Of a stretch of DNA of 64,000 nt, positions 1 through 64,000 are shown in pieces. The stretch lies in the NCBI GenBank assembly GCA_022113835.1, contig JAILWY010000010.1:6473501-6537500 (forward strand), read 5' to 3'. The translations under genes and the position numbers were made by a program. This DNA comes from Atopsyche davidsoni. Its lineage: Eukaryota; Arthropoda; Insecta; Trichoptera; Hydrobiosidae. Each line of letters begins with the position of its first letter. The first letter of the stretch is position 1. The notes under the pieces are model-generated. The model ran no database searches and was not told the origin of the DNA. It worked only from the letters and a program-made list of their open reading frames with translations.

Positions 1-2314
1 AAAGTAAGGAGGAGAGATTACTTGATAGTGCTGACGATGACACTTTAGTAATTATATTTCGGAGTTTTTCAAATATCTATATTGATATCATTAACAGAAA
101 TATCATTTGTATTGTTTTACCAATTGATAATATTATAAATATGTCAGCTTTTAATCTACAACTCACAGTAATAGATCGCAACAATTCAACTCCTTGTACG
201 GAAAGCTGACCTTATTAAGTATTTTTTTTTTTTATATTCACGAAACGATTTTACAAACTTATCATTTTCTCACCTTAAATATGTAAAACAGTTGTTTCCA
301 ATTAATTTTTTTATTAAAATCTTCAATATAAGCGCATACTTCAAAAAAAAATTTAAGAAACTATGGTTTTTGCGCATTGAATAAAATTTTAATGTATGTA
401 ATATTAAACATCAAACAATCCATCACAAATATATTTTATTATACCGATAAAATAAATAAATGTGTTAAAAAAATTTACGAAAAATCAGCCCTCAAAAGAA
501 CAAAACGTAACTTGATATCACCATCTGAAAATGCGTGAATTTTTTAAAATATAATAATTGCATTGAATGGTACGATATACGATATTATGAATTCTCTTAT
601 TGCTTGGCGAGATTCTGAGAAATATGAAGAACACTCACACACTTCGCCGTCAAAAGCTCCATTTGAAACCAAACTCTGCGTTACCTTTATCGCTTTTGCG
701 ATAACATTGTTCTTGATATATGTTAACTGAATTTTCGGACTGCTAAATAATCTTACATTGTTGCACGTACTCTTGAGATCGCCTTTTGCATTCATTTTGT
801 CACGTATTCATACGAGTAAGTTACAAACATAGAAGCCATTTCAAAGTTTATATTGTGCAAGCAACACACGCAAAGTAGTATTGTTCAAATAAATGTAATT
901 ATTCTCTTAATATTTTTAAATAGTTTAAAATAATATATTATGCAAATAACTTGGCACTGTATTCTACCGGAGACTCACTTTGTAAAGAATTTGCATTTGC
1001 TCTCTCAACTTTCACAAACTGGGGCGTCCAATATAAATTATGTTATGCAACGTAAAAAACCAAGGTGGGGTATCAAAGAAAAACCTTATCAAGTCTGCAT
1101 CTCATCGCTTTTAACTAGCTATTCATTGAATGAATAAATTATTCACAAATACCCTGCAAATCTCAATTACATTTCCTTCTTAAAGACTTGCATTAGTTAA
1201 GACATTCATTTTTTAGATTTATACAACCAATATAGTCGATATATCCTTTTTATGATACGAATTGTAAAATTACCAATGGATGTAAAAGTATCGACAAACG
1301 TACTATCAAGTAACCCTTAAAAAAATTTAATGATCATTTCTACTTTGATACGTCCATCACAGATTACAACGAGCAAATATAATCTTTTGTGGCGTGCTTT
1401 ATTCGTTGTTGTCATCTAGAATAGGCAAAACATTTTGAAATTTGAAAATAAAAAGAAAAATGACTTCGATTAAAATACGCAACCCGCTACGAGGATCTAA
1501 CATCATGAAATCGTTGCAGCCTAAATTTTAATAAAAATTGAGTCAGTTGGCCGATAGTTTCACGTTATTCATAGATTTCACAGCATTCATAATATTATAG
1601 TTACAAATTGCTTGTGTAAAAATATTTGGGTAAAACAAAAAAAGATTTATACTGATTTTTACAAACTAAAATTCCTTTAAATTAATGCAAATAAAAAATA
1701 CACCTGGGTTGTATTACATATAATAGTAATTATAAATATAAGAATAAAGTAAAGCTTTATTAATAGTCGCCTATATTTTGGATGATTAAAACCTATTAAA
1801 TTCTTGATTGTTTCTAGCAGATGCAAAATGTTGTTTTTTTACAGATGCTTTTTATAAATACTGATATTTTATTATTTATATATCTTTGGTTATTGTATTT
1901 GTTTTGGGAAGAATAGCATTGATTTGTTGTGTCTTTTTTCTTCCTGTATGATTTTCGATTGCTCTTTTACATGTAATATTAATATTTATTGAAATAAAAT
2001 TAATAAAACATTTTTTCAGCTTTAAAATAATTATATGTGTACTATTTGAAATGACTGTATGCCAATTGATTTTGATTACGGTTGTAATGAATTTGTTAGT
2101 GTGAAGCGTAAATTTGATACCATTGGCTGCTGATATTCTTCAAAAAAGGTAACTATGCATTGCCAAGATATTTATAACTTAATTTCTCTTTATTCTAATG
2201 TCTTTCATCTATATATTTCAGTTTTATTATGAAAAAATAACTTACCTGTTCTTTTGCACAACCATAACCCAAAAAATATATATAGACAGTGAAAAAATTC
2301 GTATATCTTTGCAG
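1..2314. other. AT-rich upstream region, no gene recognised
   Basis: Very AT-rich sequence with poly-A and poly-T runs. An 83-codon minus-strand frame at 544-795 and a 65-codon plus-strand frame at 940-1137 are open, but neither shows a recognisable domain, and both are short enough to be chance. Nothing else is supported here. Confidence 0.6.
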
Positions 2315-2538
2315 CTGCCAGGGTGGATCTCCCAGGGTACCAGCTCCCCAATTGGAGCTCACATATTGGAAACAGAAGATCAGATTAATAGCGAGCGAAT
2401 AAGTCTTAAAACGACAGCATCATCTTTAAGGACATGGCGAAAAACTCAAAGCAAAGCAAACAAGAAGCCTAGGAGCACAAAAATGCGAGTGAATAACCTC
2501 AAAGGATTTTGAATACCTCAAAACCTGTTGGACGGGAG
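2315..2538 (+). ncRNA. Candidate 5' exon of the hairpin-cluster host transcript
   Basis: A patch richer in G and C than its surroundings. It is preceded by a 3' splice-site-like tract (tatctttgcag, ending at 2314) and followed by a donor-like GGGAG|GTAAAA at 2538/2539. It lies directly upstream of the first hairpin, on the strand used by all the other exon-like modules. One frame is open through most of it, but the protein (Lys/Ser/Arg-rich at its end) matches nothing I know. Exon status is inferred from splice signals only. Confidence 0.35.
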
Positions 2539-2953
2539 GTAAAATTGTTAGTTATCGTGAAAACAGTAATATTTCAAAATATTTAGTAACAATTACCCCT
2601 ATTATGTTTAAAACCCCTTTTATTTTTTGTCACATGATTGTAAATTTCTTTTCGTGGATAAAAGAAGTACTCGGAGCAAAGAAAGCTTTTACTGAGAGAG
2701 AAATTTATTTTGTTTTTAGAATCGCCTATAAAATAGAAATTATATAGAATCTCCAATTACTCAAAAAACATAGTACATTTCAGTAACTCCTCTCTAAACA
2801 TTACTTGACATTAATTGCATCTCGCTTTAACATCAAAATCTCTATCTCTATATAAAAATTCACATGATCACTATGTTTGAAAACTCTAAAAGGATATGTT
2901 GGTGAAACTAGTCACAGTAAGAACACTTAACTATCTCAGTGATATATGAACAG

Positions 2954-3018
2954 TTTTCTAAAGAGAAACGCTCGTCGAGTGTATGATTTAATTCTCAACA
3001 TTGTATAACTCTTTTAGG
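2954..3018 (+). ncRNA. HP-C1 hairpin (weak member)
   Basis: Occupies the HP-C position after a ggttggtgaaact flank. The arms pair around CTAAAGAG / CTCTTTTAGG with several mismatches, so this is the poorest member of the family and may be decayed. Confidence 0.35.
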
Positions 3019-3071
3019 TCCATTATGGATGCAAGAAAAAATTCAAAGAAAATCTAATGAAGATTATTTTT

Positions 3072-3149
3072 ATCGTTTTTTATTAAGAATAATCTTACAT
3101 ATCATAATATTTGAAATATGGTTGTAAGTTATTCTCAATGAAAGGCAAT
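3072..3149 (+). ncRNA. HP-A1 pre-miRNA-like hairpin
   Basis: The 5' arm (AAGAATAATCTTACA) pairs with the 3' arm (GTAAGTTATTCTC), closed by cgttttttatt / aatgaaaggc. The loop carries the family motif atatttgaaat. The usual tail (tctacgcagcgacaaacat) follows. Confidence 0.55.
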
Positions 3150-3320
3150 AGTAGTCTACGCAGCGACAAACATCCACGCACTCACAGTGAAGCAGACGAA
3201 CCAACCCCGTGCTATATTTGGAGGCGTTCTTACAATTAAATACCTAGACTTATATACTTAACATAAATGATTTCTTACAGTTATAATAGGTAACATTCAA
3301 TAAGTTAGTACAATCGTCCG

Positions 3321-3381
3321 TTTCGGCTACAGATTTGGAGTAGTATATAATTATCCACTACCCCTTATCTGTTCCGTAATA
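3321..3381 (+). ncRNA. HP-B1 pre-miRNA-like hairpin
   Basis: Follows the family tag caatcgtc. TTTCGGCTACAGAT pairs with ATCTGTTCCGTAATA, and GGAGTAGTA with TCCACTACCCC, leaving a short AT loop. The stem is over 22 bp with few mismatches. The tail agaagactcgtacacatcag follows. Confidence 0.55.
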
Positions 3382-3607
3382 GAAGACTCGTACACATCAG
3401 CATAAGACTACAGAGAAAGAAACTAAAAAATCTGCTAAACCAGCCAATAACATATTAAATGTGCACTTTTGAATACAGGCTTTTTTTCTATCTACGGTAT
3501 TCAGATTTATTATAGGCAACATATCTCTACGAAGCTACAAACAGCAACGCACTTATCAGGGTGCAAAGAGAGAGAGCAACCCCTTGATAGACGCCATGGT
3601 ATAATTT

Positions 3608-3686
3608 ATTATTTTTTATAAGTATTTTTACGATTTCTAATAATATTTGAAATATTAGAAACGCATTAATACTTATAAAAAGCAAT
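3608..3686 (+). ncRNA. HP-A2 pre-miRNA-like hairpin
   Basis: The 5' arm tttttataagtattttt pairs with aattaatacttataaaaa. The inner stem TTTCTAATA / TATTAGAAA is perfect. Conserved tail (ctctacgcaaccacagac) downstream. Confidence 0.55.
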
Positions 3687-3855
3687 AGAACTCTACGCAA
3701 CCACAGACGTCAACACTCTCATCAAGAAGCACAAAGTGCAGCCACGTGCTATCTACGTGAGTTTCCTTACAACTAAATACCCAAACATATTTACTGCACG
3801 TAATGAATTTCCTACAGTTACAACAAGCAACCTTTAAAAAAAAAAGTACAGTCGT

Positions 3856-3919
3856 CAATAAAAGGACATTTGTAATGTAGTATTCGAATATTCATTACAT
3901 TTCATTTGTACTTTGATTG
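3856..3919 (+). ncRNA. HP-B2 pre-miRNA-like hairpin
   Basis: Follows cagtcgt. CAATAAAAGGACATTTG pairs with the distal arm ending TTTGTACTTTGATTG, and AATGTAGTATT with ATTCATTACATT. Typical family size and tail (aatactcgtacaca). Confidence 0.55.
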
Positions 3920-4361
3920 AATACTCGTACACAACGGCCTCATCGAGCAGAGAGAGCAGCCCCGGGCTTTCGATTCATCGTCGTGAAGTCAGCACCGACC
4001 GCGTAAGTGATACTACCAGGAATGGCTCACAGGTATTGAACATAAGCTACTATGGTAATGAAATAGCGATTGTATATATCTAATATGAATAATTTTTTTC
4101 AGACACAGTGATTATAACTTCATAGAAGTCCCAATAATATACTAAGAAATACCCCTGCCAATAGTGCAGGCCAAGGACCAGAATTTTCATAACAGTAGTA
4201 CGCCGCCATTTACCCGCAAAAGATAAGTGATTCTGTATTCTTAGTGTATTTTAAAACAATAAACAAATTGATTCCTTATTGATCGAATCATTGGGTTTGT
4301 AAACATATGTTGAAAAATTTATACCAGATTATGATTCAAATAAAATTTATTTGTCTTACAG

Positions 4362-4470
4362 AAACTTCATAATATGAACTCGATGACTCAAAGTACGAAC
4401 CTAGAGACCGGAAACTGGCAATGCAGTGTAGAAGCTGCTTTCGGAAAACACAAAGATTTTAACGTGGTCG
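4362..4470 (+). repeat. Module E copy (repeated exon-like segment)
   Basis: Starts after an acceptor-like tgtcttacag and carries the core tcaaagtacgaacctagaga followed by ggcaatgcagtg and aaacacaaagatt. Related copies start near 6019, 7488, 8605, 9037, 11060, 13494, 15154, 15586, 17430, 22256 and 25304. One reading frame stays open in most copies. The 3' boundary here (AAC|GTGGTC) is only a weak donor. Confidence 0.5.
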
Positions 4471-4673
4471 ATTTAACTCCCATTAATCACCTTATTTTAA
4501 ATATCCTCATAACTAACCACCTAACAATCTAAGGATCTGTTTTTATCAATCAATATCGTTTTTTTTTATAACAAATTATAACTTGGTTGCATTTGAATAC
4601 ATCAACGTGATAGGTTTGAAATAATTGGCCACAATAAAACACTTGACTACCTCAAAAATAGATATGTGTACAG

Positions 4674-4743
4674 ATTTCGACAGAGAAACCTTTGCTAGGA
4701 AATGTGTATGGATTAAATCCTGATACTTGTCTCTCTGTGAAAT
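4674..4743 (+). ncRNA. HP-C2 pre-miRNA-like hairpin
   Basis: ATTTCGACAGAGAAAC pairs with the arm ending GTCTCTCTGTGAAAT, and the apical TAGGA pairs with TCCTGA. Upstream flank matches other HP-C copies (cacttgactacctcaaaaata). Confidence 0.5.
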
Positions 4744-5066
4744 AATTGAACCAATTGACATCACCGTGCAGAGAGAACTGCTCAAAAACGATCAAACCAG
4801 CCGATTCTCGACTCCCAGAGGAAGCTCCTCCTATGCACTCAATTTATTATCAAAAAATATTTTATTCAAGTTTTGAAATCGCATAATAATTACTCTCTTT
4901 GGAGGCCTTTGCGAGAAGTCCCTCCAGCGGATAATACATATTTGTGTATACAGTTATCAGAATAATCAATCTTATACTCGATTCGTTTGAAAATGCAAGC
5001 GAGATAGGTTGGTGAAACTCATCACAAAAAAATACTCAACTAACTCAAAAATAAATACTAGTACAG

Positions 5067-5135
5067 TTTTCAATAGAAAAACAATTGACGATAATGTGTA
5101 TTGATTCATTGCAGTCATTTGTTTTTCTATTGAAG
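5067..5135 (+). ncRNA. HP-C3 pre-miRNA-like hairpin
   Basis: Best HP-C member. TTTCAATAGAAAAACAATTG pairs almost perfectly with CATTTGTTTTTCTATTGAAG, and the stem continues through GACGATAATG / CATTGCAGTC. About 28 paired positions with 3-4 mismatches and a short apical loop. Confidence 0.6.
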
Positions 5136-5485
5136 GCTCGAACCCGTCACCGTGTTATAATAATAGAGCAGCTTACGAACCTCCAAACTAGTCATTGCTA
5201 ATATAAATTTACTATAAGATAATATTAATACCAAAATATTAAATATATTCGTATTAAAATCAAAAAGCGACAATAATCCTCTTCCTACCCACTAACATTA
5301 ACTAACTTGTCAAGGAGCAAAAAGAGAGAGCAACCCTGTAATAATCACCAAGTTTCACGATATAATTATATCTTAAATTTAATTTGGAAGAGTCATAATC
5401 ATCAACAGCGAAGAGCAGAGAAATCATCTCCCCAAACCCACCGAACACCCAGAAATTCCGAGATAACTCCAAGCTAATTAAATTT

Positions 5486-5560
5486 ATTATTTTTAAAAAG
5501 TATTTTTTTTTCCATTACATTTAAAACATTGGAAACGAATTAATACTTATGAAAAGCAAT
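5486..5560 (+). ncRNA. HP-A3 pre-miRNA-like hairpin
   Basis: Arms tttttaaaaagtatttttttt / gaattaatacttatgaaaa pair with G-U pairs and some mismatches. The loop region (attacatttaaaacattgg) is slightly altered. Conserved tail downstream. Confidence 0.45.
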
Positions 5561-5739
5561 AAAACTCTTCCGAACACAAACATCCATGCACTCATCAAAA
5601 AGCAGGGAGAGCAGCCCTGTATGCGCTTGATTACAATGAAATATTTAAACTTACTTACCAATCAAAATTGATTACTTACAGTTACAAAAATCAATGGTTA
5701 ATCTGTTATTTAATGTGCAGTCGTCAATGTGATAAAAAA

Positions 5740-6430
5740 CTTTATGGAAGTTCCAATGATATTCTATGAAATACCGCTGCCAGAAGTGTAGACCACAAAC
5801 AGAAGATTTCTTATCAACAGCATGCTTCATTTCACCCACATAAGATAAGTGATTAAGTATTCTGACTACTACGACAGTTTTTGTTTATTTATGGATTCTA
5901 AAAAACAATAAACAAATCGATCTCTTATTGATCGGATTGTTGATGCTTAAAACCTTTTAATCTATTTAAACACATTTTATATGGTTTATATTTATCTTTT
6001 AAATTATTTTTCTTACAGCAACCGTATGATGTGGGCTCGATGACTCAAAATACTACCCTGGAGACCAAAAACCGGCAGTCCAATGTAGAATCTGCTTCCA
6101 GAAACACAAAAATTGGAATGTGGTCGATTTATTCTCGATTAGTCAGGTGACTGTCAGGTGAGGTCAGGTAACCATGTATCACGATATTATTATCTCTTTG
6201 ATTTAAATTGGAAGAGTCATAATAATCAATCACGAAGAGTAGAGAAATCATCCCTTCAAACCCGCCGAATACTCAAATCTTCCAAGAAAAATCCAAACTG
6301 ACATTATTTATTGTTTTTTATAGGTATTAATTTCCTTCAATTGATATTTGATACAATGGGGTAACTTAATACCTATTAAAGGCAATAGAACTCTACGCAG
6401 CCACAAACATTCACGCTTCTATCAGAGAGC
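5740..6430 (+). repeat. Duplicated block (copy at 8790-9420)
   Basis: Contains module D, module E, the unusual tract cagGTGACTGTCAGGTGAGGTCAGGTAACC and HP-A4. The same succession recurs about 3 kb downstream with few differences, including the repeated GGTGA motifs. Confidence 0.7.
6310..6386 (+). ncRNA. HP-A4 pre-miRNA-like hairpin
   Basis: Clear stem: attgttttttataggtatta pairs with taatacctattaaaggcaat, and the inner CAATTG side pairs towards CAATGG. Loop motif gatatttgatac. One of the cleanest HP-A members. Confidence 0.6.
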
Positions 6431-6562
6431 AGAAAACAGCAACTCTGTGCTTACTTCGTGCGCCTCCTTACAATAAAATATCCAAACATATTTACTAAAC
6501 ATAATTGATTTTTTACAGTTATAACGAGCAAACCTAAAACTAAACATTTATGTGCAGTCGTC

Positions 6563-6625
6563 TAATAAGGTACATTTGCCTAGTAGTATTTCAATACTCA
6601 CTACTTTACATTTGTACTTTGACAG
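6563..6625 (+). ncRNA. HP-B3 pre-miRNA-like hairpin
   Basis: AAGGTACATTTG pairs with CATTTGTACTTTG, and TAGTAGTATT with ACTCACTACTTTA. Preceded by gcagtcgtc and followed by agaagactcatacacatcag, as elsewhere in the family. Confidence 0.55.
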
Positions 6626-7673
6626 AAGACTCATACACATCAGCATGTGAGAAAAGAAGCTAAAAAAAAAAAAGGTTTATGTTTCTATTACGATCAATAA
6701 TTACACTTGCTACCAGTAAAGTTTAACAAGTGTTCGTTTACATTCCTTTAAAATGACTTTCGTCCATAACTAATATATACATATTGTTCCAGATGTAGTG
6801 CCTTAAACTCCATAAAAGAACTAACGATATACTATGAAATACCCCTGCCAGTGTAGGCAACGGACAGGACCATCTATGATAGCAACACGCCGCCCTTTAC
6901 CCATATAAGACAAGTGATTCAGTATGTGTTGTAGTTGTGTTTGTTAAAGAGTTGTGTTGTGTTTTTTAAAGAGTTTTACAAACCCCAACAAACACCTTTA
7001 GTGACGCGATAAACTTCCGATAAAATTAAAAAAAGGAATGAATTTGGTATCCAATGGTATTTAATGCATTGGAATTAAATTTCTTCTTGTAAGTAAATCA
7101 ATTGCTATTTGAAAATTTGACCAAGCCACATTAATTAAAATAAAAAAATTTACCAACAGGAAAGATTAATAGATATTACCTTAAAAGCTTTACATTAGTA
7201 AAGTATTCGAATATAATTTTTTTAACAAATATTTTATTTCAGGTGCAATGATTAAAACTCTATAGAAGTAACGATGATTTACTATGAAACACTCCTGTCA
7301 GGTATGCAGGCCACGGACTAGAATTTTCATAACAGTAGCACGCATAAGATAAGTGATTCTGTATTCATACTGTATTTTAAAAAAATAAAAAAATAGATGC
7401 CTTATTTATCAAATCATTAGGTTTTTAAACTAAAGTAGAAAAATTTATAACAATTTATGGTTAAATTGAAAATTATTTTTCTTACAGAAACTTCATGATG
7501 TAAACTCGACGACTAAAAACACGACCCTCGAGACTAGAAACCGGCAATGCAGTGCAAAAGCTGTTTCGGGGAAACACAAAGATTGGAACGTATACATAAT
7601 TATACAATACTTCACAACTTTGAAAGATGACTCCTCCGCATAAATTGTAATTACATTTATTACCCTTTTTCAG

Positions 7674-7860
7674 TTCCCATTATGGATGGAAGATACTTCC
7701 AAGAACAACAAAAACAGATAATATAAATTGTTTTTTATTAGATAAAATTATGCAAACTATGATATTTAAAACATGGTTGCATGTTTTTTCCAATGAAAGG
7801 CAATAATAATCCACGCGGCGACAAGCTTCCAAGCACTCACCAGGGAGCAGACAAACCAGT
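7674..7860 (+). repeat. Hairpin-A exon-like module with acceptor
   Basis: Starts after a strong 3' splice-site-like tract (acccttttt cag, ending 7673) with TTCCCATTATGGATGG. It then holds HP-A5 and the conserved tail. Similar starts occur at 14240, 19477, 21413 and 24891, each after a pyrimidine-rich cag. This suggests that HP-A hairpins are exonic, or overlap exons, in a spliced RNA. Confidence 0.45.
7727..7804 (+). ncRNA. HP-A5 pre-miRNA-like hairpin
   Basis: attgttttttatta / aatgaaaggcaat form the base, with ATTATGCAAACTATG paired to CATGGTTGCATG above. The loop has gatatttaaaa. Near-copy at 14293-14370. Confidence 0.55.
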
Positions 7861-7971
7861 CCCGTGCTATTTTTGTACGCTTTCCTACAATTAAATGCCT
7901 AAACTGCCCAAAATTGATTTCCTACAGCTGCAGCACGTAACATTCAACCTGTTTACTTTGTACAGTCGTCC

Positions 7972-8033
7972 ATTCCGGGATTATATGTTGAGTAGAATTT
8001 TTTAATTCTCTACTTTTCATATAAACCCTAATA
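7972..8033 (+). ncRNA. HP-B4 pre-miRNA-like hairpin
   Basis: ATTCCGGGATTATATG pairs with CATATAAACCCTAAT, and GAGTAGAATT with AATTCTCTAC. Strong stem with a tiny loop. Sequence differs from HP-B1-B3 while pairing is kept. Related copy at 14521-14581. Confidence 0.6.
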
Positions 8034-8380
8034 GAAGACCCGTACACATCACCATGAGACTTTAGAGAGAGAATCTAAAAAAATCACCAAACCAGCACAA
8101 ACTCTATTAAATGTGTTCTTTTCAGTGCGAGTATATTTTTTATCTGAAGTATTTCCACTTATGAAAGGCATCAGATCTCTACGCAGCCACAAACATCAAC
8201 GCACTTGTCAGGATGCGAGTAGAGAGCAACCCCGTGATAGTCATCATGTACCACGATATTACTATCTCTTGATTTACTTTGAAAGAGTAATAATCATCAA
8301 CCACCAAGAGCAGAAAAATCATCCCTTCAAACCCACCGAATACTCAAAACTTCCAAGAAAAATCCAAGGCGACATTATTT

Positions 8381-8456
8381 ATTGTTTTATCTAGGTGGTA
8401 CTTTACTTTATTGATATTTGATTCAATGGAGTAATTTATCACTTAATTAAGGCAAT
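8381..8456 (+). ncRNA. HP-A6 pre-miRNA-like hairpin
   Basis: attgttttatctaggtggta pairs with tatcacttaattaaggcaat, a G/C-shifted variant of the family stem. Loop gatatttgattca. Near-identical copy at 14930-15005. Confidence 0.55.
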
Positions 8457-8734
8457 AGAACTCTACGTAGCTACAAACATCAACGCACTCATCAAGAATC
8501 AGAAGAAGCAGCCCCGTGCAGAAAGCAATAATAAAAGTAATCTCTCATTGTCCAAATTAGTAGGTTTCTAAACTATTTTACTATAATAATATTGTTTCTT
8601 ACAGCAACCGCATGATGTGTGCTCGACGACCCAAAGTACAACCCTGAAGACCAAAAACCGGCAAGGCAAATCTGTTCGTTTACATGATATTGAAATTCAA
8701 ATTGTTTTTAACTAACATGAATATATTATTTCAG

Positions 8735-8863
8735 GTGTAGTGATTAAAACATCATGGAGGTACTAATGATAAATAATAAAATACCCCTAGTAATATGCCA
8801 GAAGTGTAGGCCACAAACAGAAGATTTCTTAACAACAACATGCTTCACTTCACCCACATAAGA
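8735..8863 (+). repeat. Module D copy (repeated exon-like segment)
   Basis: Starts after tattatttcag with GTGTAGTGATTAAAAC and ends near acataagataagtgatt. Stop codons occur in all three frames near its start, so it is non-coding. Related copies start near 4103, 6793, 7243, 10847, 13258, 15284, 17195, 18938, 21128, 21978, 24608 and 26520. The 3' boundary lacks a consistent GT donor. Confidence 0.45.
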
Positions 8864-9327
8864 TAAGTGATTAAGTATTCTGACTACTAGGATAGTTTAT
8901 GTTTATTTATGCTTTCTATAAAACAATAAACAAATCGATCTCTTATTGATCGAATGATTGATGCTAATAACCTTTTAATCTATTTAAACACATTTTATAT
9001 GGTTTATATTTATCTTTTAAATTATTTTTCTTACAGCAACCGTATGATGTTGCCTCGATGTCTCTAAATACTAGCCTGGTGACCAAAAACTAGCAATCCA
9101 ATGCAGAGTCTGCTTCCAGAAATACAAAGATTGGAATGTGGTCGATTTATTCTCGATTAGTCAGGTGACTGTCAGGTGAGGTCAGGTAACCATGTATCAC
9201 GATATTATTATCTCTTTGATTTAAATTGGAAGAGTCATAATAATCAATCACGAAGAGTAGAGAAATCATCCCTTCAAACCCGCCGAATACTCAAATCTTC
9301 GAAGAAAAATCCAAACTGACATTATTT

Positions 9328-9404
9328 CTTGTTTTTTATAGGTATTAATTTCCTTCAATTGATATTTGATACAATGGGGTAACTTAATACCTATTAAAGG
9401 CAAT
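9328..9404 (+). ncRNA. HP-A7 pre-miRNA-like hairpin
   Basis: Same stem as HP-A4 (ttttttataggtattaattt / aacttaatacctattaaagg), carried in the duplicated block. Confidence 0.6.
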
Positions 9405-9613
9405 AGAACTCTACGCAGCTACAAACATCAACGCACTTGTCAGGGTGCGAGAAGAGAGCAACCTCGTGATTATCACCATGTATCACGATATTATTAACTC
9501 TTTGATTTAAATTGGAAGAGTCATAATAATCAATCACAAAGAGCAGAGAAATCGTCCTTTCAAACCCACTGAATACTCAAATCTTCCAAGAAAAATCCAT
9601 GCTGACAATATTT

Positions 9614-9690
9614 ATTGTTTTTTATAAGTATTAATTTGCTCCCATTGATATTTGGTACAATGGAGTAACTTAGTATTTATTAAAGCCAAT
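9614..9690 (+). ncRNA. HP-A8 hairpin (tandem unit 1)
   Basis: ttttttataagtattaattt pairs with taacttagtatttattaaag; the inner CCCATTG side pairs towards CAATGG. Loop atatttggta. Confidence 0.6.
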
Positions 9691-9863
9691 AGAACTCTAC
9701 GCAGCTACAAACATCAACGCACTCGTCAAGAACCAGAGAGAGCAGCCCCGTGCTATCTACGCATGAAGAGTCATAATAATCAATGACAAAGAGCAGAGAA
9801 ATCATCCCTTCAAACCCACTGAATACTCAAATCTTCCAAGAAAAATCCATTCTGACAATATTT

Positions 9864-9940
9864 ATTGTTTTTTATAAGTATTAATTTGCTCCCATTGATA
9901 TTTGGTACAATGGAGTAACTTAGTATTTATTAAAGCCAAT
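9864..9940 (+). ncRNA. HP-A9 hairpin (tandem unit 2)
   Basis: Same hairpin as HP-A8, 250 bp downstream; no difference seen within the stem-loop. Confidence 0.6.
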
Positions 9941-10113
9941 AGAACTCTACGCAGCTACAAACATCAACGCACTCGTCAAGAACCAGAGAGAGCAGCCCCG
10001 TGCTATCTACGCATGAAGAGTCATAATAATCAATGACAAAGAGCAGAGAAATCATCCCTTCAAACCCACTGAATACTCAAATCTTCCAAGAAAAATCCAT
10101 TCTGACAATATTT

Positions 10114-10190
10114 ATTGTTTTTTATAAGTATTAATTTGCTCCCATTGATATTTGGTACAATGGAGTAACTTAGTATTTATTAAAGCCAAT
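10114..10190 (+). ncRNA. HP-A10 hairpin (tandem unit 3)
   Basis: Same hairpin as HP-A8, 500 bp downstream. Confidence 0.6.
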
Positions 10191-10363
10191 AGAACTCTAC
10201 GCAGCTACAAACATCAACGCACTCGTCAAGAACCAGAGAGAGCAGCCCCGTGCTATCTACGCATGAAGAGTCATAATAATCAATGACAAAGAGCAGAGAA
10301 ATCATCCCTTCAAACCCACTGAATACTCAAATCTTCCAAGAAAAATCCATGCTGACAATATTT

Positions 10364-10440
10364 ATTGTTTTTTATAAGTATTAATTTGCTCCCATTGATA
10401 TTTGGTACAATGGAGTAACTTAGTATTTATTAAAGCCAAT
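10364..10440 (+). ncRNA. HP-A11 hairpin (tandem unit 4)
   Basis: Same hairpin as HP-A8, 750 bp downstream. The tail then diverges from the array and leads into a hairpin-B module. Confidence 0.6.
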
Positions 10441-10606
10441 AGATCTCTACGCAGCTACAAACATCAACGCACTCGTCAAGAACCAGAGAGAGCAGCCCCG
10501 TGCTATCTACGCATGCTTCTTTATATTTATATACATAAACTTACTCACTGCACGCAATTTTCAACAAGCAACCTTAAAAATCATTATTTTAAAGTCGTCA
10601 ACACAT

Positions 10607-10650
10607 GTACATTTGCATCGTAGTTTTCAAATATTCATTACCTTGTATAC
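10607..10650 (+). ncRNA. HP-B5 hairpin, shortened
   Basis: GTACATTTGCATCGTAGT pairs with ATTCATTACCTTGTATAC. The basal stem present in other HP-B copies has been lost through a deletion on the 3' side, so processing is doubtful. Confidence 0.35.
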
Positions 10651-11059
10651 ACCCTGGGAGCTAGAGAGCAGCCCTGGGTTGATACATCTTTAATTTTATT
10701 TTATTGGCGTGACGTCAGCGCTGACCGCGTAAGTGACAAGTCTATCTTAAATTTTTATTGTATTTTTGTTGCGAGCAACATTTGCATGTTCCAGGTGTTA
10801 GTTTACATTGCATTTGTATATATCTAATATGAATAAATTGTTTTAGGTGCAGTGAATTAAACTCGAGAAATGTTCCAAAGATTTGCTATGAAATACCCCT
10901 GCTAGGAATGCAGACCACAGACAGAAGCTTTTATGATAGCAACAAGCCGCACTTTACCCATAAAAGTTAAGTAACAACTATCTATTAAAAAATATTAAAT
11001 CTCGTTGACCGAATGATTGACACATTTCTTATAGTTTATTTTTCTGTATGTTCTTACAG

Positions 11060-11141
11060 CAAAGACGACTCAAAGTACGACTTTAGAGACCGGAAAACGG
11101 CAATACAGTACAGAATCTGCTTTGGGAAAACACAAAGATTG
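11060..11141 (+). repeat. Module E copy with both splice sites
   Basis: The only module E copy with a textbook donor. It starts after ttcttacag (ending 11059) and ends at GATTG|GTAAGT (11141/11142). A small deletion removes part of the cgcatgatg start. This is the clearest support for module E being a real exon. Confidence 0.5.
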
Positions 11142-11465
11142 GTAAGTAGATATAAAAATGGTAATTTCTTTAAATTTGGTTATAATTGAAAAAATTCATT
11201 TCAATATTCAGAGCCAAACTATTGCCTCGAAAATAAATCAAAGACTTTTTCTTTATGCATCAAGCAAATTTTTTTGTTTTTATATCTAATAAAAAATGTC
11301 TTTCTTTTTGTTGCGAAGAACACATCAATATCAGCCATAATGTAATAACAGTACAAATAACTGTTTATTTAGGCAGTCATGTTTTTTTATAGAATTTTGT
11401 GAACACCAACAAATACCTTTATTGATGCCAAAAACTTCCAATAATATCCCCAGCAGTTATTATAT

Positions 11466-11544
11466 ATTGTTTTTTATAAATATTAATTTGATATACTATG
11501 ATATTTGATACATTGGTATTAAATTAATATTTATTAAAGGCAAT
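11466..11544 (+). ncRNA. HP-A12 pre-miRNA-like hairpin
   Basis: tttttataaatattaattt pairs with aaattaatatttattaaagg over about 20 bp. Loop gatatttgataca. Tail actcaacgaagccacaaacat follows. Confidence 0.6.
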
Positions 11545-12003
11545 AGTACTCAACGAAGCCACAAACATATACGCACACGTCAGAGAACAAAAAGTGTAGC
11601 CCCAAGGAAATATGCACGCATTTTGAAACACATATCTTTGAATTATTATTATATATAACCTGTATCTAACAATTACAACAACTTAAAATTGATTTTTTGT
11701 ATATGGAAACAATAAATCAATCGCTTTTGTGAAAATTTTGCCAAGCCAATACAATTAACATTAACATTAATACAATTAACTCGGCAATACATTTTTTTAA
11801 ATTGCAGCCTGATATTCAGCCAACTTAATTATACTGATGGTGTTAATTTTTTTGTAATATTGGCGAGATATAAAACTTACTGGCAAATGGGCAGAAAAAA
11901 AGAGACTATAACTGTCCATTAAACACAGCAAAGATATAAAGAACATAGCGAATTCTATTATAGATAGCAGAAACTCTCAAGAAAATACGAAGCAGGCAAT
12001 ATT

Positions 12004-12084
12004 TATGGTTTTTTATAGAAGTGAGTTTTGCTAAAAATTATATTTGATACATTTAATGCATTTGTCACTTTTATTAAAGACAAT
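12004..12084 (+). ncRNA. HP-A13 pre-miRNA-like hairpin
   Basis: tatggttttttatagaagtg pairs with cacttttattaaagacaata. The upper stem is looser (gctaaaaatt / atttaatgc). The flank gaaactctcaagaaaatac is a diverged version of the family leader. Confidence 0.5.
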
Positions 12085-12267
12085 AATACTCAACGCAACC
12101 ACAACCATCCGCACACTCTTTAGGAAACCGAAAGAAGATCTCTGTAGTAATAGATGCGATTTTTGTCAAACTTTTCTTTGAATTATATTCTTTTTAAGGA
12201 AAAAATGTTCTCTTAAGTGCTCTGTAACATTCAAGCTGAATTTATCAAATATTAACACTAAACTTAT

Positions 12268-12290
12268 AATGACTTCTTCTAGAAGTCATT
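12268..12290. repeat. Short perfect palindrome
   Basis: AATGACTTCT and AGAAGTCATT are perfect inverted arms of 10 bp around a 3-nt centre, between decayed cluster modules. It may be a fragment of another hairpin class. Confidence 0.6.
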
Positions 12291-12427
12291 TTGAATTTTG
12301 ATAAGATTGTATAAATATTTATATAACATTTATTGATGAAAAATTTATTTTAGGCTTATTGTAACATTTTTTTCAGAACAATTTTTAAAAGATTCTCATC
12401 ATTAATGCCAGAAACATCCAAGAATTT

Positions 12428-12510
12428 ATTGTTTTTTATGTGTATTTTTTCTATAAGATGATTTTTAATACTTTTATATTAAATTTTTTCATCTAAGAGA
12501 AAAAATTTCT
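12428..12510 (+). ncRNA. HP-A14 decayed hairpin
   Basis: Leader and tail of an HP-A module are recognisable (cagaaacatccaagaatt; ctacgcactcatcagggagc), but the 3' arm has been rewritten (catctaagagaaaaaat) and no longer pairs well. Confidence 0.3.
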
Positions 12511-12636
12511 ACGCACTCATCAGGGAGCAGAGAAAGCCGCCCACTGCGATCTTCACGTTCTTCCTTACATTTATATGCTTATGCTTACTTACAGTAACAA
12601 CAAACAACGCCTAATCAGTTTTTTTGTACAGTAATC

Positions 12637-12696
12637 ATTTGCGGTACATTTAAACAGTAGTATAAATATATTCACTACTTTTATCTGTGCCATAAA
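12637..12696 (+). ncRNA. HP-B6 pre-miRNA-like hairpin
   Basis: GCGGTACATTTAAACAGTAGTA pairs with TCACTACTTTTATCTGTGCC. Preceded by tgtacagtaatc, a diverged cagtcgtc tag. Confidence 0.55.
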
Positions 12697-12911
12697 AGAA
12701 TATTGTACACATCATAATAAAACTGAGAAGAGGAGCCAGGGAGCGAAGAGTGAGAGCAGCCCCGTGATAATAAGCACAATTATCATTATTATCAGCTCGC
12801 CCATTTTGTTTGGAAGAGTCACACACGTCAACCGTGAAGAGCAGGAAAATCATGCCTTCAAACTGACCAAATACTCAAAACTTCCAAGAAAAATCCAAGG
12901 TCACATTATTT

Positions 12912-12988
12912 ATTGATTTTTTTAGGTGGTACTTTGCTTTCATTGATATTCGATACAATATAGTAACATACCACTTATTAAAGGCAAT
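12912..12988 (+). ncRNA. HP-A15 pre-miRNA-like hairpin
   Basis: tttttttaggtggta pairs with taccacttattaaagg. TCATTG pairs with an altered side, and the loop is atattcgataca. The family tail follows intact. Confidence 0.55.
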
Positions 12989-13812
12989 AGAACTCTACGC
13001 AGCCACAAACATCAACGCACTCCTCAAGAATCTGAGACAGCAACCCCTTACTGCTCAATGCTTGGGTTTTGACATCTTTATTTTAATAACATTGACGTGA
13101 TGTCGGCGTTGACTACATTGGTGGCAAGTTTATGTATGATATTTATGTATTTTTGATGCTAGCAACATCTGCACTTCCTGCCAGGTAATCCTTACAGCTG
13201 TTCGTTGACATAGTATTCTGTATACATGTATTTTACTAAAATGAATTATTAGTTTTATGTACTGTGATTTAAACCCCATGGAAGTACTAAATATATATAT
13301 TATGAAATACCTTTAACTAGGGTGCAAGCCACGGATTGGAGATTCCATGACAGAATCATGCCGTCTTTGACCCACTAGAGATAAGTTAAGTATTCCGATT
13401 TTTTAAAAAACAATAATCAAATTCATTGGATTTTTATGCAAATATTGAGAAATTTATAATAGTTTATGTTTAAATTAAAAAAAAATCTTTACAGCTACTG
13501 CATGATGTATATTCGACGACTCAAAGTACGCCCCTGGAGACCGGAAACCGGTTATGCAGTGCAGAAGTTGCATCGGGAAAACACAAAGATTTCAAAAGTA
13601 TTATTCGCAATTAATTGGGAAAAATAATCTCAAAGTAACTAACCGCTTGACAATCAAAGCATCTTTTTTTAACAATCAATACCTCTTTCTTACAATGTAT
13701 GAATAGTTGCCTTAAATTTTACAAACCCTTCTTTTGTTTGAAGATGACAACCTGAAAAGTTGGTCCCAAAAAAAAAAAAAACAACTTCCTCTAAAATGAC
13801 TATTTCTACAGA

Positions 13813-13879
13813 TTTCTATAGAGAAACTTATGTCGAATTATGTTTATGAATTCATTTTCGACATTTGTTTCTTTACAAA
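13813..13879 (+). ncRNA. HP-C4 pre-miRNA-like hairpin
   Basis: TTTCTATAGAGAAACTTATG pairs with CATTTGTTTCTTTACAAA, and the stem continues through TCGAATTATG / TTCATTTTCGA. About 24 paired positions. Confidence 0.55.
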
Positions 13880-14292
13880 AAAAATTAATACCCATCGACC
13901 ACAGCGTGCTAAGAGATCATTTCAAGAACTACTGGACTAGTCGATTCTATTATAAATTTGCGATGAAATGATATTTAATAAAAAAAAAATTAAATTTATA
14001 TCTATGTAAGGCAAAATCTTCTTCAAAGCAACAAACAACCATGCACTCGTCAGGGAGCAGAAAAATACCAGCTCCGCGGTAATAAGCACAGCTTTTTATT
14101 ATTTTGATTTGAGCCTATAAGCAAAATAAATTAAAATTGATAAAATTTGTTTTATATATACTAAATAATGCAATACTTCACAACTTTGAAAGATGACTCC
14201 GCCGCATAAATTATAATTACATTTATTACACTTTTTCAGTTCCCATTATGGATGGAAGATACTTCCAAGAACAACAAAAACAGATAATATTT

Positions 14293-14370
14293 ATTGTTTT
14301 TTATTGGAAAAAACTGTGCAAACTATGATATTTGAAACATGGTTGCATGTTTTTTCCAATGAAAGGCAAT
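14293..14370 (+). ncRNA. HP-A16 pre-miRNA-like hairpin
   Basis: Duplicate of HP-A5, with changes in the 5' arm (ttggaaaaaactgtgca) that pair better with tgcatgttttttccaa than the copy at 7727 does. Confidence 0.6.
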
Positions 14371-14520
14371 CCATGCGGCGACAAGCTTCCAAGCACTCAC
14401 CAAGGAACAGACAAACCAGTCCCGTGCTATTTTTGTATGCTTTCCAACAATTAAATGCCTAAACTTATTAACTTAATAATTGGTTTTATACAGTTTCATC
14501 ACGCAACATTACAGTCATCT

Positions 14521-14581
14521 ATTATGGGATCATAGGTTAAGAAGAATTTTTAAATTCTCTTCTTTTCATATGAACCCTAAT
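14521..14581 (+). ncRNA. HP-B7 pre-miRNA-like hairpin
   Basis: ATTATGGGATCATAGG pairs with the arm ending CATATGAACCCTAAT, and AAGAAGAATT with AATTCTCTTCTT. Compared with HP-B4, GTAGA/TCTAC became AAGAA/TTCTT, a paired change. Confidence 0.6.
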
Positions 14582-14929
14582 AGAAGACCCGTACACATCA
14601 CCATGAGACTTCAGAGAGAGAATCTAAAAAAATCACCAAACCAGCACAAACTCTATTAAATGTGTACTTTTCAGTGCGAGTATATTTTCTATTTGAAGTA
14701 TTTCCACTTATGAAAGGCATCAGATCTCTACGCAGCCATAAACATCAACCTACCTGTCAGGATGCAAGGAGACAACAACCCCGTGATAATCATCATGTAC
14801 CACGATATTACTATCTCTTGATTTACTTTGAAAGAGTAATAATCATCAACCACCAAGAGCAGAAAAATCATCCCTTCAAACCCACCGAATACTCAAAACT
14901 TCCAAGAAAAATCCAAGGCGACATTATTT

Positions 14930-15005
14930 ATTGTTTTATCTAGGTGGTACTTTACTTTATTGATATTTGATTCAATGGAGTAATTTATCACTTAATTAAG
15001 GCAAT
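14930..15005 (+). ncRNA. HP-A17 pre-miRNA-like hairpin
   Basis: Duplicate of HP-A6 with the same stem and loop. Confidence 0.55.
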
Positions 15006-15869
15006 AGAACTCTACGTAGCTACAAACATCAACGCACTCATCAAGAATCAGAAGAAGCAGCCCCGTGCAGAAAGCAATAATAAAAGTAATCTCTCATTGT
15101 CCAAATTAGTAGGTTTCTAAACTATTTTACTATAATAATATTGTTTCTTACAGCAACCGCATGATGTGTGCTCGACGACCCAAAGTACAACCCTGAAGAC
15201 CAAAAACCGGCAAGGCAAATCTGTTCGTTTACATGATATTGAAATTCAAATTGTTTTTAACTAACATGAATATATTATTTCAGGTGTAGTGATTAAAACA
15301 TCATGGAGGTACTAATGATAAATAATAAAATACCCCTAATAATATGCCAGAAGTGTAGGCCACAAACAGAAGATTTCTTAACAACAACATGCTTCACTTC
15401 ACCCACATAAGATAAGTGATTAAGTATTCTGACTACTAGGATAGTTTATGTTTATTTATGCTTTCTATAAAACAATAAACAAATCGATCTATTATTGATC
15501 GAATTATTGATGCTAATAACCTTTTAATCTATTTAAACACATTTTATATGGATTATATTTATCTTTTAAATTATTTTTCTTACAGCAACCGTATGATGTT
15601 GCCTCGATGACTCTAAATACTAGCCTGGTGACCAAAAACCGGCAATCCAATGCAGAATCTGCTTCCAGAAACACAAAGATTGGAATGTGATCGATTTATA
15701 CCGATTAGTCAGGAACATGAATCACATTGTATATTTTCACATTCATCATTACTAACTACTCAAAGTTTTGCTGAAATTTCTGAAATATTTACATTTTTTA
15801 TAATTGCCAAAATGATAGGTTGGTCACAAAAAGAACACTCAACTATCTATAAAATAATTATGTGTGCGG

Positions 15870-15940
15870 ATTTCTCTAGAGAGACATCTGTCGACTCATG
15901 TGTATAAATTCATAGCCGACACTTGCTCCTCTATGAAAAT
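15870..15940 (+). ncRNA. HP-C5 pre-miRNA-like hairpin
   Basis: ATTTCTCTAGAGAGACATCTG pairs with ACTTGCTCCTCTATGAAAAT, continuing TCGACTCATG / CATAGCCGA. Sequence is clearly changed from HP-C4 but pairing is kept. Confidence 0.55.
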
Positions 15941-16220
15941 CTCGTACCTATCGACCGCAGCTCAAAAACCACCAAACCAGGCGATACAATTATAAGTTTG
16001 GCAAAGGATGATATTTTATACATGTATATTGAATTTATAACTATGTAAGGCACACATCATTTCTCGTAGTAATAAATATCTATGCATTCTTCAGGGAGAG
16101 AGCACCCCCTTGCTATCTTCGCGCGCTTGTTTATTTAAATTCGTATACTCACTTCTTGCATATAATTGATTACATGCAGTTTCAACAAGCAACAATCGGT
16201 CAATTTTTTTATTCAGTCGT

Positions 16221-16289
16221 CATTTATGGTACAATTGAATGGTAGTTTTTTTTTTTTTTATTCACTACATTTCATCAGTACCATGATGG
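16221..16289 (+). ncRNA. HP-B8 pre-miRNA-like hairpin
   Basis: CATTTATGGTACAATTGAA pairs with TTCATCAGTACCATGATGG, and GGTAGT with CACTAC. The loop contains a long T run. Preceded by cagtcgt. Confidence 0.55.
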
Positions 16290-16374
16290 CTTGCACATAC
16301 CATCATAACATTGCATAGAGAGAAGCCCAAAAAACAATTGAAAACTCACATACAGGATTAAACGTGTACTTTTC

Positions 16375-16835
16375 GTTCTTTATTTGATGCAGTCTTTATC
16401 ACGTTCAATTGTGCAATTCTTTTTGAATTACGTTTCCTGTGCGTAGACGGTGTTATTTTGAGTTATTAATGATGTGTATAATAATTTTTAACGAAATTTC
16501 GATAAAAAAAATAAAGACGGCACTTGTGCCAAGTTGACATAAACTGGAAATTTCTAAGAGGCATCAAAATTTTTTTTTTTTGTAAAAGTTCTAAATTTGA
16601 AATTCTCGCAGTGAACAACACAATCATATAATTTTTACTTTTAATCTATAATTTTAGTTTTATTAAATTAGTTTATGAATGAAAATATTGTCTTATCGTC
16701 TTGAAATTTGGCACATAGCTGCGGAAAAACTTACTGAACTTACGTGCAAAAAATCTGCGTTGTATCTTTTAAGATATTCTATAGAGAACCAAAAAATGAA
16801 ACATACACACACACAGTGGATATTATTATGGTAGA
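16375..16835. mobile_element. Helitron-related fragment inserted in the cluster
   Basis: The stretch tttatttgatgcagtcttta to about 16470 matches 58565-58640, the start side of the Helitron protein remnant. It interrupts the usual order after a hairpin-B module. The remainder to about 16835 (including gaaatttggcacatagctgc and a short ACAC run) does not resemble cluster modules and is probably the same insertion. Exact ends were not found. Confidence 0.5.
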
Positions 16836-16838
16836 TAG

Positions 16839-16915
16839 ATTGTTTTTTATAAGTGTTAATTTGCTTCCAATGATATTTGAGACAATGGAACGAATCAACA
16901 CTTTTTAAAGGCAAT
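16839..16915 (+). ncRNA. HP-A18 pre-miRNA-like hairpin
   Basis: ttttttataagtgttaattt pairs with gaatcaacactttttaaagg. Inner CCAATG pairs around a gatatttgagac loop. Directly follows the Helitron-like insertion. Confidence 0.6.
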
Positions 16916-17807
16916 AGAACTCTACGCAGCGACAAACAACATCAGGGAGTAAAGAAATCAGTCCCACTTTACTCAACTCTCGCGTTAACACATATCTATT
17001 TTAATTTCATAGACTTGGTATCAGCACCGATCATGTAAGTGATAAGATATGTATTTTTAATGTGAGCAACATTTGCACCTACTTTCGGTAAGATCAACGG
17101 GTGTTGCCTAAACTATTCAATGTTTAAGAATTTTTTCGGTTACATGATATTGAAACAACATTTTTATATAACTTATTTAAATATTTTGTTTCAGGTGCAG
17201 TGAATAAAATTTTATAAAAGTTCTTATGGTTCATAGAAATTCAAGCCACGGACAGGACTTTCCATGACAGCATCCCTTCGGCCTGTACCGATATAAGATA
17301 TGTGTTTTAGTATTATTCTTATTATGACAGTTATATTTAATATATTTAATGGCTTTTTGATGATATCATTGGGTTTTTAAACCATTTGACCGTTTTATTA
17401 GTTTACGATTATCTTAATTTTTCTTACAGCAACCGCATGATGCGTACATGACGATGTGTCAAACACCGAACCTCATGATGTCAGAATTGGTATGTCCATG
17501 AAAGAGAATTTTTTTATTGAAGATTATTCAAGAGTTTCAGTTTTTTTAAATAAATCAGCTAACAATTCATTTTCAGGATTAATATACAGCAAAACACATA
17601 AGGAAAAACTAAGCACATGGCTTGCTTGACGTAATATTGAACCCTTGATGAAGTGGCGAAAAACAGATGGTTTTGTTACAACATTGAAAAAAAAAAATTG
17701 CATAATATATATAATGGTAATAATATATTTTAATGCATTTTTCAAATCCCAACAAACTCTGTTTTGGATGCCATAAACTTCCAAGAAAAACCCGAGCAGA
17801 TATTACT

Positions 17808-17887
17808 TTTTGTTTTTTATAGGTGTAAATTTGTTATTCAATGATATTTGGTACGTTGGCAGCAAATTTACACTTATTAAAGGCAAT
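17808..17887 (+). ncRNA. HP-A19 pre-miRNA-like hairpin
   Basis: ttttataggtgtaaatttg pairs with caaatttacacttattaaag over about 19 nearly perfect positions. Upper CAATG is opposed to GTTGG. A strong member. Confidence 0.6.
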
Positions 17888-18258
17888 AGTACACTACACA
17901 GTTACAAGCATCTACAATATTATCAAGAAACGAAAATAGCATGCCCCTAGAAATATAGACGTATTTTGTAACACATATTTTTGAAATATATTAGTCCATA
18001 TCATATGTTCATTGTATTTCAAAAAGTAGATCAATCACTTTCGTTTAAAATTTGGCCGAGTCATCATTATTGCACAAATCGTTGTGAAATAACGTAAATA
18101 ATACTGGAATTTTTAATATTGAAGCTAGATAGCACAAATATTTTATCAAAACTATACATTCAACGCAGCAATATTATTTTTAAAACATTTGTTATACACT
18201 ATACAATCCCATTTTTGATGCAAGAAACTTCCAAGAACATCCCTAACAGATAATAATT

Positions 18259-18336
18259 ATTGTTTTTTACAAGGAATATTCTTACATACCATGATATTTG
18301 AAACATGGTTGTAAATTATTCCTAATGAAAGGCAAT
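18259..18336 (+). ncRNA. HP-A20 pre-miRNA-like hairpin
   Basis: aaggaatattcttacatacc pairs with ggttgtaaattattccta; base ttgtttttta / taatgaaaggcaa. The sub-type resembles HP-A1. Confidence 0.6.
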
Positions 18337-18620
18337 AGTAATCAACTCAGCTACAAAAATCCCCGCACTCACCAGGGAGCAGGTAAACCAGCCCCGTGCT
18401 TTTTTCGTACGCTTCCCTACAATTGAAAACCAAAACTTATTAATCGCACATAATTGATTTTTTAAAGTTACAACACGCAAAATTCACCCAGTTTTTTTTT
18501 TGTATAGTCGTCCATTTCGTGTACACTTGAAGAGTAGTATATATTTAACCAGCCCATACTTGCTGCAAGTAATTGATTACTTACAGTTTCAACATGCAAC
18601 CTTACTTTTGTACAGTCGTC

Positions 18621-18682
18621 AATTCAAGTGCATTTGCATGGTAGTATTTAAATATTAATTACTTTGCATTTGTACTTTAATT
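18621..18682 (+). ncRNA. HP-B9 pre-miRNA-like hairpin
   Basis: AATTCAAGTGCATTTGCATG pairs with TTTGCATTTGTACTTTAATT, and GTAGTATT with TTAATTAC. A truncated HP-B (5' arm only) lies just upstream at 18510-18550. Confidence 0.6.
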
Positions 18683-18937
18683 AAAGGCTCGCACACATCG
18701 ACCTCATCGAGCAGAGAAAGCAGCCCCAGGCTTCTCAACGAGCGTGTTGATGCATCTTTATTTCTTTTCATAAACGTGACGTCAGCGATGTTCGCGAAGA
18801 TGACAAGTTTTTCTAATAAATTGGTGTATTATTGTAGTGCAATATTTGCACTTACTACCAAGAAAGGTCTACAGTTTTTGGTTTATATTTAATTGAAATA
18901 CCATTTGAATGTTACAAACCTGAATATATTGTTTCAG

Positions 18938-19048
18938 GTGCAGTAAATAAAACTCCATAACTATGATATACTATGAAATACCCCTGCCAGTATAGGCCAC
19001 GGACAGGAGCATTCATGATAACAACACGCCGCCCTTTACGCATATAAG
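18938..19048 (+). repeat. Module D copy
   Basis: Begins after attgtttcag and carries atactatgaaatacccctgc, then ggccacggacaggag, the most conserved parts of the module. A small internal stem forms around CCTGCC and GGC. Confidence 0.45.
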
Positions 19049-19544
19049 ATAAGCGATTAAGTATTCTGACCATAACAAAAGTGTTTTCAAAATACATTTT
19101 TTTATAAACAATATACAAATTGATCTCTCATGGATCGAATTATTGGGTTAACAAACTATTTTACTTCCATATTTTTTAATTTTATGTTTATGAATATGAT
19201 CAGATACTATGATAAAAAGTGATAGCTAACTTACATAGAAGTGACTCTCATCAACTGTGGAATACCCCTGCTAAAAATGCAGCCCCATCCTTAACCCGCT
19301 TAAATATACATACATTTAACTAAATGTTTTAAAAATTTTAACCTTGAATTTTTCATTCATAAAATTGTGTAATGTAAATTGAATCTCTATTGCGAAATTC
19401 ATATAAAATGCAGAAAAAAAAGTCGATACTTGATTAGAGCAGCAGTATTTTAAGCTGATATTTTTCAATTTTTCAGAACGGCCCTCACTATGGATGATGG
19501 ACATTTCCGTAATCCATAGTGAACGTCCCCAGAAGATATTATTT

Positions 19545-19623
19545 GTTGTTTTTTATAAGTGAAAATTTTGCCTGGCATGAAATTTTATACATGCCAAAAG
19601 AATTTCCACGTATAAAAGGCAAT
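19545..19623 (+). ncRNA. HP-A21 pre-miRNA-like hairpin
   Basis: ttttttataagtgaaaattt pairs with aatttccacgtataaaagg; the upper stem GGCATG / CATGCC is perfect. The leader contains ccctcactatggatg. Confidence 0.6.
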
Positions 19624-19770
19624 AGCACTCTACGCAGCCACAAACATCCACACACTCATCAGGGAGCAGAGGTATTCTTTATATATTTATCCCCAAACTA
19701 ACTTCATTCACATATTTGATTACAGTGACAACAAGCAACGCTCAATCAGATCTTTTTTTGTGCTGTCGTC

Positions 19771-19834
19771 AATTGTGGTATTAATATATTGTATTGTTCA
19801 TATATATGCACTACATTTTATCTATACCACGCTT
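19771..19834 (+). ncRNA. HP-B10 pre-miRNA-like hairpin
   Basis: AATTGTGGTATTAATATATTGTA pairs with CTACATTTTATCTATACCACG. Preceded by ctgtcgtc, followed by gaaggcttgtacacatcatc. Confidence 0.55.
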
Positions 19835-20313
19835 GAAGGCTTGTACACATCATCATGAGACTGCAAAAAGAGAAGCCCAACAAAATCGATTCAGCCCATT
19901 TTATAATAAATGTGCATTTTTTTCCTACAGTCGTATTTTCTATCTGCATTACATATATTATTGAACAGTTTTCTACATATAAATATTTGATAAGTAATGT
20001 GCGTATGATCTCATAACTTTTTATTGGTTTCTTGTAAGGAAGACTCGTGTCCATCGACTCAGATAGGTTTTAACCAGTATTTTGATCTTTGAACGGGTTA
20101 ATTAGATAATTAATAATTGTTAAAACGGTGTTCTTATCCTTATTCTAATAATATTTTACAAATGCTGTAAACAAATTATATTTATCGGTAAGTTTTAAGT
20201 CTTCAATAAAATAAGATTGTATTATTTAAATTCTGCGTTATAACGCAAAATTCCAGCCACATAGTGGATGCCAGAAATCTTATAAAATAAAACATCTCCA
20301 GAAAATATAATAT

Positions 20314-20391
20314 ATTGTTTTTATAGGTGTAAACTTGAACTGTGGTGATATTTAATACATGACAAGTCAATTTGCACATATTAAAGGCAAT
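20314..20391 (+). ncRNA. HP-A22 pre-miRNA-like hairpin
   Basis: tttttataggtgtaaacttg pairs with caatttgcacatattaaagg; the upper arms (ctgtgg / gacaag) are weaker. Confidence 0.55.
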
Positions 20392-20809
20392 AATACTCTA
20401 AGCAGCCACAAACATCAGAAGCACTCGTCAGGGAGCAGAAAGAGAGTAGCCCCGTGATAATCAGCATGTTTATTTTATTTTCATGGTTTGCGGTATGACA
20501 AGTATTTATCAGGTGTGTATTTTTCCACAGAGATAGTGATTAAATTTTTGTTGTAAAATTTCTTGTTTCAAAAATGTGTATTGTATTTTGAAAAAATAGA
20601 TCAACTGTTTCTGTGCAAAATATGTCTGGCCATTATTATTGCAGAATTCCTTTGAAATTAAATAACGTATATACTTGATATTTCTTGAAAAAAATTAAGC
20701 AGCAAAAACTTCACAATGTGCACAGCACTATTTTTGTACTACTATTTTTCGAATTAAACTCCATCATGGATCCCAGAGACACCCAAGAAAATCTCAAGCA
20801 AATATATTT

Positions 20810-20888
20810 GTTGTTTTTAATAGGTATAAATTAGACGTACAATGATATTTGACATATTGTGCAGTAATTTATGCCCATTAAAGCCAAT
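20810..20888 (+). ncRNA. HP-A23 pre-miRNA-like hairpin
   Basis: gttgtttttaataggtataa pairs with ttatgcccattaaagccaat. Upper TACAATG pairs with CATATTGT. Copies at 24289 and 26202. Confidence 0.6.
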
Positions 20889-21468
20889 AATACTCTACGC
20901 AGCCACAAACATCAGAATCACTCGTCAGGGAGCAGAAAGAGAGTAGCCCCGTGATAATCAGCATGTTTATTTTATTTTCATGGTTTGCGGTATGACAAGT
21001 ATTTCTCAGGTGTGTATTTTTATTTTCGATCAACATTTGCATTTACTATCAGGACAGATTACGGGTGTTAAATTACATGGTACTGAAATAACTTTTTGTT
21101 TATAACTAAAATGAATATTCTTTTTCAGGTATAGTGATTAAAACTCCATAGAAGTACCAATCATATTCTATAAAATTCCTCTGCCAGAAGTTCAGATCAC
21201 AGGCAAAAGTTTCCACGTAATCATCAAGCCCTTCTTCACCCACATAAGATAAGTGATCTTGTATACTGACTATTACAAATATTTTTTAATTTATTAAAAA
21301 TATCAAAGAAAAGTAAATACTTGAATATTGTGACACATATATATTAGAGCTGTAAAATGAATAAACTTAATGCTACACAAATTTGTCAAAAACATTTTTC
21401 TCACTTTCTCAGATTCCCTCACTATGGATACCGGAAATCTCCAAGAATGCCCCCAGAAGACATTATTT

Positions 21469-21547
21469 GTTGTTTTTTATGAGCGTTAATTTTACCTAGC
21501 ATGAAATTTGATACATGCTAAGAGAATGTACACTTATAAAAAGCAAT
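21469..21547 (+). ncRNA. HP-A24 pre-miRNA-like hairpin
   Basis: gttgttttttatgagcgt pairs with acacttataaaaagcaat, and CTAGCATG with CATGCTAAG. Copy at 24947. Confidence 0.55.
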
Positions 21548-21634
21548 AGCACTCTACACAGTCACAAATATCCACACATGTTTGATTATAATTACAACCG
21601 CCATCGATCGATCAGTTCTATGTTATGCAGTCGT

Positions 21635-21698
21635 CAATTGGGATATTAATAATATGTAGTGTTCATATATTCACTACAGATTATCTATACCCCGCTTG
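21635..21698 (+). ncRNA. HP-B11 pre-miRNA-like hairpin
   Basis: GGGATATTAATAATATGTAGTG pairs with CACTACAGATTATCTATACCCC. Its duplicate near 25110 has lost the 3' arm. Confidence 0.55.
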
Positions 21699-22770
21699 AA
21701 GGCTTGTACACATCATCATGAGACTGCAAAAAAAGATGCCCAATAAACAATCGAACCAGCCCATTCTATAATAAATGTGCACTTTTTCGTACAGTCGTAT
21801 TTTCTATCTGCAGTACCTTCCACACTTATCATAAAGACAAGCAACATATTAGCACTAATCAAAATAACGCAAAAATTTTCAACATTGGTATTTACTACCA
21901 GGAGAGATTAAAAGGTGTTCGTTGACATAGTATTTAAATAACGATTGTTTTTTAACAATATGAATATATTGTTTTAGGTGCAGTGATTAAAGACTGGTAT
22001 CAATGATATACTAGGAAATACCCCTACCAGGAGTGCAGGCCACGAACAGAAGAGGTCTTAACAACATCACGCCCCCCGTCACCCACATAAGATAAGTGAT
22101 ATAGTTTAAGGACTATTACGACAGTGTTTTAAATAATATGCTTTTTAAAAAATAATAAATAAATTGATCTCTCATTGTTCGAATATTTGGGTTTGCCTAT
22201 TTAAACAAATATATTCTATGGTTTATGTTTATCTTGAAAAATATTTTCTTCCAGCAACCGCATGATGTGTGCTCGATGACCCAATACTCGACCCTGGAGA
22301 CCAAAAACCGGCAATGCAAAGCAAAATCTGCTTCCATAAACACATAGATTAGTACGTGGACGGTGGAGACTTTGAAAAAAATCTGTGATAACTCTTGCTT
22401 TCAGGCTGAAGTACTCAGGTCATTTTGAACAAGTCTCACCTTTTTATCCAATTATTAACATGAACGTGAAAGGATATCCGATCACGGACAAAAGCTTCCA
22501 TGACAGCTCTATACTCCTCTTCACCCACTTAAGATAAGTGATTTATGATCCTAACTTGATTCGTCAGATTATTGCATTTTTGACACATTTTACTTATTTT
22601 AACACATTTTTTATAGTTTGTATTTATCAAAAATATTTTTTTTTTCTTTCAGCAATCTCTAGGGAAGATTCGTATGCATCAACTTAAGCAAGCCAACACC
22701 CTCTGGCTAGCCATCATTTACCACATGAATTATATCGATATCATTAGAGATTTTTCAAGAAAGCTATTAA

Positions 22771-22854
22771 ATACTGTTTTCCCCAGAGATAAATCTGCCT
22801 ACAATAGTGTTTAAGTTTATTGTCTATCAGGTTAATCTCTAGGGAAGATTCGTA
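22771..22854 (+). ncRNA. HP-D1 pre-miRNA-like hairpin
   Basis: CCCCAGAGATAAATCTG pairs with CAGGTTAATCTCTAGGG, and CAATAG with TTATTG at the top; base TACTGTTTT / AGATTCGTA. About 28 paired positions and a small loop. Confidence 0.65.
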
Positions 22855-23015
22855 TGCATCAACTTTAGCAAGCCGACACCCTCTGGCCAGCCATCATTTA
22901 CCACATTTTCACAAGATTTTTATGAAAAAAGTTTTATTGTTATATTTTCTTCAGGTTAAATAACGATTTTGAATAATATCGATGTCATTAGAAATTTTTC
23001 ATGAAAACAATTTTA

Positions 23016-23099
23016 ATACTGTTTTCCCCAGAGATTAATCTGCCTTCAATAGTGTTTAAGTTTATTGTCTATCAGGTTAATCTCTAGGGAAGATTCGTA
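23016..23099 (+). ncRNA. HP-D2 pre-miRNA-like hairpin
   Basis: As HP-D1, but the 5' arm reads AGAGATTAATCTG, changing one pairing position. Confidence 0.65.
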
Positions 23100-23260
23100 T
23101 GCATCAACTTTAGCAAGCCGACACCCTCTGGCCAGCCATCATTTACCACATTTTCACAAGATTTTTATGAAAAAAGTTTTATTGTTATATTTTCTTCAGG
23201 TTAAATAACGATTTTGAATAATATCGATGTCATTAGAAATTTTTCATGAAAACAATTTTA

Positions 23261-23344
23261 ATACTGTTTTCCCCAGAGATTAATCTGCCTTCAATAGTGT
23301 TTAAGTTTATTGTCTATCAGGTTAATCTCTAGGGAAGATTCGTA
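23261..23344 (+). ncRNA. HP-D3 pre-miRNA-like hairpin
   Basis: Identical in the stem to HP-D2, 245 bp downstream. Confidence 0.65.
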
Positions 23345-23505
23345 TGCATCAACTTTAGCAAGCCGACACCCTCTGGCCAGCCATCATTTACCACATTTTC
23401 ACAAGATTTTTATGAAAAAAGTTTTATTGTTATATTTTCTTCAGGTTAAATAACGATTTTGAATAATATCGATGTCATTAGAAATTTTTCATGAAAACAA
23501 TTTTA

Positions 23506-23589
23506 ATACTGTTTTCCCCAGAGATTAATCTGCCTTCAATAGTGTTTAAGTTTATTGTCTATCAGGTTAATCTCTAGGGAAGATTCGTA
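23506..23589 (+). ncRNA. HP-D4 pre-miRNA-like hairpin
   Basis: Identical in the stem to HP-D2, 490 bp downstream. Confidence 0.65.
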
Positions 23590-23750
23590 TGCATCAACTT
23601 TAGCAAGCCGACACCCTCTGGCCAGCCATCATTTACCACATTTTCACAAGATTTTTATGAAAAAAGTTTTATTGTTATATTTTCTTCAGGTTAAATAACG
23701 ATTTTGAATAATATCGATGTCATTAGAAATTTTTCATGAAAACAATTTTA

Positions 23751-23834
23751 ATACTGTTTTCCCCAGAGATAAATCTGTTTTCAATAGTGTTTAAATTTAT
23801 TGACTGACAGGTGTATTTCTAGAGAAGATTCGTA
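23751..23834 (+). ncRNA. HP-D5 pre-miRNA-like hairpin
   Basis: Diverged copy: AGAGATAAATCTGTTTTCAATA is opposed to TATTGACTGACAGGTGTATTTCT. Several arm bases differ from HP-D1-D4 but the stem remains. Confidence 0.6.
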
Positions 23835-24288
23835 TGCATAAACTTTAGCAAGCCGACACCCTCTGGCCAGCCAATATTTTCCTCATTTTCATAAGATTTT
23901 TCTGAAAAGAGTTTTGGTATATTTTCTTTAAGTTTAAAACGACTTTGATATATATATCGATATCATTAGAGATCTTTCAGGAAAACTGTATAAATACTGT
24001 TTTCCACAGAGATAGTGACTAAATTTTTGTTGTAAAATTTCTTGATTCAAAAATGTGTATTGTATTTTGAAAAAATAGATCAACTGTTTCTGTGCAAAAT
24101 ATGTCTGGCCATTATTATTGCAGAATTCCTTTGAAATTAAATAACGTATATACTTGATATTTCTTGAAAAAAATTAAGCAGCAAAAACTTCACAATATGC
24201 ACAGCAATATTTTTGTACTACTATTTTTCGAATTAAACTCCATCATGGATCCCAGAGACACCCAAGAAAATCTCAAGCAAATATATTT

Positions 24289-24367
24289 GTTGTTTTTAAT
24301 AGGTATAAATTAGACGTACAATGATATTTGACATATTGTGCAATAATTTATGCCCATTAAAGCCAAT
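24289..24367 (+). ncRNA. HP-A25 pre-miRNA-like hairpin
   Basis: Duplicate of HP-A23, differing at one position in the 3' arm (gcaataattt instead of gcagtaattt). Confidence 0.6.
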
Positions 24368-24946
24368 AATACTCTACGCAGCCACAAACATCAGAAGCAC
24401 TCGTCAGGGAGCAGAAAGAGAGTAGCCCCGTGATAATCAGAACGTTTATTTTATTTTCATGGTTTGCGGTATGACAAGTATTTCTCAGGTGTGTATTTTT
24501 ATTTTCGATCAACATTTGCATTTACTATCAGGACAGATAACGGGTGTTAAATTACATGGTACTGAAATAACTTTTTGTTTATAACTAAAATGAATATTCT
24601 TTTTCAGGTATTGTGATTAAAACTCCATAGAAGTACCAGTCATATTCTATTAAATTCCCCTGCCAGAAGTTCAGATCACAGGCAAAAGTTTCCATGTAAT
24701 TGTCAAGCCTCCCTTCACCCACATAAGATAGGTGATTTTGTATACTGACTATTACGAATTTATTTAATTTATAAAAAATACCAAAGATAAGTAAATACTT
24801 GAATATTGTGGCACACATATATTAGAGCTGTAAAATGAATAAACTTAATGCTACACAAATTTGTCAAAAACATTTTTCTCACATTCTCAGATTCCCTCAC
24901 TATGGATGCCGGAAATCTCCAAGAATGCCCCCAGAAGACATTATTT

Positions 24947-25025
24947 GTTGTTTTTTATGAGCGTTAATTTAACCTAGCATGAAATTTGATACATGTTAAG
25001 AGAATGTACGCTTATGAAAAACAAT
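24947..25025 (+). ncRNA. HP-A26 pre-miRNA-like hairpin
   Basis: Duplicate of HP-A24 with small changes (cgcttatgaaaaacaat in the 3' arm). Confidence 0.55.
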
Positions 25026-25880
25026 AGCACTCTACACAGTTACAAATATCCAGACATGTTTGATTATAATTATAACCACCATCGGTCGATCAGTTCTTTT
25101 TAATGAAGTCGTCAATTGGGATATCAATAAAATGTGGTGATCATATATTCACTACAGTATTACGACTATAACGACAGGTTTTTTATTATATGCTTTTTAA
25201 AAAATAATAAATAAATTGATCTCTCATTATTCGAATTTTGGGTTTACCTATTTGAACAAATTTTCTATGGTTTATGTTTATCTTGAAAAATATTTTCTTC
25301 CAGCAACCGCATGATGTGTGCTCGATGACCCAATACTCGACCCTGGAGACCAAAAACCGGCAATGCAAAGCAAAATCTGCTTCCATAAACACATAGATTA
25401 GTACGTGGACGATGGAGACTTTGAAAAAAATCTGTGATATCTCTTGCTACCAGGCGGAAGTACTCAGGTCATTTTGAACAAGTCTCAACTTTTTTCCAAT
25501 TATTAATTGGAACATGAAAGGATATCCGATTACGGACAAAAGCTTCCGTGACAGATTCATACACCTCTTCACCCATTTAAGATAAGTAATTTATAATCCT
25601 GACTTGATTCGTCAGATGATTGCATATTTGACACATTTGACTTATTTTAACATATTTTTTATAGTTTGTATTTATCTTAAATATATTTTTTTTTCTTTCA
25701 GCAATCTCTAAGGATTCGTATGCATCATCTTTATCAAGCCGTTACCTCTGGCCAGCCATCATTTACAACATTTTCACAAGGTTTTTATGAAAAAAGTGTG
25801 ATTGTAATATTTTCTAAAGGTTTAATAACGATTTTGAATAATATCGATATCATTAGAGATTTTTCAGGAAAACTATTTTA

Positions 25881-25963
25881 ATACTGTTGTCCTCAGAGGT
25901 AAATTTGTCATCTATTGTGTTTAAATTCATCAGATGACAGATGTACCCCTGAGGAAGATCGTA
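25881..25963 (+). ncRNA. HP-D6 pre-miRNA-like hairpin, diverged
   Basis: TCCTCAGAGGTAAATTTGTC pairs with GACAGATGTACCCCTGAGGA, and ATCTATTG with CATCAGAT. Both arms differ from HP-D1-D5 at several opposed positions while the stem is at least as good. The best compensatory-change case in the window. Confidence 0.65.
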
Positions 25964-26201
25964 TGCATCAACTTTAGCAAGCCGACACCCAATAAAATAA
26001 ATCAACTGTTTCTGTGCAAAATATGCCTAGCCATTATTATTGTAAAATTCCTTTAAAATTATATAACTTGATTTTTCTTAAAAAAATTAAGCAAAAAAAA
26101 CTTCACAATGTACACAGCAATATTTTTGTACTACTATTTTTTTAATCAAACCCCATTATGGATACCAGAAACATCCAAGAAAATCTCAAGCAAATATATT
26201 T

Positions 26202-26280
26202 GTTGTTTTTAATAGGTATAAATTAGACGTACAATGATATTTGACATATTGTACAATAATTTATGCCCATTAAAGCCAAT
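26202..26280 (+). ncRNA. HP-A27 pre-miRNA-like hairpin
   Basis: Third copy of HP-A23. 5' arm unchanged; the 3' arm reads gtacaataatttatgccc. Last hairpin of the cluster; a final module D at about 26520 ends it. Confidence 0.6.
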
Positions 26281-26931
26281 ACTACTCTACGCAGCCACAA
26301 ACATCAGAATCACTCGTCAGGGAGCAGAAAGAGAGTAGCCCCGTGATAATCAGCACGTTTATTTTATTTTCATGGTTTGAGGTATGTCAAGTATTTCTCA
26401 GGTGTGTATTTTTTTTTCGATCAACATTTGCATTTACTATCAGGACAGATAAAGGGTGTTAATTAACATGGTACTAAAATAACTTTTTGTTTATAACTAA
26501 TATGAATACTCTGTTTCAGGTATAGTGATTAAAACTCCATAGAAGTACCAATCATATTCTATAAAATTCCCCTGCCAGAAGTTCAGATCACAGGCACAAG
26601 TTTCCACGTAATCGTCAAGCCCCCCTTCACCCACATAAGATAAGTGATTTTGTATACTGACTATTACGTTTATTTTAATTTTAAAGATATCAAAGAAAGT
26701 AGATACTTGAATATTGAGGCACATATATAATAGAGCTTAAAAATTAACAAACTTAAAACTGCACAAATTTATCATATAAAAACAATAAACCTCACGATTT
26801 ATTAAGAACTACTAGTACCTTAAAATGTTTTTTAAATAAAACTTCTAAATTTAAAATAATAAAGTAACACAAAGAGATATGTATAGCGGAATTGCGACAA
26901 TTGCAGTTTCCGTGTTTTGGATCTCCTAGAG

Positions 26932-27487
26932 CAGTGTTTTTCAACATGTAGGTCGCGACCCCCAGGGGGGTCGCGGGTACAAGGAAAAGACAAAAAGCGG
27001 GTACATTAAACTACATTTTCAGTGAAAATGCTGTGCCTGTTTGTTTTTAATAATTTGTCTAAACGTGGTTCTATTTTTGAGACGCAAATAACCAAATCAT
27101 TTTCTAATCGGAGACTATTTCTCTTTTTGGTTTTTATGTCTACCATTGATGAGAACGTTAGCTTGCCTAGTTAGGAAGTAGCGAATGGCAATAATAATTT
27201 TAAAGCTTCCCTTGCCAGCTCTGAATATTCTTGTTTTCTCTTTACCCAAAAGACGTCAATATTTTGCGATTGAATTTCCATTTTAAGCAAGCCGTTAGCA
27301 GCTAAATCTATAATATTTTTCGAATTTCCTTCCACAATACCTATATTTAGTTTTCAATCAATATATGTCTCAACAAAAAAAATATATACGTAGTCTTTAA
27401 AATCACTGACATATAGAAGTTATATTAGTTCTCTACCCCTAGTAATTTACAAAAGGTTCGCGTATTCAAAAATGTTGAAAAACACTG
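26932..27487. mobile_element. hAT (Charlie-type) DNA transposon relic
   Basis: Terminal inverted repeats CAGTGTTTTTCAACAT (start) and ATGTTGAAAAACACTG (end). An 8-bp target duplication flanks them: TCCTAGAG at 26924-26931 and CCCTAGAG at 27488-27495, with one mismatch. A subterminal palindrome GCGACCCCC / GGGGGGTCGC at about 26954-26975 is typical of this group. Internally deleted to 556 bp but keeps the C-terminal end of a transposase on the minus strand. Inserted just outside the hairpin cluster. Confidence 0.9.
27006..27335 (-). pseudogene. hAT transposase C-terminal fragment
   Basis: On the minus strand a frame reads through IIDLAANGLLKMEIQ, then FWVKRKQEYSELAREALKLL, LPFATS, one in-frame stop, and IKTKKRN followed by ENDLVICVSKIEPRLDKL, ending at TAA (27006-27008). 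This is the conserved C-terminal dimerisation region of hAT transposases (FW..EYPELA..AL..LLPF, then KTK.RN.L..ENDL). The catalytic N-terminal part is missing and the stop lies where the family has TTYLCE, so no active enzyme can be made. Confidence 0.85.
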
Positions 27488-27495
27488 CCCTAGAG

Positions 27496-28960
27496 CACCT
27501 TTGTTTGAAGTCCTAAGCAAACGTACAATGTGTTTTATTTTCATGACACGGGCCGTATTCTCGTGTCAGAACTTGCAGTATGTTCCCACACAGATGGGCG
27601 ATGACAGACGATGCTTGTCTGTTCAAATCCACTAGAATGGTCGACATGTATTATTTTTATTTTTCATGTCTATGTCTACTTTTCATATTATTCAAAATAT
27701 AAAAATCAGGTATATTTAAGGATTTAGACGGAATTTCCCAAAAAAGAATCGTTCTGGCGAATGTTTTGTTAAGTTTGGGATGTATGCCGAACAATTCTCA
27801 AATATTCCTCAATATTCTTATATCTTCGCAATATTCTCCAGAAATGCATCTTTCACCATCCATCTTTTATAACAATTAGCTGGCAGGTTGTCACTTGCTT
27901 TTTTATGGAGGGTCATTTGATTAAACATGTCTTTGGTTTATTTATTTATTATTAACCTTTTTGTTAAACGCGATTCACTAACTCTGTGTGTAGTTTCAAA
28001 TAAGTTTTTATAGAAATTTGTTGATTCTGTGTGTTTAATAAGTTTTTATTTAAATATAAGATGTAAATTTGGAATTATGCTTCATTTTTATAGAGGTTTA
28101 CAAAAATCAGAAATTACTTATGTCTTATTTCATTGTTATCTAAATATTCTAAATAGTAATTGATAATTATTAAAGTCAGATAATCAACAAAAGATTCTAT
28201 AAGCCCAAGTTGAAAAAGTAAATCATTTGAAAAATTTATTGGTTTTCTCATTTTTTTGGTTTATTTGCATACAACCCCTAAAATTTAGATTAAGTAGTAA
28301 CAATAATGATGCGATGATAAAAATGAATAATAAATGTTAGTTGTTTTCATTAAAAAAATGTCAATTTAATTTAAACAATATTAAAATATAACGATATTTA
28401 TGATGATATCGAGCGTGAGTCAAGCTTAAAAGATCCGTCTACACTTATTATATGCACAAAAAAACATATTTTAGCTTAAAATACAATAGATTTGAAGTCT
28501 CGTTTTTTTAGGTTTAATATCGTAAATGGAGTTTCACATTATAAAACCTCTTTAATAAATTATGCAGTGTGATACGTGTAAAATGTACGTATAACTGAAC
28601 ATGACAACTCTTTCGCTTCTCAGGGGATTCCCCCTATGCAGGTAAAGTGTAACATTGACTCGTTATTTTCCAGCCTTTCATAGTTTATTGTCGAGTACAA
28701 CATAGTCGTGTTTATTTTTAGAAGGCGTCTGAATTATTTCTCGCGTTCCTTATTTGTTTTAGCATTTCTGATGCCTCCCATTGTGTAAACATCTGCATAC
28801 ATTTTGTTTGTTATGGCCATGTACGCATCGTACCAAGTCTCATGGTTATTTAATCAAGCATTTCAGAAACACACGAACCGAGAATAAACTAATTTATTAA
28901 GAGTTAAAAATCTTTGGACAGATATTTTAAAGTATAGAGTTTAAGATTTTTGGTTGATTT
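27496..28960. other. AT-rich interval, no gene recognised
   Basis: Nothing supported. A slightly GC-richer patch at about 27545-27640 holds short inverted repeats (cacgggccgtattctcgtg) but no clear element. Confidence 0.5.
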
Positions 28961-28974
28961 TAATAGTTAAAATG

Positions 28975-29065
28975 ACTTCCGGCGCACGTGCCGGATATCA
29001 TTCCACCCCTCGAGCGACCGACCGCGGCCCTCAGGCTCGAGGCGCCCGTTCTAGGATCCAGAACA
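28975..29065 (-). mobile_element. Short GC-rich patch, probable transposon scrap
   Basis: About 90 bp of GC-rich sequence in AT-rich DNA. The minus strand reads RTGASSLRAAVGRSRGGMIS and continues in frame to SGTCAGSHF. No flanking repeats or TSD were found. The abrupt composition change suggests an inserted retroelement remnant, but I cannot assign a family. Confidence 0.3.
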
Positions 29066-29761
29066 CAGGGTGATATAAAAATAGCACAAGTACTTTTTTT
29101 ATTTTTATAAAAAAAATACAAATTCAGTTCTTTCATAGTAGGTACTATGGTATTCTTCATGATAATATTCAATAGTGTGCTTTATTTGTATTCATTGCAT
29201 AAATAATATTTAAACCTAAGAAATAATCAATGATTATAAATACCTATTAACATCTTGCTATTTAATTTTCTTAAAGCAATTTAGACTGTTAAATTCAGTC
29301 GTTAATGATATTTTATGACCTTTTTTAAAATTTATTAAATAACAATTCAATCCATTAATCAAAATAATTATCAGTTTGAAGCTCAAAGAGCCACTTTGTT
29401 ATATAGTTGTACTGTGGTTAGAGACATAGCAAGCTGTGCTTATTATATGCATACATATTTCCAGAATTGTGAGAATTATTTTCCATTTTGAGGCGTGAGG
29501 AGCAATCAAAATCATTCAACACTAAAATATAATTTACCTTAAAATATCGGACCCATCAGTAATATTCTAATTATATTTAGAAAAAATATATTTCTTAAAA
29601 AAATCTTAAGTGTTGTTCGCTGCATTTCCAAAAGAAAAATGATAAGGTCATCCGCATGGCGAAGTCAATTAAATCGATGCAAGTCATTTTTAGAGTAAAA
29701 ATGAGTGCCATGGTATGTTGAGCAAGTCGCTATCTGAATTTAATCATGAACAGGAAGTGTC

Positions 29762-29892
29762 AGAGAACGATCTCTAATACAATTCAGCGGCAGACTGAAT
29801 TGAGGTGACGGCTAAATACTAAATAATGGATGCCACGAACGTGGCCCGTGATCGACAGAAATGAAATCTACCAGACTACAGGGACCGATCCC
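29762..29892. repeat. Run of four short perfect hairpins
   Basis: Within 131 bp: AGAG/CTCT (29762-29775), CAATTCAG/CTGAATTG with a 7-nt loop (29780-29802), GCCACG/CGTGGC with a 2-nt centre (29832-29845) and GGGA/TCCC (29881-29892). Unlike its AT-rich neighbours the segment is of average GC content. Function unknown; it could be a structured RNA or a transposon end. Confidence 0.4.
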
Positions 29893-30356
29893 TAAACTAA
29901 ACAGTTACCATGACATTTATTCGTTAAAATGTATATTTATTTTATTCAAGCACAACAACAATTTCAAAACCCCAAATATGATATATTGACGTGTAAATTT
30001 TTAACGGAAACTCTACTTCTGATCATTTCATTATTATTTAATATTAACATATACATAACAATAATAGTAACATTTTCGTAGGTTTTGGCAGCCGTTGTTG
30101 AGTTGATCCGTTTTCTTGGGTGTTATTCTCCTTGGGGTATATATTACTCCGACTTACTTATGATACCAAATAGTACTTGCTATATAATATAATGTAATAA
30201 AATATTAGAAGTTAAAACAATTTTATATAACAAAATCACTTATATTGTGCTCAATTTCGTTTATATGAAACAGGTTTTAAGGCATGGTAATAAAGTACCA
30301 TCATTTATAATATGAATATTTGGTATAACCATAATAACGTTCTTTGTTTCCATCAG

Positions 30357-30640
30357 TTGCTTTGGCGGATTCTGCGGTTGGACGTCACCTCCATCCCCCT
30401 CCCCGACGGAAGCCACCTTGACGCCGTGGGAGAGATTGTGCACGGGACAAGGAGGCAAGGCTCGTAACAGCCCTGACCACCTCCGCCCCCTCCCCCATGC
30501 CACTCACACAGAGTTTCTCTCGACCGGTGTGAGACGACACAACCCCCGAAGACCCGAAGGTGACTTTTTCATCTATGAAGACTCGCCGGAAGGTTCATAT
30601 CGCAAGTGATGTAATAACTCAAAACGAAGACTGCGACAGT
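30357..30640 (+). pseudogene. GC-rich exon-like segment, unrecognised
   Basis: A sharp GC-rich island preceded by an excellent 3' splice-site-like tract (cgttctttgtttccatcag, ending 30356). Directly after it one frame reads LLWRILRLDVTSIPLPDGSH and continues to a TAA at about 30470, with almost every third base G or C, as in a real coding exon. Other plus-strand frames (one ending FIYEDSPEGSYRK at 30609, one with VTFSSMKTRRKVHIAS) look equally protein-like further on. That suggests either a terminal exon plus 3'UTR or a frameshifted relic of a longer coding sequence. I do not recognise the protein. Confidence 0.35.
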
Positions 30641-33600
30641 AATACCTTTGTGTTATATATTATGTTAAAGTACTATAAACTTATATGTAAATGACAACAT
30701 TTCTTCACAATCGTTAAATGTTATAAATTTATTTATTATAAATTATAAATATATATATTATTATCTAAAGCTGTTTGAAGTTTAAACAATTTTATAGTGT
30801 TTAAGTTTGCTGTATAAATTTGATTCATATTCAGTGAGTTTTTTGAAACTTAGTTTCAATATCAAAAGCGCATAATTATATCTTGCAAATAGGTCAAACG
30901 GACTTATTTTATTCCACACTTAAATACAAAGGAAGTCTGTTCAAAAAATAACTACTGTGTTCAAATAACTAATTTTACCCAGTCTTTATTTAAACATTTT
31001 TTTGTATCTGTCTCATTACTTTGTCTAGAGTGGATATAATATGTTTTATTTTAATATAAGCTTACTGTACAAATTTAAATTAACAATGATTTATTTTCAA
31101 TATTTTCACCCATATAAGTATGTTTTAAATACAACATTACTTATAGTAATAAATACGATTCACATGAATCGAGAAAAGTTTTTTTATGTATTTTACTCGT
31201 TGTTTCGTGTGTGAATCGACTACTTTTTATTAATTAAATTAACTCTTTACTTTACATTGTATTATGAAATTTATTTTTGTTATTCTTAATCATTATATAT
31301 TTGTATAAACTTAACTTATGTCATAAATAAATAAATATAACTAAGCATTTTGTAATTGAATTTATTTACTTTCTTAAATCTCCCTTTGTAAAACATTTAC
31401 AAAACCTAAAAATAAAACAAAAAGCTCTTATCCCAACATTAAGTAGCTACCAAAATACTTCTAAAGTAATACTAGATCAGAATTCTAAGAACTTTTACAA
31501 GTAACAAGTACTTTCTCAATAATTACTAACATGAAATAAAAAACGACGTAAATCAAAGCACCTCGTAATTTTTGAATGTCTATTTATTCAAGAAAAGTAT
31601 TATTGGTGCCTTATTTCAATTGATTGTAATTTTAACTTTTAAGGTTCAAATATATTGTGGAAAAATGTCAAAATAAAGTGGAATGCCGTGACCCCTCAAC
31701 AAATTACAAAATAGAGTATAAATCTAAAATAAAAATAATATTTGGGGTTTATTTAATAAATACCAGTAAAACTTATTCATTGCGACAGAGCAATCGTTGT
31801 TTTATTTCAAATAAGAGTTTTTATTAGAAAAAAATGAACATACATTAAATCTTTAAATATAATTCAATGTTAGATTGATAGATATCTCTAAAATAAAGCC
31901 AGCTTCTATTTGGGGGTGCATGTCTTGGCAGCCACTGTCTGTATCAGAAGAGAAGATGTTAGGTAAAGACTTGGAGTAAATAAACGTGTGACGTAACCAG
32001 CTTACTCTGGGTTTCGATAATGCACCATAATAGATTTAGTGAGATTCTAACCAACAGATCTCTCTATAAAAGCACGTTAATAGAAATTAAGTTACACCGC
32101 CAGTAAACCAAGGATCTTGACACTATAAAAAATGGAGACCTGACAAAAATTTCCATCGCCCTGAAATATTGTGAAAAGAAATAAACTGCAATAGTTCTTA
32201 TTATAATAGTAACATAGCTTATGATAATAATTAAAAAGTGAAAACATTTATCCCTTGAAACTATATGAATTCTATTGAACACACATTCAAAGATAATGTC
32301 GTATTTTATACATGATTTAATACGTATACAAATATGTATTTTATAAAAGGAAAGTTTTTTTAAGGAAACGCTTGGCTTCTTCTTCAGGAAAAATTTTTCT
32401 CAATTAATATGTGTAAATATATTTTTATCATTTGAGATCGTATCGTGTGCCATAGCTTTTGAAATGATACTGCTAAAAGCTGATGGTATCCATGAGACCA
32501 TGAGAATTAATGGATGGATCAAGTGCCGAAACCACACGGCAGGGGCTTACTATTGAACGCTTCAAATGAGACTACTTAAGGATGTTTAAAAGGCCAACCC
32601 ATCTTTCTGTAAGGGTTTTATTTAAACTTACAAATATGAGGAATATTGTTCTTAGAGTCTGCTTCATGACAAGTTTGTGGGCAATTCTAATGATTAACTT
32701 CTAGATATAAATGATACACATACTAAAGTTTGACTAATGTTTGTTTCCTTTAAATATACAGATCAATCATAAAAAAATATGGAATTGTGCAATTAGTATC
32801 TAAAATATGTTATATTTTATTCATTGTGAAATGCGATGAAACTTTTACAAGTATTTAATTTAAATATCGCTCAGAATAACTTTAGTTAAATAAAAGTTAT
32901 TTGACCAAATTAAGAATCTAGTATTATGTAGACTCAAGCCGATTGAAATTTTATATCGCATTACATAGTGTCTTAAAATAAATATCGATTTCTAATACAA
33001 GTGTTCTGCAATATATTTATTTACCAGTAATACCTATATATTTTATATCCAATAAAATAGAAAGTTTTTTATATAAAGGTGATATAATGATAAAAAAAGA
33101 AGCAGTTGATCCAAATATATGCATTTTTATCTGCAATTAAAATAAACTACTAATTTATATGTTTTTTAAAGATGATTTTTTCAGACCATCTTTGAAATAA
33201 TACTCAAGTTAGCTTGATAAGAAGCAAACTCTCCTTTGAATTGAATGAATCTCTTTAGATTATAAAAATGCTATGGCTCAACTTCAAATTTAAGCAACAC
33301 AAATTTATTCATGAGTCGCTTCCTGACTTTGAATTCACAGAGGGCTCTAGTCTATCCTTGGATTTTTACGGTGAAGGGGATAAATTTAAATTTCTATTGA
33401 CACATGAGAACACCGGGAAAAAAAACTTTTTTATTTAACGTTTCAATTTTTTGCAAGCATTTCTAAACGCAAAAAATTACTTTTTATGAATTATATCATA
33501 ACAGAAGTAACATTAATTTTATAATATTATTTTCTGTTGGTTGATTTTAATATTGTAATATAAGTACGCAAAAAATTTTTATCACGAATATATTTTTTTA

Positions 33601-36434
33601 TATTATATTTTAAACACGAAAAAATATAGAATATGTCATGAGACGAAAAAATATTTCGTGGTTTTTAAAACCAACCACAAGAACATCAAAAATAATAGGA
33701 CCCAATGTCTGTGCATGACATGTTCTGAGATTATAAACAGTTTACGAGTAATTGAAAAAAAAACAAATAACATAACTAGGAAAAATATTTTAACTTTATT
33801 TTCATGAATTAAAGCATATTATGTACACTTCGCGTCTATTTTCCAAATTAACACTTGTTGACACTCAATCAGTTTTGATTTAAAGTACGTTTTAAAATTT
33901 ACTTTGATGGATACATTACATTTTTAAATGGAGTCAACTAGTAAAAATATTAGTTTTACGAAAACAACCAATTTTTACAGATTTTCCTCGTATTTACGAG
34001 AGGGTCAACTTTAAATAAATCAACGCTTTTAACTATTTATTATTAAAAATTAGATAACATTAAAAATATACATAATATTTTAATTCACCAACAAATAATT
34101 ATGTTTTTTTTTCAATTTTGAGCCTATGTTTTTAGAAAACTTCATGTATAGTAACATTATCTTAAGCATTAGTCAAAAAAAATTTTCAAACTCATTATAT
34201 CCATCAATGTGCAAACGTCAAAAAAAGTACTGAAATACAAAAAACTTTTCACTAACTTTTTGTTGTTGTTACTAATTAATAACAAATGACATTTATAAAT
34301 GTTGCAAATGAACTTGCAACGGCAAAAAACACAGCTTGTGTATATTTTTTCTCTTTATTTGATAGAACACATCATTATACCTTAACGCATACTTATAGAT
34401 AGATTTATCTCGAATAATCCCGATGATGGATCGATTTGTCAACCCATGTTATGTATGACAGATAGTGTCTTGTTAACTGGAAACTAAGGTATAGGATGAC
34501 CCTGCGTACTGAACTTCGATCCATCGGATGACAAGACCTTAACAATTATGGAGCTACAGTGCAAGTAGTACATACAAAAATACTTCAAATTACAAAAAAA
34601 ATTAAACATGGAGTGTTACAAAATTTTCTAAAATAATACATCAATTGCGTATAATTTTGCTATATTTATAATTGTGAAACTTTCCCTTTTCCAAGCCCTA
34701 AAAAAATTTCCAATCAGCAATTTTTGTATCAATATATTCCATTTTTCAGAATCAATATGGAAAGTAACAAAATATCACAAAAATATAGCATCGGAAACAC
34801 AGGAATGCAGCGTTAATAAAAGACGTCACATACAAACGCATAAAATTTCGAGAAAATTCCGAGAAAAAATTTGACGGGGTGACTATTTTGTATCATTATT
34901 TAAACTTCAGAAATCTTTCTGGGGTCAATAATTAGAACACTTATTAAAAATTCAGCCATATAAACGTAAATTAAAATGGAATTCCACCAAGTACTCTCTT
35001 GTATTGATTACTTGAATTTAAAAATACTTAATCGATAGATATTTTTATTTCTTATTAAATGAACTTCATATTTTCACTGACCAACAAGTTTATTAAGTTG
35101 AATTGAAAAAATATCAATAAGTTTATCTCACTTCTATGTTACAAAAATGTCGGGTCACTGAATAATTTTTTTTTTTTAAATTTTAAATTGAATCTTCACA
35201 AACACGAATCACGGGTCCATATTGTCGTTCTTCATATAAATAAATGCAATTTTACTTTAAATCTCTTGAATTATTTTTTGCTAGCTTAAATAGTACAATA
35301 TTCAATATATTATAAAAATATGTTGTTACAATGAATAACATTGGAGGGCTTGATGGGCCTTCGGTTTAAAAAAATGGTGTTTAGGCTATTTATAGGCTCT
35401 CAGAACTAAAAAAAAGTACCATCGGCTTTTTTAGTAATAATAAGCAATATTCCTTACATTTTTCACTTTACAATGACCTCTTCTAAGTACCAGACCATGC
35501 TTCCTACCCAAAATCGGTTTTTTATTTGTATTTTCCATATATTACTATGCTTCACTTTCTACTTGTGAATCATAATATTTTAGTGTATTATTAAAGTAAT
35601 TCTGTGTTTAATTAAATATATAAAAGTGAGAAATTTGAAAATTATTTTCAATATAACAGTGAAGACTTATGAAATACCGACTTGTTTGTTGTTTGTTCAA
35701 ATTCAAACCTATAAGAGATCATATTTCACCTATAATTGAAAAATTCTTGCTGCGCGAAAAATGTGTGATTTATTTTCATTGATATACAGGTTTATAATTT
35801 TCAATAAAACATTCAATCAAATAAATGCAAAAATTTTCCGCGTAAATTCAAGCTTTTCCATTTCTGTAATTAATTCTTCTTTTTTAAAAGTTAGGGTTGT
35901 TATTTACGACCCTTTTTTTCCAAACTGAAATATTTCTTTCGAAAAGGCAATCTAAAAAAAAAGTTCCCAACATTTCCAAGGATTAGATGCCCAAAACTAT
36001 CCTTCATTATCTATTAATGTGTTTAAACATGAAATTTATTTCTCATTAAATTATAAGAAAAATTTCAGAACATTATAATTTAAAGAGAATTATAACAAAT
36101 ACTTTTAAAAATTACTTTATATTTTTTTGTGAAAGTGGAAATATTTTATGTAAAAATAAACGGGTGGTTATAATAAGAAATAATGTTAAATCAAACCAGG
36201 TTTAATAAAAAAAATTAAATATTACAATAAATGAGAGCGGTCGTTCAATGTCGTTCTTCCATTAAATTAAAAACAATATTTTGTTAAAAAATGTATTTAT
36301 TTTTTAATAATATACTTTTAATTACTGTTTTACAAAACTTTTGTTCTCTCAAGCGTTATAAATCCCAATAGAAATACTACTCTACTATAAATTTCTTACC
36401 TACCATTATTTTTTACAGTGATCGATAGGTAATA
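30641..36434. other. Long AT-rich interval, no gene recognised
   Basis: Extremely AT-rich with homopolymer runs. All frames over 60 codons (for example 32064-32282 minus, 34674-34874 plus) are low-complexity and match no family. No RNA gene, TIR or LTR was seen. Confidence 0.5.
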
Positions 36435-36523
36435 AAATATAATAATAGAATAATTTTCTAGCGTATGGATTCATATTGACAAATATGAATCCATACGCTA
36501 GAAAATTATTCTAATGTTATATT
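36435..36523. repeat. Perfect palindrome, 31-bp arms
   Basis: Arms 36447-36477 and 36482-36512 (AGAATAATTTTCTAGCGTAT... and its exact complement) flank a 4-nt loop (gaca). The pairing extends imperfectly to about 36435-36523. The complete identity of the arms implies recent origin or selection. It could be a tiny foldback element, a hairpin-RNA gene or an assembly artefact. Confidence 0.8.
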
Positions 36524-36529
36524 AATAGA

Positions 36530-39500
36530 CTTAATCCACTGTCTGTTCTCTGAAGGCTGTCATAGGGACTAAGGGAATTGGCATAGAACTTAATGTAATT
36601 TTAGAATAGATTGAATCTGTTTCACACGTAAATTCAACAAAGCAACTATTTCAATAGACGCATGCTGGCTTTTAACATCAGCGCCTTGTACTTCTCGCAT
36701 TCCACAAAACTAACTATTATAATGAGAGACCTTTTTTCCACATAAATTCAGTTTTTTTCTTCTATATTTATCGCTAAAAATGACACTAAAAAAACGAATA
36801 TATGAATAAAAAGTCTTTTTAACTGCCAATTATCGCAAATTCTATTCATTCTCGCACAGAGACCCTTAAAATTGGAAGATACTTTTAAAAGTATAAAGCA
36901 GCATACAAATAATAAATATATAAAAAATTGAAAATATAAATTCGTTCGTTTTAATAAAGGTCCATTTTGGCCACAAAGGCTTGTTTGGGCTAAGTTCTCG
37001 TTGCGTTATTCTGCAGTGTTAAAGTATAAATATCACGCATTGTTCCATGAAGCGATGGCGCCTTTGCTGCAAATATAGGATCTAGATTATTATAGAGAAG
37101 CCGGTGCGAGGGGTAGAGGGCCGTTTCTGAATACTACGAGAGAAGCATGAAAGTAAGGGATGAGCTAGAGAGACAACGCAAGTATCTTTCGGTAGGTTTT
37201 CTATATTTTCCTATGGAATAAATCAGTATAATATAGTGAATAGTACAATGAATAAAAGAGAAAAAACCAGTGAAGAGTACATCAGAAATTTCCTCCATTG
37301 ACTACGAATGCAATACACTGAAGGCGATAAGCGTAGAGAAAATTTCAAGGAAGGTCTACCAACAGCAAAAAGTGCGGCTTGTGCCTATTTATTAAGAGAT
37401 GGTGCACGAATGTAAACGAGGGTGAGGGTGCACCCTCAAGGCTGTAATACTCGACCAGTGTCCGTCCATAAAATGCATAAACATGCGTTGAATACTTGCT
37501 GTCGTATATATAGTAATAAAAGTACAATCACCATCGCTTGGAGCAATATAGAAATCCCTTTGAATTCAAGGGCGGTTCCAAAAATGAAGTTAGAAAAATT
37601 ACAGATACTCGTATGCCTTTTAAATAAAATATTTTTTGACAGCTGAGTAGTTGTCTAAAAGTTGTTTCTTTTTCATTTACTTGTGTTAATTTAGATTTTA
37701 GTTTAAGATTTGCGTCTCTCACAGAGACTTATTTCCATCACCATACTCATAGTTTATAAAAAGATCACTAAGATAATAATAATAAAATAGGGAAATAAAA
37801 TGTTTGTATGCGTAATTTTAATTAATTTTCATTGCGATATTATTATAATAATAAGCTATTTTTTTAAAAGACTATAACTTTAAATTAATTACAAATTATA
37901 AAAGGAAATTCGATCCAACAAAATATACATCTCTCTTATCGTACAAATTCTTTACATTTTAAATTAAAGCTGATCATACGAGTAAGCCTCACAGTAGTAT
38001 TAGTCGCTTTTATAAATTTAATATCGTTTCTCTGTGCAAAGTCGCTCTGGCTCAAAATTATAATAATCATATTGAACATAGGTAGAGTGCCTTATCCTTG
38101 CAAAGGACTTGTCAGTCTATATTGATGTGCTAGACATATGAGAAGGAACTTTCTAGCGAGAGCGGGCGTTATTATAACCATACTCAAGCCAGGCGGATAT
38201 TTCAGTTCATCTTCAAGAAAATATTTTCTTCCGTGTATTATACATTCCAGTAAAGAAACATCATAATATAAATATCTACATCAAAGACTAGAAATATATA
38301 GCTACAATTGATATTTGTTTGATATATAAATGTACATTTTTTTTTTCATCTTATTAACATCGTTGTTTAAACAATACAATGTCTACTTTCACATCGATAC
38401 AAATCATATTTGACCTATACGAGAGAGATATGAGTCATACCAAATCCATTTACGATTTCTTAACTCAGGAATACCAATGACGAACTCTAAACAGAGCTAA
38501 AGAGTAATTTAAAATTATACTTATAATGTATTTATACATAAATGTGATAACATATTTACTTCAGACTGGTGAAAATTTAATAACCCTTTATTTCGTGTTT
38601 TAAGGGCTTCGTCATGTCTGAAAAATCTCTTAAATAGTAAAAATAATTCTCTTAATTGATTATTATTATATTTTTGGATATTTTTTTAATAGGGTGCGTG
38701 AACCTTATTTTTAGAAACTTAAACTTGAGTTAGCGGTTTTAAAAAAACTTTTGCCCCAAACCGATTTCAATGAACTGACTTGTGACTCAAAAACTTGTGA
38801 AACATTAATATTGTTACTTAAATAAGTAACGTAACCTTAATGCCCATTTTGTACTCTAAAGTGAAATAATATATAATTTATTAAACCAAAAATAATAATC
38901 CTTCATTCAAAATTAACACAGAGGCATTGTGATCAACAAGTAAGCGCACAATTTGTTAAAAAGCTAATCATATTCCATTTTTTAGACGATTTGACTTCAA
39001 TCATTTGGACTTATACCCATGATGAGGTATTTGAATAAAAGGATTTATAATATCTACTAATATGCATTAAATATCAAAAAATTGAGATGTAAAAGAAACT
39101 TTGTGAAGTCGTTAATTTTACGAACCAAAATTTACTGGTTATAAAAAAAATGAAAAGGATGGTTTCGAGTTATAATGAATTCAAATCTTTAACCCTGTCA
39201 TAACCGCCCTACCGTAATAAAATAACAATTGCGTAACTTTCAAGAAGTGAACCATAATATCTTTAATGAAAGAATCGTAGATATAACGGGTTATGTGACA
39301 TTTTATTTATAAATCTTTACGACGTAGCGAATACTCCGTACGTTAGTCCAGAAAAGTAGTGGGAAATGTAATGTGTAATCGATTCCATAAAAACAAACGG
39401 TATTTACTTTCTGAGAAAAATAAAGATCAGGTGTTTACTGTTTTCTTTGTCGAATCATGTTTATCTTTCTATTCAACTCGTGTTCATTTACCCATCAACG

Positions 39501-41440
39501 TAGGAGGCAAAAGCTTTCGTGATAAATTTAAATATCTTCATCACATATTTTCTTTTCAATATGCTCATAAGATACAAATTGATTAATCGTGTTACACAGA
39601 GATTTAATATTTAACGATGACTCGAATTTTTTATTTATTTTATAAATGTTTTGACGTGTATAAATATTAAATATGAAACTAAAGAAAGAACGAAAAAATA
39701 TATACGATATATATAATTTAATCATTTACCATAAAAATAACTATGCTTAACTTCTTTTCAAAAATGTTAGAAATAATTTTTAACAGAATCATGATAATTT
39801 ATAATAGATGGTATTTACTTTGTATTATTAATAGACTTACTGCAGAGAATGCAATGAACGGTTTATGTATTCCGATAGGTGACATCAATATATTCCCGTG
39901 ATAGAAGATAATACGGTCGACAATTGAATTCCCAAGCCGCCGGCGCCATCAGACCACACAATTTCTCCACAAGTCTCTCAATTTCGCTAAGATAATGCAA
40001 GCCAACCTCAAATATTCAATTGATTTAATCAGTGCTTGTTTTAATTTGAAGATCGAATATATATTTGACGTATTTAAATTATTTTATTTTACACGACTAT
40101 TTTAGATACACGAGAATTACCAAGCATCGAAGAAATCACTTGAGAATTTTGACGTAAAAGGAGGTCGAGGTGATGCAATGAATAGAAATAACTTCTGGAT
40201 AATCTAAATATTGTATTATATGTAAGTCTCATCCAAAACTACAAAATAATTTACTTTTACTGTTTTTGAAACTTAAACGTTGGCATTAATACTTGATAGG
40301 TGAAAATCTCTTTATTGAATGATTACTTATTTAAACTCGATTTTTGCCCGTTTTTATATGCAAAATATAGTGCTTACTGAACAAATTTAATTTTCCGTCG
40401 ACGAATTATTATTCAGATATTATTCATTTGTTACTTTGATTATATTCTACGAGTATTATGATGCTCGGTAGTACTTTTATAAGTTTGAGATAATTACTAA
40501 TGGATTAATTTCGTATTTTTAGATTCCAGGATAGTTGTTTTATGAATTTTTCGCATGTTAAAAATACATAAATGGTCACAACATATTTTATAAATTTTAA
40601 TTAATACCAAAAAATATCAAAGACCTTTTCCGTAAAATCGTCATCGTAAGAGAAACCAGAGTATTTGCGAACAAATATGGTACGGTAAAAATTAATTCAA
40701 ATAAAAATACATTAACAAATCATAAAATAGAGTTCAGCTCGCAAAAACGGTCCAGTGTTTACAAAATCAATTTCATTTTGTTGAAGGTTATATGGATTTA
40801 ATTTTTGATAAAATGCAGAAAGAGAAAAAACCACATCAAAGCTACTTTTATAAAGCACGTTTATATTTAGTACAATAATAATTTTAGAGTACATTTAAAA
40901 TATATACAATTTTAGAATATATTATATATACAACATCAGAATATCTATCAAATGCTAAACGAATCTGTATTCAAAACCTTCTCATCGTATTTTCTTACTC
41001 AAAATGTATGGAAAAAAAACAACTTAAATAATTACATTAATCACCGCTATAGCCACCTCTACTTGGCCAGGTACATTAATATTAGAGTTGATTTAAATTC
41101 CGGAGGGCTAGATTCAGCTGTCAAGACGGCGGAGTCTACCGTAGACTTCGGCAATCATCAATAATTTGTGTATATGATGGTAAACTATTCATTCTGCGAG
41201 GAATCAATCTCGATCACTCATCGCCGTGCTTCCGGCGAGGCTCTGTGTCGCTAGGTCTCACGAGCAGAACTACCCCTAGAAATTAGAGCCAAGATCAAAA
41301 TTTACGTTAAAATCAACATGTTTTCTAGTTTCAAACATATCGGTTTTTAAAGAAACAAAAAACAGTCCGTAGCTTAATTGTTTGGTATATTATTGATTTT
41401 TGTGAAGACCGTCTCACAAGAAGTACGATTTTGCATATAC
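36530..41440. other. AT-rich interval, no gene recognised
   Basis: No supported gene. Patches of average GC content at 37040-37150, 38100-38190 and 39895-39990 have no long frame, splice-site pair or repeat structure that I can interpret. Confidence 0.45.
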
Positions 41441-41452
41441 AGGTTTGATTGA

Positions 41453-41782
41453 TTGATAATGATTAAGTACATTTTTTCAAATATTGAAAATTGATTAAAG
41501 AAACTCTTAGAAAAATATCATCGTACTCAAGCTTACATGGCAGGTGCATTAATATATTTAATTAATTTAATTGGCATAATAAGTACGTTGTTTCATTTAT
41601 AGGATATGATTGTTAAAAATTCTTGCCTAGTACTAGTGATTCGTTAGCATAATTGGTAATGCACCTGCCATGTAAGCTTGGGGATGTGGGTTTCGAATCC
41701 CGCACAAATCACGATGATATTTTTCTAAGAGTTTCTTTAATCAATTTTCAATATTTGAAAAAATGTACTTAATCATTATCAA
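41453..41782. mobile_element. Foldback element with tRNA-like segment
   Basis: Left arm 41453-41553 (from ttgataatgattaagtac) is nearly the exact reverse complement of right arm 41657-41782. The arms are about 100 bp and separated by about 100 bp. The right arm has about 25 extra bases (ggatgtgggtttcgaatccc) holding the T-arm of a tRNA-like sequence; the left arm lacks them. Probably a tRNA-derived element (SINE-like) duplicated head to head. GC-richer patches lie on both sides (41195-41290 and 41885-41990). Confidence 0.7.
41636..41712 (+). tRNA. tRNA-like sequence (tRNA pseudogene or SINE head)
   Basis: The ends GTGATT / AATCAC form an acceptor-type stem. An A-box-like TAGCATAATTGGTAATGC and a B-box GGTTTCGAATCCC are spaced as in a tRNA. 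The anticodon arm can be drawn as CCTGC-CATGTAA-GCTTG (anticodon TGT, threonine-like), but its 3' side no longer pairs, U33 is replaced and the T loop is one base too long. A working tRNA is unlikely. It could serve as a pol III promoter of a SINE. Confidence 0.5.
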
Positions 41783-41989
41783 TGAATTGTTTGGCATCAA
41801 TGTTTTTAATTTACGGAAACGCGTTTTTCATTTTGAAGTCTAAATTTGGAGTGGTTTTCGGATTGAAATCATAATGATTTTTCGTGGCTTGCGGCACGTC
41901 GCAACCGCAGCTCCTCGCCGGTGCTTTTCACAAATAACGAGTACGTCTCGTTCGGGGCGGAAAGCTAAGAGTGGCTGAATAAAGCATAA

Positions 41990-44900
41990 TTATTTGACTT
42001 TTGCAACAAGAGCTTGAACCTCATTACTCCGGTTTAATAAATTATAATTCCACGTACCAAGTGTGTACTCACGTGTATATTTATCCGCCTAACAAACTTA
42101 AAAAGGAATTAAACAAGACTTTGTTTTGTCAATTTAATATGCCGCTTTTTGTTTGAATTGTCAAATTAATCCTACATAATATATAATATTACTATAGCTT
42201 TTTGCATTGTAATTTTTTTACTAAAGCTGTAAGCTACTTTACTAATGCTGTATGTGTGTATTATATGTATAATTCTCTTGCCAGTCAAAAGGACCAGAAT
42301 AGCACCGACTTGAAAATTTACCAGCTACATTGACATATTTGAATAAAGTTCAAAAGTGAATAATGGCATGTGAAACTTTCAAGATAAAAATACACCTGGA
42401 GTTACTTACAATACTCCAAGAGTCGAACGAAAAATGTAATTTCCCAAAATGATGCAAACTATCGATTTGCAATGCTATTTTTCACCAATATGTTTAGTTA
42501 AACACTTTTTAATCAATTTAATTTATTAACTTCTTAATGATATGAGAAATAATAAGAATAGTATGTCTTTTAATTGAGCGATTACAATTAAAAAAACAGA
42601 TCTGAATTTTCTTAAATTAAATTAAGGTGTAAAAAAAATTACCCAGGTATTTTCTTTTGACTCATTATCTTACACTATAAACTTATAGTTAGACGGAAAT
42701 ATTCAGTGTCGATGTGACGAACGTTAATAATGAAACCAAATGTATGCTAAATTGAAAGGGAGGAGTAAAATAACAGACCCTAAAATACCAAAACCTCCCC
42801 ATCAATATTGCATAACTTTAGTATGCATCCTCTGAAGGATTACATTGGTATAACTTATCCGGAAATAATCTTTGTGAAACTTTGAATAGGTCAACTAGTA
42901 CACGAGGGACTACCAGTCTTCAGATGTCTCAGCTGAAGCAATGCAGTGATCTTAGAATAAGCTTGCACCTTGACCTGAAGAGAATCTGTAAATACACTAA
43001 AGCTTTATAAGTTGCACAGAGCAAAGGTAACTTTGTCTAATAATATCTTTTATTTTTAACACCGCTTACAGTACTTCACGATATCTAATTATTTTGGTAT
43101 TAGCAAAGTTTATATTCTATTTTTAAGGTTTTCGAATCCTGCACTGTTATTTTCAATTATGACTATTAGATTTAGAAAAAGTGAACACCACTACTTTTTT
43201 CTGAAAGCATATTTATTTATAATTGAAATACTTTCTTTAAATTAGGTACAATTGTCAAAAATTGTACGACTCCAGGTTTAACTATCTACAATCCAATTCT
43301 GATTGTATTTCTTCAAATTTTCTCACTGTTAACTCTCTCGTGTCTTTTCAACTACTTTTATAGATATATATGTATATAATCGTTTTAATATAAATAAGAA
43401 GTAGTAGTGAAGTCCATAATGAATTCGATACTCTATTTACATTTCTATGAATTGATAGCTTAAATTGGGAAAACAGACGTTGATTTTCAATAATTTAAAT
43501 ATTTACAAAGTTGCTGTAACAACTATGTATATAGCTAACAAAAGCGGCCATATGAGAAAATAATGTACCTTTGTATCTGAAACATAATTCACGTCATGGC
43601 ATATTTGAAAAAATATTTTTTTTTCTAACGCCTTTTTGCGAAATCGAGGTGATCTAACCCTTATCATATATTATGTCTTTGTTCCTTAACGTACTCCAAT
43701 AAAATAGAAAATTACTTTTCGCCCAAAATAGACAAAATAGACTTTCCCGTCTAGTAGTCAAGGATGATGTATTTTAGAATGGAAAAAAAGGGATATTTTT
43801 GTCTCCAAATAGATTTTGAATTAAATTTGCATGTAAGGAGATCATGCCGAGTATTTTCAATGCAATATATATTTTATTTGGTGGGACTAAAGCCTTTAAT
43901 TTGAAAAAAATTACTGATTTAATTTTAAAAACTTATTAATAAAACTGTTTCGATTCAAAGTTTAATAATAGTACTTTGGTTTACTTTAGCACTAATATTT
44001 GTTATTAATAGGAATTTATTTTCGTTAACCAGTTAGAGCTGGAAGTCACGTCTAATTTTGCTTCTACAGAATCATATGAATAAAAATACCACCATTTAAA
44101 AAACGTTAACAATTTTTATTGCTTATCAATAAAACAATCAACTGATACAATCAATTGATTTATTATGATTATCGTAATGTGTAATCTTAGATGATTTTTT
44201 GGTGTGTTTGAAAAAAATAAACAAATAAATTATGATATAATTTAATAACAAATAAGTGATTTAAAAATCACATTTTATTTTTATCAAATTTTATTTATTA
44301 ATATTAGTGGAATATTTTATAAATTAATAGTTATATTTTTTTTAAATATTAATGTTCTATGAAATAAATTGCTTGCGTTAAGGCTAAATATCCTAAATCT
44401 TATGTGAAATCAGATTCACAAATGATCAGAGCTGAGTATTCTCTGAATCACTAATATCAAATCACGTAGACATTAAATTGTATTGCTTCAGTATAAATTT
44501 GAAACTGTATCCCAGCAGAATACATACAAAATATGCAATTAATAAAAAATAATTTAATACGTTTGTATCACCGACTTTTACATTTAACAAAATAAATAAT
44601 TTACTTTCTAAATTATTTACTTTAATTACGTTAAAGTGTAAATGACCTTTTTTATTGTTTATTAGAAACTAAAATAATTTATATTCTATTTATTAATCAT
44701 AACAAGTGTAAAAATACATAAGTTGTTGAGGTGTTCAAATATGCTTGAGATGGTATATATAATAGCAACATATCTTAAAGTTCTAACATTAAAAAATGCT
44801 AGAAGTATGGTCGTCAATAACGACGTAAGTATCTCTTTTATTAATTTTTATTGTGAGATTAATATTTATATCACCAATATTAAATTCAACATTTGACATT

Positions 44901-46150
44901 TTCGATCTTCACAGAGATATAAAAATAGCACCTTAACAATATCACCTAACCTGTGAACAATAGACGTAGGCTAACAACGACTATAATTCTTTTATAGCAG
45001 CCAGTTAAGATAAGGCTATGTTAAGGCACTTTTACTGACTGGTGGTGTTTGGCGATGACACGTTTACTAAACGAATAAGGGATCGTTAAAATGCCCTTAC
45101 ATGACTAGATTGTTCAAAGCCATGTCAAAATCGAATTGATTATATTGCAATACTTTTTCGCAATCGCCCTGATTTCCTCGATAAACGTATCTATAAAGTA
45201 TTTTTTGCCGACCCTACATTCTGTTTTGCTTATTTCTATTTACCTCATATTTATAATTCAATAACTCCTTTGGTTACCTGTAGGAAATGAATGTTTTGCT
45301 AAATATTTTTCTCGTATGGTGAATTCTGGATTGAGCATGGGGTTTTTGATGTATAATATTTTCCCTGTAAAATAAATTTCAAAGACAACTTATGAATAAA
45401 TAAAACCTTTGAAGTAATAAATACATACTACATAATTCTTGTAAAACTGTAAGTTTTCTTCTTCTTTGTTTTAGTATTCAAGGAAAGAATCTTCGATAAA
45501 TATAAATATTTTTATTTTAAAAATCATTATTTTTCTGATTGTTAAAAAAACGAGGAAAACAAGTTTGGTTTTCCGAATAATTTGACTGGCATTTTAATTT
45601 TTTTTTTTTTGAAACAGTATAATGAAATAGTGGTACCTATGGTAATATTATATTTATATATATCTTGTACTTATAGTAATACATTTCATACATTTAATTC
45701 ATATCCGTACTCTTAAATAAGCCGTACATAAATTAAATCTAACAGCTTAATCACGATGAAGAAAATCTTACTACTCATTAAGCTATAAATTTTTTTTTTT
45801 TTTTTAATATTAGCAATAATATTCAATCCAGTCACAGCAAAAAAAACTAAACTGCATTACTTGTACGCGCTTCAAATAATTGACTGTTTTCAATACAATT
45901 TTCAACAACAATTTTCATGCCGTTAATTATTAATCTTTTGTTTACTTGCAATCAAAGTTTTCGAAAGGTCTCTTGGCTTCGGTGTGTTTTATTAAGTTTT
46001 CGGTGATTATAACAATTGTGACTGGCGATAAGCAGATTTCTTCATTCTCAGTGTGTGCGACAGAAGCGGACGTCTGTGTATCAGATTTTCAATATATAGT
46101 CACCAAGTCGATAAGAGAAGGTCGTGAACTTCAAAAAAATTACAGGGACT
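41990..46150. other. AT-rich interval, no gene recognised
   Basis: Presumed part of the first long intron of the minus-strand slo2 gene, because its next exons were not found here. No RNA gene or mobile-element terminus was seen. Confidence 0.45.
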
Positions 46151-46153
46151 GAC

Positions 46154-46265
46154 CTTTCCCCATCGTCGTTGAAGGCGTAGTCTCCCATGACGAGGTCGCG
46201 GAAGCGGTAGCGCGGGGGCAGCGGCGATTGGAGGAGCACGCCGCCCTCGGGCTCCGTCTCCCGTG
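46154..46265 (-). CDS. slo2: N-terminal exon of SLO2/KCNT sodium-activated K+ channel
   Basis: The minus-strand frame carries LPPRYRFRDLVMGDYAFNDD followed by GE, and stops at a donor-like AAAG|GTCAGT (46154/46153). The cytoplasmic N-terminus of vertebrate SLACK (KCNT1) has the closely matching LPPRYRFRDLLLGD.SF.NDD just before the first membrane segment, so the identification rests on a short but distinctive motif. SLO2 channels are tetrameric plasma-membrane K+ channels opened by internal Na+ or Cl- that set excitability in neurons and muscle. The pore, S1-S6 and RCK domains are not in this exon. The frame has a stop (TGA) about 27 bases upstream and no usable ATG, so the exon must begin by splicing. 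The proposed 3' splice site (ctgtcgtcag|CACGG) lacks a pyrimidine tract and the boundary is uncertain. High GC content contrasts with the surroundings. Confidence 0.7.
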
Positions 46266-46857
46266 CTGACGACAGTTTGCCGGCTCACCGGGGCCCCATG
46301 CCAATCAGCCCCTCGGCAGGCTCGAGACTGAACGCCTATCTAGCTCCGTGTACACTGCACCCCGGGAAAAAGCTAACACTTGTGCCAGAAGCAACACTCA
46401 CAACTTTGCACATTCACCGTACGGGCTAGTTTAAACTCGGCACAAAGAAAGTACTCGACTGTTGTGGGGACGATGAAATATTTCACACTTATATTTTTTA
46501 ATTTTCAAACTCAATGTTGACTCTCAAAAAACTTCTCCAAAGTGGTTCATATTAGGACTGCGTTTTAAGTTATCAAAACATGCACCTGTTACGCAGATTA
46601 GAAATGAATAAAACTCATATTTTTATTTTATTAAAATACAACTAAAATCATTAATTAATGAATGAATAATTTAAAAAAAAAAATTATAGCTGCTTTCGCT
46701 TTATGTTTTCATGAATTAAATTTTTATAAATAATTAAAATATCACCAAACAAATAATGTATCTAGTATTAAAATACTTAATTATAATTTTAAAAAAATGT
46801 TTTTAATTACATTTATCGCAGATCGCAAAGTTTAAATTTCAATCATTAAAACTTTAC

Positions 46858-46888
46858 GGAACTTGCAGCAGCCACGCGGGGTGAGCAT
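46858..46888 (-). CDS. slo2: Candidate first coding exon of slo2
   Basis: An ATG at 46888 begins MLTPRGCCKF, followed after one base of the next codon by a donor-like CC|GTAAAG (46858/46857). Joining to the exon at 46265 keeps the reading frame of the SLO2 motif exon. That phase match has a one-in-three chance of being accidental. The segment lies at the end of the GC-rich 5' region. Weak evidence, offered as a hypothesis. Confidence 0.3.
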
Positions 46889-47205
46889 TATCTGCACTTC
46901 AAAATTCAATTCCGTCGCGGCGACGCGCGGCGCCGCACACTTGTGAAAAATGTACGAACGAATGACCGAAAAACTGCACTGAAATGATTTTGATGGATAT
47001 GAAACAACCGCGGGGGTCGGTCGGTTGGACGAGCTGCCGACTTGGGGATGCGGGACCAAGTGAGGAGACACGGAGAGCCCCGCGAACGCCTGCGCGCTGC
47101 AACCGACACGGCTCGAATGACGAGAGCGGCCGACCGCTCTCCTAATGAACCCCAGCGCCGTTCTACACGGCAAATCGCCGAGCACAACTCCAAATCACAC
47201 TCGAT
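46880..47205 (-). promoter_or_regulatory. slo2: GC-rich promoter / 5'UTR region of slo2
   Basis: A CpG-rich island upstream of the slo2 motif exon on the same strand. It contains an arthropod initiator-like TCAGT (46977-46981, minus strand). Overlapping minus-strand frames of 67-117 codons exist, but they are Arg/Ser/Pro-rich, lie in different frames and use non-ATG starts in part, as expected from GC-rich untranslated DNA. Confidence 0.4.
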
Positions 47206-47209
47206 AGCT

Positions 47210-50200
47210 TTCTAAAATACTCAAAAAATCAAAATAAAGTCTTTCAAAACAAAAAAAACGATAAAAACCCAACAAACGGTTTTTTTTTTGTACGTTTACT
47301 TGTTGAATACGTTTTATAATTTTTTTTAAGTATAAGATATTTTTTTTTACGTTTATGTTCCTGCTAAAATTTATTCAAGCTTGAAAGCAAACGTGTTCTA
47401 CTGGTGTGTTTGATTCCGAAATTTATAATTAAGTATGCGTTGTAAATTCGGTATGAAATTCGTATAACTTAATTTTATAGTAAGTCTCCTCCACGTCCTT
47501 GCAGTTAATCATATTTAGCAGAATATGTTCGCTTAAATTTAAATGTATTTATGCATTATAATTAACTGAAATATTCCTTCATTTTTTTAAATTGTGATTA
47601 CGAAAACTGCAGCTTAAATAATTGTTTTTAAATAAAAATTAACGCAAGCTCACTAAGACATGTGAATAAAGCATTCTATACAACAAACTAAATGCTTGTA
47701 TACAAAATGACAGTCTTTTGAAATGCTCCAATAATAATTTTTTTTTTAAATTTTGGCATTAAATAATAAATTATCATTATGGCTGTAATAATATTATGCC
47801 CTCAAATAAAACAAATGAATATGTTACATCAAAAAGTCAAAATTAGAAATTAAGTGAGTTTATAAATGTATAAATGATTTCATCTATAAATATATTGATA
47901 TCATTTATGTGATTACTTACAAAAACAAAAATAGTGTATGTGTATTCTGAAACGTTATGAAAAACAATCACAATTTTTTTAACTTCAATATGAAAAAACT
48001 AAAGATTAACAAACAGATAATTTGAGAGAGTGTAATTTTTAGAAGTATACAAGGTGGAATGAAAAAACAGGTAAATAAACTAATTGAAGCAATCGCAAGC
48101 AAGAAAAACTGTTTTATTATTTCTTTTCCGGAAATCACTCTAAGAATTAAAAAAAAAAAACAAATAAAGTAGGGATTAGAAAAAATAATTGAAAATACTT
48201 CACTAAACTCGAACTCCGCAAAAAAATAACTCTGGATAAATCGGACTATTTACTGAAATATACAAGTTTATTTTTCAAGTCAAAAAATCATTTTTCTATT
48301 TACATAAATAAAAAATCAGAATACGTATCTTACAAAATTGCTGAAAGCCTTAAACATAATTTCAAATATTTAAAAAAAAATTATTTAATAGTGCCTGAAG
48401 AGAACTTTTTAAAAACTATTATTTATATAACAACTCGTATTTTTTTCTATTCCAAATTTTAAAAAATCATATGTTTAAATATAATTTTCATTTATAGCTC
48501 TAATTTTCTCCTCATACACTGTACCACTCCCTTTTTCTACAAATATCCTGAATTAGAAATATTTTGTTAGTTTAAATTAAATAAATATATAATTGAAAAA
48601 GTAATGTATGTGTTTTGTATTTTCTCAAGCGCGAGACTCGAAGCATAGCCCGGAAGTTTGCGCCGTATGTAACGATAAAAATGCTTGCTTTCTTTCAACA
48701 GCAAAACAAAATGAAGACGTATACATTGTCCTACCTTTTTAACAATCTTCCTCATTAGGACTTTTGCATATTTTTGATAAAGAATTCAGCAAAGGGTTCA
48801 AATATAAGGCAAATAATAATGAAAAAGCCCCATAAATACAAAAATAAAAATGACAGTTTTTAGTGTTCGATATGTTAATTACGTTTTTCACTATTTTCAG
48901 TTTAAAAAATCTTATATCTTTAGAATGATTTTTTTGCTAATATAATAGTGTTTTTTTTGATACGATACATTTTTAAAGTAAAGCACAGTAACTTACAATC
49001 GTAATTTTGATGAGTTTTTTTTTAATAATAATGTCAACATTTAGAGTGTAAGCATTTAATGCCATCCTCAATACCCTAAAGTTTTGGTAAATCTGTTTTT
49101 TTTATATATATATAAATAATTTCGAAATTTTATCAACATGTCCAAAAACACTTTATGTGTAAAAGATAAAGTTTGCCCTCAAAAATGACCAGCGTGTCTC
49201 TTTTGACACTATAATGATAAGTATAAGGCAAATAAATATGTATGTTTATTTGAGACATGGTGATTTCAAGATTTGCCAGGCAAGCTGCTCTCTTCAATCA
49301 TGTTATTTATTTTCTTACAAATAAAGCACTTATACAGTGGTAGTTACCTTAATAAGTAATTCATGGGACAGGCTCTGCCCTCTGATGTCTTTTCTCTCGC
49401 TTGAATCCTCGATCTCGCATAGCCTATTTTGTGTACATAAATTAATAATACATACCCTTTAATTTGGTCAAATTCCAAATTCCTGCTAAGGAAATTTTTC
49501 GTACTCTTTTCAAAACTAAATAACAATATTTTTCTCATTCCGTATGATAGGCAGAAAAGCAAGATTACGCAAGCCACGAATCATAAATTGTCATGTTTTT
49601 TGTTTAAACCTTTAATTATTTTTTTGGGAAATTATGATGAGTATTAGAGAATTATAAGTACATACCAGTCTTTAAAAACAGCACAAAATCACTGTACTTA
49701 ATTACGAGTATATAAAAACATTTTTGAACTAAATTTAGATAAACCAATAAAATTTAAATATATTAAAATTTAAGCATATATTGCGTATTTTTTATAGTTT
49801 ATTACAATTCATTTTTCATGAAATAATATTATTTAAATTGAAAAATCATCAATAGAAAAAATATAACCATAAGATAATTAATATAAATACTTTGATTGCT
49901 GGAAAGTCGATTTATCAATTAATTAATGTTACAACTATTTTCAAAATTGATTTTTTGTTTTTCTTATACAATATATTTGTAAAATAAATATTTATTATAT
50001 AAACAGATTAAATTATAGATATGAAGTACTTTTTAAGTAGAAACGAAAATTGTCAAAAGAATAATTTCATGCTTTAAAAATACTCCATCCATCCAAATTT
50101 AATGAAAACATACCATGTGTTTATTTAATGACCTCGCGAATTTAATCAATATTAAATGCTTTTTTGGCTATTTTTTTAGTAGTGCTTTACAATTCATTTA

Positions 50201-52400
50201 GCGTGCATTAAAACCAACTGTAAAAGTATACCTCAATCTGTTTTCTTCGACGTCTCTTTTTCCCTGTTTCTTAGAATAAAATTTAATCGCGCACAGTTCA
50301 AGTGCTTCTCGTTTCTCCGCTCATAGCTCTTTTTTGAAATATTCATTCTGTGAACAATAGTAAAAGGGGAAAACCCTTCAAACCTTGATTACAAAACAGA
50401 TCCGGCAAAGGTAAATTCACGAATAATATTTTAATGCAAGTATGGATATATATATATTTGTTTTGTGTGATTTTTTAATTTTACTTACAATTTTAATTAA
50501 AATATCACTGTCAAAAATTAATACTTATAAAAAAAATGTATTCTTATAAAATGTGGTGAGGGTGTACATTTTTATATGCGAAGTATTTCGTATTACAATA
50601 TTTTAAAGACTAAATTCTTTTCAGGATTCTCTCAATACAGGATTGTGCGTCTTTTGTACATCTGGGTTGTTATTCAAGACATAAATACTTTTTTCTGTGC
50701 GTTTTTTTTTTAATGAATAATTTTTTAAGAATTTTTTCTTTTGACGAGTTTCTGTACATTCTCGATGCGATTCACATTTTGATAATTATCCTGAAAATCC
50801 TAATAAGAAATGTTCTTAAGCTCCAAGAAAGTGTTCGATGAAATATTTTTTAATTTAAAATATCGTACAATACTGCAGCGAAATGTTTTAATTGGGAAAT
50901 ATGAAAATGAAATATTTTTAATGTTCCGTTAACCGTTGGTTAGTAGTTTTAACCAAATATGAATTTTAATTTTAAAAAATTACATTTATTGTAGACATTT
51001 CAAAATAATGGTCAGGTGTTGCAATATTTGTAGGAAAACATCACGATGTACCGCATTTGTATAAAGCATTCCATGAACAAACGCAAAAATATTTTCCATG
51101 GCTGAAGCCTTCTCAGACCGACGTGATGAAATTTCCGACAATTTTTTTTTCTCTGTGAGACTACAATTATTTTCTGGTCCAGATTTTATTATGATAAGCA
51201 AAATCTTGCTCTAGTTATGTGTTTGAATTAATTGCATGATCCACAGGCCATCATATTTTTTACTATCGTTATACAGTTATTAAAAAAAACTGGCTTATTT
51301 TGTTTTATTCTTCGGACCATGAAAAGTCTAAAAAAGCTCTTGAAAGGCGAAAGCGTTAATATAATCCTAATTTTTTTTTTTTTGGTAATTCCTTCACGCT
51401 TTTCCCATTATGTTGCTTGTACTGTGATCTTGTGCCCTGAGCGAATGTTAAGGGTCGGTAGTGAAGTAGTGAACACGAACTTTTTGCAAGTGAGAGTACG
51501 AAAAAATGCAAAAATTACTGCATCGCCTCTTTAAAAAAAAAGGGCAGTATAAAACAGAGCGTCCCTGATTTCTAAGGCACACGTCCAAATTCATGGCATT
51601 ATTCATTCTACAAACAGTTGCGGATTTATTTACAAACTGAACAGGTATGCTTTCCATTGGTTAGCAAGGGGCTTAAAATATACACAATATTACGTTTCAA
51701 TTTGATAATCCAGGTGATCAGTTCATAATCACATATTTTTGTGGTTGAGTTTCGGGATCCCCGCTGTCGGCTAATCCATCACATCGTTGTGTTAATACAA
51801 AATCAATATTGATATTGCTCATATGATATTATCACGTACTGGTCCCATTCCGATGTATTACAATGCAGATGCCCTGGGCAATATGTTTGATTAAGCATGA
51901 TAATGTGTTAGCAAAGAGAATGGTAGAAAAATAAATATTAATGAAAATATACAACATAATTTAAATTTTGTAATCCATGAAAGATGTCTGAATAAATAAA
52001 TAGATTCAAATATTTAAGCCTCGATAATATGCGCTCGGCGAAGACGCAACGCATATTTAAATAATGAAACGATTTAAGACTAAGTAGATGTAGAATGATT
52101 TCTCGAAATAAGTTGAACGTCATAAATCAAGATCTGTGCCAGTGAAAATAGTCTATTTCCACTAATTTACATTAAATAATATCAAAACATACATTTTTTT
52201 AGAGAAAATATCACATTGAAATGATCTAAATAATTTTACATAATATGAAACAAATGATTACAGTCCCTGAAGTGTGCATCGCTCCTAGATCGACTGTTGG
52301 ACAGCCCTAGGTATTTTGGTAATGGTATTTTTACATGGAATAATGACGAATTAGATTTTAGCTTATTTTTATGCTTAGCTTTCAATTCAGTAAGTTTTGT
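47210..52400. other. AT-rich interval, no gene recognised
   Basis: Upstream of slo2. Frames of 60-100 codons (for example 48567-48755 minus, 51232-51534 plus) have no recognisable domain. Patches near 49370-49420 and 50230-50330 are GC-richer but uninterpreted. Confidence 0.45.
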
Positions 52401-52403
52401 TTA

Positions 52404-52763
52404 TGTTATGTGCCCCTCTCGGAAGGTCACTAGCTTGACATGTGACTCCGCGGATGCACAATACTTGAAGGACTCTCGTTCAACGTTGATAAATGATAAC
52501 AGCTTTCAATACTTTAATTATGTCGTTTATTACACGGAGACACAGTGTCTAGTCTCGACCGTGGACAAGTCAGTTATGAGGCTAGGCGAGCAATATCCTA
52601 GCTTTCTAATACACAGGTACAAGACAAGACAAGACCTCCTACAAAGGGTCGGTCCTTACAATCATATAGATAAGACACACCGGACACGGCCATAATAAAA
52701 TAAATGCACAAATGTTATTAAAACTATATGGCAGTGTTTACTTAGGAATAACAAGGTGTAACA
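52404..52763 (+). mobile_element. Possible solo LTR
   Basis: A 360-bp segment beginning TGTTATGTGCCCC and ending GTGTAACA gives LTR-like TGTTA...TAACA ends, with AATAAA near the 3' side. GC content differs from the flanks. No 5-bp target duplication (gttta versus cacga) and no internal retrotransposon sequence, so this is tentative. A 132-codon frame across it starts at a TTG and crosses the proposed boundary. Confidence 0.3.
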
Positions 52764-53268
52764 CACGAAGACAATGGCGGCATTCGTCCTTTGAAATGGT
52801 AATCTACAGGTTGGGTGGTCACATAACATTTAGATAGTTTAGTAAATTGTGTATGAATTCAGTTAAATATCAATATTAATTTTTAAATCACTACTCAATG
52901 CAATCTAATAATCTTTGCTGTATCTTGTTATTTTACATTAACTGTATGTCGCTTTTTAATGAGTAAGTAAAACCGTGGGAGAGAATAGAAATAGGTATAA
53001 AATTAAGTGCGTTTATAACATCTGATTGCAGTGTAGGGGTTAGTACCTACATCGGAACACGTGTCTTACGGCCTTTTGGAATGTGACATTCGACCCATAA
53101 TCCATTGGATACTTTATTAGACGGCCCATTAAAATATGACATAAACCCATAGTAATTAGCAGTCAGTCAAAAGGCGATCGTATTGCAGGCGAGATGTCCT
53201 CGCAATGAGACACCCCCCAATACGTGGGATTCTTCATGTTTACGCTATCCACAAAGGCAGCGGGACCC

Positions 53269-53276
53269 TATATAAG
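53269..53276 (+). promoter_or_regulatory. TATA box of the LTR-like element
   Basis: TATATAAG in a GC-rich context (gggacccTATATAAGaggcttcc), the best TATA box in the window. Predicted start about 25-30 bp downstream, at the base of the 53301-53335 hairpin. Confidence 0.5.
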
Positions 53277-53300
53277 AGGCTTCCCCGCGCCCCTCGCCAC

Positions 53301-53335
53301 CTTCTTAAAGCTATGTAAAACATAGCTTTAAGAAG
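53301..53335 (+). repeat. Perfect 16-bp-arm hairpin at predicted RNA start
   Basis: CTTCTTAAAGCTATGT, loop aaa, and ACATAGCTTTAAGAAG. It would cap the 5' end of an RNA started from the TATA box, and it lies just before an AATAAA. Confidence 0.7.
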
Positions 53336-54171
53336 CATATCTAATTTAAATAAAGAATTTTGAAATTTAATTTAAATTTTCGCCCCATGCCAGAAAGACC
53401 TCGCGGCATCGAAGCAGTAACCAAGTACATTTCTACCCAGTGGAGTTATACTGAATAAACTACGAATACGCAAATATTTCGCCAGCCTACTGATTTCCAA
53501 CCATACATCAATCCTGCAACCACAACATCACATCAACGACATCGGAAACAACAATACTCCATCATAATACATCGGCGAAAGTAGTTAATATTATTAATAT
53601 GTATTTACACTACATTAACCAAACCAAAGATTTTTCCGCATACAATGACTATAAATAACACATGTTTGTATCTACCTACATCAGTTTTGTGAATAACTCA
53701 GCGTAATTTCAAAATACCTTATTTTGTAAAGTTAAAGTATGAAGGTGATTGAAATACGAATAAACCATATCAACACACGAAAATGGTGTAAAACTAGATA
53801 TTATTGTCGGATAGATTATTGATTGAGCCCGCCACACGCCAGCGCGAGAAAGAGCAAGTATTCGACGCGGAGCTATCTCGCTCTGGCGCACGGGCTGGCC
53901 AGGACTCAAGATAAAATAAATCTTATAAATGCAATTTGTACTAAAAATATTACTTTTAAAATTACACAACTTACTCGAATCAGTGGGTATTAGTAATAAA
54001 AACAAATATGCATGTAAAAAACGTGCTTATCACGCGGCATGCCGTGGTCTATCGGATATTGGCTTATTTTAATATAGATTATTCAGTATGCTTTTTAAAT
54101 GGTTTGCAATATTGGAGGTGGTAAACTGTGTATAGATTCAGCTAAATATTGATTGATGCATTTTAATCACT

Positions 54172-56327
54172 GTTTTTAAAACGCTACTGAATGCAATTTA
54201 ATACATACTCTTGTCCTTGACATTAACCGTGAGTCCCTGATCAAATTAAGTTAAACCGGTGAATGAAAATACGAATAGGTATTATATTGGGCATGTAGTA
54301 TGCATGTTGTACAATTTATATTATTATTAAATGTATATATGATGAACCAAACCGACGTCTCCTCCGCGATGTGTGAGGATCCGCTGATTATCAGTATTAT
54401 GTATAGCTTTGCCGAATATAAGAATTCTTTTACGCTAATTTTATAATAAACCGGTGGTTGATAAAGTATTTAACCAAATCAACACACCTGTTATTATAAA
54501 ACTAAATATTATTGTTGAAAGGATTGCTTAATTCAGCGCGGCCGCCGGACGCCAGCGCGAGAAAGAGAGAGCATTCGGCGCGGAGCTATCTCGCTCTGGC
54601 GCACGGGTCGGCAGGACTTATGCTAAAATAAATCTTATAAATGCTAATTACAATTATAATATTGCCTGTAAAATTACACAGTTTACACAAATCAGTGGGT
54701 AATAGTGATATAAACAAATTTGCTTCTTAAAACCATGTGTTTTACGCGGCGTGCCATGGTATATCCGATTTTTGTTTGAAATAATGGCGATTTGAACTTT
54801 AACTTATTTTAATACATATTATTCATTGTGTGTTTTTTAGATTGTTTGCATTTTTTTAAGATCGTCAATTGTGTATAAATACAGCTAAATATCAATAAAT
54901 TTTAATATTATTTTTTTAATCACTTCTCAATACAATTTGATACTCTTTTATATCACGTGTCGCTAGCATTGTTTTGCATCAACTGTGAGTCCCTCTTTAA
55001 TGAAAATAAAACCGTGAAAGACAATACGAATAGGTATAAAATTAGGTGAGATTATTACATCTGATTACAGTTTATACTATAAACATGTATTTATACTACA
55101 TTAACACTTTTTGTGAAGATCTACGTAATATCAGTTTTGTGAATGCCTCCGCGTAATTTCAATGTACCCTTTTTTGTAAAGTTAAAATATGATATTCGTA
55201 CATCAATTAATATACGAATAAACCATATCAATAAACGTAAATGGTAAAATAAAATATAAAACTAGATATTCTTGTTGAATGGATTATTTATTTCATCGCG
55301 GCCGCCGGACGCCAGCGCGAGAAAGAGAGAGTATTCGGCGCGGAGCTATCTCGCTCTGGCGCACGGGCAGGCCAGGACTTCCGATAAAATAAATCTTATA
55401 AATGCTTTTTATAATAATAATATTGCTTATAAAATTACACAATTTACTCGAATCAGTTGGCAATAGTGATATAAACAAATTTGCATGCTAAAAGCATGTA
55501 TTTTACGCGGCATGCCATGGTTTAACCGATTTTTGTGTGAAATAATTGCGACTTTAACTTTTATCTATTTTAATATAGATTATTCACTATGTTTTTTAGA
55601 TGGTTTGCATTTTTTTAATATCGTAAATTTTATAAGTATTAGATTTAAAAAAAATAGGAGCAAAGGAAACGGGGTTCGCTTTTTCTAATGATCTCTTACA
55701 TCATAAAAATAGTGTGCAAAAATGCTACCAAATATGACCAAATTGTTTGCTTTTCCTACTGATGAGCGAAGGAAGAGCTTGGTCTATATTCGGGTCTCTA
55801 ACAAGTCATCTGAAATATGATGTAATGATATGATGCATTATATTTGTATTAGATTGTATCGGTATGGTCATCTGTTTACTCGGCGGCATTTGAGAACAGG
55901 GAATAAAATTTACAAACCAAAGAGATTCATCTTCATAAACAGATATATAATAGCCTCTAACTTAAGATCAAAGCCTGCGGTTAGAGTGCATCAGGTTGTC
56001 CTGAAATACTACATCAATTTCAATGTTTTTAATATTATGTAATTACAAAATCCCATACGAATAATAATGAATGTATTCTTGTGGTATATTTATCTACTTC
56101 GTGGCGCTCTGAAGGACGATTAGTGGGATAAATGAGTTTTTATTCAAGCCGAGGATGTTTTCAGCCACGTCGTAGACTGAGTTTAATATCGTGTATTAAT
56201 TTAAAGCTAATCTCAGGTGTATACTGTTCATTGTCATAAGTAGTTTTTACTTTAGTTAAATGGACTGCTTATGGCGATGGCTACGCATTTCATAGACTTT
56301 ACCAAAAATGAGTAGTTTTCTATTTTT
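54172..56327 (+). repeat. Large inverted repeat, left arm
   Basis: Reverse complement of 60002-62170 with only scattered differences and small indels. It contains satellite monomers 2 and 3 and about 700 bp of unrelated flank. Arms of about 2.16 kb with a 3.67-kb spacer. Confidence 0.9.
54541..54618. repeat. GC-rich hairpin core of satellite monomer
   Basis: GCCAGCGCGAGA pairs with TCTCGCTCTGGC (11 of 12) around a GA-rich centre (aagagagag). The same core is at 53829, 55297 and, inverted, 60951 and 61711. It is the most GC-rich and most conserved part of the monomer. Confidence 0.7.
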
Positions 56328-57720
56328 ACAAATTTATGAAGTCTGCAGAATCCTCATGAGTAGGTGCACAGTACCACTCGTTTATAATTGTCATTACAGG
56401 ATACAGGCATCAACACAAATTTCTTCAAAAGGCATACGTCAAGTAAAATATGAGTAACTAATTAAAAATATTGTCAGTGTATTGTTCACTTACAAATGGA
56501 GCTGTACTTAAATCCAGCTATACTTTGCCATCTTCAGAACCTATGTGCCCTGTCAATAGTATATCACCTTGCTCATACTCAGATATTACACGAACGGGCA
56601 AGGCATGTGCATCTATGGCGGTGACTCACATGACAACCGCTTATTTTTATAAGAAAACAGTTTCACTTGACATGTATAATTCATCTGTGATTATACAAAA
56701 TATAAAAATCTGCAGCGTTAATAATTAAATCTGATTCTTCAGTACTTTATAGAGCTTTTACATTTGGATATGTCTTTCTAATCAAATAATGCTTGTACAT
56801 ATAAAAGTGTTCTTAAATTTTTGTTTGAAATGCAATCTAAAATTGCTTGTATAAGCTGCAAATCACTTTTATCTCAAATTTATACAATGATATTATATGT
56901 CAAATGCCTACAAACTAGCTCTTTTAAAAATATTTGCATTACTTTTAGCCGTTGAGGTTACTAAAAAAAGTCCAATTCCAAAAGTAGTGCTTTAAAACAC
57001 AGTAAGCTCCAAAACTTATGTTGATTCCACTTCTGATGATATTGAATGATTAATTTATGGCACAAATCCTATATTTATTATGACTTGTATAATAAAGTAC
57101 CAAACTAAGGTTTGTAAAATAACATACCGTTACTGTTTTCTCTGGTTACGGTTTCTGTTGCTAATAGTCCAAAATACACTTTTTCTTCAAAATTCAAAAA
57201 CATAAAATCCAAGACAACCACTTTCTCTTTATATCTTAATTTTGAAGTTGATTATAACACGTAAAGTTGTTTTTACATTTAACGTTTATGATTTAAAGAT
57301 CAGTAAAGAGCGACTTTCTCTATATGAGCAAGAGAAAGTATATAGTTAAATTAAATAAACAATTGGATATTTATTTTCTTTGATATTAGGAATACTGCAA
57401 CTAGACAAGAAGACAATTACATGCACAGCTCAAGAAATGTAAGAATACAAATATATGCTATTCACTTATTTTTGTGAAAGATATTAGAATAAATCAATGT
57501 TTTATTGAATGATAGTAGATAAGTTTTCAAAATACATACAAAACTTTTAAAGAATAACCCTTATTATGTTGCATCGTCCCGAGGGATCATCGTGAAGGAT
57601 CAAAACTATGAAACAATAAGCTGAATAAAAGTGATAAATTTTTGTTTTTGGTCACTTTTTAATGAATTTATCATTGAACTTGTTATAACAAATTGACAAA
57701 TAATAATAATAAATTATCTT
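56328..57720. other. Spacer, no gene recognised except one coding-like scrap
   Basis: AT-rich. On the minus strand at about 56505-56620 a protein-like frame reads IDAHALPVRVISEYEQGD, then ILLTGHIGSEDGKV and a stop (TAG). It resembles coding sequence in composition but I cannot assign it. Confidence 0.35.
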
Positions 57721-57769
57721 TTGTTATCACAGAGGTAACAATAGATAATTTAAAAAAAATTGATGGCTG

Positions 57770-57860
57770 TTAATAAATAAAGGAGCTGACGCTGCAAGAG
57801 CTGGAAGATTACCTGACGGTCTCCCAGCCCAGGTAAGGAAAAAAAAGGTAAGAGGTAAGA
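57770..57860 (+). mobile_element. Possible retroelement 3' end scrap
   Basis: A short GC-richer patch reading GADAARAGRLPDGLPAQVR, followed by an A-rich run (ggaaaaaaaaggtaag). Looks like the 3' tail of a non-LTR element or an exon with a GTAAGG donor. Too short to decide. Confidence 0.25.
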
Positions 57861-57992
57861 TAATAGCATTATGAAGAAAAGAGAGACTATCAATTATCAA
57901 AGTCCAGATCTTTTTCCTTCTCGTTGATAAGAGCTTTGAATTTAAAATATAATCATTCAATTTATTTTTACAAATAAAAAACATCCTATTCA

Positions 57993-58650
57993 TCATGCAT
58001 TGCGTGATATTAAAAACCTCAACAAATTGAAATAAATGTAATTATACAAAATATAAAATTCTGCAGAGTTATTTATATTACTAGAAATGTAGCCCGTCAC
58101 AGTATGACGTATTCGATGAACGATGCAATAGTGCACTTTACCTTTGTGACAGCAATCGTTGAACTTTCCATCTGATGGTTTTTCTGCTTGAAAATGTAAA
58201 GCATTGCAGAATCGACAGGTCACATACATTAATCCACAATTGTGTGCAGTAATATTTTCTGGGACAGTAGCGCTATCAAACGCTCCTGTGTGGGTTGTCT
58301 TATTGTTTCTGTTTGTCTCGATGTGGATACACGCACTCGCATTTAGGACAAACGCTGCGCTCGCTGTGTATCCGTTTCTTTTTGTCTCGTTATCGATGCA
58401 CGCACTCTCGTCGAAGACAAACGCAGCGTTCGCTGTGCATCATTTCCTTTTTGTCTCGAGGTCGATGCACGTACTCGAATATTAAGAAGACGCTGCTCAC
58501 GTTTTCCTTCCAATTCTGTCACATTTCGTGTCGCAAACAACGCATCACTTTCACTGCACTGCTCTTTATTTGATGCAGCCTTTATCACGTTCAATTTTGT
58601 GCAATTATTTTTGAATTACGTTTGCTGTGCGTAGCATTTTGAGTTATTAT
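57993..58650 (-). mobile_element. Helitron remnant
   Basis: The minus strand carries the N-terminal part of an insect-type Helitron Rep/helicase protein. The 5'-side sequence (58565-58640) is also present at about 16378-16470 in the hairpin cluster. No Rep catalytic or helicase domain and no Helitron terminus was found, so this is a truncated piece. Confidence 0.7.
58080..58594 (-). pseudogene. Helitron protein N-terminal fragment
   Basis: From 58594 downwards, an ATG frame gives about three ~22-residue charged repeats of the type RQKETDTQRAQRLS..RVRAS. A frame break or stop follows, and then CRFCNALHFQAEKPSDGKF and CCHKGKV. Both are hallmarks of the region before the Helitron-like N domain in insect Helitron proteins: Arg/Gln/Glu repeats, then the CxxCxALHF...EKP...CCHKGKV zinc-binding stretch. 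The protein then degenerates (HTVTGYISSN). A plus-strand frame in the same place is a shadow. Confidence 0.75.
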
Positions 58651-58744
58651 TGATGGGATTAATAATTTCCATTTCTTGTTTAAGGCACCGATAGAGTCGA
58701 GTCCGACCTGGAGTCTTTTCACTATGGCGCTAATGCAATATGAA

Positions 58745-59335
58745 GTGGAGTAGCAAGCTTTGTCGTCTACGTAAAGCGCTAGATCTCATCCCTTGGGCGT
58801 GGGTAAAGTGGGAAAATAAGAATGGAGCCAGGACCGAGCCCTGGAGGACTCCCGCCGGGACCAGTCTCCGGCCGGAGAAGGCTCGTGGGAGTGAGCACAC
58901 CGCCGTGCCAGACCGTGTCGAAGGCTTTTTCTATGTCTATGAAGACCATGTCGGTCCTCTTGTGCGTATTGAGGCCGTTCGACGCGTGGTCTGTCAGTCG
59001 GATGAGATGTTTAGAGGTGGAGTGATCTGCCCCGAAGACAAACTGCTGGTCCTGAATGGCCTTCTGGTTGAAGTGAAGGTATCTCTTGAAGAAGATTCTC
59101 TCGAATATTTTGCATAGACCGCACAAAAGACTTATTGGCCTGTAGCTCACTAGGAGGAATTTGTTGTGAATGGGTATTACATTTCCACTGCGTGGGGAAG
59201 TAGCCTAGCAGAAGGCAGGCATTGTAGATTTTGGTCACCATGACTGTAGCCATCATCGGTGGGTGCCTGAGCAGGGTGTTTGAGATGTGGTCGGGCCCTG
59301 GGGCCTTGCGGGGGGTGAGCTTCGAGATTATAAAA
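58745..59335 (-). pseudogene. Broken jockey-type LINE reverse transcriptase
   Basis: On the minus strand, in order and in shifting frames: RKAPGPDHISNTLLRH and TKIYNACLLLGYFPTQWKC; after a gap, YRPISLLCGLCKIFERI; then FIDIEKAFDTVWHGG (RT motif A); then PAGVLQGSVLAPFLF (motif B). These are signature segments of jockey-clade non-LTR reverse transcriptases. The YADD catalytic box is missing, sequence is lost between motifs, and frameshifts separate motif A from motif B, so it is inactive. Confidence 0.9.
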
Positions 59336-59941
59336 AGAAATTATGGTAGGGGGGGTGATGATAGGGGAAAGTAAGATAAGGGTGTGGTAAGCTTAGTGAT
59401 TTTAATGGAAGACATCCTAGTTATTACAAAGGAATGGTAGCTGACTTATTTGACTAACATCACATATTGTATTTTGAGTTTAAATACTTCAGGGTTAAGG
59501 ATGGGGTACAATAATCAGCCCAACATTTCTACTTTTGGCTACTTGGCGCTGCTCCTTCTTATACAGAGTGCCCCGGGAGCCGTCGGAGACCGTTAAATTG
59601 TCACCGAGGAGGATGTGGTGTGGAAATTTGTGCCTGTAATGACACCTTGACACCCCCTGAGTCGGGGGTGTCAAGTCCGGTCCCCTTGAGGAGGGGATTG
59701 CTGGATTCACTGATTGACTTGAAGAGTCTCTCGGTGGAGCGAAGCGCCTGTGTGGCGATCGGAGGGATCTTCGGGAGGCATGAATTTTGGGCTGCCTGGA
59801 TGGTGGCGAGGTCTTTGGGGTCCGCGTTGGACCATACAGCCTCGGCATACATCATGAATTAAGTCTCAATTTGTGTTCGAGGGGGAGGGGGATCTTGGCG
59901 CAGAGGAGCGGTTAAAGCCCGTTCTGGCCTACGTACGCCTT
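59336..59941 (-). mobile_element. LINE 3' end fragment, minus strand
   Basis: The C-terminal region of the LINE ORF2 (AEAVWSNADPKDLATIQ and KIPPIATQALRSTERLFK) followed by the 3'UTR, ending in an A-rich tail whose complement is at 59331. It matches 63408-64000 in the opposite orientation. It abuts the reverse-transcriptase fragment in the wrong order (3' end before RT), so the two pieces were joined by rearrangement. Confidence 0.85.
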
Positions 59942-60001
59942 AGTCTTAGCCTTGCGCCACTGGATCGGGACCCCGACTGCACGTATTGGCTCAGGACATT
60001 C

Positions 60002-62170
60002 AAAAATAGAAAACTACTCATTTTTGGTAAAGTCTATGAAATGCGTAGCCATCGCCATAAGCAGTCCATTTAACTAAAGTAAAAACTACTAATGACAATG
60101 AACAGTATACACCTGAGATTAGTTTTAAATTAATACACGATATTAAACTCAGTCTACGACGTGGCTGATAACATCCTCGGCTTGAATTAAAACTCATTTA
60201 TCCCACTAATCGTCCTTCAGAGCGCCACGAGGTAGATAAATATACCACAAGAATACATTCATTATTATTCGTATGGGATTTTGTAATTGCATAATATTAA
60301 AAACATTGAAATTGATGTAGTATTTCAGGACAACCTGATGCACTCTAACCGCAGGCTTTGATCTTTAGTTAGAGGCTATTATATATCTGTTTATGAGGAT
60401 GAATCTCTTTGGTTTGTAAATTTTATTCCCTGTTCTCAAATGCCGCCGAGTAAACAGATGACCATACCGATACAATCTAATACAAATATAATGCATCATA
60501 TCATTACATCATATTTCAGATGACTTGTTAGAGTCCCGAATATAGACCAAGCTCTTCCTTCGCTCATCAGTAGGAAAAGTAAACAATTAGGTCATATTTG
60601 GTAGCATTTGTGCACACTATTTTTATGATGTAAGAGATCATTAGAAAAAGCGAATCCCGTTTCCTTTGCTCCTATTTTTTTTAAATCTCATACTTATAAA
60701 ATTTACGATATTAAAAAAATGCAAACCATCTAAAAAACATAGTGAATAATCTATATTAAAATAAGTAAAAATTAAAGTCGCAATTATTTCACACAAAAAT
60801 CGGTTAAACCATGGCATGCCGCGTAAAACACATGCTTTTTGCTTGCAAATTTGTTTATATCACTATTGCCAACTGATTCGAGTAAATTGTGTAATTTTAT
60901 AAGCAATATTATTATTATAAAAAGCATTTATAAGATTTATTTAATCGGAAGTCCTGGCCTGCCCGTGCGCCAGAGCGAGATAGCTCCGCGCCGAATACTC
61001 TCTCTTTCTCGCGCTGGCGTCCGGCGGCCGCGATGAAATAAATAATCCATTCAACAAGAATATCTAGTTTTATATTTTATTTTACCATTTACGTTTATTG
61101 ATATGGTTTGTTCGTATATTAATTGATGTACGAATATCATATTTTAACTTTACAAAAAAGGGTACATTGAAATTACGCGGAGCCATTCACAAAACTGATA
61201 TTACGTAGATCTTCACAAAAAGTGTTAATGTAGTATAAATACATGTTTATAGTATAAACTGTAATCAGATGTAATAAACTCACCTAATTTTATACCTATT
61301 CGTATTGTCTTTCACGGTTTTATTTTCATTAAAGAGGGACTTACAGTTGATGCAAAACAATGCTAGCGACACGTGATATAAAAGAGTATTAAATTGTATT
61401 GAGAAGTGATTTAAAAAATAATATTAAAATTTATTGATATTAAGCTGTATTTATACACAATTGACGATCTTAAAAAATGCAAACAATCTAAAAAACACAC
61501 AATGAATAATATGTATTAAAATAAGTTAAAGTTCAAATCGCCATTATTTCAAACAAAAATCGGATATACCATGGCACGCCGCGTAAAACACATGTTTTTA
61601 AGAAGCAAATTTGTTTATATCACTATTACCCACTGATTTGTGTAAATTGTGTAATTTTACAGGCAATATTATAATTGTAATTAGCATTTATAAGATTTAT
61701 TTTAGCATAAGTCCTGCCGACCCGTGCGCCAGAGCGAGATAGCTCCGCGCCGAATGCTCTCTCTTTCTCGCGCTGGCGTCCGGCGGCCGCGCTGAATTAA
61801 GCAATCCTTTCAACAATAATATTTAGTTTTATAATAACAGGTGTGTTGATTTGGTTAAATACTTTATCAACCGCCGGTTTATTATAAAATTAGCGTAAAA
61901 GAATTCTTATATTCGGCAAAGCTATACATAATACTGATAATCAGCGGATCCTCACACATCGCGGAGGAGACGTCGGTTTAGTTCATCATATATACATTTA
62001 ATAATAATATAAATTGTACAACATGCATACTACATGCCCAATATAATACCTATTCGTATTTTCATTCACCGGTTTAACTTAATTTGATTAGGGACTCACG
62101 GTTAATGTCAAGGACAAGAGATATCACACAAGAGTATGTATTAAATTGCATTCAGTAGCGTTTTAAAAAC
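60002..62170 (-). repeat. Large inverted repeat, right arm
   Basis: Reverse complement of 54172-56327, including two satellite monomers (cores 60951-61032 and 61711-61791). Bounded on both sides by LINE sequence in opposite orientations. Confidence 0.9.
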
Positions 62171-62275
62171 ACACTGGAGATCTTCCGCACACTGTTGGGG
62201 ATGCAAACCCAACTGCACCAGTGCACATCGAGACCCTCCTGGTATCCACACTTCGCATCGAGAGCAGCCCCTAAG

Positions 62276-63121
62276 ATGGCAGCACAAGAGGACCTTAGGA
62301 TACTACACTGGAACGCGAACGGCATCCGGACACGCATCACTGAACACCTGGAGCTGGCAGACCGAGTAAGCGCACACGTTATAATTGTCACTGAGACCCG
62401 ACTCACCCCGACCATCACCTTGTACACACCCGGCTACCGTTGTTACCGACGGGACCGTCCCCTCGCTCCCCTGCCCCCCGGCAAACGCGTCGCCATCCTC
62501 ATTCGCGTGCTCATCAAGCACGACGAATACTACCTGAGGACTCGGTCACCTGCCTCACAGAACTCGTCTTTTGAGGCTAAAATCCTCGCCATCCCCCCGG
62601 AACCCCCGCCTCGTAAACACCAATTCGAGCTCCCCGAAGGGGTCCTTGACCTCATCAAAGAGCGTAACGCGCTTCGCCGTGAGTGGCAGAGAACCCGCGA
62701 CAAAGTCACCAAATCCGTGGTGAAATCCCTCTCCAACTTAATCGCCGGCCAAGTTAAAGAGGAGGCTGCCTTCGCCTGGCAGAAAAAAATAATCTCCTTG
62801 GAATTTTCTGACGGGTCGCTGTGGCGCTTGGCGAAACCCCTACGCGAAAAACGCGATACCGTCCCCCCTCTGAAACATGCCGGCGATGTAGCCTACTCCA
62901 AGTCGGACAAAGCTAACGCTTTAGCCGACGGCTTCGAGCGGTCGCACTCGCTCACGCTGGGCATGCGATGCGAGCGCACGGAGGCCCTCGTGCAGGACTC
63001 GCTAGCGGCCATCGCCGCCGGCGACCGCCCGGTCCAAAGTGTATCATCTCGAAGCTCCCCCTTCGCAAGGCCCCGGGGCCCGACAACATCTCCAACACCC
63101 TCCTCAGGCACCTACCTATGA
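62276..63121 (+). pseudogene. LINE endonuclease plus linker, deleted
   Basis: From an ATG at 62276 (MAAQEDLRILHWNANGI) the frame shows the first motifs of an APE-like endonuclease: LHWNANGI, and VTETRLT with the metal-binding Glu. The rest of the endonuclease is gone: after LIKHDEYYL the frame runs into the linker that precedes RT (LIKERNALRREWQRTRDK, then LWRLAKPLREKRDTVPPL). The frame continues upstream to a TTG at 62195. It goes out of phase with the RT at about 63030. Not functional. Confidence 0.85.
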
Positions 63122-63399
63122 CGGCCATCGTCCTCATCACCAAGATTTTCAACGCCTGCCTTCTGCAGGGATACTTCACCGCGCAATGGAAGTGCCCTAA
63201 CGTCATCCCCATTCACAAGCCCGGAAAGGACAAAGCCCTACCGGCAAGCTACAGGCCAATCAGCTTACTGTATCCTCAAGAGATACCTTCCCTTCAACCT
63301 GAAGGCCGTCCAGGACCAACAGTTCGGCTTCAGGGCCGACCACTCGACCTCCAGTCAGCTCATCCGGCTGACAGACCACGTGACGAAGGGCCTCAATGA
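62968..63399 (+). pseudogene. LINE reverse-transcriptase N-terminal fragment
   Basis: Reads LRKAPGPDNISNTLLRHLP, CLLQGYFTAQWKCPNVIP, IHKPGKDKALPASYRPISLL, the fingers region of jockey-clade RT. After SYRPISLL the frame shifts (in the right frame one would read the continuation in another phase), and the palm with the catalytic aspartates is absent. Overlaps the end of the endonuclease-linker frame by a frameshift. Confidence 0.85.
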
Positions 63400-63494
63400 C
63401 AATGGCCTAAGGCGTACGTAGGCCAGAACGGGCTTTAACCGCTCCTCTGCGCCAAGAGCCCCCTCCCCCTCAAACACAAATTGAGACTTTATTT

Positions 63495-63836
63495 ATGATG
63501 TATGCCGAGGCTGTATGGTCCAACGCGCTCGCCACCATCCAGGCAGCCCAAAATTCATGCCTCCCGAAGATCCCTCCGATCGCCACACAGGCGCTTCGCT
63601 CCACCGAGAGACTCTTCAAGTCAATCAGTGAATCCAGCAATCCCCTCCTCAAGAGGACCGGACTTGACACCGCCGACTCCCTACCCGTGCATTACAGGCA
63701 CAAGTTTCCACACCACATCCTCCTCGGTGACAATTTAACGGTCTCCGACGGCTCTCGGGGCACTCTGTATAAGAAGGAGCAGCGCCAAGTAGCCAAAAGT
63801 AGAAATGTTGGGCTGATTATTGTACCCCATCCTTAG
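63495..63836 (+). pseudogene. LINE ORF2 C-terminal fragment
   Basis: Reads MMYAEAVWSNALATIQAAQN, then PIATQALRSTERLFKSISES, ending VGLIIVPHP and stop at 63836. This is the conserved C-terminal domain after RT (…Y.A..W…QN…RI). Compared with the minus-strand copy at 59495-59855 it has a small deletion after WSN and another after GLDT. The 3'UTR follows to the end of the window. Confidence 0.85.
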
Positions 63837-64000
63837 CCCTGAAGTATTTAAACTCAAAATACAATATGTGATGTTAGTCAAATAAGTCAGCTACCATTCC
63901 TTTGTAATAACTAAGATGTCTTCCATTAAAATCACTAAGCTTACCACACCCTTATCTTACTTACCCCTATCATCACCCCCCCTACCATAATTTCTTTTTA

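Follow-up and report, generated by a model that had tools for sequence, protein, structure and literature searches.

A 24-kb stretch of the Atopsyche davidsoni genome contains around 50 related hairpins, all on the plus strand, set among repeated, apparently non-coding exon-like modules. In the largest hairpin family (HP-A) the fold, loop and base have been preserved during evolution but the letters of the stem have not, a pattern more suggestive of a modular structured RNA than of a microRNA cluster. That the locus is transcribed, spliced, bound by protein or functional at all is inferred here from the DNA, and the interpretation we put forward, with roughly even confidence, is of a spliced noncoding RNA, expanded in tandem, whose many hairpins share a constant base and a constant loop and which is probably a protein-binding platform.

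Coordinates refer to the window, i.e. the whole 64,000-nt stretch of DNA analysed. HP-A hairpins are assigned by fold test and covariance model unless stated otherwise, HP-B, HP-C and HP-D hairpins by module map, fold test and joint alignment, and E2 and E3 modules by module map:

2315..2539, plus strand: putative unique leading exon, placed by eye after TTTGCAG and before GTAAAA
3029..26660, plus strand: array of A, B/C/D, E2 and E3 modules (nhmmer module map; whole-genome DNA searches)
3071..3150, plus strand: HP-A hairpin 1
3607..3687, plus strand: HP-A hairpin 2
5485..5561, plus strand: HP-A hairpin 3, the weakest among 26 model matches
6309..6387, plus strand: HP-A hairpin 4
7726..7805, plus strand: HP-A hairpin 5
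8380..8457, plus strand: HP-A hairpin 6, identical to 14929
9327..9405, plus strand: HP-A hairpin 7
9613..10441, plus strand: HP-A hairpins 8-11 (9613, 9863, 10113, 10363), identical, in a fourfold 250-nt tandem array
11465..11545, plus strand: HP-A hairpin 12
12004..12085, plus strand: HP-A hairpin 13
12433..12506, plus strand: HP-A hairpin 14, decayed (module map; fold test z -3.05; missed by the covariance model)
12911..12989, plus strand: HP-A hairpin 15
14292..14371, plus strand: HP-A hairpin 16 (33 pairs, -35.1 kcal/mol)
14929..15006, plus strand: HP-A hairpin 17
16838..16916, plus strand: HP-A hairpin 18
17808..17888, plus strand: HP-A hairpin 19
18258..18337, plus strand: HP-A hairpin 20
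19544..19624, plus strand: HP-A hairpin 21
20313..20392, plus strand: HP-A hairpin 22
20809..20889, plus strand: HP-A hairpin 23
21468..21548, plus strand: HP-A hairpin 24
24288..24368, plus strand: HP-A hairpin 25
24946..25026, plus strand: HP-A hairpin 26
26201..26281, plus strand: HP-A hairpin 27
3308..21718, plus strand: HP-B-like hairpins at 3308, 3846, 6552, 7960, 10593 (z -0.25), 12626, 14510, 16212, 18610, 19760, 21625
2946..20058, plus strand: HP-C-like hairpins at 2946 (z +0.44), 4668 (z -1.94), 5061, 13807, 15864, 19963 (z +0.31)
22771..25973, plus strand: HP-D hairpins at 22771, 23016, 23261, 23506, 23751 (245-nt tandem array) and 25881
4097..26660, plus strand: E2 modules, 17 matches at 4097, 5736, 6787, 7237, 8729, 10841, 13253, 15278, 17189, 18932, 19227, 21123, 21972, 22448, 24602, 25495, 26514
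4353..25406, plus strand: E3 modules, 12 matches at 4353, 6009, 7478, 8595, 9027, 11051, 13487, 15144, 15576, 17420, 22245, 25294

This map, in which the leading exon is single and without repeat, agrees with the first-pass annotation that the hairpins share one strand and are interleaved with exon-like modules, and moves the end of the cluster from 26760 to 26660, where the last module ends. A covariance model, made from 22 of the same copies that it then found and run over the window extended by 30 kb on its upstream side and 10 kb on its downstream side, gave 26 HP-A matches on the plus strand between 3071 and 26281 (all E <= 7e-7), the best match outside the locus having an E of 0.016 (minus strand, in L009). 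With the decayed copy this makes 27, the approximate number first counted, and the 22 hairpins (11 + 5 + 6) originally assigned to HP-B, HP-C and HP-D compare with 23 intervals tested here. The four families then distinguished are better merged into two (A and B/C/D), since HP-B, HP-C and HP-D cross-match and covary in a joint alignment and thus form one superfamily; the A and C modules have related 3' flanks in the module map.

Duplicates within the locus are 72% to 99% identical, and the tandem arrays of up to 99% identity indicate active duplication. The original description of a young, expanding insect locus consequently stands as regards expansion, whereas "young" holds only in part, given that pairing is retained in copies whose arms have little identity left. 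Two DNA queries of the 370.7-Mb genome returned at least 23 and at least 30 matches, and as 23 of 23 and 29 of 30 of those listed sit at this locus, the modules do not show the spread of a dispersed transposable element; the one off-locus match of the second query, on C26, is to 2709-2832, outside the modules. A Pfam search of 10 ORFs gave one RVT_1, one 24-base pattern from the A 3' flank had 0 matches in viral_contigs, and a literature search of titles and abstract openings found no recognised description of this locus.

Folding against shuffled controls, the check proposed in the first-pass annotation, was performed with 200 dinucleotide shuffles per interval and gave z < -2 for 46 of the 50 hairpins tested, comprising 27/27 HP-A (mean -5.8) and 19/23 HP-B/C/D hairpins (mean -4.3; exceptions 4668, 10593, 19963 and 2946). 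The same threshold was passed by 5/102 control tiles of 80 nt (60 shuffles each) in the locus and by 11/155 in the rest of the window. A small inverted repeat (CACGATATTATTATC...) upstream of some A modules, with z < -2 in 3 of 7 locus intervals, is not counted among the hairpins.

Covariation was assessed with shuffles that kinship among sequences can beat without any structure. In an alignment of 22 of the 27 HP-A copies (omitting the identical 9863, 10113, 10363 and 14929 and the decayed 12433), double changes occur at 13 of 21 pairs, with 73 such cells compared to 25.7 in shuffles, and 93.3% of cells are paired against 77.4% when shuffled and 43-55% when slid. For HP-B/C/D (19 of 23 hairpins, omitting 23261 and 23506 because they are identical to 23016, and 10593 and 2946 because they did not pass the fold test) the corresponding values are 87.1% paired against 72.1%, and 47 double-change cells against 18.5, although on two of the five covariation measures 24 and 18 of the 500 shuffles did at least as well. 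On the plus strand the HP-A arms of 17 non-redundant copies show 63 G-U against 19 A-C (p = 1e-6), an excess that points to a plus-strand RNA; that in HP-B/C/D is non-significant (42 vs 28, p = 0.12, symmetric test).

HP-A stems have 27-35 pairs in 21 of 22 copies, and 21 in the remaining copy, with loops mostly of 10 nt, and in the exon-wide consensus each forms an isolated hairpin with unpaired flanks. Pairwise conservation is 0.85-0.87 in the base, 0.84 in the loop and 0.52-0.56 in the would-be mature arms, i.e. lowest there, and the 22 copies hold 16 distinct 5p and 16 distinct 3p heptamers. Over 21 copies (5485 left out) the 60-nt 3' flank matches the hairpin in conservation (0.667 and 0.683), falling to 0.41 further out. 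In recent duplicates HP-A paired sites changed more slowly than introns (8/375 vs 153/2631, Fisher p = 0.002), as did the HP-A 5' flank (7/270) and nothing else: the A 3' flank (25/358), E2 (25/491) and E3 (18/380) are not slower than introns, and the B/C/D hairpins (B/C, 16/153) changed no less. Gap columns number 7/1975 in HP-A plus exon parts vs 48/2631 in introns (p = 3e-6).

As to the exon-like modules, the E2 AG splice acceptor is kept in 12 of 13 copies with an intact 5' end (from 16 of 17 matches, the 5'-truncated 19227 being left out; the E2 alignment takes 14), and the E3 CAG acceptor in 12/12. Splice donors are poorly conserved, with just three copies showing GTAAGT on inspection by eye, and no acceptor is obvious by eye in roughly half of the A modules. 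Loop-loop kissing between A and B/C in 8 neighbouring pairs is equalled by 2% of 300 shuffles, and B/C loop self-kissing by 3.3%, both weak signals given several tests.

We propose that a spliced, noncoding RNA would be transcribed from the plus strand of the locus, as one unit or as several arranged head to tail, and that the locus may have expanded as exon cassettes were duplicated in tandem again and again. An isolated hairpin of ~30 base pairs, with unpaired sequence on either side, would be supplied by each HP-A cassette. Constraint on this hairpin probably concerns sequence in the lower stem (AUUGUUUUUUAU / AUUAAAGGCAAU) and in the 10-nt loop (AUAUUUGAUA-like), and mainly pairing in the upper arms. 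Such an RNA could serve as a multivalent binding platform on which a single protein or complex reads the constant base, the constant loop or both in each hairpin, so that copy number would set the amount bound. The design would parallel, without homology, the roXbox stem-loops repeated in Drosophila roX RNAs, which are described as keeping a short motif in repeated stem-loops whilst other sequence changes fast, more repeats giving stronger function (PMC4719309). The putative locus RNA resembles roX1 and roX2, as there portrayed, in its repeated stem-loops with a conserved short motif, but has ~50 stem-loops in 24 kb and differs in motif and fold; neither homology to nor membership in roX is claimed, the host being probably a caddisfly, and there is no evidence for C10, which carries the locus, as a sex chromosome. 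TIM, which is Z-linked in moths, maps to C20. The tandem noncoding multi-exon layout can also be likened, by description, to that of the Ya genes of the aphid Myzus persicae, some features of which are reviewed in PMC10174565; Ya lncRNA itself, first suggested by GC content and layout, was dropped since COX1 is nearest to caddisflies.

The main rival, possible if rather doubtful, is a small-RNA precursor cluster in which the hairpins are Drosha/Dicer substrates yielding miRNAs or hairpin-siRNAs from one primary transcript. The ~30-bp stems, close to the ~33 bp expected of a miRNA hairpin, the mostly 10-nt loops and the unpaired flanks would suit a pri-miRNA, and to that extent the miRNA reading of the first-pass annotation was sound; against it, the arms are the least conserved part of HP-A and the loop and base the most, and the variety of 5p heptamers leaves no conserved seed. 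Its comparison with primate C19MC, where ~46 hairpins lie among repeated noncoding exons and growth was by tandem duplication, is likewise reasonable for layout but not for sequence conservation, since arm sequences are shared among the miRNAs of C19MC. Arm variability is not in itself incompatible with miRNAs, given that upper stems of X-linked testis miRNAs are described as able to evolve fast (PMC2660371). Insect tandem hpRNA clusters also exist: the account in PMC10317233 gives 20 copies of hp-CG4068 in D. melanogaster and 13 hairpins of hp-tHMG in ~27 kb of D. simulans, and describes many pri-hpRNAs as spliced. These resemble the locus in tandem hairpins on one (here putative) transcript, copy number in flux and spliced precursors, but the hp-tHMG copies are there called nearly identical, unlike the present hairpins, whose HP-A arms have diverged to ~0.54 identity with loop and base kept. 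Moreover, 36 arms from 18 of 22 HP-A copies had no near-perfect target in the 293 kb searched outside the locus (<0.1% of the genome), with 4 mismatches at best compared to 3-4 for shuffled and reversed-arm controls, and Rfam 15 at gathering threshold gave one tRNA only and none in the locus, in keeping with the initial remark that no described family is known to have these stems.

An improbable alternative is a neutral or DNA-level palindrome array, spread by tandem duplication, in which template-switch correction of imperfect inverted repeats keeps pairing without selection on RNA. The active duplication evident in the tandem arrays and the unconstrained B/C/D hairpins of recent duplicates are consistent with this, but the slower change of HP-A paired sites than introns, the plus-strand G-U excess, not favoured under a DNA mechanism, and the conserved loop and splice acceptors are not.

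We see little likelihood that the locus is a natural hairpin library, akin to an artificial library of shRNAs in a miRNA backbone, in which fixed base and loop (as processing signals) would hold interchangeable paired arms and so yield a diversifying repertoire of small-RNA guides. In recent duplicates the HP-A arms are constrained, not hypervariable; this counts against rapid diversification at present, though a repertoire that is old and has diversified slowly would be compatible with it. That E2 and E3 are decayed or short coding exons for small peptides, the hairpins being by-products, is very improbable: E2 frame 1 has synonymous single changes of 0.341 vs 0.195 expected (14 copies; 5 of 14 dropped in a second run) and one E3 frame only 3 stops across the 264 codons of 8 copies (4 of the 12 being dropped), but every E2 frame has stops (at best 18/482 codons), insertions and deletions break frame, more than one E3 frame gives a similar signal with transition bias uncorrected, and no candidate homologue emerged for a 119-aa ORF lying over the modules.

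If transcribed as the proposed multivalent structured RNA, the locus would be a rare single-genome case of strong within-locus covariation for a repeated structured lncRNA, with naturally occurring variants of a single RNA element by the dozen. It would allow direct isolation of the protein that reads the base and loop, and would illustrate the growth of multivalent RNA scaffolds through exon duplication. If small RNAs are made instead, it would represent an insect cluster of large size and diversity that conserves its processing signals rather than its guides.

The window (positions 6,473,501-6,537,500 of contig C10) belongs to an assembly of 370.7 Mb in 80 contigs. An HMM map built within it resolves five module types on the plus strand at 3029-26660: A, an exon-like block carrying the largest hairpin family, HP-A; B and C, which hold the HP-B, HP-C and HP-D hairpins, whose profiles match one another; and E2 and E3, also exon-like. 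Some hairpins also match their own profile on the minus strand, as any near-palindrome would. The full A-C-E2-E3 order occurs in three runs, at ~3.6-4.5, 6.3-7.6 and 10.3-11.1 kb, the second of which has E2 twice; elsewhere it is incomplete. Recent growth of the locus is indicated by tandem arrays with periods of 250 nt (four units, 99%) and 245 nt (5.3 units, 95%), the remaining duplicates ranging from 72% to 96% identity. Two whole-genome DNA queries placed 29/30 and 23/23 matches here; the sole off-locus match, on contig C26, was to window 2709-2832, beyond the modules. The flanks examined contain many mobile-element fragments and, by a Pfam scan of 10 ORFs, no recognisable host gene.

Features around the array (window coordinates unless a flank sequence, L010 or L012, is named)
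54939-61502, large inverted repeat: segments of 54.9-55.7 kb are present again in opposite orientation at 60.6-61.5 kb (ORF comparison)
L012 127-3512, within 10 kb downstream: inverted copy of window 56.5-59.2 kb (ORF comparison)
58779-59340 (-), non-LTR retrotransposon fragment, with a reverse transcriptase domain at 58779-59204
62159-63836 (+), non-LTR retrotransposon fragment
36436-36523, near-perfect inverted repeat of ~40 bp with 4-nt loop, unrelated to the array
41638-41711, tRNA gene overlapping a 17-nt inverted repeat (span 41535-41711), other arm ~105 nt upstream
L010 2562-4175 (-), ~15 kb upstream of the window: open frame of 538 aa, transposase-like by eye

The assembly itself contains two mitochondrial lineages, caddisfly and chironomid midge (contigs C33, C46, C54, C61, C75, C67 and C77). 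Among the best 120 of 7999 scored matches, COX1 of C54, also present on C46, C61 and C75, is nearest to two Hydrobiosidae, Psilochorema bidens at 90% and Apsilochorema hwangi at 88%, and several caddisfly copies sit on contigs exceeding one mitogenome. COX1 of C33 is chironomid (96%), plausibly from prey. Contig C10 itself is probably caddisfly, to judge by the size of the assembly and by how many of its mitochondrial contigs are caddisfly.

The first-pass annotation had described at least 50 pre-miRNA-like hairpins in four families, and their folding withstood comparison with 200 dinucleotide shuffles per interval: z fell below -2 in all 27 HP-A and in 19 of 23 HP-B/C/D intervals, compared with 5/102 control tiles within the locus and 11/155 elsewhere in the window. 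An HP-A covariance model recovered 26 plus-strand copies and no comparably strong match outside the locus (window, 30 kb upstream and 10 kb downstream); Rfam at gathering threshold gave no match within it. An additional small inverted repeat lies 5' of some A modules, with z < -2 in three of seven intervals.

Additional small inverted repeats upstream of A modules (window coordinates)
5340-5410
6180-6233
8252-8304
9198-9251
9484-9537
12782-12835
14801-14853

Conserved arms are the usual mark of a miRNA family. In HP-A, mean pairwise identity is 0.85 and 0.87 in the lower stem and 0.84 in the loop, but 0.555 and 0.52 in the arms, and the would-be seeds of 22 copies comprise 16 distinct heptamers at 5p and 16 at 3p. 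Downstream of the hairpin, conservation stays at the hairpin's own level for 60 nt and then ends, and in an exon-wide consensus fold HP-A is the only structure, its flanks unpaired. As testis miRNAs with fast-evolving upper stems are known (PMC2660371), the variable arms only weaken a miRNA reading. Drosophila has tandem hpRNA clusters with spliced precursors (PMC10317233), and a cluster of small-RNA precursors is a possible, though less probable, explanation.

Across 22 distinct HP-A copies, 93.3% of cells pair, compared with 77.4% in shuffles and 43-55% with slid partners; double changes affect 13/21 pairs (73 cells versus 25.7 in shuffles). For B/C/D (19 copies) the values are 87.1% versus 72.1%, with 47 double-change cells versus 18.5, although two measures are weaker, pairs with double changes being equalled by 24/500 shuffles and pair types by 18/500. 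Since kinship alone can beat shuffles without structure, mismatch type and recent duplicates had also to be considered. If plus-strand RNA is the relevant molecule, G-U should be better tolerated than A-C; symmetric arm alignment gave 63 versus 19 for HP-A (17 non-redundant copies, p = 1e-6) and 42 versus 28 for B/C/D (p = 0.12), and a column-wise count 32 versus 11 (p = 0.002) for each alike. In recent duplicates (five pairs, two overlapping), HP-A paired sites changed at 8/375 versus 153/2631 in introns (p = 0.002), its 5' flank differed at 7/270, and gap columns numbered 7/1975 across HP-A together with the exon parts of A, E2 and E3, versus 48/2631 in introns (p = 3e-6). B/C/D hairpins (16/153), A 3' flanks (25/358), E2 (25/491) and E3 (18/380) were not slower than introns, so that substitution constraint is demonstrated only for HP-A and its 5' flank. 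The fold is the part of HP-A retained by evolution, and a neutral or DNA-level array is unlikely.

The exon-like modules keep splice acceptors: CAG in 12/12 E3 matches, and AG in 12 of 13 E2 matches with an intact 5' end (of 17, one is recombinant and three others truncated or starting inside). By eye, AG lies just upstream of about half the A modules and GTAAGT donors occur at three places in the locus. Some excess of synonymous change, uncorrected for transition bias, is present in a single frame of E2 and in two of E3, and E2 carries indels and stop codons in every frame; short coding exons are very improbable. We regard the modules as noncoding, short peptides being excluded with low confidence.

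Fold, covariation, strand, conservation and exon results together fit a tandemly expanded plus-strand noncoding RNA bearing many hairpins of constant base and loop, which would serve as a multivalent binding platform. From sequence, we give an even chance to such an expanded hairpin RNA with a platform as its most economical function. Its design would resemble, with no claim of homology, that of the roX RNAs with their repeated roXbox stem-loops, for which rescue rises with stem-loop number (PMC4719309).
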